From: Nereocystis luetkeana
Taxonomy: Eukaryota > Sar > Phaeophyceae > Laminariales > Laminariaceae
Reading direction: 5' to 3'
Length of the DNA stretch: 64,000 nucleotides
NCBI GenBank assembly: GCA_031213475.1
Contig: JARUPZ010000009.1
Span: 3,001,001-3,065,000, forward strand
The translations under genes and the position numbers were made by a program. Shown piece by piece: positions 1 to 64,000 of the stretch. The first letter of the stretch is position 1; the number at the start of each line of letters is the position of its first letter. The notes beneath the pieces are model-generated. The model was not told the DNA's origin. It was given only the letters and a program-made list of their open reading frames with translations, and ran no database searches.

Positions 1-884
1 GCTAACTTCACTGCCTGTTGTCTGTACCGGTACATGGCTGCTGCCGTGTGCTGACGAGTGTAGCTATGCTACTGTGCTGTGCCTCGCGCTGATATTTGAG
101 CAGAGCAGGACGAGTAGATTCATTTTCGTCGCAGGCTCGAGGCTTGAGCCCTGCTTGATGGCGCCCGAAATTGGGATCTTGAGCCCTGAACCAAGCCATA
201 TTTTGTCATCGTGCTATGAATAGTATACGTTCTGGGTGATACTCTATTTTGAGTGATTTGCCTGCAGATTGATGGTTGTTGGCATGATGGCTGATAGCTG
301 AATGCATCATTTCTGGAATTCTGCTTTTTTGCTTGATGTAATACATGCATACACGACCGAACGAAAATTCACAAATGTTTTCGTTGTAGGCAATACATTA
401 GTGGGTACTGCTGTAGTACGGGGTGTTCTATGCCTATGTTGTAGGTGATAATCCGGCCTGCCCCGTCGCGGCATTGTAGCGATGCGAGGGCCCATAGTCA
501 TGATGGAGGACCGGCCACGCATGATATCGATTACACCCCCTGCCCCCCTTCTGTTTGCAATGCCAAGTATGGGTACGGGGGGCCATGTATGTGTTATACT
601 ATACTCGCCCTGGGCTTCTTCCATCGTGATTCGTGAGTGATTTTTTCCAACCCGTTTCGCTTGGCGGTGGAAGACTACTGTCGCAGGAAAGCTTAAAAAT
701 GGATTTCGTGGCATATTTGAAACTATACTGAAGACGTACGTACGCACGTAATGCGGGATTGGAATCTGTTGTATGCAAGGCCGACCGCACTAGACTGGGC
801 CTGGAACGGCATTGAGGTTTCCCGATGCCGTTTGAGTGGATTGACGTAGTGCATTCCCTATAGCGAAGATACATGGGATTGGTG
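1..884. other. No gene seen
   Basis: Open frames here are short and overlap on both strands, and none resembles a known family. No repeat shared with the rest of the window was noticed. Confidence 0.5.
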
Positions 885-1740
885 GTTGGGGGAGAAGGAG
901 AATTTGATCTTCTGAAAGGAGTTGATTTTTATATTTTTTTGAGATTTGAGGATTTGAATTTTCATTCTCTTAGGTTTGAGGAGTCGATTTGTGATTTTCT
1001 GACGTTTGAAAAAAATGGTTTTTTCCTTCCTGAGATTTTGAGGGGTTGATTTTCTTTCTGAGATTGATTATTTATTGGGAGAGAGTTGAGGTGTTGAGTT
1101 TTTTCTTTGAGGCTTGAGCAGCTCATTTTCGATTTCCTTAGGTTTGATGAGTTGATTTTTCCTTCCCTGAGAGTTGAGGAGTTGATTTTTATTTCCCGAG
1201 ATTTGAGGAGTAGGCTAGCGATTTTCAGACATTGACGGTCTTGATTTCTGCATTGCTGGGATTTGAGAAGTTGAAGTTTATATATTGCTGAGATTGGAAA
1301 CTCTGGTATGTTTTTTTTCTGAGTTTTGAGTCGTTCTTATTCGACCTACTGAGAGATTGAAGCTCTGACGTCTGAGTTTTCACATATGAGATTTAATTTC
1401 GCATCCTTCTGAGATTTGAGACATTGTTACTTACACTTTCGAGATTTGGCTAGATGGTTTTTATATCTTTCCATGATTTGTGATTTTTTTGTTGTGAACT
1501 CGAGATTTCACTACAATTATACCCCGAGATTGAGCTTGAGATATTTTACTTGGGATTGCTCTTCTCCGTGGCAAGTTTTCCTGTTTGGAGCACATGAAGC
1601 TGAGGTCCGGAACACTGATTTTTGATATTTTCATGCCAAGATTTGAGGCATGAGATTTTGGTTTGAGGCGTTGGTGATCTTGACTTATCATGTTTGGGAA
1701 AATAACTTGCAACTGGGTTTTGGTATTTTGGCCTATCACC
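885..1740. repeat. Degenerate minisatellite, gagatttgaggagttga type
   Basis: A unit of roughly 30 to 60 bases built on the phrase gagatttgaggagttgattt recurs more than a dozen times with many substitutions and variable spacing, for example near 935, 970, 1030, 1085, 1145, 1170, 1200, 1260 and 1390. The tract is T- and G-rich on the plus strand. The decay implies age. No coding function is supported. Confidence 0.75.
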
Positions 1741-3730
1741 ATGGTATTTCATCATGAGCGATGTTTGGTTATCCTGTTCACCAAGTAGAGAACAGAGGGG
1801 ATGCTGGAAGTGCTCACGTACTCGGTGTGGGAACACATGTGTAACGTTATTTGGGAGCTCCGAACAGGAAATAAGCGTGTTACTGTGGGGAGCATTCGGC
1901 GGGTTGTGGCATGTTCCGTCCGCCACTTGACTTTCTCGCTCGATTTTAGGCCATCTCTTATGGGAGTGTTTAGAAAACCGAAAAAATACCCGAAACTGTG
2001 TTTTATACGTGCTTTCACGTATTTTAGACCAGGAGTCCGACCGAATCAGATTCGCTCTTCTCATAATACTTGCAATATTTTGGGGAGAGGTATATAGACC
2101 CGTTTTTCTTTCCTTCAGGGGTGTCGTTCGGGGTTTTTACGATGTTGTCATTTTTAGACAAAACAATCAACACGGCATTTTCAGATACATATCTACGTTT
2201 CAGCCGAAAAAATAGCGCTTCTTTTTCAGATAAATCGCGTCCGAAACTGAATAGAGGAAACTGGAGTGTATCGACAATTTTCAAAAATGATATCTTGAAG
2301 AAACGGCAATCGGCGTTGCATGCCCATAGCAAAATGACTGGTGGCACTTCAAGAGAAGCTGGCCCGATTCGTCCGTTTCCTTGTTCCAACACGCCTGCGA
2401 AGGTGCTGAAACCTCGATTTCGAGAAACCAAAACCAGTTTGCCATATGAGATGGTCTTACCTTCCTTTTCTTGTGTGTTCTATGTGGATAATATAAATAT
2501 ATGTTTATGTACCCTATGAGAATTCTATACTTTGTGCGTGCCCGGCTATGAACAGGCTCAGGCTCGGCCCATCATATCAGTGACTGTTCCGGACAGTCAA
2601 CTCTAGCGGCATTCGATGATACCACTAGACCACCCGGGCATGAATGAACAGCTAACACAGGGCTGCACTTCTCATATTTGCGGTCCCAACACCTGGGCAC
2701 CAACAAGAGTAACTTCCAAAAGAGTGTTCGGCGAGGGTTTTCCTGTGATCCGGTTTTCTTTTTTCTTACCATCTCATATTCTTCACCTTCGCCCTTTGTT
2801 TCTCTCCCCCTCCCCTATTGATAGTCGTAACTCAGACCCGGGTTCACATAGTAGGCTCTCCCGCCCCCTCGAACAGCACGATACGTTGCCTTCTTTTTTT
2901 TATCGCAAGAAGCCTTCAGCCTGTACCGAAGGATGACGGAGGTATTTCCTTGGGAAAAATTCCCTACCCGGCTCTTCAGCGACGGTTCGGCACGGCCTCA
3001 TCAATACCCTACCGCAACACTCCGGTAAGATTCGGCACGAGATCGCCAGAGGTACCCGACACCTCGGTTATTCCGGATATAGCCCCACCAATACCCCGGG
3101 GACCGATACATACCCGACCGAAAACGCCCTTGGAAAAAAAAAACTTGCGTATCGCATACCGTGATAGTCGCCCGTGAAATAATTACAGAGGCCTGTACAA
3201 GCGGAAAACAAACCGAACACGCAGCATCCCTTCTGGTTGTGTGACAAGGTACCGTCTACCTTTTCGAAACGTTCTTCCTCCTCGGGGTCGTCTCTCCACG
3301 CGAAATACGCCTCGTACGCGTCCCGATTTCCGGCAAGAAACTTCAGGTGTTTGGCGAGGGCTTCCGGGCCAGAGAAATCCGACGCCTATACGAAGGAGGG
3401 GGGGTAGAGAGACGGGGAGGGGGGAGGGAAGGACCATAAGCCACGAACAGGTAATCCTCAGTCTGTGACCCAGGGGCGAGCGAGAAAAAGCAAAAATCGA
3501 CAGATCACTTTCATTTTTGAGTCCCACCCAGGGGAGAGGGGGGGGGGGGGGGGGGGGGTCCGAAAATCAAGTAAAACAACACTGATGAATAAATGCGGTA
3601 TTCAAGTTTTGACAATAATGCCAACCCGCTAGTTCGTTTTTAATTCCGACTTGGTGGCGAGTGTGACTCCGTTCTCTCTTCCTTTCTCGTATACCCCCCA
3701 CTGCAATGTACAAACAGGAGCGTACATCTC
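1741..3730. other. Non-coding stretch with repeat fragments
   Basis: No recognisable gene. It contains one copy of a dispersed repeat (2772-2885, listed separately) and a poly-G tract of about 19 bases near 3540. A tRNA-like A-box phrase lies on the minus strand near 2605-2640, without a convincing tRNA fold. Confidence 0.45.
2772..2885 (+). repeat. Dispersed repeat family J, copy 1
   Basis: A pyrimidine-rich segment (tctctcc..ctattgatagtcgtaac..gacccgggttcacat..gctctc) recurs with moderate divergence at 40558-40670. No terminal repeats seen and family unknown. Confidence 0.5.
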
Positions 3731-3732
3731 AG

Positions 3733-3881
3733 TCAAATTCTACGTAGCTTGTCACTGAAACGGACATGTAGTAGTCCTAAACGGGTTGATAACCCTCTTA
3801 GTGGTGCAGTCCCGTTTCGGGGACAAACTACTTCGAATTTGTGCGGTTTGTCCCTTAAAATGGGACTGCAGTCCTGAAAGG
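3733..3881. mobile_element. Family B MITE (full copy plus adjoining half copy)
   Basis: 3793-3881 is a family B palindrome beginning CCCTCTTAG and containing the GTCCCGTTTCGGGGACAAAC arm and its inverse. Immediately left, 3733-3786 resembles the right half of another, older copy, and a TTAA-like TTGATAA lies between them. Either one element inserted at the border of another or it is a partial tandem duplication. Confidence 0.65.
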
Positions 3882-3889
3882 ATTGACTC

Positions 3890-5090
3890 GTTAACAATAC
3901 TACCTGATTACAGCATAGCCCGCCAGCAACAAACGATAGTAGTCTGAGCAAGCTTTAAAACCTTAGCGTGACACCATCCTTGTTTGGCCTTGAGCATAGG
4001 CTATTATTTAGGACTTATCTATATCGCTCGCTGTTCAGCACGATTGCTGGATCCGATTTTCTTTTGGCGTCCAACAAAAATCGAGCCTTACCTGGTAGGT
4101 TGTTTCTACCTCGTGGGACTATACCGTCCTGCAAAAACAGACTTACAGTCAGAGTCGCGCTACGGTACGGGTTGAACCTCAAGGCCGCTGACGGAGCTCG
4201 TCAACAGAGAACCTACCCGAATCCCTTCGGATCCCACGTTGTGTTTTTCATAGCATTCGTCAGATTGTGTGCTAACTACATTGTTCGACAGTGTTAACAG
4301 TTTTCGCGGGATGCCCAACCCATGAGATCGTGGTTCGAACTAAATTGTTCCATAATTTTTACAGCATTCGTCAGACCCCCAACCCTTGAGGTTGTGGTCC
4401 ACAACGCTGCTACATAGATATATATGTAAGCCATGCGGCTGTGTACGGGTGTACGGGGCTTAGCGTATAGCTACAGCAGTGGTACTCTTTGCATCAAAAT
4501 CGGATGTTGAGTAAAGAGAGAGATGCATACGTACCAGCTGGTGAACACAAACACGACAGCAGTGTACGTAGGAGCACAGCTGTCTGCACGTACCGCCTGT
4601 GATTCTACGCACGATAACGTCTAGGTGGGGGCGGTGGACTCGAGCTCGTACAGTGTGCACGCGTAAGCTCTGCTAGTAGTAGCAGGGCCACCGATAGGAG
4701 GTGCGCTTTATGGTGCCGCTGTGATGTGTGCGGCGCGTATGCTGGTTTTTCGAAGACACAGACATGTTTTACTTGCTATACCACCACTGGAGCGAAGGGG
4801 GTACCTACAGAGCACTGGCGGACAACATCAAAGCCCATGCTTTCGCGATAGGCTTGGAGGGGGGGATTACCTGTCTGGGTTTCGGTATGAGGTGCATCAT
4901 AGTTTGCGAGAATAACGAGGGGTGCGAGACATCGGGCGCGAAACTCAGCTTGTGCTCCGAACTCGAAGCAAATCGACGCGTGACACCACGTTTTGAGGGG
5001 CGTGTTTTTTCCGCGGAGGCTTTGTCATTGTCCGTGTACCGACCGAGGAGCAACATGCAGACTTTCACACCGCCAACAGATTATGTACAG
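3890..5090. other. No recognisable gene
   Basis: A 128-codon plus-strand frame (4728-5114) and a shorter opposing frame are open, but neither has a recognisable domain, signal or splice context. A small repeated phrase (cattcgtcaga) occurs at about 4255 and 4364. Confidence 0.4.
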
Positions 5091-5350
5091 GTCATTGATT
5101 CCCAAAGTTCATGATCTAGATCTGTCACACAAGGCAGATATATTTCCAATAGATCTTGTACGATCTAGCTCATGTTGCCGAGTGGGACCCGAATATAATC
5201 TGCATGCTCTACTATCAATCATAGCACATGTACCTGGATTGGATATGTAAACATTGCAGATCATGCGCAACCTTTCACAACGGCATGAGAGGAACTACTG
5301 TAGATGATCTATCTGTAGACAGGTCAGATAGATCACGATATGTCTGATCT
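5090..5350 (+). repeat. Dispersed repeat family D, copy 1
   Basis: About 250 bases beginning ttgattcccaaagttcatg and ending near gatagatcacgat, closely related to 13457-13687 and more distantly to 19395-19520 and 35787-35905. Compared with the 13.5-kb copy, this copy carries an extra CTGTA after a TA near 5295, which is discussed as a footprint. No terminal inverted repeat was found. Confidence 0.7.
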
Positions 5351-6409
5351 GGGCGGGATTCCTGGCAAGGCCACTCAGCAGCGAGGCTTTTGGCCTTCAC
5401 CGGACTTTGTTATGGAAACTTGATTGACTTTCGAGTTGGGAGGATTTATATCTTGGAGACATTCAGACCGGGGAAAACCGTTGAGCCGATTTCAGAGAGG
5501 ATGCTCTCTTAACCTGGCAATGCAAAATAATGGGATGTCGAGGGAATTGAAAGGTTTGCGATCCTACATTTCGTCTTTGTGATTGGGATGTTTTCAATTT
5601 TGATACTCGAGATTCTGGATCTTAGTGCTTGATTGTGAAACTGAGATTTGTAATATAGATTATGGGGCTTAGTGTTAGGAGTAGTTTTTTTAGTGATGAT
5701 GCCGATATATTGCGATGCTTTATAGCCACGGCGCTTACTGTGCGAGGGAGGTATTGGTCGATAGGGTTTTGAGCTAGCTCGGTATATCTGAGTTGACACC
5801 ACCAGACGTACATTGTGTCGCGCAGTCCCCAACACAGAGCAGGGAGGATGTTGGTTGTGCTTGTCATATTATACAGGTGCGACGGCGGTTGGAGATATTG
5901 CAGAAAATCGCATACCTGGTACATGATAAAGATATATTGTAGTGGGACATCGGGAGCCTCGGCGGAAACAAGGTGTGTCTTTCGCCGTCTATTTTATGGC
6001 GATGTGTTCCTTGGTTCTGACTGCTGCCTCCTGTGCTGTACCATGAATATGGATAAACCCCCAATACAGACTCCACAAGTAGACGTCTGGACTCTTGCAA
6101 AAGAGCAGGAAAGGCATTTGGAGTAAGCTTGATGTTGCCATACAGTAGTCCCCAAGGACGAAACGTCGGCATACGTACTTGAGAAGTATTGTCTTCCATA
6201 TGGGTTTTGAAGGTACCGTAGTACGAACTGAGGGTCCTTCCTATGTATTGTACTATTGTACCAGTTGTTGCTCCCCAGTCTTTACTCGGTGGCGCTCGTC
6301 AGTCAGGGGCGTCGTAGCATACGTTATTAACCCTTTTCTGACACCGGGACAACGACCAAAACAATGGTTGATAACTTTGGTGTTGCCGTCAAATCGTATC
6401 CAATACGAT
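5351..6409. other. No recognisable gene
   Basis: Short overlapping frames only. A few phrases resemble the decayed gagatttg-type repeat near 5580-5660. One TACCTGGTA 9-mer lies near 5911. Confidence 0.4.
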
Positions 6410-6560
6410 CAGCGTGAGCACCCCCCGAAGTACGGATAGCATCATGTCGCGCCCGTGCCGTACGACTCCTTGCATCAACCATCCTAACCCGGGCACCAAC
6501 CATTGCATGATTTTCCCCCCCAAATCGCGCAGTGGCCGTTGTTGTAATCGCCATTGTTCG
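6410..6560 (-). repeat. Dispersed repeat family G, copy 1
   Basis: The segment containing ccgtacgactccttgcatca followed by a gggcacca motif is shared with 8120-8270, 11045-11140 (opposite orientation) and 41800-41900. The minus strand reads ggttgatgcaagg. The family is short and its ends are unclear. Confidence 0.55.
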
Positions 6561-7320
6561 TTGTCAAGTTTCTCTTCTGAAGTCACCACGAGGGTTAAAC
6601 GCGCAACGAGTACTCGTGTGACACACCCGCCGGTACTGTTCGTTGTACGTCATGCGGTAGTGTACGTTAGTACCTACAATGACCAATACTCGTAAATGTT
6701 GCCGCTGTTGGACTTTTAGTGACTTGTCTGTTGAGATCGCAGCGGATTCTTAGAGTGAAAGAACCATGACGACAGCCACCAGCTTTAATTCACGTTTTCA
6801 ACGCAAGTCTATCGTTGGCGCGCTCCGACCTACAGTAGTATCTGCTATGTCCAACACGCACCGATACTCTGCTGATGCAGAGCTGTGGACGTAAGTTTGT
6901 GATCCCACGACATATATGTAAGATGTTGCTGCCGTTCTGCCGTCCTACTGACTTGATTTACGCTGCTGATCATTCTGACCATAGGTTACGGTTGGGGTTG
7001 ATGACCACTCAGGTATAGGACACGATGATATTCGACCGCAAAATAGTGATTGGCGTATGTCAGACGGATGGAATATCTCAAAACGATACACATCTCCACA
7101 CATCCCCAAAACGGGCAGGCCCCGAGGGCACAGAAAGGCATTCGAGACCATTGTCGATACCGACCATCGGTCGTCGTATGAACCGAAACGATAGTCGACG
7201 GCGATACAGCAGTCGAGCCTATACCATAGACCCCGTTGATTGCCGTGCTCTGCATCGCCCTCGCACGTGGTGTGCTATTCCACACTAACACCTACATAAA
7301 GCCTTCAAATATTCCGTCCA
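6561..7320. other. Sequence downstream of the fucosyltransferase gene, no gene seen
   Basis: This lies 3' of the minus-strand GT10 gene. If that gene has a further C-terminal exon it would lie here, but no convincing one was found. No polyadenylation signal could be assigned. Confidence 0.35.
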
Positions 7321-7324
7321 CATC

Positions 7325-7542
7325 CTAGACACAATCAGATTTAATCAGATTGGCGGTGTAGAACCAGCAAAAATACGAATATACGTCGTTGTCTACACCG
7401 TAATCTGTCAGGTGTGTTGTTTCTCGCCTTGACAACGGAGCCCTTTGGCACGTACTGGTCGACGTTTTTGGCCCCCCAGTACACAGGGAGGGTTCCCGAC
7501 TGGAGGCCGTTGTACACCTTCTCCGTCACGTAGTCATCCACC
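7325..7542 (-). CDS. GT10 fucosyltransferase, terminal exon with a frame break
   Basis: The exon follows the acceptor GATGCAG and begins in phase 2, completing the Q of AFENNDQ. It encodes VDDYVTEKVYNGLQ, SGTLPVYWGAKNVDQYVPKG and SVV, the donor- and acceptor-binding core of GT10 enzymes. The open frame then becomes unlike the family (KARNNTPDR). A different frame a few codons on reads LTDYGVDNDVYSYFCW up to a TAG at 7325-7327, which fits the usual family pattern of a YL..L..ND..Y..Y..W ending. The two parts therefore seem separated by an indel around 7400-7430. About five expected residues also appear to be missing there. A sequencing error, a real mutation or an unusual GC-type splice site (AAG then GCGAGA) could each explain it. 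Confidence 0.8.
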
Positions 7543-10500
7543 CTGCATCACGAATGTCGGAAGGAAGCGGCGGGTAGCTTGGTGTTGCGATTGGTGGCAG
7601 TGGCCATGCTAGTGGTGGTGGTAGTGGTGGTGTTGCTGCTGATGTTAATAATGGTGGTGGTCGTCGCGGGGGTGATGGCCCTGCTGTTGCTGTTATTGGC
7701 TGGCGATGGTTGTTGGTGGACGCGGCGTGTTGCTGTTGATCAAAATGAGAAAAAAAAAAAAAAAAAATGTCTTGATCCTGAAAAACAGGATAAAAAAAGG
7801 GGCGTACACAATTGGTACTTGAAAATACCTGAAATATCAAGCTTGACCAAGTACATTTTAACAGGGGATATCATGCTGTTCTACACGTCCAACTGCATAC
7901 CTTCTGCGCGCAAACGGCCTAACACACACAGCCCAATACGAACGACCAGACTGGTATACAATACGTACATGAACGTGACAATCAACCAGTCCGCATCGGA
8001 AAGAGCACACGATCGATCTATGCCATCGGATTTTCACCCCCCCCTCGGACCCCAAGATAGCGAGTAGTAAAACAAAAAAGGTTGGTGTCTTTTTTAACCA
8101 TATACGAGCAGATTGAGCGCCCCGCAGTACGCGTGAGGCCATGGTGCGCCCGTGCCCGTACGGCTCCCTTGCATCAACCATTACAACTCGGGCACCAACT
8201 ACTGTGTCGTCCCTCAAACCACGGAGAGGGCGTTGCTAGTTTCGTCCGTGTTTTTCCCTCTGATTTCTCGAGAGCGATACTCTTCCGTTTAGATGTGTAG
8301 TGCAGGATCTGTAGAGTGCATGCAAGGCCCAACCCAGAAAGCCCGTGTTTACAATAGATATAAAATGGGAACCTGTTAGAGCTATCTCCTATCGAGTACA
8401 CCCCCCCCCCCCCGCTCCCCCCCCCTCCCATCCGGCAACATGAGCTTGACAAAAACACAGGTCGGTCATACAGAGCAGGCATATCTCAGCGCTGAACGAC
8501 ATAAGAGTATGACGTGACGTGGGGATCTATGATATTTCGGACGTAGCTTTCTCCACTCACTGGTCGTTGTTCTCGAATGCCAAGAGGAACTTGTAACGCC
8601 CGAGGACTTCGACCTTGTTCTCCTGCCGGTTCGTCGCTCCGGAGCCTTTCACCAGTATCGGTTCTGCCCTGTTGGCCAGCGAAATGACGACGGCGGTCGG
8701 GAATGTTCCAAGACGTCGACACGTATTATATTTTTACAGCACGGACACGCACCGTGAACACAGACCCTACAGCACAATCAGTGCCTGCGGCATCGTATAG
8801 AAAACATGCACGACTACAATAAAGGCAGTGCATGCAGCGCATGAAGAACATACAGCGCATACAATTCATACAGCAGATGCACCTCCAGCGCATACAATAC
8901 GTATAGTAAATACGACGCAATCGGTACTCACGGTGGTGCCTAGAGTACACGCGGCACGCAGAGCACACGAAGCACATACAGCACATACGACGCAAAGAGT
9001 ATTACACTGCATATGCCAGGCACAGTAGTACATACAACACGTACAACACATGCAGTACGTACAGCACATGCTGCATATATCACATACAGTACGTGCGGTA
9101 CAGTGCATACATAACATACAGCGCATACGGCTGATACAATACACCCACATGTACTGTAGTACAGTACATGCAGCGCATACAGCACATACAATACACACGG
9201 CTAGTACAATAAATCCAGCTATTGCGGCACATACAGCACACACCGAACTACAGTACATCAAGCACACGAAGGGCGAACAATGATACCAGGTACAACATAT
9301 GCAGCACATACAGCACATACAGCACATAGAACACATAGAACACATGCAGCAGACAGCACATGCACCACATACAGCACATACAGCAATACACAATACGTAC
9401 AGCACACACATACAAACACATAGACCCGACGCGCGATAGAAAAACGCCCTGCAGGAACCTGGGTTGTAGTAAGTACATCAGTCCTGGGACGGGAGATAGT
9501 TAATGCGTAGACTAACCTCTAGACGGAATAAAAATGCGCTACAAGAGACGGCTAAATCACGAATGTCAAGGAGATGGCAGTTTTGGGCGTCGTCAATCGC
9601 GACTTTAGGGACTCCTACCCTAAAAATAGTACATTATGCCTACAACTCATTACTTTAAGAACTCCCACGCTAGAACCAATACATGAAGCCCACAAAACGC
9701 CTCATAACCTTAAGCACTCCCACGCTAGAACTACAGTAGTTCATTACGCCAGTAGACCGCCTCACTTTATGAGCTCCCACAATAAACCTAGTGCGTTAAC
9801 CCTATTAGCATACCGCCTCATAACTTCAAGAACTCCCACGCTAGAACCACTGCGGCGCATTACGCCCATCGAACGCCTCATGACTTTAGAAGCTCCCACA
9901 CTTAAAATAGTACACTAGTCCTAGACCGCCGTCTGTCATCGGTCTGAACTACCGTGTCCTGGTATGTTTACACAGGTCAAGCCCGGCTAGACATACACAA
10001 GTATCAATAGCGAGCAAAAACCTGTTGTGCAGGCAGCCGCCAAAGGAATGCACCGTGGTGTGCTTCATGAGCTGCTTCATGTACTCCATTCGCTTCCTGG
10101 CGCCTGCCGCGTCGCAGTTGGATACGAACGCCGCTGTGGCGTCTGGAGAACCGAACCCGTCCTTTTCCTTTTGAAGACGAACAATAACACAGCAAAACGA
10201 AACAAAACAAAACAAACGAAACGAAACGACATGAAATGAAAAGAAAGGAAAGGCAAACTGGAACCAAAACGTAAGGAAGCAAACCAAACAAAAAGTGGAA
10301 CCGAACCAAACCAAACCAAACCAAAGGTGCAAAGAAATCATACCAAACCAGACAAAACCAAACCAAAGAGGGAGTAGAACCGAACCGAACCAAACGAAAG
10401 GTGCTACGAAATCGAACCAAACCAAACCAAGCCAACACCGAAACAAGCGAAACGAACCGAAACGAAGCTAGCGGAACAAAGCAAGCCAGACAAAGCTGAA

Positions 10501-13500
10501 CGACAAAAACGAAAACTAACGGGAAACACATAAAACAAGAACAAAAATGTATTACGAAACAAAACAGATAAAACACACACATTCAACAAACAAGACTAAA
10601 GAGATACCCAACCAAATTGAACACAAAAACACACACCAACCAACCAAACAAAACCGAACCGAAAAATACAAACACTGCGCCATAGGAGAAAGGAAATGTT
10701 TGGTTCAGGTACTTTCAATCAGATCGGCCAAAGCAAACCAGACAAAAGTCAAAACGACTAAAAGAAGGATAAAGAGACATGCGAAAAACAAAAACTTGAG
10801 CCGAAAGAAAACAACATCGACATTGGCGACATACGCGTGCCTATACAGCACCCGAAGCACATCAAGCGGATAACCCTTCTAGAATCCCAGTCCAGTCGTG
10901 GGGGACAAAACCACTCCGATTATACGTAGTTTGTCCCCAAAACGGCACGCTGCAGTCCGTAAAAGGGCCATATCGCGCATGGGAAATCAGAGGGGTACCA
11001 AATGGAAGACAACAAGTGGCGGTTTCAGCAACGCTGGCTGCGTGATTGAGAGGTAACAGAGTTGTTGGTGTCCGAGTTACAATGGTTGATGCCAGGAGTC
11101 GTACGGCACACGCACGGGGGCGCAGCATTATCCTCCCTACCCATCCATCTAGGCGCCCATTTTGCTTGCAGACGGTTTCAGTACCAACAGAGCTACCCTT
11201 GTTTCGGTCACTTATCAAGGTGGCTGAATGTGGATTCTCGGCGGCAGCAAAAAAAGCAGGGGCCGCAACATACCGGTGTCAGTGTTGGATATCGGAGATC
11301 GAACGAGAATTGAGTTCGATACTGTACCGATGCATTATCGTTTTTGTAAAAATCGTATTCGATACGTTCTGTTCCGATATTTGATACAATGCAAGCTTTC
11401 GCTCAGCGTCAGCATGAAAAAAAACACGGGATATGCGACAGGGGATGGAGGGCAAAAAACACGGTCGATGCGATAACATCGGAAGCTGGAGGTTTCGATG
11501 CAGCGATCTTTTCGACATAATATACCCAGACGACTTGTACCCAGAACACGTAGATACGGGTAGCTAGGTATCCGTCACAAGAGTTGGCCGTACGAAACCA
11601 CTGTGTCAAAGTAATGCCGTGAATATGGAAAGGGCAGGGGGAGGGGGGGGGGGGGGGGGGGTGTACTGGATAGGAGAGATGTACTCGATCTCATGGATGG
11701 CCGTAGTCGTATGACCATAGACCTTCGCATCCCTACAATGCCGGGACGGAGCATGTCGGGTTTTCACCGACCAGGCAGACATTGCTTGCACCAAGCGCGA
11801 AGCGCCGTGAGGTGTCTGGCGAGTCGCATGAAGGGTGAGCTGCATCCTACTAAGAACCGCTTGTGAGGCGGACTTGCATATGGATGACAGCTCCAATGAG
11901 TTAACTTAATTTCCGGTGAGGGCACTACCAGAGACAGCAATGGGCAATGGGAGTACTATGTAACTGCCTCTTCGGTGTCTTGCCTTGAACACTACGTGAT
12001 ACGATCATTCCCACCAGTGCGGAGTAAAGGTTATTTACCTCGCACAAATGATCTAACTCGACAACCAGCTTTGGGCGACCGCCAAAAAACAAAAACGGTA
12101 CCCTGGTTGTCTAGCTCACGTGGTGGGCGGCATGTTTTACAGTGTCGTTGCCAACCGACGCCAACCCACCCTATATCAAATAGGGGGGAAGGGGGGGATA
12201 GAGGGAGGAACGAGGGGGGGGTAGAGGAAGGACGGAAAGGACGAAGGGGTGTATGGAGAGCAGTGGGAGAAGGGAGGGTAGACGGGAGAGGGGAAAGGTG
12301 AAGAGCGAAGAGAGGCACAAGAGAGAGAAAAAGTGTGTGGGGGGGGGGGGGGGGGAGGCGGACGGGGGGAGGCGGAGAGAGGAAGGAGGGGGTGGGCAAG
12401 GGGGTTGGAGGCAGGGACGGGGGAGGGTAGGGAGTAGAAGGGAGGGTAGAGGGAAGAGCAAAATTCATACAGTAGATAGCCTTACATACCTCGAAGGTCG
12501 CCTTAGGCGAATCGAAGTACCGGGAGGCGGATGTGCTGCTCACGTAGCCCAGGGGAACATCGCTGCTTCTCTCGTACGTCATGGTCAGATCAAAGTTGGA
12601 CATGGACTGAAAAAAAAAAAAAAGGGGGAGAGGGGGGGGACAGCGAAACACATAGAAGCGCACCGTTGGTTTTGATAATTGCCCTCCATCCGGTAAATGT
12701 CAAGAACCGGTACATGTCAGGGCACTCACTCTCAGCCCATCGTCCCCCTCCCCCCGCGACTATGGTGCCAGCAGTAGGCCAAATACCAGGTGTTGCACAC
12801 CCAAAAAAGCAACGAGCTCGCACGGGGGAGAGATTGTTATTCAGGGGTACCGGTGGCAGCAATAAGAAGTCGAACAGCACATTTTCGGAAGGCTGTCTCG
12901 CTCGCATCGACGGACAACACCTCGTTGTGCAGTGTATGTATACTGACCTTTCCCCTTGAAAAACAAATCGGGGACTGAAAAAGATCGAGAAACAACTCCT
13001 GCGCGGACCTTAACGCTCGCTGTCACGGTACATCAGGAAGCCGCTCATGGGCGGGGGGGGAGGGGAGGGGGGAGCAAAAGCGGTCCAAATATCGACCACT
13101 CTGGCCGTAAAAGTAAGGACCGTTTGAATATTGATGCAAACGCGCCAAAGGTGCTTACATTTTAGGCCATTCACGTGTGTCTGTATTAAATACAATACAA
13201 TCATCGTGGGCCCTAAAACATAACAGGTACCGGGTATGCCTCCAATCGTGACTCTTTTCGTATCCGATTTTTTTCGGGTAGTGGGGGGGCGGGGAGGTTA
13301 GAGCTCTTCCAAGCGGTGCTATGGAGGCGGACGGACGGACGGGGGGGGCTATAATACGAGTATTTGACTACCGCGTTTAGGCAACTATGGGCAAGTAAAT
13401 TGGCTCTGACGATACAGTGAGGAATGGAACATGAAAACGATTCACACCTCAGACAGATGATTGATTCCCACAGTTCATGATCTAGATATGTCACACAACG

Positions 13501-14030
13501 CAGACCGGTTCCCGGTCTTGTATGATCCAGCTCATGCTGCCGGGTGGGACCGGTATAGTCTGCACGATCTATCTAGCAAATGTATTCTGGGTTGGATCTG
13601 CCCCATAAGGCAGATCCCGCACAACCTCTCTCAAAGGCAGGTGAGGAACTAGATGATCTAGGCTGATAGATCACGATCTGTCAAATGAGGTGTGAAACAA
13701 TTGTTGGCCCCAGCGTACCGCTTAAAGACCGCAAAGCAATGGGTGGGGTGTTTCACCCAGCCGAGTCGAGTGGTTCTGAGCGCCTGAAGCAAAACGACGA
13801 AAAAAAAAAAATCCGCTTCCCTAGCGCTAGCCGTCTCTTCATTTCATGAGGAACAACATTTCCCGTTTCGACGACTCAGCGCCCTACACAGCTACAGGGG
13901 GGCACCATCTCCGAACCGCGGCTAGAGGCTCTGCTGAAAGCCAGTGACCTCAGCTTTTCCCGCCATGATCTGCTTGTGGGTGAAAACAATGTTGGTCAAG
14001 ATGAGGCGGGGGTGCTCAAAACACACCACG

Positions 14031-14064
<34 letters not shown>

Positions 14065-17000
14065 CACATTAACTCACAATACAACGCAGTCCGTGGTCGC
14101 AGGACAGGCTCCAATAACTCTGGAGTGGAAGAAATACCTCAAGTAAAACAGAGGCAAAAAACAAAAAACAAGCATACGCACTCCACCACTGCGGACACCA
14201 GGGAAGCAAAAAGGAGACTATTAATAGCAGACAAGAACCTAAAAAAGAAGATGAAGCGAAGCAAAAAAAAACAAAACAAAACAAAAACAGAAGCAGATAG
14301 CGAAACGCAAAAAAAACACGTACGTATGACTGGCGGACGGGCGAACGGGGGGGGGGGGTGCAAGCTTCAGCCCCAATGCCACTCGGAACAAGGCACATAT
14401 GGCATCGCTGAAAGACCCAAGGATACACCTATGAAATAGCCACCACGAGTTCCTAGTTCTTTCTATATGGGCAACAAAACCCCATTCATGATAAAAAAAA
14501 GAAACATTTCTAAATATATATATATATACACGCTTTCTCTTCGGGTTCCGCAGCAACACACTTTGCTCCTCTCAATAAGGGAGTTATAGAATTCGTAACA
14601 AGGTTCCCCGCCGGGCCCTCCGGGGCGTGCTAGCACTAGGGGTGTGGCGCAAGACCGAAATGAAAACTGTACAGCATGCGCTGTTGTATAATACGCACAT
14701 TATATAACATTCGTTACGAAATATTTGCATATGACTGATGTACATAGAGACATGCACACTATTTATAGTCCCCTTTAGAAATGCACCTGCATTTTTTCGG
14801 GGACAAAACATACATGGAGGAAACAGTGTGGAACTGTTTTTTTTATACCGCTCTGATCCAAAATATAAGGACCGTTTGGATTGAATCATTATATGCTAAC
14901 TATCCCTATATTTCGGGTCACAGTGGTATATGGTTTCTACAGATTCTCTCAACGATTCCGCCAAACCTTGATATTTCTAAGCATCTTTTAGACCTATGCC
15001 AATGGAAACGCGAAGTTGAAAAGTTTTTTTTTCAAATATATGGCTTTAAAAAAACAGCCGAAATTTTTATCGTACCGCCGCTGTGGGGAAAAAAGAGAAA
15101 AATGTTTTTTTTTTTTTTTTTTTTTCCCCCAACGGCTGCAGGCGGCGCAATTTGTGTTTTTCTGGTCGCAACTTGTCAACACGGTGATCGAAACCAGCTC
15201 GTGCGACGATCGACGCTCGATCTCGACATAGACTCAGCCCACGGCCAACCCACTCGGTATCTGGCAAGCCCAACGAGTATAGATGACGGCCTCGAATATA
15301 TCAGGCGGATCCATGGTCTAGGGGGCGAGAGCTTGCCGGCGGCGTCCTACGGTATCCTCCCAAACCTGAAAAAAAGTCTATTTTTTGCCATTCGAGACGG
15401 ATGGAGAAGTTTTGTCTTCTGTTTTGTGCAAACCAGCGGCCAAATGTTTCTTTATCACACGCCTGGTCAGCTCCCGCCACATGACACCGGCCATGGTGTG
15501 AAGACGGTGACCCTAGGGTGGGTCGGAGCCCCTAACGAGCGCACTCCGTTCAGAATTCGTGACGCAATCGTTGGTTTTGTTGATCGATGTCTGTCGAGGA
15601 CTCGGAATCTCGCCGCTTCGAACCAAAGATCGGCCTGAGTTTTTCTCAAGCCGATGTTGGCCCAACATCGGCCCCAGATTTGCTTTTTTCGGGCTTTTCC
15701 AAAAGTTAGGAACTATTTTTTTTTTTTTAGGTGGCCCATAGGAAGCGTGTTCTGAATTTTTTTGGCGGGTATCTTTGAAATTCAAACTTTTTATTGCAAC
15801 TTCGCTGTACCATTGGCATAGGTCTTAGGGCATGGCTCTGTTGTGGCGTTCACGGAGAAGTGGGCCTCTCCCGCACAAAACCCAGGACCGCCGACAAAAA
15901 AAAGTTCGGTAGCAATCAACGCGTGATACTATTATTACGGGGGGCCATAGTTAACAGGACCAAATAATGTTAGTAAAAATGGTGACACATATAGGTTTTT
16001 ATGTGTACCATAGGTCCTGTTAACTATGGTCCCCCGTAATAGTAGGGACACAGCAGTACGGTGTCGGGACAATATTTACAGAAACAGAAAAGGACCCATC
16101 GAAGAAGGGGGTGGAACTCTCGATCAAACTCGACTGCCCAAGAAGATTGCACGGCAGCAGCAGCAGCAGCAGCAGCGGCGGCGGCGGCGGAGTTCTTGTA
16201 CCTGTGGCAGCATGCATGTATCACACAACAGCAGAGACTACCAGCTTTCATAGATCGCAGGGTTCGAAAAAAAAGCAACCGCTGTTGATACTTATTTCTT
16301 AGGAGGCCACAGAACTATAGCGCGGGCCTGCACAAGTGTGAAGTCGCTTCCTTCCCTGCCGGCGGGCGGCAGGCGTGTCTAGCGCTGTAGCCAAGCTGGT
16401 TGTGGCACGCGCCTTGAAACTCATGTGATGCTTGTTGTCTGTGGAATATATATCTGGGTTACGTACATGGTACAAAAACAAAAGGGAGAAAAAAAAAGAC
16501 ATGGATCTCTGCGAGGATCGAACTCGCGCCTTAAATATAAAAAAAAAGGGCATCGTGACCAATATACTACATTACCAAAGACCCATATTATTACTTTTCG
16601 CAGCGCGCACGAAACACCGCACACGCATGCACAGCAGCACGGTAGAAGAGAGAGAGAGAGGTGGCGATGAGCGATGGCAGACCGCAGCGTCCGATAAAGC
16701 CAGAGCAGTACACCACAGGCTTGCAACACGCGCGTGGTGTTGGCCGCTGCTGCTTGTGCTGCTAGGCGGGGTTGTAACATTGTTTGTGTTCTCTGCATGT
16801 TGTCTGATTTGTAAGATTTCGGGAGTGCGCTTCGGGCAAAATAACAAAAAAACGTCGGGAACATAAGGACCGTTAAAGCAACAAGATTCGATCCAAACGT
16901 TCCTTACGTGGGTCTGTCACGCACAGCAGCAGCAAAGACAGGAAGATGGCGGGTTATGGACCGCAGGCTCTGATACACACAACCAGCCACAGCAGTCCAG

Positions 17001-19306
17001 CGCAAATTGGTGTGTCACGCACGCACGGCATATGGGCGGCAGCGTCGTAACGTTTTGCTCTATGCATGTTGCCTGTTGCCCACCCGGCGTATGTCTGGGG
17101 TTGTGTGCTCATGAAGCAAAAAAACAGACGACAAACTCCCGGCACGTACGTACCCCTGGTACGAAATAATGCCTCTCGTAGTGAAACCCGGGGAATCGTC
17201 TCATCCACTCGTGCCGAAAAAACAGGTTGGAGCGTCCGCCACGCGCTCCAGAGTGCACGGATCGCGCCCGAACCTCGACCAACGTGTTCGGCCGGGCTTC
17301 CCGTGTCGACAACAGAGCGTTGTGCGGAGCACTTCTCGTGCCAAGAGATGTGTTGCAAAAGAGTACAAAGAAATCACAAACACAACTGCACATATATCCG
17401 GCATGAAGGAATACAAAACCCCGTCGTAGTACGCGCGACCGAACCGCCACACGCGGCTTGCAGAGCTGAGCTTCGGAGACATAATCTCTACCTCACAGCC
17501 GACGTTTTCGAGCTAAAACAACATAAACACAGCAGTACGTGAGCCGTAAAACATTAGCACGATAGCTGCACCTTCTTGTCCCTGAGGAGACTCTGGATAG
17601 GCTTGAACGTCGTGGGCTCCAGGTTGACGAAAACGTACTTGACGCCCTTCGGCTTGGCGGGGAAGCCCTCCCTTCTGTCGTGGGTGGAGCCTTGAAAAAG
17701 GACGCCGTTCGCCTTTGGGAGAAGGCTCTGCGCGAGCGAGCGAGCGAGGGAGTGAACAGCCGGACGGACGGACGAACGAACAAGCGCGTTTTTTAGACGC
17801 GCGCTGCGATGAATTGGCAGAGGCGTTCTTGACTGAAGGTAGCACCTCAACCGAGGAACCACCTATAACGTCACCGGGAATACTTCCCAGCATCACGTGT
17901 ATAGGCACAGACACAGAGCACTGTTCGTTAAAAACGCCTTCGTGGAGGCCGCGGAATCCGTCGCCATCACCGAGGGCACGCCTACCTATCTTCTCAAAAG
18001 TCCGTCTCGGATGGAGGGGTGTGGGGAGCTCTTTCAAGCGAGGAGCCTTCAAGCGAGGAGCTCCAGACAACGTTACGCGTCACCCAAGTAAGGCACAGCA
18101 CGCATGTTGGTTTGAATAGACCATGCAAGAGAACGAGCGAGCGAAACAAGCGGAGACGTCCTCGCCGCTGGAAGAAACAATATGGATGCTCGTGCGAACT
18201 CGAACATGTACGGACATGCTATTACGGGGGAACATAGTTAACAGGACCTATGGTATACATAAAAACCTATATGTTTAACCATTTTTACTAACAATATTTT
18301 TTTGGTCCTGTTAACTATGGCCCCCCTTAATAGTGTGTGCGGCCTTCATCATCATCATCCCTACATATTCGAATAGCGCGTAAGACACACCAGAATAGCG
18401 AGGGAGGCAGATGCTCGGGCGAATTGGAACACCTACGTGCGTACTGCGTGCAGGGTTCATCTTCATCACAAGAGATGACGACAGCGTGCGGGCGAACTAC
18501 ATACCATAACCCTTTTAGGACCCCAATCCCGTTTTGGGGACAAACTACTTATATTTAGAGTGAATTGTCCCCACATATGGGAGTGCGGTTCTATAAAGGG
18601 ATAAGCGCACAAAACGTGCACATCTCTTCTTCATCGCGGATATGCGGGTGACGCACAAAGGCTGTGGATTCGGAGAGTGCGCGACCTTGGATTAATCCGC
18701 AGGAGATGGAGGTACGCAAAAACGCCTCGGGGCGAACTTCGAACAGGGCGCAGGTTTTGCCTTCGCAAGAGACGTAAATAGCACGCGAGCGAATCTATCA
18801 AATGAAGAAAAAAACGCGGATTTTGTTCATCACGGAGATGCACAAAAAAAAAAAAAGCGAAACTGGGCAGTAATCCGAAAAAGCGCGTAACAGCTGTGTG
18901 TTTTTTTTCTGTGCGCAGGATAGTACGGTGCGGTGCGGTGCGGATTTCCATGTTCGATATAATAGTCTACACATACGGTGAGTTTTGAGAATCGTACCGT
19001 GCGGTCCGCCGCGGTGCGGGTCTTTCAGTATTACACGGTGCGGTGCGGTGTGGTGCGGTGCGGTGCGAATCTCTCCTTCTCGAAGCCCCTTCACCTGGAA
19101 GTACGATGTGGCCGATTCTGGAACAGCCTTCAAAGTTCTATTTTCGACCCGTCTTCTCCCGCTCAAGTCTAAAAAACCGGTACCTACCCCCCCCGCGCGC
19201 TTCGCGCAGATGCATTGCTTACCCGCTCGTCCGTGAATACGCATTCCGTCGGACACGTGTCCCTCGCTCCTTTCACGAACTTCGGTCGCAGGTACTCCAG
19301 CCATCC
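7325..19306 (-). CDS. GT10 alpha-1,3-fucosyltransferase-like gene (six-exon span, 5' end not found)
   Basis: Six minus-strand exons join into one GT10 catalytic domain: 19223-19306, 17572-17727, 12490-12606, 10022-10167, 8561-8668 and 7325-7542. Phases at the joints are 0, 0, 0, 2 and 2, and all five introns (from about 1.0 to 5.0 kb) have GT-AG ends. In order, the protein carries a CPTEC motif, a VLFQGSTHD segment, YVFVNLEP, FDLTMTYERSSDVP, FVSNCDAAGAR, VHSFGGCLHN and the signature KFLLAFENNDQVDDYVTEK followed by LPVYWGA and YVPKGSVV. Family knowledge: GT10 enzymes transfer fucose from GDP-fucose, usually as type II Golgi membrane proteins. The N-terminal anchor and start codon were not identified. 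A reading-frame break in the last exon leaves open whether the gene is functional. In an alga such an enzyme could act on N-glycans or fucose-containing cell-wall polysaccharides; this is inference. Confidence 0.9.
8120..8270 (-). repeat. Dispersed repeat family G, copy 2 (intronic)
   Basis: Shares ccgtacggctcccttgcatc and the following gggcacca motif with 6410-6560. It lies in the last intron of the GT10 gene. Confidence 0.6.
8561..8668 (-). CDS. GT10 fucosyltransferase, fifth recognised exon
   Basis: Acceptor CAACAG, donor CA followed by GTGAGT. The 108 bases read in phase 2 as (R)AEPILVKGSGATNRQENK then VEVLGRYKFLLAFENNDQ. The segment GRYKFLLAFENN is the conserved GT10 motif immediately before DYVTEK, which the next exon supplies after a 1.0-kb intron. 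An upstream open frame continues past the acceptor but loses similarity to the family, which supports the chosen boundary. Confidence 0.9.
8790..9425. repeat. Degenerate short satellite, CACATACAG type (intronic)
   Basis: Roughly 70 imperfect iterations of a 9-base unit near cacatacag (variants catacagcg, catacaata, cacgtacaa). The minus strand therefore stays open and appears to encode Cys-rich peptides (CMCCMCC type), which are an artefact of the repeat. It lies in an intron of the GT10 gene. Confidence 0.85.
9585..9925. repeat. Minisatellite of about 60 bp, five to six units (intronic)
   Basis: The unit begins near actttaagaactcccacgct and continues agaacc..attacgcc..cgcctcataact. Units start near 9600, 9652, 9710, 9765, 9830 and 9880, and they differ by substitutions and small indels. 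Confidence 0.8.
10022..10167 (-). CDS. GT10 fucosyltransferase, fourth recognised exon
   Basis: The acceptor is CTTCAAAAG and the donor is AACAG followed by GTTTTTG, which is a weak donor. The 146 bases start in phase 0 and encode EKDGFGSPDATAAFVSNCDA, then AGARKRMEYMKQLMKHTTVH and SFGGCLHN(R). The SNC...R...Y...L and VHSFGGC pattern is diagnostic of GT10 and contains residues that line the GDP-fucose site in the family. The split AG|G codon restores Arg with the next exon. Upstream of the acceptor the same frame is only AAACG/AACCA pentamer translation. Confidence 0.92.
10180..10700. repeat. AACCAAA/AAACGAAA low-complexity tract (intronic)
   Basis: Imperfect pentamers (aacca, aaacg, aacga) fill this stretch, which lies just upstream of the GT10 exon at 10022-10167. 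On the minus strand it gives a T/G-rich run that could act as an extended pyrimidine tract. The long minus-strand frames across it are artefacts of composition. Confidence 0.8.
10873..10967. mobile_element. Family B MITE (intronic)
   Basis: Starts at cccttctagaatcccagtcc after a TAA and ends gtaaaaggg. The inner arms carry ggggacaaaac and gtttgtccccaaaacgg. It sits in the 2.3-kb intron of the GT10 gene. Confidence 0.75.
11045..11140 (+). repeat. Dispersed repeat family G, copy 3
   Basis: Inverted relative to the other copies: ggtgtccgagttacaatggttgatgcc followed by ggagtcgtacggcac. Located in a GT10 intron. Confidence 0.55.
11641..11895. repeat. Dispersed repeat family F, copy 1, with a poly-G head
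   Basis: A poly-G run of about 20 is followed by about 220 bases shared with 39628-39865, including gaccatagacc, tcgggttttcaccga, ttgcttgcac and aagcgcgaagcgccgtgagg. No inverted termini seen. Confidence 0.7.
12177..12440. repeat. G/A-rich simple-sequence tract (intronic)
   Basis: Plus strand almost entirely purine (gggaggg, agagaga, ggaggcgg), with a G run near 12340. The minus-strand polypyrimidine makes long but meaningless Pro/Ser/Leu frames. It lies about 50 bases downstream of a GT10 exon. Confidence 0.8.
12490..12606 (-). CDS. GT10 fucosyltransferase, third recognised exon
   Basis: A near-ideal acceptor (T-rich tract then CAG) and a strong donor, GAG followed by GTATGT, bound 117 bases in phase 0. 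They encode SMSNFDLTMTYERSSDVPLG, then YVSSTSASRYFDSPKATFE. FDLTMTYERSSDVP matches the GT10 FN.TMTYR.DSD.P motif. The Arg usually found after Tyr is Glu-Arg here. The preceding exon supplies the VNLEP segment and the next supplies SNC. Confidence 0.92.
13321..13352. repeat. Short GGAC-type repeat
   Basis: The tetramers ggac/ggcg are repeated, followed by a short G run. Confidence 0.6.
13457..13687 (+). repeat. Dispersed repeat family D, copy 2 (intronic)
   Basis: Nearly collinear with 5090-5350 (ttgattcccacagttcatg at the left, gatagatcacgatctgtc at the right). It retains what looks like the uninterrupted site gaactagatgatcta, where copy 1 has five extra bases. Confidence 0.7.
14029..14063. 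repeat. (GTT)n microsatellite
   Basis: About eleven GTT units. Confidence 0.95.
14074..14310 (+). repeat. Dispersed repeat family H, copy 1
   Basis: A-rich segment (cgtggtcgcaggacaggctc..gaagaaatacctc..aaaacagaggcaaa..gcactccaccact..gggaagcaaaaaggagac). Its left part recurs at 50392-50465 and its right part at 51366-51540. Confidence 0.65.
15933..16041. mobile_element. Family A MITE (intronic)
   Basis: TATTACGGGGGGCCATAGTT at the left and the matching inverse ending CCCCCGTAATA at the right, with about 30-base arms. The interior is ggaccaaataatgttagta..gtgtaccataggtcc. Reverse orientation relative to most copies. Confidence 0.9.
16150..16192. repeat. CAG/CGG triplet tract
   Basis: About nine CAG units run into five CGG units. 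Located in a GT10 intron. Confidence 0.9.
16503..16584 (-). tRNA. tRNA-like sequence (degenerate tRNA or SINE head)
   Basis: The minus strand starts gggtcttt and ends agagatcc, which can pair as a 7-bp acceptor stem with two G-T pairs. A good T arm (gcgag, loop ttcgatc, ctcgc) is present, as is a D-arm-like gtagtatattggtcac. The anticodon region (gccctt, T run, atatttaaggc) is too long and irregular for an intact tRNA unless it holds an intron. Most likely a tRNA pseudogene or the head of a tRNA-derived repeat. Confidence 0.4.
17572..17727 (-). CDS. GT10 fucosyltransferase, second recognised exon
   Basis: Acceptor GCGCAG and donor AAG followed by GTGCAG bound 156 bases read in phase 0: SLLPKANGVLFQGSTHDRRE, then GFPAKPKGVKYVFVNLEPTT and FKPIQSLLRDKK. 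In GT10 proteins this region (..ADAV.FH....P....Q.WV...EP) follows the C...C.FT.DR motif, which the upstream exon provides. The YVFVNLEP stretch is the family's wVf.slEsP equivalent. Confidence 0.9.
18220..18332. mobile_element. Family A MITE (intronic)
   Basis: Left end TATTACGGGGGAACATAG, right end CCCCCCTTAATA. The interior carries acctatggtatacataaaaa and ccatttttactaacaat. Located in the first recognised GT10 intron. Confidence 0.9.
18510..18600. mobile_element. Family B MITE (intronic)
   Basis: Begins CCCTTTTAGGAC and ends TTCTATAAAGGG, flanked by TAA on the left and ATAA on the right. The inner arms are the usual gttttggggacaaac motif and its inverse. Confidence 0.85.
18925..19075. 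repeat. GGTGC pentamer tract
   Basis: Two clusters (18928-18948 and 19036-19070) of ggtgc units, about 150 bases from the first recognised GT10 exon. Confidence 0.8.
19223..19306 (-). CDS. GT10 fucosyltransferase, first recognised exon
   Basis: The acceptor is a T-rich tract ending TTTTTGACAAG and the donor is CGG followed by GTAAGC. The 84 bases in phase 0 encode GWLEYLRPKFVKGARDTCPT then ECVFTDER. C(P)xxC with F-T-D/N-R is the conserved N-terminal element of the GT10 catalytic domain, and the next exon continues directly (SLLPKANGVLFQG). Since the domain begins around here, earlier exons should encode the start codon, membrane anchor and stem. They were not found with confidence. Confidence 0.85.
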
Positions 19307-19394
19307 CTTGTCAAAAACACGAAAGAAAACGAGTCGAAACACGTTACACAAAAAACGGTTTCATGAGCAGGATATTGTACGAAGGCAAATATTT

Positions 19395-19520
19395 TTGCCG
19401 ATCTTGTACTGTATGATGCACTGGTCATGTTTCCGGGTGAGACCCGCACAATCTGCATGATCCGTTTCACACACGATTCCTGGGTTGGATCTGTCTGTAC
19501 CCTGCAGATCCGGAACAACC
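19395..19520 (+). repeat. Dispersed repeat family D, copy 4 (partial)
   Basis: Shares gtgagacccgcacaatctgc and gggttggatctg..gcagatcc..caacc with the other D copies. Confidence 0.5.
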
Positions 19521-20207
19521 CATCACGTACAATAGCAAAGAAAACCGGAAAACGAAAAGGAGGGCGAAAGGAAAGTACCTGGTACACAATAAAAACAAAA
19601 CAAAAAAACACACACACAAAAAAACACACACACAAATACACACAACACAGAACGCAAGAAAAAGGGAAAAAGAAAAAGGGGAAAATACTGCGAGAAAACG
19701 CGTTATACTTGCAAATTTATATAGATATGTCACGAATCAGCCTTCAGCGGAGAATTACGAGGGAGCGTTACTTCAACACGCAAAAGCCTGGACAGAAAAG
19801 CTCGCCACGTCGATGACGAGCCGTTCTACCCACCTCCGCGCCAACCAGCTACGAGTAAAGACTTACAGAAGCTGTGATCAAGCGTAAAGGTTGAGACAGA
19901 TGGCATTGCAGTGTCTCGAGGCCGGGAGCAGTCGCCGTAACAGGCAGGCTATTCAGGTACATCATTTTGGCTTGTTCGCCATTTCAAGCATCTGTGCTAA
20001 TCGACTACGCCACCTCCTCGTACTCCTCGCCTGTGAAAATCATCTCGCCTTTTATAGCGGTACACGACTATTAATTCAGAAAAATTGTACTCTCACGCTG
20101 CTGTTATTATTCGTGAACCTCGGTCGACCGTTGTCCACATCTACGTTCGAGTGCTACGGCTGCCACCACTGGTATTAATACGTACTACTCGCTACTACTG
20201 CTATTAC

Positions 20208-20316
20208 TATTACGGGGGACCATAGTTAATAGGACCTATGGTATACATAAAAACCTATATATTTGCCCATTTTTACTAACATTATTTGGTCCTATTAACT
20301 ATCATCCCCCGTAATA
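20208..20316. mobile_element. Family A MITE
   Basis: TATTACGGGGGACCATAGTT at the left, CCCCCGTAATA at the right. The interior is typical (acctatggtatacataaaaa). Embedded in a tact/tatt-rich simple sequence. Confidence 0.9.
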
Positions 20317-20658
20317 CTACTACTACTGTTACTGCTGCTGTATTTTCAAAACTATAAAACAGTAGCTGTGGTACCGACGATTTCGTCGAAACTCATATTT
20401 GCAAGCTGTGTGTTATATTTCTATCTCGCGTACCACGGGTTTGGTATGTGGCTTCATGGAGGATGTACCTCTCGTTACCTGGTATGAAGACGAAAGAGCA
20501 TTTTGAGGGGAGTTAAAATACATGTACCTGGTATGTGTATTTATTTTTTGGAGTCGAAAATGTCGATGTGTTTGTTTTGTATTTGTTTTTCAATCCCCAC
20601 CAGATATCTGGTGGCGCCGTGGTTGCGGGCGATCGACGGAAGAACGAAACCTTCAGTT

Positions 20659-20768
20659 ACTACGGGGGGTCATAGTTAATGGGACCTATGGCATACATAG
20701 AAACCTATATATATTTAACCATTTTTACTAACAATATTCGGTCCTGTTAACTATGGCCCCCCGTAATA
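20659..20768. mobile_element. Family A MITE
   Basis: The left end is a variant (ttactacggggggtcatagt), the right end typical (CCCCCCGTAATA). Interior acctatggcatacatagaaa. Confidence 0.85.
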
Positions 20769-21442
20769 GTTGACGCTTGAGTCGGCGGCTAACGTTTATG
20801 TCCGTTTCATGGTATACTCTGGAGTATAAGCTGAACAAAAAAAAAAAGAAAAACAACGAGCGAGAGCGACTCTCCAAAATCGCAAAACAAAACATAAATG
20901 AGGTCATAATAAGGTAACAAACTCCGCACCAGGTACGTATTTTCGTTAGACCTAGCACACACGCCACGCAGCTCGCACAAGACTGTTGCTTCGACTAAAG
21001 TCCATCGATCTCACACAGCGGAAGTATTTTTTTCCCCATTTTTGTTCAATCAAACCTCTTGAAAAACAAAACACCCACACACACCCACACACACCCACTG
21101 CGTAAGGGTAAACAAACCAACAACGATGTATGCATGCTCCGGCAGAGGTTTGGGGTAGTACCTGTCAAGGGGGATCGAAGTAATCAGGACCCATCTAAAA
21201 CACAAAAACCTATACATACCAGTATTTTTACCAAGCATACCCGTGTAACCCGCACCTCAAACACACCCTCTTAGACGTTTTTTTAGCAGTGGGTTTCTCG
21301 ACAACAGGGAGAGTGTACTGACTACGACGAGCGAGCGACGCGTCTATCCTCTCACGTTCTCGACGAAATTTTTCCGAAGCCACCATTTTCGTCTTGTGCG
21401 TTTCCCACGTTTTACACGTAACCGGGTCTGAAGTTCGTCCCA

Positions 21443-21600
21443 GGCGGGGGGGGGGGGGGCGTACTCATTTGTTGCTCGCCTTAGTCATTTGACCATTGAC
21501 GACGCATCCCTTTCAAGACGGAGCACCGTTCCTACTCCTGATAGAGACACCTCCAACAATTGGGGGCTCATTACGTTGTTTCCCTATATTGCATAGAAAC
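21443..21600. repeat. Dispersed repeat family E, copy 1 (poly-G headed)
   Basis: A G run, then cgtactcatttgttgctcgc, cgcatccctttcaagacgga, gcaccgttcctactcctgat and agagacacctccaac. The same order occurs at 23300-23425 and, duplicated, at 38570-38790. Confidence 0.7.
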
Positions 21601-21870
21601 GTTTTGCTAATCTTATCCCCTTCCAGGGGGGGGGGGGGGGGGGGGTGTTATTATCACCCGGTGTGATGCGGTCTTTTTTGCCCTATTACCATGTTCCATC
21701 GAACTATCAATAAAAGTTATTTCCCGAGGCTCCCTCGTCAGCTGAGGAGCTGCTGCATAGAAACGCACCCCACCCAAAAGCTGACAAGCACACAAAATCA
21801 AGACGAACGATCTCATAGCCTAGGCTGGGCAACGAATAATGCTGTAAATACGGCGGTGAAAACGGAGCAC

Positions 21871-21936
21871 GCTTGGAAATCTTCCAGGTATAGTAGAGCA
21901 CCACTCCGTCCTCGCCCATGTTGTTGTTGCATGCCA
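21871..21936 (-). CDS. Tentative upstream GT10 exon (weak)
   Basis: After an acceptor-like T-rich tract ending GGCGTAG, the minus strand reads ACNNNMGEDGVVLYYTWKIS. VVLYYT recalls the first beta strand (I/VLxW/Y-T) that precedes the conserved Cys motif in GT10 enzymes. The only nearby donors do not give the phase 0 needed by the exon at 19306, so a further exon or a different reading would be required. Listed because the position and strand fit; it may be chance. Confidence 0.2.
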
Positions 21937-21948
21937 CTACGCCCAATA

Positions 21949-22123
21949 TCAGAAAAAAAAATCGCGCAAAGGAGTGCATAAGACAGGCTGCGTGTCGAAT
22001 CAGAAACACCCGAAGCCCAACCGGCACAGCAAGTCCAATATCAGAAAAAGTCGCGCAAAGGAGTGCATAAGACAGGCTGCGTGTCGAAGCAGAAACACCC
22101 GAAGCCCAACCGGCACAGCAAGT
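21949..22123. repeat. Tandem duplication, about 88 bp, two copies
   Basis: atatcagaaaaa..tcgcgcaaaggagtgcataag..gcagaaacacccgaagcc..ccggcacagcaagtc occurs twice in direct tandem with very few differences, so the duplication is recent. Confidence 0.95.
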
Positions 22124-22364
22124 CGAGGAGGGAGCGCGGCGGACGGAAGAGGCGCGCGTGCAGGGACCGGGGGAGGAGATTTCATGCATGCGGCTACTCT
22201 CGCCTGTTCTAACGTGCTCGGCCTGCGGTTCGGCATTCTCGCATACACCATACGAACGTTGTTCCCACACGATTTTGTTGTTTTTTTGTCTTGGTCTCCT
22301 GACACTGACCATCAATCGTTCAATCGGTCGAGCTCACAGCTGACGTATTTGGAATAAAATGAAT

Positions 22365-22590
22365 AAAAAATGGTTCAGATTTACTGGGGGGGGGGGGGGG
22401 GGGGGGGGGTTTAAAATGTGAACGACGGCTGCTGCCGTCGATTGGGTTGATAGTAGTTGGTCGAAAAAAAATGAACTAAAAATGGTTCAGATTTACTGGG
22501 TTTTTTTTTTTTTTTTCAAAATGTGAACGACGGCTGCTGCCGTCGATTTGGTTGACAGTAGTTGGTCGAAAAAAACAATGAACTAATTTT
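22365..22590. repeat. Tandem duplication differing in homopolymer type
   Basis: Two direct copies of about 110 bp share tggttcagatttactggg at the left and aaaatgtgaacgacggctgc..cgtcgat..ggttga at the right. Between these anchors copy 1 has a run of about 22 G (22385-22410) and copy 2 a run of about 16 T (22500-22516). Confidence 0.95.
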
Positions 22591-23299
22591 TTGCATGGGA
22601 CGAACACCGGACATCGATACAGCAGGTAACGTCTGTAAAAGGCAGCTCTCGCCTAGGTCCAACAGTGGGGGATCCTCCTATAAGGCGGTCTGAGTAAGGC
22701 GGTAACATGACACGAGGAGGTTAAAAAACAATTGCTTGACGGGACTGGAAGATTGCACTCGTAAACCTGGAGTGAATGAGGCTTCCTTCCCGCGATAAGG
22801 CGGCCCTATTGCTCCAGCACACTATCGCTATACTGAAGGAATCCTAGCGAACTCCTATCGTAGAGAAGGATTCACCCTCTCAGGGCCTCAGAAGGGAAAC
22901 TGGCGAATGAAGAGTGACGATTATACACCAAACGGGCCACTGCGTGGTGCGGAGGAGGGTACAAACAGTCAAGTACTCAGGTTACAATGCACGGGATCGC
23001 GGCCGTACCATCCGGCGCGTGCAAGCGATACGATCCCCTATGCATGTATCCGTACTGCTGCCTGAGCGCTCATTCACGCTGCTCGTAAACTCGTCACTGA
23101 TTAGGTCGCCATCTCGGGGTTCCAAAAGGCTTATAGTATGCTGTAATCACCTCTATCCTGGTCCAGACTACGACCACCGCTCGTTCTCTTCCTCCAGTAG
23201 GGGCATCGTCGAGAGAAAACCCCTCCTCCGCCAGAGCACGATCGCAACGCTAAAGTGGGGGGTTTCAATATGTCGAAGGGGAAGGGGAGGGAGACGGGA

Positions 23300-23425
23300 G
23301 GGGGGGGGGGGGGGGGGGGGGGCGTGGTCATTTGATTTGCCCATGTTCACTTGACACTGACCGTGCATCCCTTTCGATACGGAGCACCGTTCCTACTCCT
23401 AATAGAGGCACATCCCAACGTTTGG
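23300..23425. repeat. Dispersed repeat family E, copy 2
   Basis: A poly-G run followed by cgtggtcatttgatttgccc, cgtgcatccctttcgatacg, gagcaccgttcctactccta and atagaggcacatcc, matching 21443-21600. Confidence 0.7.
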
Positions 23426-23566
23426 AACTCCGCCTTTTCGATGGCGAGGTACTGGGAGCGCTGGCAGTATACTGGACATTTACTGGCAGTGCACTCGATA
23501 CTGTTGCTGTGGCGACCTGCCCTTTCCCAGGAGCACTGGGCAATGGTAGTATATACCGACTGCTGT

Positions 23567-23785
23567 GTGTGTTTTCACATTAAACCGTTCTTTCTAACCG
23601 TCGACATCCAGCACAACCAGTGTCCGTGCCGATCATTTTTCAATCCTCGAGATGTACAAGCTCTGTGGTCAGAAAAACTCGGCACACAGATACTACGTTG
23701 CAAATGCAGTAAGTACGCAGCAAGCAGAGTAGACAATGCAATGCCATGCCATCGTACTGGATACGACAGGCACGGCACACACATC
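23567..23785 (+). repeat. Dispersed repeat family I, copy 1
   Basis: The segment aaaccgttctttctaaccgt, cgacatccagcacaaccagt, gtccgtgccgatc and so on reappears inverted at 50168-50394 and in part, inverted, at 26990-27058. Confidence 0.75.
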
Positions 23786-24363
23786 CCATGAAAGAGAGAA
23801 ACATCGAAAGAAACCGAAAAGACAAACTAGTCGATGTGGGGGACTCATCCGTTTTTTCAGTATACCGTTGTTGTGACGACGTTGGGCTCCATTTGTTTTC
23901 AGCAGTACTGGCAGTATACTGGTAGCGTATTGGCAGCGCAACTGGGAGTATCCTTTATACTAATGACGACTCTTGCTCACCAGTTTCTTCCAGGAGTTCT
24001 GGACCTTCAGCGGAGCCGCTCCCCACGACTCCCCCGGCTGGATCTCATACTCGTGCAAGTAGCTGTCGCATTGCTGTATTTTTCCAGAGGGTGGTGCCGC
24101 GAGAAAAAGCGAAGACACGCAAAAAGAGTCAAACCTCGGAGGCGTACGTATACGCCAGCAGAAACACAAGCGGAAACAAAAAACACTAGAGCCGTGTACT
24201 GGCACAGCAGCAGCATTGAAAACAACAAAACAAACAAAAAAAACAAACAAACACTTGTGTGATCGGAAAAAAAACAGTGATGTAACAAACCGGGTACCGG
24301 TTATAACCGGTTATCAGTTTCCGCGGTAGGTTACATGGAAATTCCAGGGGGGTTTTCTACTTC

Positions 24364-24399
<36 letters not shown>

Positions 24400-24507
24400 C
24401 TGATTGGGGGAGGGTGTAATTCCATGGTGCGGGACCCCCTCCGACCCACAGCAGACCGCCACTACCAAAACACAAAAGACACACAGCAGACAGCAGACCC
24501 CAACCAG

Positions 24508-24859
24508 ACCATGCCCCCTGCCTCTTAGGGCTCTCTCCGGCCCGCACTTCTGGCTGAGCCTGAGGCTCGCCTTGAGGGCCACAGTGCGCTTCTTGAGCTT
24601 GTGACCGCCGAGACAGCAGCGACAGCAGCGACAGCGCAAGGGAAGGTGCAGGCGAAGGCGCAAGCTGTGCGACAATGCCTTCGCAGGCTCCATTCACGAC
24701 GAGGACGGCGGCTAACTTCGATAAGTAAGCCGAGCTTCAAAACGTGGCCAGCTGCGCCAAGGCCACCCCGGACGGCTGTCGCTCTCGGCGAGAAGTACAT
24801 CGCAGACCTCGAAGGCAAGGGCGCGAAGAACGAGAAGCGCGCCGCCGAGTCTGCCCAGG
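24508..24859 (+). CDS. Candidate exon a of an unidentified gene or pseudogene
   Basis: A plus-strand frame ends RTAVALGEKYIADLEGKGAK then NEKRAAESAQ, with the donor CAGG followed by GTGAGT (phase 1). The last 30 or so residues look like a charged amphipathic helix. Further upstream the frame becomes Arg- and Pro-rich (LHSRRGRRL, PAAPRPPRT), while another frame looks protein-like (FDK, AELQNVASCAKATPDG). The upstream portion is therefore either intronic or frame-shifted. The start is unknown and the left boundary given is only the extent of the open frame. Confidence 0.35.
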
Positions 24860-25043
24860 GTGAGTTCGCGCCAGACGTTTCTTCGCCGAAAGCACGACGG
24901 CTACTTATCGTGCACACGGCTACTTATCGCCACGGGCCAGTCCTTTTTTGCTCTCGGTGATAGCGTGTTCTTCAGGGACTCTCTAGACTCCTTGATCGCG
25001 CACCCAGGATGAAAGCCCCGGCAACGGACCACCATCGCCTCAG

Positions 25044-25156
25044 CCGATCTGAATGCCGAGTACGAGCGCGTCCGCATCGAGAGCGAGGCACGCTTGGAGC
25101 GAAACGTACTCGGGCGCGGAAAGACACCCCAGACAGACGGCGAGACAAGCAAACAA
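25044..25156 (+). CDS. Candidate exon b, coiled-coil-like
   Basis: Acceptor GCCTCAG, donor CAA followed by GTACGT. Starting with the two bases that complete the split codon of exon a, it reads (A)DLNAEYERVRIESEARLERN then VLGRGKTPQTDGETSKQ and ends exactly in phase 0. AEYERVRIESEARLER is strongly helical and charged. The matching phase on both sides supports a real exon. No family was recognised. Confidence 0.45.
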
Positions 25157-25189
25157 GTACGTGCTCGTAGAAAAAAAAAAAAAAACGCC

Positions 25190-25213
25190 GCTCGCTGCTG
25201 CTGCTGCTGCTGC
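25190..25213. repeat. (CTG)n microsatellite
   Basis: About seven CTG units, then a poly-T of about 20. Confidence 0.9.
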
Positions 25214-25560
25214 TGTCGTTTTTTTTTTTTTTTTTTTTAAATCTGAAATTTTCAATTTTATGCTGAGTACAGAGTGTGTGCGTCAGAGAGAGACATGGTT
25301 TGAATTTTGTGTTGCGACAGAGCTATAGAGTGTATGATGAGATATGAGAACGTGTATGTGGTCTCATGAAATCCATCTGCTTTGAATTTTTCACTGCACC
25401 TGTGCACCTATTTGTCGGTTCTCTTGCTTGATACTTCATGCAGATTACCTTGCACTTTGTACGTACACTAAGCAGTCGTACATATATACCAGGTACCAGG
25501 TACCAGGTATGTGTTTTCTTTTTTTCTTTTGTGCACTGCTGCGTGCCGTCCGCCGCACAG

Positions 25561-25683
25561 GGGGTGCCGTTGGTGAACGTCATCGAGTCCATTGATGGCG
25601 AGGAGCGGTTCGTGATTGCCGCCAACACAACTGCCCACAAGAAAGACACGAAGGAAACGGACGGCAAGGGGGTCGAGATCTAA
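25561..25683 (+). CDS. Candidate exon c, C-terminal
   Basis: Following the acceptor CCGCACAG, phase 0 reads GVPLVNVIESIDGEERFVIA then ANTTAHKKDTKETDGKGVEI and a TAA at 25681-25683. It continues exon b without a shift. The peptide has beta-like character followed by a charged tail and was not recognised. A triple TACCAGGTA array (about 25487-25509) lies just upstream in the intron. Confidence 0.45.
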   Translation, partial: GVPLVNVIESIDGEERFVIAANTTAHKKDTKETDGKGVEI

Positions 25684-25706
25684 AGTTGCGTTGGCCGTAA
25701 GTGTTG

Positions 25707-25886
25707 ACGGCTCGGGCGCATGGGTTGTTGTTGGTCTTAATCGGGAGCCAGTCGATTGTTTTTGCTTGATGCAGGAAGAGTCAGACAGCTGCGGGGACGG
25801 CTCGGGCGCAAGGGTTGTTGCTGATCTCAATCGGGGGCCAGTCGATTGTTTTTGCTTGACGCCGGAAGAGTCAGACAGCTGCGGGG
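25707..25886. repeat. 90-bp tandem duplication, two copies
   Basis: acggctcgggcgca..gggttgttg..tcaatcggg..gccagtcgattgtttttgcttga..ggaagagtcagacagctgcgggg is repeated with a 90-base period. The period is a multiple of three, so an open plus-strand frame runs through both units. It starts 24 bases after the stop codon of candidate exon c. Confidence 0.95.
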
Positions 25887-26399
25887 ACGGCGGTAAGGTG
25901 TCGAAAACATTATGTTTCGACCGGGGTGCGGAGGCCGCTCTTGTACGTTTGTTGGTTCCTCGAAGGATTCCTTCTCTCAGTGCTTTTTCTTTCTTCTTTT
26001 TTCCACATGCGTGTGCGTGAGATCTATATACGGGAGCCTCTACACATTAGCACCATAATAGAAGAACTACATATTAGCAGATTAGATGCTTTCCGTTTCG
26101 AAGCTTTCCGTTTCGAAGCGAGAAGCCGTTTTTTTTTTTATTCTTCTTGTTTTTTGTTATCGTCGCAGGAAACCCCGCTTGGCCGATTTAAAAAAAATAA
26201 AATAATAGCATCCCAACCTCGCATTGCAACAGTGAAGCGTGACAGAAACCAGAACGATTGGCAGACAGCAGGAGTGGCGGCAAACACATAGTACAAACCA
26301 GCATAAAAGTATCTCTCGACAACTGCTTCCAAACGAACAAAATGATGAAAAAAAAAAAGTATACGTTGTATACCACCCCGGGGATGGGACGTGTTCGTC

Positions 26400-26989
26400 C
26401 CCGGCCAGCGCGGTTATAACCGGTAGGTTACATCAAAAGCTGATTTACATTTATAATCGGCAGGTTACATGGTTCACGCGCGGTTTCTAACTTCCCTGGA
26501 AAAAACCCTCATAGCCCATCATTATTGCAACCTCGTGGGGTGATTCCTTCGATCGCGCGTCCATCGGTGTGTGTGCTTATATACCGGTAAAAACTCTCAG
26601 TAAACAATACCAGGTAAGTTATCTACTGATTTGAGCCTGCCAGTATATGCCGCCAGTAGAGATTATGCTACGTGAAAAACGTACCAAGACGGGGGAACAC
26701 GGTATTCAGGACCAAATACGCCCAGTGAACACAATGGAATAGGTGATTTTGAAGTGTGTACGGTGGGTCCTGATTTACTGCGGGCACCTGTATCGGCTAT
26801 CTGCCGCACTTTAGACGTCAACAGGGCGTCAGCTGCTGAGGAGCTGGGCTGTTCAGAAGAGACGATCTGTCAAAAGTTAGGCCGGTCGTCACGAAGACAT
26901 GTCCTATGGTTCCTTCCGCTCATGCCGATATCTCACTTTCTGAAAGCGAATAATGGTACAGCGTCCAAGAAAACACGCCGCAATATACT
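26400..26989. other. No recognisable gene
   Basis: An 87-codon plus-strand frame (26754-27017) runs into a repeat copy at its 3' end and has no known domain. A ggttataaccggtaggttac phrase near 26411 resembles one at about 24300. Confidence 0.35.
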
Positions 26990-27058
26990 ACTGGTTGTGC
27001 TGGATGTCGACGGGTAGAAAGAACGGTTCAATGTGAAGAACACACACACACACACACG
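26990..27058 (-). repeat. Dispersed repeat family I, copy 3 (partial)
   Basis: ggttgtgctggatgtcgacg, ggtagaaagaacggttcaat, gtgaagaac then (AC)n, in the orientation of the 50-kb copy. Confidence 0.75.
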
Positions 27059-27214
27059 GAAACCCGCGAAGAAACTCTGGGGGGTTCTCCACGTTTCGTG
27101 ACCCCGAAATCCGCACGCGCGTGTTGTGCACGACACGGTCCTACGTACAGCAGTAGCACTCGTGTTGTTGGGCGCTCCTCGCGCGTGCTACTCACAGCAG
27201 TTGACAACAAACGA

Positions 27215-27398
27215 AGACGTCACTGTGTTGGTCGGTATCCCGGGGTCCGCAGAAGAGTTCATTAATAGTAGTCTAAGACGTCACTGTTTTGGTCGGTATC
27301 CCCGGGCCCGCAAAAGAGTTTATTAATAGTAGTCTAAGACGTCACTGTTTTGGTCGGTATCCCGGGGCCCGCAAAAGAGTTTATTAACAGTAGTCTTG
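27215..27398. repeat. 61-bp tandem repeat, three units
   Basis: agacgtcactg..ttggtcggtatccc..gcaaaagagttta..taatagtagtcta repeats at 27215, 27276 and 27337. Units two and three are nearly identical. Confidence 0.95.
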
Positions 27399-28287
27399 TC
27401 AACACAGAACCAAAAATCAAAAACAACCTCCTCTCGCTGCTCGTAGACGGAGGATAACAACCGAAGACATAAAAATATGTTATGATGGAGGCGTTCTACG
27501 ATAGAGGTTCACCCTTTTTTTTTTCTGAGGCTCCTCACTTGAGGAGCTCCATACTTCACCCGAAAACTGACTTCAGCAAACGTAAAGTTGCATCCCGAAA
27601 AAAACTACCACGGTCCAAGCATACAAAAACGTGATTTCTCCAGACAAGATTGGCATTCTGACCACATTAGGCGAAGTAGCCCCCGTCATTCGGGAAATAT
27701 TTCAACGGGAATGTGCTACCTCTATCGTAGAACGCGCCGATGTTAAGAAATTCTTATTCAGGTTTATTATTTCACGAATACACACACACCCACTCCTTGA
27801 ATTCTGCAGCTTCAGACTTTTGTCTTCCTCATATTCGGAGTGGATTTCCGGCATAACGCCACATAAAACCCGTAGTGCGCGCGATCGAAGCATCACACAA
27901 ACAGCTTGCAAAGGTGAGCTTCGACGAAACGTTCGATCTCACAGATGTTGTTTTTTAGTTTTGTAAATGTCTGGGGGTCCCCGGATAGGTTCATAAGTCG
28001 GATATGATGTAGTTGGCTTACATTTGTCACTTCCAAACCAAAAACCAGCCGCCCAAGGCTTGTGTCTTGTTCACAGCCCTACTCCCGGTCCGACCCCCCC
28101 CCCCCCCCCCCTTCGATGCACCGCCTCCTTTCAACGTGTGAGCGCGTCGTCTTCCACATTAAGCCGACGTTTCTACTCAACTATGTACAGAAAAAATACA
28201 CCCGGTGCCCGTCCTGATTACGTATCCTAAGGGAGATAACAAATAATGTGGTCACAGACTGAGAGATAACAGAAAGTGGGAAAGCGC
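27399..28287. other. No recognisable gene
   Basis: A 111-codon plus-strand frame (27631-27966) has no recognisable feature. A poly-C run lies near 28087-28110. Confidence 0.35.
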
Positions 28288-28394
28288 TATTACGGGGGAC
28301 CATAGTTAACATCACCAAATGTTGTTCGAAAAAATGGTTAAATATAGAGTTTTATGTATACCATAGGTCCTACTAACTGTGGTCCCCCGTAACA
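28288..28394. mobile_element. Family A MITE
   Basis: TATTACGGGGGACCATAGTT at the left, CCCCCGTAACA at the right. The interior is in the reverse of the usual orientation (ttatgtataccataggtcc). Confidence 0.9.
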
Positions 28395-28675
28395 GTCCCG
28401 GTTAATAGTACGGCTGTGAGTTGAGTTGGATGATTGGCGGCAAGTCGCCCCCCACAGGCTAGCGATTAGTCGGCAACGTAGGCATTACAGCTAGTGGCGT
28501 GGGGGGGTGGGTCCGCGGAGCGCTACGTCTTTTTGTATCTGAGTTGGCGCGTTTGTGGCTCGCAAGTGTGGGCGCTATTGGAAAATTATACTGGTATGAC
28601 CGGGAACAACATAGTTAGTAATCAGGACCCATCATGAAAACCCGCTGTACATATTCCAGCCTATTTATTGAGCCC

Positions 28676-28779
28676 ATTTGGTCCATAGTTAACAACACCT
28701 ATGGTATACATAAAAACCTATATATTTGACCATTTTTAGTAACAATTTTCGGTCCTATTAACTATGGCCCCCCGTAACA
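28676..28779. mobile_element. Family A MITE, decayed left end
   Basis: The interior (acctatggtatacataaaaa, ccatttttagtaac) and right end (ctatggccccccgtaa) are typical. The left end has lost the G-rich terminus (ttggtccatagttaacaaca). Confidence 0.8.
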
Positions 28780-29399
28780 TTAATATCGCCCCCCGTATTA
28801 CGAACATAGGTCGGTTGTCTTTACTTCGCCGCACCCTAAGTACAGTGAGATATGAATAGCCGCTGGGTTCAGCCAAGGCACATGCCTTACTCAAGCCAAG
28901 CCAACATAGGCCATATTCCTCGCAGCAGTCCTACAGCTGGTCCGTCTTACCTTCGCGGTCTCCCCCTTCTCCACGCCGCCTCCTTTCGACGTGGAAAGTG
29001 CTACTCCTCTCGCTCCCGCCGCGGCCTAATTTGGTCGAGCAGGACGACAAGAGAAGACAAATTGAAAACAAGAAGTCGACGAGAAAAAAACAAAAAACAA
29101 AAAACAAAAAACCAAAGGCATCAACAGCGACAACGCAGCGACAACGAGTAACAAAGGCAAACACGTCAACGAAAAAAAAAAGAGGCGTCAACAAAACAGC
29201 AAACAACCAGCACCATCGTCAGGGTTCAAGATCAGACCAACGTCCAACATCATCAGCACGGTTAATTAATTAGTACGAGGTGCAGCAGTACCGATGTCGA
29301 TATCGGTATCAGACGTGTCATGTGGCGGCATGGGTTGCTGCACCTTGAACTTTCTGAGCTCCTATCTTGACTATAGTATGGGAGCGCTACTACTGTTAA

Positions 29400-29489
29400 C
29401 CCCTTTAGAACCGCAGTCCCGTTTGGGGAAAAAAACTACTTTAAATTTGACTGGTTAGTCCCCAGAACGGGACTGCGGTTCTAAAAGGG
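29400..29489. mobile_element. Family B MITE with TTAA on both sides
   Basis: TTAA at 29396-29399, then CCCCTTTAGAACCGCAGTCC, with the right end GCGGTTCTAAAAGGG followed by TTAA at 29490-29493. This is the cleanest example of the TTAA-bounded structure. Confidence 0.92.
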
Positions 29490-29623
29490 TTAAGTTTACC
29501 TCACCCCAAACCCTGATTTGGAGAGAAACAAATGGAAGCTCCTACCCCGGACTATCGTAGGCGTTTCTTTGAACTATATCGTGAAAAAAAGAAGGCATGC
29601 CATGTACGGGGGACGCCCTTAGA

Positions 29624-29719
29624 AGAAAGGACTTTGAGGGCTGCAGTCGCGTTTTGGGGACAAACCAGTCAAATTCTAAGTAGTTCGCCCCCGAAACGGG
29701 GCTGCAGTCCCAAAAAGGG
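29624..29719. mobile_element. Family B MITE
   Basis: The right end aaaaaggg is followed by TTAA (29720-29723). The left end (gactttgagggctgcagtcg) is altered. The arms cgttttggggacaaac and gttcgcccccgaaacgggg are clear. Confidence 0.8.
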
Positions 29720-29934
29720 TTAACCCCCGGCTCATCGTTGGTATTCTTCGAATTGCGTTGCAAAACAGATTGGGATCAACCGACGCTCATCAGTTGAGTT
29801 CCTGAGAAACAATGGGCGGTTCAACCCTGGCCTATCGATGGTATTCTTCGAAATGCACTATTAATACTGTAAAACAAAGTTGGATCGGTCGATGATATCA
29901 GGGAAGTGCCTGGAGAAAAAATGGGCTCGCTTAA

Positions 29935-30023
29935 GCCCTTCAGAATCGCAGTCCCGTTTTGGGGACAAACCAGTCAAATTTCAAGTAGTTTGTCCCCAAA
30001 ACGGGACTGCGGCTCTAAAGGGG
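29935..30023. mobile_element. Family B MITE with TTAA on both sides
   Basis: TTAA at 29931-29934, element GCCCTTCAGAATCGCAGTCC to CTCTAAAGGGG, then TTAA at 30024-30027. Confidence 0.9.
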
Positions 30024-30094
30024 TTAAGGGAATCCCGGCCCACATCGCTGGTATCCTTCGAATCATAGTGTAAAACAGTAAGGCGTGCCTTTAT

Positions 30095-30182
30095 CAAACA
30101 ACAAGGCATACCTTGTAGAAACAACAAGGCATGCATTGTAAAAACAACACGGCATACCTTGTAAACAATAAGGCAAGCCTCA
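30095..30182. repeat. About 24-bp tandem repeat, four units
   Basis: The unit aacaaggcataccttgtaaa, itself partly palindromic (aaggcatacctt), is repeated with small changes. Confidence 0.85.
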
Positions 30183-30277
30183 TTGGGCAGTTAGTCCCTC
30201 AGTGCCCTGAAGGAGCCCCCCCCTCCTGTCAGTCACAAATATTAAGGGGAAAAAAAGGGCTGTACGTCCAACCCGTA

Positions 30278-30329
30278 CGTATCGTAGAACGTGTCCTAAA
30301 AAAGTATCGTAGAACGTGTCCTAAAAAAG
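30278..30329. repeat. 26-bp tandem duplication
   Basis: gtatcgtagaacgtgtccta followed by an A run occurs twice in direct succession. Confidence 0.9.
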
Positions 30330-30376
30330 ACTTGTTACGAGGGACCTTATTAAATACCTGGTAGGACCTACGGTAG

Positions 30377-30485
30377 AATTACGGGGGGCCATAGTAAATA
30401 AGACCAAATAGTGTTAGTAAAAACAGCGAAATATGTACGTTTTTGTGTGTACCGTAGGTCCTATTTAATATGGTCCTCCGTAATA
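30377..30485. mobile_element. Family A MITE
   Basis: aattacggggggccatagta at the left, atatggtcctccgtaata at the right. Reverse interior orientation with gtgtaccgtaggtcc. Confidence 0.88.
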
Positions 30486-30489
30486 GTAG

Positions 30490-31890
30490 GTATATACGAA
30501 ATACCAATATCGGCCCTCGCGTACAAAAACACGCACAGATACAAAAAACACTTAATAGCCTCACAAGAAACTGTGAAAAAATCAGAAAGTGCAAGGTAAA
30601 ATACCTACCATCGCCTAGGCGATCAAAATTAAGAAAGTACCAGGTATAGTATGTACCATAGCCTAGACAATCGTTTGCCGTCTATTACATAGGAAATGAT
30701 AGGAGATACGCGCTTTCTCTTCGGGACTATGGTTGCCTGAAAGTCCTCGGGGATGTCGCAAGCTGAGGTGGGAGTACACAGCAGGCGTTCATTCGTCGTA
30801 CCAGCTACTCGTAACGTAGCCACCGGGCAAAAACGACGAAGATGGACAAAAAAAATAAGAAGAGCTGAGGAAGAAAAAAGTAGCCACGGGGAAAGCACCC
30901 GGGCAAGTGACACCGACCAACCCAAAACAAGTTCATAGCTAGTTAGTTACCTCTCGGACTACAGTAGTCGTCTCAGCGTACGTCGCCTGCTGCCATCTGG
31001 TTGCCAAAAGCTATCTAGCTCGGGCTAGTCGTGTTCGCGTGCGTCGCTTCCTGTCGGCTTCTGGCGCCAACAGCCAGCCTACAGTAGTCGCCCAGTTGTA
31101 CCAACCGCCTGGTACGAAAGCTAAGTTGTATCTACGTACACCCCCCCCGTTTCTCGCCCCGCCAGACAAAGGACGGATGTTAGCCTCAACCTCAGCTTTC
31201 AAGTTTCTCACGAGAGGACCGATACCGTGCAGCAGTACGAGTACACCCTCTAGCATGTGTGTGTGTGTGTGTTTTTTTTTTTTTCTTCCTCTCTCTCCTT
31301 CGGTACACCTTATGACGGCGGCCCGTGATAAAAAAGGCCGGATTAGCTCTGAACTTTTTGTCCAAGTCGTGGTGGAAGCCAACGCACGACGACTGTACTG
31401 TAGCTCAAAATGACCGCACCGGCTAGGCGAGCACATATATACCATGGTACCTGGTAAACGGGACGGACAACAAAACAAAAAAATCCGATGTGGTGTTGAA
31501 AACCTATGGCTTTTTTAGCACGTCTTCAACGAGTTTCTATATACTACAGTAGTCAGTCAGGTCGCTCGTGAGAGCCTGGCTTTGCACGTAGAGAGGAAGA
31601 AAAGGGATGGGGGGGGGGGGGGCTGCGTACCCAGATGGTACCGTGGTGAAAAGGTGAATCTCACTTGCGAAAAAAAAAAAATCAATCAATCAACCAATCA
31701 ATCAATCGCTGAGAGCGCGTAGGGTGGGTTTCGGTAGTAGTCGCAGTTCGACGAGCGAAGAAAGGGCTGAAGAAAGGGCTGAAGTCTTCCTCTCGCGATA
31801 AAAAAGCGTACCACTCTGTCCCTATATATAGGGACTGCATTAAGTCAATAATAGTTTAAAAACGGTCATTGTATTTAGGGACATAGTAGT
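30490..31890. other. No recognisable gene
   Basis: Contains a poly-G run near 31608, an AATC microsatellite near 31681-31708 and a perfect 18-base palindrome (gtccctatatatagggac, near 31820). The phrase cagtagtcg occurs several times. Confidence 0.4.
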
Positions 31891-31893
31891 GAG

Positions 31894-32207
31894 CCGGCGT
31901 CCCCGGTGGCTTGGTAGGTGGTCCGCGTGCCTATCAAGATCAATTTCGTGGGTTCAAGTCTCACCGAGTGCATGCTCGTGGCTTTTTCTTGCAAAAACGA
32001 AATTGATTAGCGGAAAGCGCGAGAGCGTGAGTTAGCTACATTCGATGGAAATCGACGAGCAGTGGGAATGCTGAACCCTATGCGCGACAAAAACTAAAGG
32101 CACGTACCGGGGGGGAGAAGGGATGACACCTGTGACCACGGCTTGTCCAGAAGCTCGTTGAGGGTAAAACCTCCCACGAGTAAGGCTGGAAAGTAAAAGT
32201 GATGTTG
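31894..32207 (+). mobile_element. tRNA-derived SINE family 1, copy 1
   Basis: The head has an A-box-like tggcttggtaggtgg and, about 35 bases on, a B box (gtgggttcaagtctcaccga), which is the internal promoter layout of RNA polymerase III genes. The body is shared: gattagcggaaagcgcgaga, gcagtgggaatgctgaaccc, acggcttgtccagaag, taaggctggaaagtaaaagt. Related copies lie at 36374-36694, 41945-42282 and 50874-51190. Confidence 0.85.
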
Positions 32208-32303
32208 AAAATAATAAAATAAAAAAGTGGTAGAAGGCACGAACCGTAGTGGCGGGGGGGGGGGGGGTGAGCCTGCCCTCCGACCCCGGGTCTGAGCGAC
32301 GAC

Positions 32304-32419
32304 TATTACGGGGGACCCTAGTAAATATTACCAAATTTTGTTGGTAAAAATAGGTAAATATATAGGATTTTGTGTGTACCGTAGGTCCTAGGTCCTATTT
32401 ACTATGCCCTCCCCGTAAG
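32304..32419. mobile_element. Family A MITE
   Basis: TATTACGGGGGACCCTAGTA at the left, ctatgccctccccgtaa at the right. A 7-base internal duplication (taggtcc) distinguishes this copy. Confidence 0.88.
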
Positions 32420-32859
32420 CTGAGGAGGGAGAGAACAAAAAAAATGCGGCGAAATAAAGGGGGAGGTCGAGCGCTGAAGCACGACCGTTTCGGAGTGAGA
32501 GTGCCCAGCGCGACCAACCAACCAATGGCCGTCGGGCAGCGCAGGGTAGTCAGCAAGTGAGGCAGCAAGAAACGCGTCGGGTACTGTACTATATAGCTGT
32601 ACTCGTAATGCAACCAGCTGGCCAGGGTGGAGGGGTGAAAGGGAAGGTCTACGCCCTTTTACGCATAGTATACCCTTGGTATGTACTCCCGGTACATCGA
32701 GTAGACCGCCGACGGGGGGGGGGGGGGGGGCAGGCCCTCAACTACATCTGCGATGACACCAACACCACCCGCACCACCAACCAACAACACCACAAACACC
32801 GCCACAACGCGCGGCAGCAATGGCAGGAGCGACGGTAAGAGCGCCACCAGCAGCACGAA

Positions 32860-33100
32860 TGGCAGCAGCACCAGCAGCAGCAACAGCAGCATAATCAGCA
32901 ACAACAGCAGCAACGGCTGCAGCTACAGTATATACCGCAGTAGCGACAGTTACTCGCAGCGGCATCACTCCCAGCAGGAGCGGCAGCACCAGCAGCAGCA
33001 GCGGCAGCACCATTGGCAGAGCAGTGTCAGCAGCAGTGACTGCAGCAGCAGCAGCAGCAGCAGCAGTGACATCGCCCGCAGCAGCAGCAGCAGCAGCAAG
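32860..33100. repeat. CAG-type triplet tract
   Basis: Imperfect cag/agc/caa triplets, longest near 33040-33100. Frames through it (poly-Ser, poly-Gln, poly-Leu, poly-Ala) are artefacts of composition. Confidence 0.9.
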
Positions 33101-34919
33101 ACACAATAAACGGAATACACAGTTTTTTTTGCTTGTGCGGGGCGTTGTTGACCCGTTGTACATACCAGTCTACTATCAATATACCAGAAAACTACTGCAC
33201 TTGCTGCATTGCACCAGTCTAACCGGGAATATATTACCATATACTTCGGAGTACGACTATATACCAGGGATATTAATATACCGGTATACCTGGTATATAT
33301 ATATATATATGGGTCTCAGGCCGTTGCTCTACTGTCTGTCAGTCGGTGATATCGGCCACTGACGATCGTGCATGAGCAGAGGTTGTTCTTCCGCTGTCCT
33401 GGATACTGACTCTTGTGCTGAAGTGGCCGCAGATCTTCGTAGATTTGATGATAGTCGAGGCGGGAAATCTTTCTCTCCTCCGTCACGGAGAAAATTGCTG
33501 ATGATAGCTGTAAAATCACCGACTACTGACGACAGGTGAGATGATCGTTGATGTGAGACGACTTGTGTCTTGTGTCATGATCTCTTCCGCTTCGGCGTGC
33601 CGTGCCGAGCATCAACGATACTTGGCGTGTCCTACACGCCACACCTACCATACACGAAGGCAAGCTTTGCCGCAGACACATATCACACACACGTATATTC
33701 CCCCGCTTGATAATCCCAGGTTTTGCTTGGGCGGGGCATCGTTGACACCATACTGCTGTATCAATCAGTCTACACAAGGCGCTTCGCTCAGGAAGGAAAA
33801 CAGTGCATCAAATTATGCGAAGCAGACATGGGTCCATGGTTGAATACATTTTTTTTTTTTACTATTGTTGTTGAACACTGGCGACTTGATTATGCCAACA
33901 GCCTCGGCGCCATGCCAGAGGAGAAAACTGCTCGGACGCCGCATACGCTTCGCGTAACGGATGTCGTACGTACGTACATAACCCAAGTACGAGGGTACTC
34001 ATTTTCTTCTTTTGGTATGCTCTTATGTCTGTGTTCGTATGTACGAAAGAGAAAGCACAGCAGTAGTGCCGCACAGCAGCACAGCAAAAACAAAAGAAAA
34101 TGAAACCGAAAATTTCGGAAAGAAAAAAAAAATACCCGTCCCCTCTCGCGTAATATTTTCTGCCTGGTTGGAACAACACCTCACATCGGTCAAGAAGACG
34201 AAAAGGAAAAAAAAAAAACGAACAGAAGAGGTTTCTCAGCCTCGTACGCCGCCCGCCCCTCTCGCGACCATCTCGCAACCGATTCGGTAGGGGGAAGCCT
34301 TTCCTCCCTCTCGGTCACAGCCCCGTCGGCCGCCTCATGTTAAGCCCGGTGCTCACCTTGGCCTTCGTTCGCCATCTCGAAAAAGTTGGTGCTCAGACTG
34401 GGTCGCTCTTTCGTTGGTTTTTAGTTTCGTCTCAATAAATTCCGCTTGAAATTTATTTTGCAAATCAAAACGACCTTTATATACTCGTACATGGTATAAC
34501 CGGGACCACAACAGGAGGCCAGACAGAGTCAACTCATGCTTCCCTCGTGTCTCGACGCACACGCGACGCCAAGCCGCGAAAACGGCCACCGTGCTCCTTG
34601 CAACCCCCTCTCTACCCCTACCCGCCACCACCCGCTGACACCCGCGACGGTGCCGCGCTCGCCCGCGGTGCCGTGCTCGGAGTACACGCACGCACACGGA
34701 AACGAAAGAAAAAAAAAGAAAAAGAAAAAAAAAAGGACTGAACGTGCACATAGAAATGCAGAAAAAAACAAAGAACCGCTGGAAAGGTCCGGCAAGTAAC
34801 AAAAAGAGGCGATCCCCAAGTGGGAGCTCCGAGAGGCCAGGGATGTACCAAACCGAGCACGCTCAGAGAGTGATATATCTATAGGTACAAGTAGTTCTAT
34901 ATACTCTGTAGAAGCGGTT
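33101..34919. other. No recognisable gene
   Basis: Open frames of up to about 150 codons on the minus strand (for example 34353-34802) are compositionally biased by A- and T-runs. One TACCTGGTA occurs near 33290 in a TA-rich stretch. Confidence 0.35.
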
Positions 34920-35067
34920 GGTCCCTCTAGTACTGCCGGCTGCCCGCTATAGTGCCGACGGAGTCGTTTGGCGTAGATTGGGCATCATCAGTGTGGTCGT
35001 AGTATGCGGAGGGAGTACTGCGGGTATTGCTGGCGGGCGTATATGATACCGGCACTATAGAGGGACC
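34920..35067. mobile_element. Possible MITE, single copy
   Basis: About 148 bases bounded by GGTCCCTCTAGTACTGCCGG and the near-inverse CCGGCACTATAGAGGGACC. No clear target duplication and no second copy in the window. Confidence 0.4.
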
Positions 35068-35158
35068 GGCACAATGGCATATTGGTGCTAAGGTAGGGGG
35101 GAATATCATCTCCCCTTTGATATTCACAGCCGAGTCCAAAGCGGTCCTGCTGTACTAC

Positions 35159-35186
35159 TATTACGGGGGACCATAGTTGATAGGAC
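35159..35186. mobile_element. Family A terminal fragment (28 bp)
   Basis: TATTACGGGGGACCATAGTT plus gataggac, the first 28 bases of a family A end, abutting the next full copy. Confidence 0.85.
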
Positions 35187-35302
35187 TATTACGGGGGACC
35201 ATAGTTGACAGGACCTATGGTACACATAAAAACCTACCAGGTATATAGTTGACCATTTTTACTCGCAATATTTGGTCCTATTAACTATGGTCCCCCGTAA
35301 TA
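35187..35302. mobile_element. Family A MITE
   Basis: TATTACGGGGGACCATAGTT at the left and TCCCCCGTAATA at the right. Relative to siblings it carries an extra CCAGGTA after aaaaaccta (near 35234). Confidence 0.92.
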
Positions 35303-35499
35303 GGGTGTTCGCGAAGAGTCCGGTTTGGTTGGCTTTCTTGAAGTCTGCTCCCAATGTAACAGAAAAAATCCCCGACCCCACGAAAAATCAATTGCTGTGG
35401 GGGAAAAAACAAAATTGACCAAAGTTACGTTTTTTAACCAAAGCACCCTTTGGGCTGGGTAAATCTGCGGGTTGGTTACAATAGCAAACGGAGAGACTT

Positions 35500-35735
35500 T
35501 TGATTGGCTAGGTAGCGCCTTAGGATTCGCCTGTTCAACCAACCAGCTCCTCCCGGTTGTCGGTTTCAACTACTAATATTTCACACATCGTACAGATAAT
35601 CGATTCCGACTTGGCTATACTTCTGGTTGGCTAGGTAGCGCCTTGGGATTCACCTGTTCAACCAATCAGCTCCTCCCGTTTGTCCGTTTCAACCATTCAC
35701 TCCCCGGACAGGCCATCGATTCCGACTTGGTGATC
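35500..35735. repeat. Tandem duplication of about 122 bp
   Basis: ggctaggtagcgcctt..ggattc.cctgttcaacca..cagctcctcccg..gtttcaac..atcgattccgacttgg is present twice with about 10 percent differences. Confidence 0.85.
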
Positions 35736-35786
35736 TATTAATAGACCTTTCGAGGCCGACGATTTTCCCCATTTTTCACGGCCTAT

Positions 35787-35905
35787 TGTAGCTCACGTAG
35801 ACAGGTGGGACCTGCATAGTCGGCATGCTCTGGCTGGCACATGTTTCCAGCGGGTTGGATATGTACCACGTATGCGGATCCTGCACAACCTCTCAAAAAA
35901 GAGTG
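35787..35905 (+). repeat. Dispersed repeat family D, copy 3 (partial)
   Basis: Shares gtgggacctgcatagtc.gc, gggttggatatg and gcggatcctgcacaacctct with the other D copies. Confidence 0.55.
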
Positions 35906-35965
35906 TAAAGTATTTGCATAGACCCAACCGCATTGGATTTTATCGCAGACACCCTATTTTACTAC

Positions 35966-36074
35966 TATTACGGGGGACCATAGTTAACAGGACCTATGGT
36001 ATACATAAAAACCTATATGTTTAACCATTTTTACTAACACTATTTGGTCCTGTTAACTATGCCCCCCCGTAATA
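35966..36074. mobile_element. Family A MITE
   Basis: TATTACGGGGGACCATAGTT and CCCCCCGTAATA ends. Typical interior (acctatggtatacataaaaa). Confidence 0.92.
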
Positions 36075-36373
36075 CTAACAATGATACATACGCCAATGAG
36101 GCTCACCAGGCACTGGTATCGTATGTGTGCTTTCTCGCCATATTAATAGTAGCACGAAGCACCCGTCCCGAACACAAAACAAAAAACAACAGCCTACGCA
36201 TATATGGGGAATGGTGCGTACTACTGTAGCAGTCTTAGCCCGGAAACAGAGTTGATGAACGAACGAGGCGCCAACCATCGGCAGGACCAGCCGCACAGCC
36301 AGTTGGTCAACCCATACACATCATAACCGTACTGACTGTGAACAGACATATACATGTACACTTGTTTTCATTG

Positions 36374-36694
36374 CTTTTACTTTCCAGCTTAAATTGTACC
36401 AGGTAGGAGGTTTTACCCTCAGCGATTTTCCGGACAAGCCGTGGTAACAGGTACCAGGTAGGTGTCATCCCTTCTCCCCCCCGGTACGTGCCTTCCTCTT
36501 TACTGCGCATAGCGTTCGGCAATCCCACTGCTCGTCGATTTTCATGGAATGCTGCTAACTCACGCTCTCGCGCTTTCCGCTAATCAATTTTTATGCAAAG
36601 AAAAAGTCCCTACGAGTATGCACTCGGTGAAACTCGAACCCACGAAATTGATCTTAATAGGCACACGGACCACCTACCAAGCCACCGGAGACGC
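36374..36694 (-). mobile_element. tRNA-derived SINE family 1, copy 2
   Basis: Inverse of the 31.9-kb copy, with the B box as ggtgaaactcgaacccac on the plus strand and the A box near 36668. It contains two TACCAGGTA motifs (about 36397 and 36449) that the other three copies lack. Confidence 0.85.
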
Positions 36695-36699
36695 CGGTC

Positions 36700-36735
36700 T
36701 ATATATATATATAATATTATATATATATATATACG
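36700..36735. repeat. (TA)n microsatellite
   Basis: A TA-rich run just beyond the head of the SINE. Confidence 0.8.
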
Positions 36736-36800
36736 TATCGAAGTCAGATTTTGAGTAATTTTCCCCCGAAAGCAGCACACCTGGTAGTGTCCGGTCTTAA

Positions 36801-36890
36801 CCCGTTCAGTCCTGCAGTCCCGTTTTCGGAACAAAGTACTTACAGTTTTGAGTGGTTCATCCCCGAAACGGGACTGCACTCCTTAACGGG
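36801..36890. mobile_element. Family B MITE
   Basis: TTAA at 36797-36800 then CCCGTTCAGTCCTGCAGTCC. The right end is ccttaacggg. Confidence 0.88.
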
Positions 36891-37109
36891 CCATGTCCAA
36901 TTCGGGACAGTGGCGATGAAAGCGATGGCCCGCTGTGTCATTGAGGGATGATACATACACGTTGGTGGCCGGGTTTCAATGCAAGGAGTCCTACGGCAGG
37001 CACGGGCTTTTCACTCCCACGTATTCTCTGGCTGGGTTACTCTGTGGGTTGGGTTATAACTCTGTTGGGCTTCGGGTTTCACCCGTTGAACCAAACCAGG
37101 AAATATCCA

Positions 37110-38474
37110 TCATCCCTTGCCCAGAAGCCAACACGCGACAACCATTAGCCAACACCCAGCACCCCGTAGCCAATAGTCAGTGGTCAATAGTCCAACAGGG
37201 GCGGCCGCCAACGCTACACCGTCACATACCTGGGCTCCCGTTGTGCCAACAGCGCCTTGTCCAGCGCCCTCCCCTGCCTCCTCTCCTTCTCCTAACCCTG
37301 CCCGATCTGTCTCCTTTTCAGCTTTATCGTCAACATCCCCTCCCTCCTCTCCAGTTCGTGCTGTTCGCCCCCCCTCTCCTTCTTCTCCTCCTCCTCCTCC
37401 TCCTCCCCTCCCCGTTTCTCCTCCTCCTCCTCCTCCTCCTCCTCCTCCTCCTCCACCCCGCCCTCCTACTGGTTCCCACCCCTGCCCTCCTCCTCTCCCC
37501 CCCGCCCCTGCTGTCCCTTGCTCCCACTCCTCGCCGCCCCCTCCTCCTCCCTGTTCCCACCCTCCACCCGCCCCTCTTTCTCCTGCTCTCCCATCAAAAG
37601 CGTCGCCACCACCCCCTACGCCTGGCTTGCGGAGGGATCCCCGAGCAAACCCACCACCCCCACCGCCAACACCATCACCACCACCACTGCCACCAAAACT
37701 TCCTCTACCGCCGCTGCCGAGAGAGGAAAACCCGATCGAACCTTGCAAAATTTCCACCAGCGCTATGGAGGCCGCCGGCACCAGGAGCCCCGCCAGCAAC
37801 ATGCACTTCCTGCTTCGGCAAGACCACCGCGGGCCGCCGCGGAGGCGGCGGCGGTTGCTGCTGACACCGCCGCCCCGAGGGAACCAGCAGCAGTAGCAGG
37901 GGGAGGTCGAACAACTGGCAGGATGATGGGAGGAAAGGGAGGAGGCGGTGATCCCGCTATTTACCGGCCGGCCGATGTTGTTGTTGTTGTTGTTGTTGTT
38001 GTTGTGATCGCTGTTGTTGTGATCGCTGTTGCTGTGGTTGTTGGGGTGGTGGGGCTCGTGGTGGATGTGACCGCGCCGGGTTCCCACCGTCCCAGATACC
38101 CGAGGGGGTACAAAAGCTTCAGGAAAGACAACGTCGACTCCGCTATGGCCACCACCATCACCGCCGCCTCCGTCGACACCGTTTCCCGCACCGTTCCTCT
38201 CAACGTTCTCGGCAATATTCCCCGTGCCTTTCCTCGTGGCATTCCCCGCACCGGTCATCTTAACGTTCCCGAAACCGATCCTCGAATAGTTCTCTGCAAC
38301 GCTTCCCAAACCGAAAGACGAACCGTTCCACGTAGCTTTCCCTGCTACGTTCCCGGCGCCCTTGTTGCCAGTCAAGGACACTCCAGACAAACGGTCGTCG
38401 TCGACATCTGGGCGAGGGGAGGAGGATGGTGAAGGGAAAAATATCGACGACGATGATGATGATGGCGCCGCCAC
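37110..38474 (-). CDS. Low-complexity Gly-rich open frame with a possible membrane segment (doubtful gene)
   Basis: A 454-codon minus-strand frame starts MAAPSSSSSS. It has a Gly/Asn repeat region (GNVAGK, GNATRKGTGNIAEN, residues about 35-95), a His/Asn run from a GTT tract, and then RRRLRGGPRWSCRSRK followed by the hydrophobic CMLLAGLLVPAASIALVEIL (about residues 225-245) and a long Gly-rich tail. Basic residues before a single hydrophobic stretch are typical of a type II membrane protein. It is on the same strand as the fucosyltransferase and upstream of it, so an N-terminal anchor role is conceivable but unsupported at 18 kb distance. The opposite strand is also open for 240-310 codons, because the DNA is triplet-repeat rich. 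This weakens the case for any of these frames. Confidence 0.3.
   Translation of the reverse strand: MAAPSSSSSSIFFPSPSSSPRPDVDDDRLSGVSLTGNKGAGNVAGKATWNGSSFGLGSVAENYSRIGFGNVKMTGAGNATRKGTGNIAENVERNGAGNGVDGGGGDGGGHSGVDVVFPEAFVPPRVSGTVGTRRGHIHHEPHHPNNHSNSDHNNSDHNNNNNNNNNIGRPVNSGITASSLSSHHPASCSTSPCYCCWFPRGGGVSSNRRRLRGGPRWSCRSRKCMLLAGLLVPAASIALVEILQGSIGFSSLGSGGRGSFGGSGGGDGVGGGGGGFARGSLRKPGVGGGGDAFDGRAGERGAGGGWEQGGGGGGEEWEQGTAGAGGRGGGQGWEPVGGRGGGGGGGGGGGGGETGRGGGGGGGEEGEGGRTARTGEEGGDVDDKAEKETDRAGLGEGEEAGEGAGQGAVGTTGAQVCDGVALAAAPVGLLTTDYWLRGAGCWLMVVACWLLGKG
37375..37460. repeat. CTC triplet tract
   Basis: About twenty-five ctc/tcc triplets with few interruptions. Confidence 0.9.
37975..38006. repeat. 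(GTT)n microsatellite
   Basis: About ten GTT units. Confidence 0.95.
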
Positions 38475-38569
38475 CCTTCCTCCTCCTGTTCCTTCTTCTC
38501 GCCCCTCGACAAACTTGTCCGCTCTGATGAAAAAACAAAATGCATCGGGGAGGGAACGGAGCAGTCGGG

Positions 38570-38790
38570 GGGGGGGGGGGGGGGGGGCGTACTAATTTGT
38601 TGCGTGCCTCAATAATTTTGGCCATCGAACACGCATCCCTTCCGAGACGGGGCAAGGGGGCGTACTCGTCTGTGGCTTGCCTCGCAAGTATTTTTGACGA
38701 CTCATCACGCATTGCTTACGAGACCACGGAGCGGAGTTCTTATACCTCCATATAAAGATACCTCCAACATCTGGGGGGGGCTCATTTGCA
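38570..38790. repeat. Dispersed repeat family E, copies 3 and 4 in tandem
   Basis: After a poly-G run of about 20, cgtactaatttgttgcgtgc..cgcatcccttccgagacggg is followed by a second unit (cgtactcgtctgtggcttgc..cgcattgcttacgagacca..cggagttcttatacctcc). Each matches 21443-21600. Confidence 0.7.
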
Positions 38791-38799
38791 TTTTTTTTT

Positions 38800-39620
38800 C
38801 CAACTACATTTCCTTTAAAAACAAGTTGCCCACCTTTTACCCGATTCCTGCTTTGCCTTTGGCGGCGGCGAATTATGAACGTCACGGAACGGCTTTCGGG
38901 GGCTCTAATTGCGCCGCGCAATGTACATAAAACCCCTGTTCTGGCAGGCTCCGGAAACTAGAGTCAACTCTTATGAGAATCTTCGGCAAAACCAACGACA
39001 CCGTTATGAAATCTGAACGGAAAGCGCTGGTTAAGGTCTCCGTCCGCGTCACGAACTCAGAATGAAGAGCGCTGGTTCAAGGCTCCGAACCTGCGCTAAC
39101 ATCACAGTGCTCACACCCCGGTCGGTGACATGTGGCGTGGCGTGGGTGGGCCAGGCGTTTGGCGTAGAAAACAGACGACACAAAAACTCTCGATTCCTCT
39201 CCGTTGGCACAAAACAGAACTCGTTGAACGTTTTGACGAAGAGCGTAGGATGCCGCGGCCAACATCTCTCGCCCCCTAGACCACGGATTCCAATGATACC
39301 TTCGAGGCCATAATTCACACTCATTGGCCTTGCCCGGTACGAAGCTCGTTGACCGTGGGTGGATTACGTGTCGAGATCGAAGGTCAATCGTCGCGTGACT
39401 GCGGGTGTGGGAGCTGCGAGCCGTATCTGTCTTCGCGTCTTTTTTGTTTGTTTGTGCGCGGCGTGATTTCGAGTGGTTCGCGTTAATACAGCGATTTGGT
39501 CGGAAGATGGCTCGCATCGTTCGCGTTACTCCAGCCACTTGATTGGAAGATAGCTGGCGTTAATTGTACCGTACTATTATAGACTTGCCTTCGGTGGGCA
39601 CCATCTATCTCCTACAGTAG
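38800..39620. other. No recognisable gene
   Basis: Two short opposing frames (39062-39313 plus, 39077-39538 minus) with no recognisable domain. Confidence 0.35.
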
Positions 39621-39627
39621 GAAAACA

Positions 39628-39865
39628 ATCAGGGGATGGGAGAGCTGTACTAATGTCACGTACCAAGAATGGCCGTAGTTATATGACCATAGACCCTCGA
39701 CCATCACAGTGAGAACAAGACACGTCGGGTTTTCACCGAACACGCAGATATTGCTTGCACTAAGCGCGAAGCGCCGTGAGGTGTTCATCGAGTCGCATGA
39801 AGGGCGAGCCGCATGCTTTACCAAGGACCGCTCGTGAGGCTGACTTTCTTGAACATAGACGGAAG
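39628..39865. repeat. Dispersed repeat family F, copy 2
   Basis: Collinear with 11662-11895 (gaccatagaccctcg, tcgggttttcaccgaaca, aagcgcgaagcgccgtgagg, gcatgaagggcgagc). Confidence 0.7.
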
Positions 39866-39869
39866 CGTC

Positions 39870-40557
39870 GAATCGAAGCCGAGGGGGGGGAGGAAAATAT
39901 CTGGATGTTTCGCTTCTGATGGTCCTAACTTTTAACGCCCTAAATGTTACTGTAGGAACGTTTGTTTTGCATATTTTGTTCGTTGAATAAAGGATAAACC
40001 ACTGAGCTACTCAGTCAGCGCTGGCGTCGTAGTTCAATGGTATACCCCAAAACGTTTCGAACGAAAAGAAGTACCTTTGTCTTTCGTGGGGGAGGGGGAC
40101 GATGTAAAAGAAAAAAAATCAGGGGCAGATTGAGGGCTTGATCGAATGCCGGAGGGATGCTATCGGCGAGAGATCGTATCGAGCCCCGAGGTACTTTCCT
40201 CTGTGTCCACGCTGGGGCCTTCAGGTGTCTTGCTGTCGAGCAGGCAAGAGGAGGGGTTCGGCAAGAAAATTGAAACCACTTGGGAATACAGCACTGTTGT
40301 GAGGGATTATGAAAACAAGAATATTTCTTCGTTCAAAAAAAAAAGAAGGTGCCCAATAAGTCCAGATACTAGGGCTGAAAAGAAAGCGTTTCGACCGTAT
40401 GCGAGCCCAATAGTGTATGTACTACAGCAGAGTACCTCTCACCCTGATCTCGACACAGGTGGGTTGGCGTCGGGTAGCAACGACACTGGGACCCCCAGGC
40501 ATATGGGTAGTAAGGATGTCGGGGAAATGTGTGTTCGTGCCCCCCTGATTTTCATCC
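39870..40557. other. No recognisable gene; two tRNA-like phrases
   Basis: Near 39995-40050 there are two opposed tRNA D-arm-like phrases (the inverse of tagctcagtggtt, and gtagttcaatggtatacc), without a complete cloverleaf. A 193-codon plus-strand frame (40146-40727) has no recognisable domain and runs into repeat J. Confidence 0.35.
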
Positions 40558-40670
40558 CATTTATTATCTTCGCCCCTCTGTTCTCTCTCCTTTCTATTAA
40601 CAGTCGCAACGCAACTAAGACCCGGGGTCACACATCAGGCTCTCGTCCCCCGTCCCCAGCCACGGTACCT
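40558..40670 (+). repeat. Dispersed repeat family J, copy 2
   Basis: ctctcctttctattaacagt, cgcaac, gacccggggtcacacatcag, gctctc, matching 2772-2885. Confidence 0.5.
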
Positions 40671-40934
40671 GGCTTCATTTTTATCTCGAGGTGGGCAAAA
40701 TTAAGCACTTTTTTTTCCCCCTCGTAGACTCGCGTCTAATTCTGGCGCGAGAAAAATATACGTAAAGAGTGAGTGATGGCTCGTCACTCACTGGTCACCA
40801 CACCCTCTGCCGAAATGCCGGGGCTCGGAAGGCTCGTCGAAGGCAGCGAAAGCAAGCAGCACGAACAGTCTATCCCGTTGGTCTGCTCTGTTTCCTCCAG
40901 AAGCCTTCTCTACACTGGTGTTATAACGTTCCAC

Positions 40935-41051
40935 TATTACGGCGGGCCCTAGTACATAGGACCGAATGTTGCTAGTAAAAATAGCGAAATACCTGGTATA
41001 TAGTTTTTTTTAAAGTACCGTAGGTCTTATTCAACATGGTCCCCCGCAATA
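40935..41051. mobile_element. Family A MITE
   Basis: TATTACGGCGGGCCCTAGTA and ccccgcaata ends. Relative to siblings it has an extra CCTGGTA within agcgaaata..tatag (near 40992). Confidence 0.88.
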
Positions 41052-41242
41052 ATACGAAGAGAGCATCTCCCGATACAGAAGGTACGTTTGTACTACTGCA
41101 AATCCGGTACCCCGATTTAAGAGCACCCGACATAAGAGCGTTCGGGATTCGAGAGCGGTCAATTCGGCAACATGTCCCGCCTACACAAAAATATGTACAC
41201 TGCCCACTACATGTGCATAAAAGCGTGGTGTGGTCAGGACAC

Positions 41243-41341
41243 CCCTTCCAAGGCTGCAGTCCCGTTATCGGGACAAACAACTCAATTTATGAGTACTTTG
41301 TCCGCAAAACTGATCTAAAGAGACTGCACTGCTCAAAAGGG
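41243..41341. mobile_element. Family B MITE
   Basis: ccccttccaaggctgcagtc..cgttatcgggacaaac at the left, the inverse arm ending gctcaaaaggg, then CTAA. Confidence 0.75.
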
Positions 41342-41799
41342 CTAAGGAACGCCATTTTGCTTGCCACAGGGCGCTCTTTACTCGGGGTACCCACTTATCA
41401 CTCAACCCTCTGGCGGAAATTCGAAGTTGGAGGGTCCGCCGAGGGCAAAAAAAAAATATGAGCAGCACGAACACTCTTTCCGGTAGGTTGGCCTGTTTCC
41501 TCCAAAGGCTTTCCCAACAGCGGTGTTCTAACCAACGTCGCACAAATACGGACACTAGGTTAAGTCCCGATATAGAAGGACGGCCTGTACTACTGTAGAA
41601 ATTGTATACAAACGGGTATGCATATTTCGGGACAGGTTTGGTACTCGGCAGGGGATGAACAAAGCACAAAATTCAACGAGAAATTTACATCCCTCCGGGG
41701 TCCCCCACGAGAGCTACCGAAACAATTTTGATTTTGGTTCAACAGTCCGCGAGCAGTGTGAGCAAGCAGCCAGCAGTATGCTGAAGTACACGGGTAGAG
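41342..41799. other. No recognisable gene
   Basis: Short frames only. Contains TACTGTAG near 41588. Confidence 0.35.
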
Positions 41800-41900
41800 G
41801 ATCGTGTCGTGCCCGTCCCGTGCAACTCCCTTGCATTCAACCATTGTAAGCCGGGAGCCGATTGGAGCCATCCCCCAGTCACGCCTTCGCCAACGCCGTT
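41800..41900 (-). repeat. Dispersed repeat family G, copy 4
   Basis: gtgcccgtcccgtgcaactc, ccttgcattcaaccattgta, cgggagcc. Confidence 0.55.
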
Positions 41901-41944
41901 TTTTTTTTCTTCAAAATATATACCTGGTACGCATTTTTTATTAT

Positions 41945-42282
41945 CGTTTTTTTCACCATCAATAATTTTTTTCCAGCCTAACTAACTCGTAGGAGGCTTT
42001 TACCCTCAGCGACCTTCTAGACAAGCCGTGGCCAAAGGTGTCGTCCCTTCTCCCCCCCCCGGTGCGCGCCTTCCATTTTTATCGCGCGTAGGGTCCAGCA
42101 CTCCCATGTCTCGTCGTTTTCATTGAATGTTGCTCACTCACACGCTCTCGCGCTTGCCGCTAATCATTTTTTAAGCAAGAACAAGTCCCTACTTGCGAGA
42201 GTATGCACTCGGTGAGACTCCAAGCCACGCAACTGATTTTAGAAGGCACGCGGACCATCCACCAATACACCGGGGGCGTCGG
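41945..42282 (-). mobile_element. tRNA-derived SINE family 1, copy 3
   Basis: Inverse orientation, with body and promoter boxes as in the other copies (gctctcgcgcttgccgctaa, cactcggtgagactccaagc). It lacks the TACCAGGTA insertions seen in copy 2, so it serves as the empty-site comparison. Confidence 0.85.
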
Positions 42283-42584
42283 CTGTATAGTACTTATACC
42301 CGGCAAAAGGTATGTTTGTGAAATCTTTGCACTTTTTCGAACATATTTCTTCGTACGAGCGCTTTTCTGGCGAAATGCTGTGTACCTGGTAGTCAACACG
42401 GAAACCCCGACCGGACACGTTGGTCGAGGTCCGGGCGCGACCCGTCCACTCTGGAGCTCTGGAGCGCGTGGAAAGTTTTTTTTTTTTTTTGACAGCGGGA
42501 GTGGGACGACTCCCCTGATTTCAGTACGAGAGGCCTTAATTTGCACGTAGGCACCGGTAAAATGTTGCCTGTTTTTCGCCCTAC

Positions 42585-42688
42585 TATTACGCGGGACCAT
42601 ACTAAATAGGACCAACGATTGTTAGTATATTCTTTGAAGTAGATGTTTTATAATCAGGTCCCCCTATTAATATAGTCTCCCGTAAATA
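42585..42688. mobile_element. Family A MITE, diverged
   Basis: TATTACGCGGGACCATACTA at the left, tatagtctcccgtaaata at the right. The interior is shortened. Confidence 0.8.
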
Positions 42689-42689
42689 G

Positions 42690-43790
42690 GCCCTCATGAG
42701 CACACACTGCAGTCCAGACACATACCAGGTAGACAACAGACAACACGCACAGATTAAGACGATACAACGCTGCCGCCCACGCGCCGTGCGTGTGCGACAC
42801 ACCCATATGCGCTGTAATTGCCGTGGCTTGTTGTGTTTGTCGGAGCCTGCCGTCCGTAATCCACCATTTGCCCTATTTGTTTTCATACAGACGTACCCAG
42901 GCTGACTACCGGCACAATTTGTTGTGTTTTTTGGACGGCACGACCGACAGGCCAGACAACGATAGCAGCAGCGCACAGAGTGTGCTTACATACCTCCAGC
43001 CGCCTAAAACACCACAACCCTCCCGCCCAGCAGCGGCAGCAGCGGGCAGCACCTTGCGCGTATTCTGGCTGTGATCGCACTGCGGCTATTAATAGTTGAT
43101 TTATCGGAGACTGCGATCGATCACTTCACCACGCCACCATACCATCAATCGCCTCTCTGGTTCTGTGTATAGTTATGAGATCCAACGTTGCCACTGCTCC
43201 AGCAGTGCTCATGCAGCAAAGTGCGCCAACAGCAGCAGCAGCAGGCAGTGCACTATGCGCATGTGTCAGATACGCGCTGTATTCTCAGTACTAAGCGTTC
43301 GTTGTTATGGCATTAGCATGCCCCTATGCACGTACCGGCCGTAACAATGTGACCGACATTTTTTGCTCCGTACCGATCATCCTCGGATCGATATATACGA
43401 GTCGAGTCGAGTGCAATAAATCGTTCGTACAATCATCGTGTACCGCAGCATTCGTAGAATACATAGTACAGACTGCTGCGCGTAAACACTGCTGACCGAT
43501 AGATCCTAGAGCCAGCCGAACGGGCAGCAGTGCACGCTCCTTTGCCGCAGTAAACGTATTTCTTCCGCATATCACATGGTATTTGACAGCAGCACTGCTG
43601 TACATGCACTTACCAGTAAAAGCTACTCTCAAATCTGCCATGCGTTTTAGACTGCAGATGTACGAGTACTGCTGTTTAGATATAGAGTACATTGGCTGCG
43701 CGCGATACTATCTTTATTTCCGGGGTTCGATCCCCACGTTGCTCATTCCGTCTCCCCGATGAAAAATAAACTTGAGAAAAAAGTAAATAC
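42690..43790. other. No recognisable gene
   Basis: A T-arm-like ggggttcgatcccc lies near 43733, without a full tRNA. Frames are short and overlap. Confidence 0.35.
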
Positions 43791-43794
43791 TCAC

Positions 43795-44762
43795 CAGGGC
43801 TTTTCGCGGGCCATGACCCATGACCCATGACCCGACCCGCGGGTCGGGTCGCGTGGTGTTTGTCACGGGTCGGGTCGGGTTGGGTCGGGTCGGGTCGGGT
43901 CGGGTCGGGTCGGGTCGGGTCGGGTCGGGTCGGGTCGGGTCGGGTCGGGTCGGGTCGGGTCGGGTCGGGTCGGGTCGGGTCGGGTCAGGAAGTGTTCAAA
44001 ATCTCACGGGTCGGGTCGGCTCGGGTCAAGAGGTTTCCAAATCTCGTGGGTCGGGTCAGGTCGGGTCAAGAGATTTTCAAATCTCACGGGTGGGGTCGGG
44101 TCGGGTCAAGAGGCACTGGAAAACTCGGGGGTCGGGTCAGGTCATGACCCGCGGGAAGCGGGTCACTCGCGGGTCCGGCCAGCATGACCCGCTAGTTGTT
44201 TTCTACTGACCCGCGGGTCGGACCCGCGCATTCGGCTGGTGGATCCGACATTTGAATCACTTCCCGCTCTCTTACCCAATGGCTTCTCTCGTACCAATAC
44301 TCAATAAGACTCCTTTGGTAACATATTCAGACATTAAACACCGCCAAATTCATATACGCATGCCCGCATGCATCTATACCCACTACGGCCAGGTGATACA
44401 CATATCGTAGCGGAGCACTAAAATGTTCATAAAATTGTTTTGGGAGTGCAGACCCACGGGCCAGGTCCGCGGGTCGAACCTTCGGGTGAAGATGAATGGT
44501 CTCGCGGGTCAAGATGACACGACCCGCATGAAACCCGTGTCTGACGGGTCAATCGGAAGGTGGCGGGTCGGGTCGGGTTGGGTCGGGTCGGGTCGGGTCG
44601 GGTCGGGTCAGGAGATTTTCAAATCTCATGGGTCGGGTCGGGTCGGGTCGGGTCAAAAGGCTTTCAAAATCACGCGGGTCGGGTCGGGTCATGTCAACAT
44701 ACCTCAATTTTGTCGCACCCGACCCGACCCATGAGGTTTGACCTGGCCCGCAAAAAACCCTG
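43795..44762. mobile_element. hAT-like non-autonomous element filled with a GGGTC satellite, copy 1
   Basis: Terminal inverted repeats CAGGGCTTTTCGCGGGCCAT (left) and, reading inward from the right, CAGGGTTTTTTGCGGGCCAG. Flanking 8-mers are atactcac (43787-43794) and atatttac (44763-44770), six of eight identical, consistent with an old 8-bp target duplication. Ends starting CAGGG and 8-bp duplications are typical of hAT elements. The interior is a GGGTC pentamer array (perfect for about 25 units at 43865-43985), interspersed longer units ending in tttcaaatctc, a unique core of about 300 bases, and a second array at 44565-44660. No transposase. Long frames are repeat artefacts. Confidence 0.8.
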
Positions 44763-44770
44763 ATATTTAC

Positions 44771-45080
44771 CATCATACAGCATCATATCGTCTTCGTACC
44801 GCAACTTTTTCGTCGACGAGCAGCTACCAACATGTCCGGCAATGTAAGCCACGTACGGATATAAATGTGGGTACCAAAAAGGTCCATATTTTTTCGGACA
44901 GATATGATGCGACCACGTTTTTTTTTTTCTTCCAATTTTTGATATACTGCTGCTGTGGTATGTCAGTACGTATACACCCTTTTTTTCTGACCGATTTGTA
45001 AGTATGATACCCTGGTACGAGTTTGGGCGCGCTTACGTGTGGCGTGCGTTCAAACCTTGACCTTTCACAGATGCTCCCAG
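44771..45080. other. No recognisable gene
   Basis: Short AT-rich stretch with a poly-T run near 44920. Confidence 0.4.
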
Positions 45081-45084
45081 TACT

Positions 45085-45680
45085 CGGGAGTAGAGCAAAT
45101 TATGCTCCTGGAAAATACTGTAGGTGCTTCGTGCACTCGCAGTATTTCGGGTTGTACAGCAGCAGATATTGCGAGCACTCGCAGTATTTCGAGGTTCTGT
45201 AATACTTGCTTGGGGTGCTTCCGGGCTCGCAGTGTTTCGGGATTCGCTACTGCTGTCGATACTCCCTGCGCTTCAAGTATCTTGGGTTCTGCGGGTACTG
45301 CAAGTACTGGCAGTATTATTATCTCGTCAGTTGAGGGTGTTCGTACTGCGAGTATTCGCAGTGCTATAATACTCCCAGTATGGCCTGTACACTTGACGTA
45401 TTAATATACTTCGACCATCTGTGCACCGTGTCGACAATTCATGAGCCTTGTTTGGTATTAATAGAATTCATTCACAGATAGTAGCACGAGTGGGAGTTGG
45501 AGCAAAACGCTTTCGCTGGAGGCAACGCGAGTACGTAGATTACTCGCAGCATTTCGGGAATATGTACTGCGAGTACTCTCGGTATCTCGAGGTTCTGTAC
45601 AGTGGATATTGCCTGTACTCCCAAGCATTTCGGGTTTCGATATCATACTGCGGGTACATATTTGCCTGTACTCTCGGAGT
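45085..45680. repeat. Self-complementary minisatellite, ctcgcagtatttcggg type
   Basis: Units around gtactgcgagtactcgcagt and atttcggg recur near 45135, 45180, 45230, 45345, 45545, 45570 and 45630. The unit contains the palindromic phrase actgcgagtactcgcagt. It continues beyond a SINE insertion. Confidence 0.8.
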
Positions 45681-45695
45681 TCCAACCTGCTCACT

Positions 45696-45980
45696 TTTTT
45701 TTTTTTTTTTTTTCTGCCCCGGAGAGCGAGAGGAAACCCCTGTCCACACTTATTTATCGAGTTTTCGTGTACCGGTTCGAACCCGGTTCGCTTCTTCCAC
45801 CTTAGTCGGGCCTGTCTCTGACCGTCATTGAAGTGTGGTTTACTCCGAGGATGTAGGCACCTGAGTCTAGATATTATCCCTCCCGACTCACAGGTAGCGT
45901 GGGATTTGAACCCACTAAAACCCCTCATAGTCTCCCCAGCTTGGCTCAGCACATGAGTCACCCCACCCGTCTGGGCGTTG
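45696..45980 (-). mobile_element. tRNA-related SINE family 2 with target duplication
   Basis: On the minus strand the element starts near caacgcccagacgggtgggg, has an A-box-like tgactcatgtgctgagcc and a B box gtgggttcaaatcccac, and ends in a poly-A of about 18. A second T-arm-like accggttcgaacccggt lies near 45769. Both sides carry the 13-base duplication CAACCTGCTCACT (45683-45695 and 45981-45993), which proves a target-primed insertion. Confidence 0.9.
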
Positions 45981-45993
45981 CAACCTGCTCACT

Positions 45994-46115
45994 CTTTCAG
46001 TACTCTCAGTACTTGGGTCTTCTCAATACTCGCAGTACTTAGGCCGGCGGTACTCTATTAATCATACTCTCAGTACGCCGACTACGAAATGTACTCGGTA
46101 CTCGAGTACTGGGAG
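45994..46115. repeat. Self-complementary minisatellite, continued
   Basis: actctcagtacttgggtctt and actcgcagtact units, interrupted from the left part by the SINE. Confidence 0.7.
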
Positions 46116-46183
46116 AATCTGTCTGTGAAACCTACACTTTACCCTGAGCGCCAAGAAGCATTTATTTTGGAGGAATATATTTA

Positions 46184-47275
46184 GGCTCATTCTTATCGGA
46201 GAGCTTTTTTTCCAAAATTTCTAAAGTTTGGAAATTGAAGATATGTATCCATATACGGAGGCGTTCTGTCACTATTCGTGAAATTCTCCAGAAGCAAAAA
46301 TATCAAGTTCGTTAGGCCGGATCTTATGCATTTTTTTTTGAGGTGATTATATGACTGTTTACGGAGGCTTCGGGGTATCTGGTCCCATATCTGATCAGAT
46401 TCTATCAAAATCACGTCTTATGGGGCCTGTTTGGTGGAAAAAATGTTCCTCCGAGATTTTATCACTCCTGAAATTCCATGAAATGATTTTTTTTGGCAGC
46501 CTTTTCTGATCAACTCTGAAAGTGATAAAATTTGGCTTTGCACTAGACCTCGGTGGCATTATACAATTTTGTCTAGGTTATAGACTGGGTTCATGACGGG
46601 TCACGACGCTACATGCTTGGTTACGCTTGTACACAGCTGGGCTCCAACACTTGTGCATCGGCCACCACGGAGAGGGAGGGCATCAGTGCCTTGGCCACCA
46701 TCGTGTCCCTTGCGGCTGCCCAACTGCAGCTGCTCGAGGCAAAACTTTGGAAACGAATAGGACGAGACTACAGCAGCAGTATCAAAACAATCAAACGGTA
46801 TTTTTCTGACTACGACCGCCGCAAGCAGCTCATGCTCCGCGAAGGCGAGAGCTCCTTGCTGGTCCAGCGACTAGCAAACCCCTTACGCAGCTCCCCAGGG
46901 GGTTCCACATTCCGCTGCTTCCTTCGAGGAGCTGGTGGTGAAGGTTGATCGCCCAACCCGGCGTGAGCGACTCTCGTTCGTGTCGTGGTCCACGTGGAGT
47001 TCAAAATGTCGGTTGTGTTCTGTTTTATTAGTTCTCCCATGAAATAAAACCAAAATCACGATAAGACGGCACATGGCGCACCGATCTGGTGTGGCTTTTT
47101 GCCGGTGGAAAATCCGACTTCCTGCCTTTTTCAATCACTCAAAAAAAATTGCATAAGACCCAGCCTTAACATTCCAATATTTGGAAAAAGAAAACAGGAA
47201 TATATGGAAGATTGAAAAATTGCGCGAACAAAATGTCGAAAATTTGGAAAAAAAGCTCTCCGATAAGAATGACCC
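46184..47275. mobile_element. PIF/Harbinger-like element, 1.09 kb
   Basis: Inverted termini of about 38 bases: GGCTCATTCTTATCGGAGAG at the left, and reading inward from the right GGGTCATTCTTATCGGAGAG, both continuing ctttttttccaaa. Each end is flanked by TTA (46181-46183 and 47276-47278), the 3-bp TWA duplication of PIF/Harbinger. The interior has one plus-strand frame of 111 codons and no recognisable DDE transposase, so it is probably non-autonomous. Confidence 0.82.
46613..46948 (+). CDS. Short frame inside the Harbinger-like element, function unknown
   Basis: 111 codons, with a helical middle (ISALATIVSLAAAQLQLLEA then KLWKRIGRDYSSSIKTIKRY, FSDYDRRKQLMLREGE). This could be a remnant of a DNA-binding or captured protein, but no domain was recognised. 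Its central position is like that of accessory frames in such elements. Could be chance. Confidence 0.3.
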   Translation: MLGYACTQLGSNTCASATTEREGISALATIVSLAAAQLQLLEAKLWKRIGRDYSSSIKTIKRYFSDYDRRKQLMLREGESSLLVQRLANPLRSSPGGSTFRCFLRGAGGEG

Positions 47276-47573
47276 TTAGTCTATCATACGTGCTGTATTT
47301 TACTCAGCCGGCCACAAAGTCTTGTATCGCAACCTCGACCTGTAGCAACTTTAGTGTACGTTCAATACTCAATACGTCGCGAGCATTCAATTGATCATCA
47401 CCACCAGCCATCTGTTCAGCATCAATACCCACCTACCGGTGCCTTTTTCATCACTGTTGTACAAAGCAGTGTAGCAGTATTAATAGTAATAATGATCCCA
47501 CACCTGTTCCTAATTCCACATTCCACAAACGGCAGTTTCGTCCGTCCCCAAATATGTGTGTGTCCTTCATGAA

Positions 47574-47663
47574 CCCCTTTAGAACAGCAGTCCCATTTTG
47601 GGGACAAACCACTCAAATTCTAAGTAATTTGTCCCCAAATCGGGACTGCGGTCCTAAAAGGGG
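47574..47663. mobile_element. Family B MITE
   Basis: CCCCTTTAGAACAGCAGTCC at the left, GCGGTCCTAAAAGGGG at the right. The flanks are not intact TTAA. Confidence 0.88.
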
Positions 47664-47664
47664 T

Positions 47665-48142
47665 GCCTCTAAAAATGTGTGCAGGTACAAGGTACAAGTG
47701 CACGTATTTCATCCGAGTATTCTTTCGTCCTTGCGCCGCTGATTGTAGGCACACTTACACTTTGCGCAGGGGAACTTGAACCTTGTGTAAATTAAAATAT
47801 ACTGACTGCTGTACTGGTACAAATATACCAACCGCAGACCGGTAGGGTGGGCCGTACCTGGACCGAGTTCGGCAGGAAGGCCATAAATAGCCTAGGTTTT
47901 AGTTAGTGGGTGAGCTCGCGAAAGTGCCACACTGCCCGGGCGAGATGACTCTCCCGGGTGGCTATCTCCACCGCACCTGCCCCTCTATGGGGTTAGGTCG
48001 GGTCAAGCGTCCGTGGTAATAACAACCTCGTGTGCTGTTGCACCAGGAGCCGCGACCGGCTAAAATTTGACACGATACGTGCGTACTGGTATGTACGAGT
48101 AAGTGTTTGTACGTATTCTGAAGTCGAAGTGTGGCGAGATAA
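47665..48142. other. No gene seen
   Basis: No shared repeat noticed. Confidence 0.4.
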
Positions 48143-48239
48143 CCCCCCTGCCTTCGTAATACAGCAGTCCCGAGTTGGGTACAAACCTCTCTAATTCCAA
48201 GTGATCTGTCACCAAAACGGGACTGCAGTACTAAAAGGG
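48143..48239. mobile_element. Family B MITE
   Basis: cccccctgccttcgtaatac at the left, cgggactgcagtactaaaaggg at the right with the standard arms between. Confidence 0.8.
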
Positions 48240-50167
48240 ACGAGCTTTCTTTCTACCAACCCGCCAAAGGACTGCAGCTGTTGGATGGAATGGTGCCTTG
48301 CGTCTTGGGTCTTGTGTGCTCGTGTTCTGTTGTGTCTTTTTAGAAATTTGAAAAGGCAGTACACAGCAGTACACATACTTGTAGCAATGTACCATGGTAC
48401 ATAGTAGGTGATTCAAATCTCCCGTCATATACCTGATATGTGACAAGAGATTGAGGATTTCGTCGAACCTCATCTCTGCCAGCTGCGTCTGATGCTTCTA
48501 CCGCGTGTGCTACGGCGTGCATACCAGCATAATGACCTCATAGGCCGGTAGGTCCCTGGGGCATGTCATACCCGCCCAACACGACGACTTCACGTAAGTA
48601 AGCCGATCACAAACAGCAGTAACATACCAGTATGCTGATACTTGTATACAGGAAATACAGCAAGTTCGTACACGGCCGCACAGCACATGATAAGGCAGTG
48701 CAGCAAACAACTCTGAACGGAAGGCAGACCTCAGGCTAGCGCAGCAGCCTCACATCAAAAGCGGAGCAGACTGCGGAGCCACAAGCTGTCGATGTTGCAA
48801 CCAACCCACCTGCTTGATTTCTCCGAGACAGGCATCACCTCAAGCTCCCCAGCTATCCTCCTTCTTTCCTGTTTCTCCTCCCTGTTCCTGGACGGTGGAA
48901 CGAGACAAGTCAGCCTAGGTGGAATTATCCCGAAAAAAAAAAGAGCTGTGGAGCATCTGCCGGGGGGTTATCCAGAAGCAACTCAGACACAATTCACTAG
49001 GACATGACGAGGCAGGCGACCGTGCTGGCGCTTACCTGCTTGCTCGTATCGATGGCGGCTCGGCCCCAACTGCTGCTGTGCTGCAACAAAACGTCACGAC
49101 CCCAGGCGCAGGAGAGCTCAAAACGACTTCACATGTGTGTGTGAAAGTGTGAAATAATGAAAAGTTGAAAGAATTTTCGAGATATTTTCCCCAGTTTTTT
49201 CGGTGATTGCGCCGCGTCGGAGATTTTTTCGTATATTCCGTTTGGCATGAAACCGTCACTATTTTGACCAAATAAAAAAAAGTGAAAAATGCAAGAATGC
49301 ACGTCAGCTGTGAGTTCAACCGATCAGTCGATACTCAACTTTTTGCAACCTCTGCGTGATAACGGTTCGCGCGTTATCCATTCTTTCCCCACGGTGGCCG
49401 TTGCTCCCCTGGATGCTACTTGTCAGCGTCAACGAGAGACGAGTATAAGCTCGATTTTCAATTGATTTCGGCCAGTATAGTTGTTGCTGTTCTCACATTA
49501 TTAACTCGTCACCACAACATTATACTACTACTAGTGCCACCAACCGGTGCAGCTGGTTTCGAACGTGGTCTTCCCTTGTCTTCTCTTTTTGTTTTTGTTT
49601 TTCTTTCTTTCTTGCGCTGACTCTCCGAGATTTTCATATATATTTTTTCTCTTCCTCTTCCTTTTCTGATTGATAAACCGTACTGAAGGAGCCGTGTGGC
49701 GTGGTTGGAAGACGAACCTGCTCTGCTCGTTTCGTATTGGCTGACGCCAAGGGGCTGGGCATAGTTGACGAACGCAGGGCGGAGACGGCAGTCTGGGTAG
49801 CAAGGTACCAGGCGGATTAGCAGGGAGAACCTGGCTATACTACTCGTACCACAAACTGCTGCCGCCACCTGGAAGGTGCTTTGGGCTTTGGTCTGCCTGT
49901 TATTTCCCCTGTGTTATTTTTCCTTGTTACTTTCTCCTTGGTTCTCTTTTTGTCTTACTCTGTTCACAAGCAGTGGTGTTTTTCGTTATTTCTTCTTTTT
50001 TCCAGCTCGTTCTTTTTCAAGTGCTGGCCACCTCGCCTGCGGGGGGGGGGCACGACAGATTATTTCTCTTAGATTTTGGTTTCATTTTTCTTCTTGTTCT
50101 CTTTCGATTTGTCTACCTTGTTTTTGATTTCTCTTTGATTGTTTCTTTTCGTTTCACTATTTCATAG
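48240..50167. other. No recognisable gene
   Basis: Short frames on both strands. The stretch 49560-50160 is T- and C-rich on the plus strand and gives spurious Phe/Leu-rich frames. Confidence 0.4.
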
Positions 50168-50394
50168 ATTGCGTATGTCGTGCCTGTCGTATCTAGTATG
50201 ATGACATGGCTTTGCATCGCCCACTGCAGTGCACACTGCACACGTGGCAACGTAGTATCTCTGTGGCGTAGCTTTGTGACCACATAACTTGTATCTCTTC
50301 TAGGATTGAAGAATCGGCACGGACACTGGTTGTGCTGGATGTCGACGGGTAGAAAGAACGGTTTAATGTGAAGAACACACACACACACAATACG
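50168..50394 (-). repeat. Dispersed repeat family I, copy 2
   Basis: Inverse of 23567-23785, ending in an (AC)n run next to repeat H. Confidence 0.75.
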
Positions 50395-50465
50395 ACAATG
50401 CGTCCGTGGTCGCAGGACAGGCTCCAGAATCACTCTGGAGAGGAAGAAATACCTCGGTAAAAAAA
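50392..50465 (+). repeat. Dispersed repeat family H, copy 2 (left part)
   Basis: cgtggtcgcaggacaggctc, ctctggagaggaagaaatac, ctc. Confidence 0.7.
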
Positions 50466-50873
50466 TAAAACAAGCAAAAAGTAGGTACCCACGATAATTG
50501 AAGCACATCTACACTTCAGACAAAATCATGAAAAAAGGAGGTCCGCGCGCGCACGTATCAGATACATGCGGTACGCTGTACAAACAAGTCGCCTCAGAAA
50601 CCGAGAGGACCACGTGTACTATACCCAGAAAAAATATAGCCTCGAGTAGGTTTAGCAGGTTGGGAGAAGGGATATTTAGGGATGTTTTTTACTTGAAAAA
50701 TGTGTAGGGTGGTCTGCACTTCGGAATCGTCGTCCGCAACTAAGTGAGAAATTTCCTGGTTCGATGCAAACTCGGCGCAGCTGCATTTATATCGAGTTTT
50801 GGCCCGTAAGACAGGATGAAAATAAAACTCGACGTCGAAAAATCGAAATAAAAAATCGAAAAAAAATCACACG

Positions 50874-51190
50874 TCCCCGGTGGCTTGGTAGGTGGTCCGC
50901 GTGCCTATCAAGATCAGTTTCGTGGGTTCAAGTCTCACCGAGTGCATGCTCGTAGGGACTTTTTCTTGCATAAAAAGTTGATTAGCGGAAAGCGCGAGAG
51001 CGTGAGTTAGCAACCTTCGATGAAAGTCGACGAGCAGTGGGAATGCTGAACCCTATGCGCGACAAACAATGAAGGCACCTACCGGGGGGGAGATGGGACG
51101 ACACCTGTGACCACGGCTTGTCCAGAAGATCGCCGAGAGTAAAACCTCCTACGAGTTAGGCTGGAAAGTAAAAGTGATGAAAAAGTAAAT
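50874..51190 (+). mobile_element. tRNA-derived SINE family 1, copy 4
   Basis: ggtggcttggtaggtggtcc (A-box region), gtgggttcaagtctcaccga (B box), then the shared body to taggctggaaagtaaaagtg. The tail is A-rich. Confidence 0.88.
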
Positions 51191-51365
51191 AACTAAACAA
51201 TAACTAAACAAATACATCCAAGGGGAAAGAGAGAGAGAGAGAAAAAGTTCAAGTCAGGCAAGGAAGCAATATAAAGCAAGAAATCAAGAAAGGACACACA
51301 ATTGTCAAGAGAATGCGTAATTTTTCGCAGATTTCAGGCTCGCACGCATCGCGAGGGGTACCCGG

Positions 51366-51540
51366 TGTAAAACAGAGGCAAACAACAAAAAAACAAGCAT
51401 TTGCACTCCACCACTAAGGACCCCAGGGAAGCAAAAAGAGACTATTAATCGTAGCAGACAAAAACAAAAAGAAGATGAAGCGAAGCAGAAAAAAACAAAA
51501 CAAAAGCAGGCAGCAAACAGCAAAAAAGCAAAACGGAAGA
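51366..51540 (+). repeat. Dispersed repeat family H, copy 3 (right part)
   Basis: aaaacagaggcaaacaacaa, gcactccaccact, gggaagcaaaaagagactat, matching the right part of 14074-14310. Confidence 0.7.
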
Positions 51541-51999
51541 TACAAACAGAGACACAAAGAGGTACAAACGGGAAAGAAAGATAGATAAAAATAACATCTC
51601 GCGTGTGCACTGAAACAAAAAAGAAGAAAGAAAAACGTACTATTAAATACTACTCGTATTTCTCTCTGTCCATGTTTTGGAACAAAATAAAAGTTCGCAC
51701 ATTGTGATGTGGGAGAGAGATGGTAAGGGTGTCAGTGATGATGATCCACAGAAAGAAGAAGAAGTGTGACACAGGTGTCTGTGCTTGGCCAACCTCAGAC
51801 GCAGTTCGCAAAAGACGTTCTCTTTTATAATTGGTGTGCGGCTTGCTCGAAGGGGGCAAGAGGCGTGTGAGCTAAGAGGGGGGGGGGAAGCAGCTGGTTT
51901 TTGGAAGACAGAACTACAATCTGTCTTCACCGGCTATAATCTACTGGCAAGGGGGCACGCGTCACCTTCAACTGGGGGCACGCGCCACCCTCAACTTCA

Positions 52000-52250
52000 A
52001 TGTGCAACATCCCGTAAAACCTCAGGTATGAAGATGATACTAATAATATGTAGTGCAACGCCTCGTGAATCCTGTATGAGGATACTATGTGGTGCAACAC
52101 CCTGAGAATCCTGTACCAGGTATTGTGAGCCTGAGGACACTATTATAAGAAGTGCAACACCCCGTGAATTATGTATGAACATCCGGGTAGTGTTCTGTAT
52201 GAAGATACCAAGTAGTGCAACACCCCGTGAATTATGTATGAACCTAGTAC
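52000..52250. repeat. Minisatellite of about 50 bp, five units
   Basis: gtgcaacaccccgtgaatc/tatgtatgaac units recur near 52007, 52058, 52095, 52155 and 52213. One unit holds TACCAGGTA (near 52117) where others have a plain ta. Confidence 0.85.
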
Positions 52251-53149
52251 GTACGTATATCTCTATCTCCTCGGCCACTTAGATACTAGACTGCGTATCC
52301 ATTCTGCAAATACAGCTATCTTATTTACTGATGGTTGGTCTATATATTTACTGATGGTGGGTCTATATCTGGTGTACTATATATAAACCAAGGTACTCCA
52401 TCACCTTAGCCCACCCTGAATAGCCGTAAATGCAGATCCCACAACGATACAGATATGGCGACTTAGACATAAAAACATCGAAAGAGGGGGTCGAAGATAC
52501 TGCTATTCGAAACCAACAGCCCAATGAGACCATAGACCAACCCACACCTCGTAAATGAGGCTAAGGCGCCTCTGGTAGAAGCAGCATTCGAGCGAGAGGA
52601 GGAAAACATGAAGGAATCGAAAGAGTAGCGACACAAAAGGATGTCCGTCGTGGTAAAACACGAAACTAGAGATACCAGGGGGCGACCGGCAAACGTAGGC
52701 CCGATGTAACAAGTCGTGGCTATCCTCGGTGTAGGCCTACAGGAAAGGCGTAAGGGACCGAGCAAAGTAAGGCACGAACTTGGAAGCTAACGAAGAAGCC
52801 GGCAATCGCCTTGAGGTAGGGCGAAGCCCACATGAAGTTATAAGGAGGAGGACACTACAAGGTCCCTACGTGTTAACAACTACGAAGAAAAGGAACAAAC
52901 AAGCAAGAAATGAAAGAGGAGAAGAAAAAGAGAGACAAGAAGAAAGATCGCAATAATACCGAAATACCGAAATACCAATAGACCAAAATACCGAAACCCC
53001 CGTGAAGGAAAGGCAGAATGGAGATGAAACAGACAGCGAACGCACAGAAAATTCCGCCCCGAAACTAGTAGACGACAATCTAACGCATCTCCCGACCACC
53101 CGCTACTGTTAACTGGTCGGGCGGATGAGTGGTGGTGGGGGGGTGCATT
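52251..53149. other. No gene seen
   Basis: A-rich plus strand near 52870-52990. Two short phrases (tttactgatggttggtctat) are tandemly repeated near 52325. Confidence 0.4.
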
Positions 53150-53706
53150 GGCATTACGTAGTACACCGCGTGCTAGTCCTCCGGCCTGATGACGCTGAAG
53201 GCACCAGGATCCTTGGGTCGCGCTCCGTGAGGTGGTGTAAAGGGACGGAAGTAGAGTAATCTTGATCGGGCCCGGGTCGTCTAGAAAGCGGACGATGTAG
53301 GAGTCCGTGGGGGAGGTGTCGGTCGAGGCGCGGGCGGCAATTTTGCCCAACCACCAAAACAAAGTCCATCGCGGGTCTTGTGCCAGAGGTGCGCCCCGGC
53401 GGGTAGAGGTGAAGAGCTGAAGCGGCGAAGCCAGAGAGTGCGCGGTACGAGGCTGTACCCGGGGGCGAGGAAGATTTCGCCCCGGGACCGTGATAGTTCG
53501 CGGTGAGCGGCCCCGATGCGCATCTGGCGGTATAACCGGTTGGTCTGGCGATGCTGGGAAGGGGTGCCCGACCAATAGCGAAGGATGTGGACTCGGTGAA
53601 GCTGCAGGTCTCGTTCGTGTTCCCAAGAGGGGCTAAGGAGTCCGGCCCTGTGTGTTTCGTACATCACGGCGAGAACGCCTCCCCGGCCACGAACGAGTTG
53701 ATCCAA
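53150..53706 (-). mobile_element. Retroelement-like relic, C-terminal pol-type fragment (family uncertain)
   Basis: The minus strand encodes, in more than one frame, a stretch beginning VRGRGGVLAVMYETHRAGLL and containing RVHILRYWSGTPSQHRQTN, YIVRFLDDPGPIKI and SATQGSWCLQ. The order of a basic linker then a beta-rich F.DDPGP module recalls the region after the integrase in retroelements. I could not assign a family. It is a broken fossil with a few interruptions and no ends found. Confidence 0.4.
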
Positions 53707-54746
53707 GGTACTCTATCACAACATACATACGTGAGGTACACGGGACATTCAAAAATTTGTTTATTCGAGTACGAGTATATGGTAAGTAGCAGTTCATTCG
53801 TTCATGCAATAAATGATACAACCTTGGGGGAAAAACTTATCGCGCTTCGTTGGTGTGCCACATAAACACGATGACACGCGTACGAGTAGAAGTTATCACG
53901 AAAATAGGAATGGGGGCGGGTAGAAATATAGCATGCATACATATATATTGCCGCATAGCGCGCAGAGGGTTGCTCTGCACGCTGGTCCCAGTGACATCGG
54001 CACTGTTGGGTCTATTGGGTCTACTGTTTCATATTGTCGCACAAAGTATCACTCACCGCCATCGCCGAGACCTCGCCTCATAGGTCACGATTCAGGATGC
54101 AACCTGAGAGGAAAAATGAGTGAATTATGGAGTGTCTAGGTCTTGCGTGGGACGCGACAGCCTCGTCCATGAATTGTTATTTCTCACCGAGGAGAAACCG
54201 CGCATTCCAAGCCCATCGTGAGGCGTTGTGATTATTTCTTAACCCTATACTCGCACCGGTACGACGAGGTGTCTAATTACGTACCAGGTATACTATACAA
54301 GATGGGTCAGCCATGATGTGCGCACAACCAATCATGTACTGTAGTCGTATCTCGTGAACCGCGCTGCGCATTAGGACTCGAAATTTGGAGGTACTGACCC
54401 TGACATACAGTGCGTGTGCGAAAAAAATGTTATTCCTGTAAAAAGATACTGGCTAACATTCCGAAATGAAGTAGTCGTTCCCGATCAAGGCGAAATTTGC
54501 TGGAGACGTTACTAAGGATACAGGGAGAAGATCGATGTCAGTTTCGCTGCCCCTCACGAGATATATGTATGGCCAAAAACAATATCACATACTTAAATCA
54601 AGTGTATGCACTTCCGGACGCACAAGACATACGCTAGTACAGGCAGTAGGTTCGGTGCTCTACGGCGTACAAGAAAGTTATGCATTATTTACCTGCGTCA
54701 TTAACGGCAAGCATTAAAGGCGTACGTACACGAACATCCTACACAC
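53707..54746. other. No recognisable gene
   Basis: Short frames. TACCAGGTA near 54282 and TACTGTAG near 54340. Confidence 0.35.
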
Positions 54747-54875
54747 CTGTGTTGCTTTGTTCACAGAAATAGGTAAGCATAACCGAGTACAGGGAAGAGC
54801 ATAATTCGCGGGATACCGAACGTTGGTGTCGACGCAGACGCGCATGATACTCGAGGGCACAAAACCCCCATCCAG
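54747..54875 (-). CDS. Candidate exon, unidentified gene
   Basis: Bounded by an acceptor with a pyrimidine tract (CTACCTGCAG) and a donor CACAG followed by GTGTGT. The 129 bases read in phase 0 as LDGGFVPSSIMRVCVDTNVR, YPANYALPCTRLCLPISVNK, ATQ. The peptide is balanced in composition, but no family was recognised. It lies about 150 bases downstream of the decayed RING domain on the same strand, so both might come from one gene. Confidence 0.3.
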
Positions 54876-55027
54876 CTGCAGGTAGGTGTAAAACGAGGCC
54901 AGCATATGCAAATTAAGTATATCATCCCGCAAGGTATACAGGGTATCTTATACTCGGATCTGGCGGGGGCACAACATGAGGTACTCGTCTCACTGTACAA
55001 ATGGCAACTAGTACGAGTCAACATCTA

Positions 55028-55229
55028 CTACGCGGAGCGACAATACGGACAGCCTATACCGGCGCCCTCTGATGGAGACGAAAATCCGTGCAGCAATACA
55101 CCTAGAATGGCGAACGAAGTCTTCAATACCAAGTAAGTGGAATGTATGACCGTAATTCAGCACCGTGTTGTGGACCTGGTACAGCAGCGGATCCCGACAT
55201 ATCGAGCAAGAGATGGGGACAGACTCCAT
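55028..55229 (-). pseudogene. Decayed RING-H2 finger domain
   Basis: The minus strand reads MESVPISCSICRDPLLYQVH, NTVLNYGHTFHLLGIEDFVR, HS. In RING-H2 E3 ligases the pattern is C..C ... CGHxFHxxCIxxW ... CPxCR. Here the first C..C and both His are kept, but the third Cys is Tyr, the sixth Cys is Gly and the Trp is Phe. A CPYCRSA peptide, the expected final C..C, follows some twenty residues later in another frame, just before a TAG. It would not bind two zinc ions as it stands, so it is a broken copy or a chance resemblance. The match at so many spaced positions argues for a relic. Confidence 0.42.
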
Positions 55230-55490
55230 ACTACCCTATTCCAGAGAGGGGGCCGCAGTGCAGAGGATATGTCGTCAGACCGGGAGGAAGATCTTGGGGC
55301 GGCGGTGGGGGTTTTGCTAACGACGTACAACCCTTCGTAGATACAAGTACTAACAAGACTAGATATATTATTGTATCGTTGGAGATATCCTACCAATGGT
55401 CGAACCCACGACCGCGCCCGGTAATATTATATCCGTCATAGAGGTTGTAATGACTTACATACATGAAAAATAAAACCTTGCCCATTACTA

Positions 55491-56175
55491 TGGTATTTAT
55501 TTGCGTTGTACCCTGACAATGTAGGCTGAGGCTGTGTCCTCGGTGTTAGCCGAGAGATGACACCAGGCAAGCGGTTGCCCTGGAAGCAAGATACTCCCGT
55601 GCGAGTCACCCCACGGTAGGGGTTGCACTTTGTGGGACACATGTTTCTGGCCAATTGAGTTCCTTAAGTGAAGAACTACCAGTGAGGATGAAAATTTTAC
55701 TCGTATAGTCGTTTTAGGACTAGCGCATACAAGTGCCGGTCGGGTGGCACGAACGAATTTCTTCCAAGTATTTTATGCGGTGAGATATTCAGTTCCTAAT
55801 GCTAGGGGCCCAGGATCTTCTGGTGCACCCCTACTGTGGGATGGCTCGTGTGGTAGAGAGAAGAAGACGTGATAACACGTAAACACTGGCGCTTAGATGG
55901 CCAACACTCACAGATGTACTCCACAGAGAATGCAGGAGTCCAGACGACGGCAGCTTCCAGAGATGAACAGGCAGCTAAGATGCCATCAAGATCCCGGTAG
56001 AGATCACTTCAGAAAGTGAGATACTCGATCCTACGAGAAGATACGATACGGTTGCTATTCCTCCGCATACTACACGTTACATGACAAGACGGTACATAGA
56101 CTATGATCTACGATACAAGAGCAGTGCTACTTGAACATTGACTCATACATGGTCATGGGCTAACATTCCATGACA
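55491..56175 (-). repeat. Copia 3' LTR
   Basis: On the minus strand it begins TGTCATGGAATGTTAGC and ends near AAATACCA, about 685 bases. A purine-rich tract (ttgagggggag) immediately precedes it, as expected for the plus-strand primer site. It is about 300 bases longer than the other LTR because of a length difference in the middle. Confidence 0.88.
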
Positions 56176-59100
56176 CTCCCCCTCAATGTAAAATTTGTTG
56201 AAAAAATAAAACAAGCCAGTGATAATAGAAGAAGTCAAGAAATAACTCCATATTGCAAGCAAGCAGTTCATTCGATGCGTTAACTGTTAATAGTAGGAAT
56301 TATAACAATGTTTCGTGCCTTACGTACATACATTTATGTGCTTGCAAAAACACTGCTATCGTATCCTGCACAAACCAACTTTACCAAAACCTTAAATCCT
56401 ACATGGCTCGTTCAGCCAGAAATAAATGGTGCGAGACCGAATGTTGACTATTGAAATAGCAAGCTAATTTGCACGTATAACAGATTCACAAAACAACCAC
56501 ACAAACACAAACACAATGTTGATGACACAAACATATAACACAATATGTTGACGACGACGTTAACGTCATAAGTTGCTGATGATGTCTAGTAGCTGCTGGA
56601 AGCGCGGCTTGGAAAAATGCTTGGTCCCGATGTCGGCGGGGTTGTCTCTGGAGGAGTTGTAGTGAGTCTTAATCGTCCCCTCGGTGACCAGCTCGCGGAT
56701 GTAGAAGTATCGGAGTGCAATGTGTTTGGTTCGAGAACTGTACGAACGGTTTCCAAGCGCATGCAGAGTTGCAGTGTTGTCGCACTGAAGCGGCAATTGA
56801 ACGAACTGCTCCCCAAGCCCTAGCTCCGTCAGCATGTTCATGTTCATGCAGAGCGCGACTTCTTTCATCGCGAGTGCCGATGCGACCAGCTCAGCATCCA
56901 TTGTGAACATGGCTGTAAGGCTTTAAAGACCAGATTTGAAGCTGATGGGAGCCCTGGCAAACATCATGATGTAGCACGACGTCGACTTGCTCTTGTCCGG
57001 GTTGTTAGCCCAGTTAGAGTCCGAGAAGGCCGTGAGCTTAACGCCTCCCTTCTTGTTCACTATGCTGAAGTCAGTGGACCCTGCCAGGTACCGCAGAACG
57101 TGCTTGGCCGCCACCATGTGCACTTTCGACGGATTTGACATGGCACGAGAGATTTGACTCGAGCAGTTCATAATGTCATACCTGTGAACAGAGGCCAGGT
57201 ACATGACCGTTCCTGCGATCGCTTGGTACCTCTGCTTCTCGTCAGCGTTCAGCAGTCTCCTCCGGCTGCTTGGTTGGAGAGTTCAGGTCCGTAACCGGGG
57301 GTTAGCCTAGGCTTGCAGTTGACGAAACCAAAGCGCTCCAGGGCGGACTTGGTGTAGTCCTCCTGGTAGATTTTGAGCGTCTTCTCCTCACGGTTGCGGG
57401 TGACCTGCAACCCAAGCACACGCGACACATCGCCCATGTCGGTCATCTTGAACCTGTCCATTAGCTGTGCCTTAATCGTCTCGATCACTTCGAAGTTGCC
57501 ACCAATCACGAGTAGATCGTCCACGTACAAGGTGAGGATGACGGTGACACCCTTTTGCTGGTATATGTAGATGCAGGTGTCGGGCTTCAGAGGGATGCAA
57601 CCTAGGACCTTAAGAACGGGGTCAATGGTGTGGAACCAGTTCCCGGGGCTTCGAGTTAGCCCGTAGAGGCGTTTCTCCAGCCTCGTGACCAGAGGGCCTC
57701 CATGCTTGTCCTTAGTCTAGTAACCAGGCGGCTGTGTTACGAACACTTCCTCATCAAAATCAGCATACAGAAAAACAGTTTTCACGTCCAGCTGAACAGC
57801 CTCCAAGTCCAGCTCCGCTGCAATGGCTAGCACCATTCGGATGCTTTGCAAACGGCAACCGGAGCAAACATGTTGCCGCAGTCCAGCCTTGAGCCCCCAC
57901 TCACGCAAAATTTAGCGTCTGGAAGCTTCATGGCTTCGGCGTACGATTTCAGAACTCACGGCTGCATAGTCTTCACGGCATAAGCGTACTCAACGAAACG
58001 AGGCATACCGTACTTGTGATCGACGTCCTGACACTCCCCCTTCGTCAAGTACGCAAACCCGAGCCGCCTCAGTTCGCTGAGGGTCCTGGCGTTGGGCTGG
58101 CTCGCGGCAGATCTGGTTATAGCCGGTGTAATTGCGCGACGTCCGCGCGACGCAGAACAACCACTTGAAGAACCACCACGCGAAGAACCACCACGCGAAG
58201 AAATACCACGCGAAGAACCACCGGGCGCAGCACCAGATGGCGTAGATCCCGATGGCGAAGCGGACGGCGGAGGGCCAGGTGACGAAGAACTCTGATCGGA
58301 AGGGCTCACTCCCCCAGGCGAAACTGGCGGGGTAGGAGCAACAGGGCTAGTGCCAATGTCGAGGTCGGTGAAATCACGGATTTGCCCCAAAAGGTCAGTC
58401 ACTAACGGCTCTGCAGCGTCTAGGTTAACAGAAGGCGAACCGGATTCTTGGTTAGACGTGTATTCGCGCACATTCCTTACCAAGTCGTCACTCTCGTCGT
58501 ACGGGAACGTTCCGTCGTCAAAACCACCGGCCTCCACGCGAGGTAGTGCAGAGGGGGTCTCAATGAAGATAACATTTTGACTCTCTCTGACACGTTTCGT
58601 CGCTGGATTGTAGACCCGGTAAGACTTGCTGTCCGTGCTGTACCCAACCAGGCATCCTCCCCAAGCACGCGGCTCCAATTCCTTGGTGTGGGTCTCTACG
58701 TGCACAAACGACCTAGTCCCGATCACTCGAATGCTCCCGGGGTAAGCATCGTTGCCGTAGAGTGCCTTATAGGGCGTAAAATTGCTCAACGCCGCATGTG
58801 GGACCCAGTTGCTCAGGTAGACAGCTGTCAGCTTCAACTCCCTCCAGAAGAAACTCGGGAGACCCGAATCAGCAAGCAAACAGCGCACGATACCAGCAAG
58901 CGTTCGACCTGCCCGCTCGTTCGCGCCGATCTGCTGAGGGGCGTTCGTAGACGCAAACCCCAACTTATCGCCGATGTCTAGACAGTATCGGCTGAACTCC
59001 TCACTCGTAAAATCCGTACCTTTATCCCCTCTCAGGCGGACTAAGCGCTCTACGGACGGAATCACGATGGCCTTGTTGAACAGCACGAGGGAGTCGATAG

Positions 59101-60768
59101 TGTGCGTCTTGCTCTTGATGAGGAAGATCTCTTTCCACTTTGTCAGCTTGTCAACAAACTTGATGATTTAGGTGTAGCGGCCCAGTACCGGAGGGTTGAT
59201 CGGCCCCATGGTATCAACAATGAAGTCACACGATGCTTACTTCGGGTAGGGTTGTTGCTCACTCTTGCCGAATGGGCAGACGTCGCATGGCGTCAGGTTA
59301 CCGTCGTATTCGAGACCACTATGTGGCATCTTCCGCAGAACGTCCATGTTGTTGGGGGTGGCATGACCCAGGCGACGATGCCACAGGTCAGCAGAAACCA
59401 CCCTTAGGCTTCACGGAGATCCCAGCACGGTTTTCAACTGCCACAGCGATGGAGCACATATTTTGTTCGGTCGTTTCGTCGACACCCAAGGCTTTCATCG
59501 GCACAACGAGGTCGACCTTCCCCAACCACGGTTTGTCCTCGTAGAACAGTGCAGCAATCCCCTCTACCATGGCCAGGGAGACGGAGAACAGGTTCGTCCC
59601 CAGCCCAGGGACGACGATTGCACGGAAGGAGAAGCCCCGCTTGTTTCCACCGTCATCGGTGATGGTGCCGTTGATGGTGCCCGCAGCTATCCCGTACAGG
59701 ATGTGCTTGCCAGCCGCGACGATCTGGTGAGGAACCTGTAGAGGTTCATAGTCCCGCATTGAGGCTAGCAGTCCCGGGGTCAGCTCCGGGTCGACGAAAT
59801 TGAATGATGCCCCGCTGCCCACTAGCAGCTCAATGTAGGTGCCGTCGGTGAGAAGCCCACCTTCACCTGACAGGTCGGGAGTGCTCGCCATGAGCGCTCG
59901 GAAGACCCCATCGGACATACGGTAGTTCGGCAGTGATGCCGCTGGAGCAGACGCAGGTTCTGCCGGTTCAGCACCGCCCTCTGCGGTGCAAACCCCACGA
60001 GACGGCGTGGCCGCCGCTGGCAGGGGCACGCTCATCGCGGTGAACGAGTAGCTAAGCATGCCCCGCAAGAAACTGTACTCCAACGAGTGGAGACGAGAGC
60101 ATTTACCACCAGGTCCTAGAACGTCTTTTTCGGTGTGGACTTCCCCATATCTTCAAGCCGAAGCTTGAGGTCGTCCATGGCCGCCAGACAGTCGATGACG
60201 TTCTGACCATGTCGGAGCTTGGCGGCGTGGAGCTGCTCCCTGAGGATTCGCCGGGAGGGTTTGGTGCTGCCGGTGAAACGCTTCTTGAGGGCAACCCAGG
60301 CCGCAGCTCCATGGCCCATTGCGCCCCCAGACTTGCCTTGGAAGGGCTTCCTGGTGATGTTGGCAGATTCGACGGTGGAGAAGTAGATAAAGGAGTACAA
60401 CTGGTTGTTACGACTTTTCCAGTTGGATGCTGCTGTGGCAGCGTCGGTTCCCTCGCCTTTAGGGCACTTTTCTCCGTCGAGGATCTTCAGAAGATCCTGC
60501 GAATGGAGGCCCACCGCCATACGAAACTAGTCCGCCCATTCTCGGTAATCCCGTTGATCCTTGCACTGACCCACGGTTTCGAGCGTCTTTTTCAACGGGG
60601 TGTAGGACGATTCTGCCATCGCCTCCTGACCCTTAGCCAAGGACCGAGTCTACGTGCAAGGCGCGCAAGCTTTTCTCCCACGTATAACGCCGCGAGTACC
60701 TGAGTAAGCTCGACGCGCAAGGGACGGTGCAAGATATTTTTGCTACACGGATGTAGGCTTTGCAGGAT

Positions 60769-60858
60769 TACAGCCGTGAAGCTCACAACCCTAGTCCGCC
60801 GGACACTCACGATTACAGCCGTGAAGCTCACAACCCTAGTCCGCCGGACACTCACCAG
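60769..60858. repeat. 45-bp tandem duplication in the Copia leader
   Basis: gattacagccgtgaagctca, caaccctagtccgccggaca, ctcac occurs twice with no difference. It lies between the 5' LTR and gag. Confidence 0.95.
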
Positions 60859-61548
60859 TATCCGCCCAGACTCCTATGCTCCGGGAGACACAGGAATAAC
60901 CTATTGCAGGGGACTAAGCTGCGGTGTATGGCGTCGGAGGTGTCAACTCCGGCCACGTCCGGCAGTCACACGGGTCAGATGCACTGCTCAGACTGGTCAA
61001 ATCCTCAACCCTGCGCACGCACCACAACCCGGTACGAGAAGGTAGTCTTGGATGTAAACCCTACCTCGCTTGACGACGCACGCGCAGGAAACCTGAAGCA
61101 CGTTGTATTTATTTGATGAGGCTGCCGCAACGGATGCACCCAGCCTAGCCAGATCCTCACCCCAACAGACGGTACGAAGTCGGCATCCAGCAGCTGGAAG
61201 GTATCTTGGACAGACTACGCCTCCCGATACGACACGCAGGCGATTCCGAGAAGTCAATTACACACACGCGGAACACCTGCATGGTACTCTGCACGTGCAA
61301 CCAACAACCCTGATACTCTATTCGCCGGTCTGAATCAACGCCTAGACGTTATGCCCCCGAATGCTTTACACACAGCAGTAGCGTACCGGATGTGCAGCCG
61401 AGAATCCAGGTGATCAGTCCAGATCCAGCAGCAGACGGGTTGACTCAATGTAGACCCCCAGCAGAATGCTCACTCCCGCAGAAGAAGCCTCCGCAGAGAA
61501 GATTTGTGCGCACACTACTCGCAAAACGCGAGGCTCATTGACCTATTA

Positions 61549-61938
61549 TGGTATTTGCGTTGTACCCTGACAATATAGACAGAGGCTGTGTACTCGGTGA
61601 TAGCCGAGAGATGATACCGTGGATGGCCAACACACACAGATGTACTCCACAGAGAATGCTGGAGTCCAGACGACGGCAGCTTCCAGAGATGAACAGGCAG
61701 CTAAGAGGCCATCAATATCCGGGTAGAGATTACTTCAGAGAATGAGATACTCGATCCTACGAGAAGATACGATACGGTTGCTATTCCTCCATCCTACGAG
61801 AAGATACGACACGGTTGCTATCCCCTCGCATGATATACGTTATATGCCGAGACGGCACATAGACTATGATCTACGATACAAGATCAGTGCTACTTGAACA
61901 TTGACTCATACATGGTCATGTGCTAACATTCCATGATA
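61549..61938 (-). repeat. Copia 5' LTR
   Basis: About 390 bases, matching both halves of 55491-56175 with the middle absent. It contains a small internal duplication (atcctacgagaagatacgac). Confidence 0.88.
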
Positions 61939-61984
61939 CCCACGGTCTGTCACGCTCGGTGGTACAAGTGCAAGTCATAGTTGG

Positions 61985-62816
61985 TTCAAGAGGTAAATCT
62001 CGCGGGTCGGGTCAGGTCGGGTCAAGAGTTCTTCAAATCTCGTGGGTTGGGTTGGGGAGCGTCAAATATTTTCAAATCTCACGAGTCAGGTCGGGTCAGG
62101 TCGGGTCAAGAGGTGACGAAACGTCCACGGGTCGGGTCGGGTCATGACCCGCGAGAAACGGGTCACTCGCGGGTCGGGCCAGCATGAACCGGGAGTTGTT
62201 TTCGCTGACCAGCGGGTTGGACCCGCGCATCCGACTCGTGAATCCGACGCTCCAAACACTTCCCGCTCTCTTGCCCAAAGGCTTTGTTCGTACTGATACT
62301 CAAGAACACTCCTTTGGTATAATAATTCAAGTACATACGCATCCCCGCATCCATCATTACCCACTTTAGCCAGGCCACATATCGCTACGGGGCACAAAAA
62401 TGAATAAGCCAAATGTTTTTAAAGCCTCGACCCATGCGCTGGATCCGCGGGTCGAACCTGCGGGTCAAGACAAATGGTCTCGCGGGTCAAGGTGACCCGA
62501 CCCGCATGAAACCCGGGTCGCACGGATCAGTCGAAAGGTGGTGGGTCGGGTCGGATCCGGTCAAGAGGTTTTGAAATCTCGTGGGTCGGGTCTGGTCGGG
62601 TCCGATCGGATCGGGTCGGGTCAGCAGTTTTTCAAGTTTCGCGGGTCGGGTCGGGTCCTGTTAAGAGGCTTTCAAATTCTCGCGGGTCGGTTCGAGGGGC
62701 AAGTCAACCCACCTCAAACCGATTGCGGGTTGGGTCGGGTCAGCTGACCCGAACCGACCCGACCCGATCCGACCCGATCCGACCCGTGAGGCTTGACCTG
62801 ACCCGCGAAAAACTCT
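61985..62816. mobile_element. hAT-like GGGTC element, copy 2 (left end missing or decayed)
   Basis: The unique core is collinear with copy 1 (tgacccgcgagaaacgggtc, cacttcccgctctcttgccc, aaatgg.ctcgcgggtcaag), with GGGTC arrays on both sides. The right end gacctgacccgcgaaaaact matches the inverted terminus in degraded form. The left terminus is not recognisable. It starts only about 45 bases beyond the Copia 5' LTR. Confidence 0.8.
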
Positions 62817-62819
62817 CTG

Positions 62820-63250
62820 GTAATATCCATGTATGAAGCGACAACGATGACAGTAGTGACGACAGCTCTGTCGCTTGATGCTGACGCTTCTTTCTGCAAT
62901 AAACGGCAGTTGTGCTGTGCTTCAAGACTAATCAAACGAGACTCGCTGCTCTACCATATTGTTTTTCACTGTCGTCTTCAACTACTCCGTCGCAACAGAA
63001 TTATGCTGCAGCCCGCCAATACATTGATTTGAGCTGTCAACTCCGATCACCTCTGAAATACAGAGGGAACAGCGAGATAATCCAACAATAACCACGAAGC
63101 CGACATGACACCATGATAAATGTCACTGATCCTCTTATCATCGGCTGAACGCGTATGATACGATAGCCGACGTAGGCAACCACACGTCAAAGGCAGCGCG
63201 CGCCCTCACCCATGCCCCTCCCAAGCCCGGACCCCCGTCGCGCCCTGCCC
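62820..63250. other. No gene seen
   Basis: Nothing recognised apart from short frames. Confidence 0.4.
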
Positions 63251-63277
63251 ATCCGCCCATATAGTATGTACTGAAAC

Positions 63278-63975
63278 TTAACACGACCGATGACGGCATT
63301 CAACAAAGACCACAAACAAAGAAGCTGGCCGCGAACACGACCGATAACTCAGGGTCCACAGCCCAAATATGTACCGAGTTCCGGCGTGGGCGCCGCGAAA
63401 CTGCTGCTTGCAGGACGCCCGCCGATATTGGCCGCGGGTAGCGCACCCAAGGGCCCCACCCGCGGCGTACGAAGTCAGCCAATGTCTTCTTGAAGAGCAA
63501 GTAAAATGGCGGAACAATCGCCCACAATTTTGGCGCCGAGCGAACATGTGTCATGGGCCCAAAGGACCATCAGCATCTTCGTCGCCTAATCGGCCCTCAG
63601 CACGCACAATCCGAATCTGACGAGGAAGGGGCTTGGAGTCCTCGACGTCGCCGAATCCCGGAAGGAGAGCGGCGGTGGCTGGCCCACCACATATCATACA
63701 GTCGACCGTCATACCGGCAGACAGCGTACCGAAGTACGTTTTCGACGCAAGAGTGAGGTAGAACGTCACTGTAGAGCCACACGACGATAAGCTGAGGAGA
63801 CAGCTATTCGCGACATATGCCGCAGACGTCATGCACAGGAAGCGGCGAAGATAGCTCTTGGCGATGACCAGGCGTCGTTAAATGAAGAGTACGGGCGAGC
63901 TGTAGTCTTGCACTAGCCCGCTGGGTCAAACAAAAAGACGAAATATGAGGACGAATATGTGAAAGTAAGTATCAA
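63278..63975. other. Coding-like but unassigned stretch
   Basis: A 93-codon minus-strand frame (63551-63832) overlaps a second (63300-63554) by an ATGA. On the plus strand an opposing stretch reads AEETAIRDICRRRHAQEAAK, IALGDDQASLNEEYGRAVVL and, after a stop, KKTKYEDEYVK before a donor-like GTAAGT (63963). Neither strand yields a recognised domain. At best this is a degraded gene running off the right edge. Confidence 0.25.
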
Positions 63976-64000
63976 ACAGAGCACGAGAATTCCAACAAGA

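Follow-up and report, generated by a model that had tools for sequence, protein, structure and literature searches.

Why does the nine-base word TACCWGGTA recur throughout a 64,000-base stretch of the Nereocystis luetkeana genome (the window, analysed here as a whole)? Exact occurrences in the window numbered 23 (12 A-centred and 11 T-centred), against 0.41 expected; the highest count in 100 shuffles was 3. The first-pass annotation had put the number at about 20 or more where about 0.5 would be expected. All 22 of the positions that it listed were real, with offsets of up to 3 bases, and the 23rd site, at 4089, lies outside the range that it covered. The word is sharply defined, with every off-centre single-base variant occurring at most twice in the window. 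The genome-wide count proposed as a check was carried out and gave 182,395 occurrences in 465 Mb, against 1,744 for a reversed-pattern control (approximately 105-fold). The over-representation is confirmed, and a chance origin is ruled out by the excess in the window together with the genome-wide control. The reading favoured here, to which a probability of about 0.77 is given, is that TACCWGGTA is the excision footprint, or scar, of a cut-and-paste DNA transposon specific for TA, or of its MITEs. The sites are listed in Table 1.

Table 1. Occurrences of the word in the window, in window coordinates
Feature	Position	Strand	Basis
TACCTGGTA, putative footprint	4089..4097	.	exact-word count
TACCTGGTA, putative footprint	5913..5921	.	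exact-word count
TACCAGGTA inside low-complexity tract (sibling alignment uninformative there)	9284..9292	.	exact-word count, sibling alignment
TACCTGGTA, putative footprint	19576..19584	.	exact-word count
TACCTGGTA, putative footprint	20476..20484	.	exact-word count
TACCTGGTA, putative footprint	20525..20533	.	exact-word count
Putative triple tandem footprint, (TACCAGG)x3-TA	25487..25509	.	exact-word count, tandem analysis
TACCAGGTA, putative footprint	26608..26616	.	exact-word count
TACCTGGTA adjoining MITE A sequence	30355..30363	.	exact-word count, sibling alignment
TACCAGGTA, putative footprint	30638..30646	.	exact-word count
TACCTGGTA, putative footprint immediately following TACCATGG	31448..31456	.	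exact-word count
Compound site TACCAGG...TATTAATA...TACCTGGTA, exact word at 33287	33262..33295	.	exact-word count
TACCAGGTA, clean 7-bp insertion in MITE A copy	35235..35243	.	sibling alignment
TACCAGGTA, clean 7-bp insertion in SINE-like repeat	36397..36405	.	sibling alignment
TACCAGGTA, 11-bp insertion versus two siblings	36452..36460	.	sibling alignment
TACCTGGTA, clean 7-bp insertion in MITE A copy versus several siblings	40990..40998	.	sibling alignment
TACCTGGTA, putative footprint	41921..41929	.	exact-word count
TACCTGGTA, 7-bp insertion versus repeat 17164-17382	42383..42391	.	sibling alignment
TACCAGGTA, gapless alignment to sibling (substitutions, no insertion support)	42723..42731	.	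sibling alignment
TACCAGGTA, putative footprint	52114..52122	.	exact-word count
TACCAGGTA, putative footprint	54282..54290	.	exact-word count

The proposal that TA becomes TA-CCWGG-TA was examined by alignment to repeat siblings, and the 7-bp insertion was borne out where siblings permit the comparison. A spanning sibling was present inside the window for 7 of the 23 sites, and at four of these (35235, 40990, 36397 and 42383) a clean 7-bp insertion was seen relative to at least one sibling. The first two are the family A MITE copies that had been described as carrying 7 added bases. The SINE copy said to hold the motif twice agreed in part, since the site at 36397 is such an insertion and that at 36452 is an 11-bp insertion; 'SINE' is the label of the first-pass annotation, and ARAGORN and Rfam runs on the window gave no hits. 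At 42383 the empty site of the sibling reads TT rather than TA, at 42723 the alignment shows substitutions instead of an insertion, and at 30355..30363 a 40-bp sibling in locus L029 carries the identical word at the identical place. Across 273 kb of sequence, CCWGG accounted for 16 of 20 TA-flanked 7-bp insertions between repeat siblings, and in a census without selection for the motif rotations of TACCWGG made up 15 of 45 7-bp gaps. Against the footprint reading, no gap of exactly 7 inside the word was found at 29 of the 46 sites with a sibling, the reasons among these including a sibling that shares the word, a shifted alignment and substitutions (42723 in the window; 8885 in L019). The siblings' single TA, set against TA-CCWGG-TA in the scar copies, gives insertion at TA with TA duplication, as read through scars and not through an element.

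The centre of the word is A or T, as had been claimed: 119 scars in 273 kb were W-centred (55 A, 64 T) and 4 had C or G. Around 97 non-tandem sites a symmetric, non-random target preference was found, the preferred target being a TA with A or T 7 bases out and often A 6 bases out, on either side. The scar itself provides this context, since the TA that it places at a distance of 7 bases restores the preferred target. Tandem scars were seen at 10 of 108 loci in the same 273 kb, the other 98 carrying a single scar; 9.9% was predicted from the target preference and 1.6% from density alone. The triple site at 25487..25509 is either one TA struck repeatedly or the product of tandem copying, and the compound site at 33262..33295 possibly consists of several scars in close proximity.

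Doubled scars numbered 15,917 genome-wide (control, 2), which would also fit an origin with no transposon of its own, CCWGGTA having spread by slippage or tandem duplication or being a functional DNA motif under selection. Among the forward matches listed, the two centre letters were the same in 40 of 59 doubles and mixed in 19; the latter are fewer than the half expected from independent hits, so that some doubles may be tandem copies. Such spreading sits poorly with the 98 single loci and with clean TA insertions where siblings permit the test, and mixed-centre doubles require independent events or a later transversion. In L020 one site shows TA, TACCAGGTA and TACCAGGTACCTGGTA in different copies, and slippage as the sole cause is rejected by this mixed-centre series. 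Near-miss words of the scar are in excess, transitions above all, a pattern that resembles decay more than conservation and by which the functional motif is rejected. Overall, this origin is judged very improbable. Judging from the same statistics, the transition-rich excess suggests that many of the scars are old and have been inherited.

The genome also contains two other kinds of TA-flanked scar, TTAA (TATTAATA) and CWG (TACWGTA), which went unmentioned in the first-pass annotation. MITE A, bare TA and TATTAATA occupy the same place in sibling repeats, which provides an internal control for reading TACCWGGTA as a footprint, and the TATTAATA scar fits MITE A. One end of MITE A matches a multi-copy DDE_3 transposon (L045, L046), and in 323 kb the MITE was found at 46 places against 68 scars. 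MITE A and the DDE_3 transposon resemble the CCWGG case in their TA target and in leaving a scar where siblings have the element or bare TA, but the ends of MITE A are TTACG...CGTAA and its scar flanks differ; these ends cannot directly yield CCWGG. TACWGTA, which we take, with the first-pass annotation, to be the form of the Sleeping Beauty scar, is likewise TA-flanked with an A/T centre, but it has three bases and other flanking bases. It was only about twice as frequent as expected (122 against 55), and a 5-bp insertion was seen at 4 of the 33 sites with siblings.

On the favoured footprint reading, the element would insert at a TA flanked on both sides by A or T at a distance of 7 bases and often by A at 6, and the TA would be duplicated. 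Upon excision each flank would retain the terminal CCAG or CCAGG (or CCTG or CCTGG) as a 3' overhang. The overhangs would pair through C:G around a single A:A or T:T mismatch, whose repair on one strand or the other would fix A or T and give TA-CCWGG-TA. As a good target in its own right, the scar could then be struck again to produce tandem scars. The element, its CCAG(G)/CCTG(G) ends, the 4-5-nt overhang and the mismatch-repair step are thus deduced from the scars. The 5-base overhang of the first-pass annotation is one candidate length; a 4-nt CCAG overhang, or a 2-nt CC overhang with one untemplated A, would leave an identical scar.

The 2-nt alternative is a transposon of the same kind with CC...GG ends and a 2-nt stagger, in which an untemplated A added to one 3' end gives CC-W-GG. 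The TTAA scar of MITE A consists of both its terminal dinucleotides, the form TTWAA shows a mild enrichment (10 against 1.4), and W rather than S at the centre fits A-addition. However, CCGG without the extra base occurred 13 times against 5.9 expected and CCWGG 129 times against 3.4, so uniform a one-base addition would presumably be unusual, and the recurring words that begin with TACC, taken collectively rather than singly, revealed no abundant element start. We regard this alternative as unlikely.

In the literature, Tc1/mariner cleavage is placed 2-3 nt inside the 5' ends of the element (PMC2170065) and footprints are given as 2-4 bp (PMC7913693); non-canonical footprints that differ in size are reported as well (PMC3770610). 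The CCWGG scar has 5 bases between the TAs and falls outside the 2-4 bp of IS630/Tc1/mariner footprints as given there; the published cleavage and footprint sizes count against the favoured reading. Sleeping Beauty is described as having a footprint identical to its 3-nt 3' overhangs (PMC7827188) and a scar given as TAG(T/A)CTA, with an A/T centre (PMC2874221), as the first-pass annotation also had it. The Sleeping Beauty and Tc1 scars resemble the CCWGG scar in being short, flanked by TA at either end and built from bases of the element's ends (putatively so for CCWGG). The palindromic form with an A/T centre is also shared, but CCWGG has five bases rather than three, and a separate three-base class, TACWGTA, exists here. 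Stowaway MITEs of the Triticeae similarly leave TA-flanked end remnants and reinsert at or beside an old footprint, but with several footprint forms at one gene (PMC1925063), against one uniform scar present 182,395 times. Neither 9-mer was found as a whole word in the literature searched, and no description of a 5-base TA footprint was found in that on footprints and algal transposons.

A source element with CCAGG/CCTGG ends, as the first-pass annotation had predicted, was sought in a 323-kb sample, equal to 0.07% of the genome, and none was established among 1,781 TACCWG end pairs. In 44 pairs at least 9 of the 14 inner bases matched. A scar stands at one end or at both in 37 of these; the remaining 7 are scar-free, and none is an established element. 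The best non-scar pair (L015 714-1259; 546 bp, 11/14 inner bases) is a weak candidate, single-copy in the sample and with outer flanks that lack the usual target bases; about 0.07 pairs this good would be expected by chance on a rough binomial estimate. A second pair, L011 1088-1191 (10/14), is likewise single-copy in the sample. Earlier pairing on TACCWGG (578 pairs, from partly overlapping loci) gave no intact element, and the words recurring after TACCWGG, followed in part, mostly traced back to other repeats or to loci that overlap. In L014 a 2.3-kb inverted repeat has a loop ending at a scar, and the matching left end was not found; in L049 scar-like words flank a transposase-like frame, with no match between the sequences that lie inside them. 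DDE_3 and DDE_1 transposases are present in the genome, none of them tied to CCWGG ends, and CCWGG inverted ends were not found in L047 or L048 (DDE_1 hits) or in L049 (a diverged relative). Searching the genome for Pfam DDE_3 gave 0 matches despite the presence of a DDE_3 transposase; the search missed it, and nothing is concluded from that negative. Viral contigs searched with a MITE A word gave two loci, both scar-free, and with the doubled scar nine stretches.

That no intact CCWG-ended element was established in 323 kb, yet MITE A could be found there, speaks against a transposon footprint. Many scars with no established element would also be expected from programmed DNA elimination, in which the cells sequenced would lose very many TA-bounded elements at every generation and the scar would mark a germline element missing from the assembly. 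The near-miss excess suggests, however, that the scars are old enough to mutate, whereas fresh ones would not decay, and we consider this very improbable, the least probable of the explanations. The interpretation given in the first-pass annotation is, as a whole, partly supported. A further-reaching form of the favoured reading is advanced tentatively, at slightly less than even odds: a transposon specific for TA would excise with a 4-5-nt overhang, longer than the 2-3 nt reported for Tc1/mariner, and its scar would rebuild its own target, leaving some 180,000 scars while intact copies became scarce or were lost.

The footprint papers compared here treat few excision sites each, and this one genome holds approximately 180,000 uniform scars together with two other types. 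With such numbers, target choice, turnover, the length of the overhang and the outcome of repair could be approached statistically. If the reading is true, the element would lay self-renewing landing sites and so modify its own target landscape, and the scars would be far more numerous than the elements still visible; most of this history would then escape ordinary repeat annotation.

The word TACCWGGTA (W, A or T) was found 23 times in the 64-kb window against 0.41 expected from shuffles, with A at the centre of 12 copies and T at the centre of 11. All 22 positions reported in the first-pass annotation were confirmed to within 3 bases, and an additional copy was located at 4089. The over-representation claimed there extended to the whole genome (465,085,209 bases in 1,987 contigs), where the proposed genome-wide count gave 182,395 copies against 1,744 of the reversed pattern, or about 1 per 2.5 kb. 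A eukaryotic source, possibly a brown alga, is indicated by the size of the genome, its MITEs and a retrotransposon-like frame. The main sample comprised the window and further loci of the same genome, L003-L005 and L011-L030 (273,027 bases), and was enlarged with L031-L035 (323,027 bases). L011-L015 were chosen from a stretch of contig 1 where matches had already been seen; the rest (L016-L035) were placed at round coordinates. The enlarged sample had a density near that of the genome. With good confidence, TACCWGGTA is a transposon excision scar.

Siblings, i.e., other copies of the same repeat, spanned seven of the sites in the window. Four of these (35235, 36397, 40990 and 42383) were clean 7-bp insertions relative to at least one sibling, 36452 was an insertion of 11 bp, and 9284 sits in low-complexity sequence. 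In the main sample (273 kb) a spanning sibling was available for 46 of the 119 sites; at 17 of the 46, counted from the alignment listing, exactly 7 gap columns fell inside the nine bases relative to at least one sibling, and the other 29 were a mixture of word-sharing siblings, shifted alignments and ungapped cases. A motif-blind census of gaps between repeats gave 45 distinct 7-bp insertions, 15 of them rotations of TACCWGG, and 16 of the 20 TA-duplicating 7-bp insertions were CCWGG. At one TA, siblings in L015 carried 0, 1 or 2 copies, and siblings in L020 read TA, TACCAGGTA or TACCAGGTACCTGGTA. The earlier proposal that TA becomes TA-CCWGG-TA is borne out by the 7-bp insertions at TA; window 42723 aligns with its sibling without a gap, and L019 8885 is an example of the ungapped cases in the main sample.

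Of the 119 words, 55 were A-centred and 64 T-centred, and C- or G-centred words numbered 4 besides these. Among TA-X-TA words (323 kb), CCWGG occurred 129 times against 3.4 expected; CCAGGG (9 against 1.0), CCGG (13 against 5.9), CCATGG (2 against 0.3) and CTTGG (13 against 2.4) were all rarer. The joint is therefore fairly precise, and loose end joining would fit this less well than complementary overhangs that anneal. Longer or altered TA-flanked inserts were seen at L024 3899, L020 8734 and nine TACCAGGGTA sites (CCCTGCCTGG, CCTGCGTCTAGG and CCAGGG); these have the look of scars formed imprecisely.

MITE A, repeat family A of the window, is a 107-bp insertion (one TA counted) with ends TTACG...CGTAA, found at 46 places in 323 kb and with bare-TA or near-TA siblings in two cases. 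Copies of one repeat in L020 carry nothing, MITE A or TTAA at the same TA, so that the scar of MITE A equals its end bases; element, empty site and scar are all seen. TTAA would result from a 2-nt stagger if both ends are kept, and equally from a 3-nt TTA stagger that anneals via TA. The word TATTAATA (68 copies against 1.9 expected in 323 kb; a 6-bp insertion at 5 of 11 sites with siblings) fits as the scar of MITE A. TACWGTA, a third scar class (window 5296, L015, L024 and L025), occurred 122 times against 55 expected in 323 kb, about twofold, and was a 5-bp insertion at 4 of 33 sites with siblings, in one case relative to an empty site not reading TA. Further TA-X-TA words in excess (323 kb) included GGACC, GTTAA, GGATCA, GAGGG and microsatellite units.

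A PF03184 search of the genome pointed to L046, where a 483-aa frame matched DDE_3 (2.7e-12); a direct DDE_3 family search returned 0 matches, a miss given this frame. Seven full-length copies were found (99-100% identity), one on a small contig that could be an assembly duplicate, together with 3 more copies of residues 63-483 (99-100% identity). At its right end, the L045 copy agrees with the MITE A end in 22 of 27 positions. From this match, the DDE_3 transposon of L045 and L046 is probably the active partner of MITE A, and a TA-targeting DDE transposon, probably a recent one, lives in this genome.

Coordinates of features in the window and in further loci
Feature	Location	Strand	Remarks
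TATTAATA, 12 copies	window 14219, 20173, 27321, 29859, 33271, 35736, 36141, 42665, 43087, 45399, 45456, 47478		
Open 483-aa DDE_3 transposase frame	L046 1066-2517	+	DDE_3 match; also in L045
Inverted-end pair	L015 714-1259		546 bp between TAs; imperfect ends TACCAGCAGCGAGG / TACCAGCGGCGAGG; 11/14 inner bases
Inverted repeat	L014 4572-9846		arms 2.3 kb, 94% identical; loop 615 bp, holding a MITE A-like copy and ending at a CCTGG scar
Insertion, ~850 bp	window 46314-47166		inverted ends GGCCGGATCTTATGCA and TGCATAAGACCCAGCC; apparent 3-bp target duplication; missing from the L024 sibling
Retrotransposon polyprotein remains	window 57956-60083	-	
CGGGT pentamer arrays	window 43866-44690		in part as longer 40-81-bp units

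By the same logic as for MITE A, CCWGG requires element flanks that keep overhangs meeting as CC-W-GG. A 5-nt CCAGG or CCTGG overhang would pair with itself except at a central A:A or T:T, and with a 4-nt CCAG overhang, a shift of one base would yield an identical product; a 3-nt CCA overhang would not pair. The main rival, a 2-nt CC overhang with one added A, would also yield CC-W-GG. For Tc1/mariner, published values are cleavage of 2-3 nt (PMC2170065) and footprints of 2-4 bp (PMC7913693); the overhangs of Sleeping Beauty are 3 nt long (PMC7827188), and non-canonical footprints of other sizes are also reported (PMC3770610). Given these ranges and the added-A route, the CCWGG source is likened to a Tc1/mariner element in how it works and is not classed as one. 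The first-pass annotation had proposed a TA-targeting transposon with CCAGG/CCTGG ends and a 5-base overhang; the excision scar stands, and the source element, its ends and its overhang are unproven.

Pairing of TACCWG ends in 323 kb gave 1,781 pairs. At least 9 of the 14 inner bases matched in 44 of them, of which 37 carried a scar at one end or both and 7 lacked one at either end. The best of the seven, in L015, occurred once in the sample and did not have the usual target bases; it is a weak candidate for the source element. CCWGG-type ends were not found at two DDE_1 loci (L047 and L048) or at a diverged relative of the DDE_3 transposase (L049). Even with zero elements in 323 kb, the genome could still hold as many as about 4,000 copies, so the source may exist in low number relative to its scars. 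Elsewhere in the window, one of two tested frames in the polyprotein remains, which we read as Copia-like, matched the Pfam SH3-like domain of retroviral polymerases.

Words differing from the scar by one off-centre base numbered 147 against 67 expected (323 kb; transitions, 74 against 22; transversions, 73 against 45). The scars therefore look inherited and in part old, which speaks against fresh production in the sequenced cells.

Target preference was derived from 97 non-tandem sites with left and right flanks pooled. Position 7 before TA held A or T in 85% of flanks (52% in the background), position 6 held A in 48% (25%), and T adjoined TA in 7% (19%). The scar itself supplies a TA at the preferred distance and a G adjoining TA, and should therefore be a good target. 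Tandem loci made up 10 of 108 scar loci; density alone predicted 1.6% and preference-weighted TAs 9.9%, a figure with some circularity in that one set of sites supplied both weights and flanks. Doubled scars numbered 15,917 genome-wide (reversed control, 2). Among 59 listed forward doubles, all on contig 1, the centres were AA in 23, TT in 17, AT in 14 and TA in 5 (hand count). Mixed-centre pairs (19 of 59) need independent hits or later transversion; as they fall below one half, some doubles may have come from tandem copying, or there may be a bias in repair. The scar merits pursuit for its sheer number, its uniformity and its self-targeting geometry, and an overhang longer than the published Tc1/mariner range would be a new variant.
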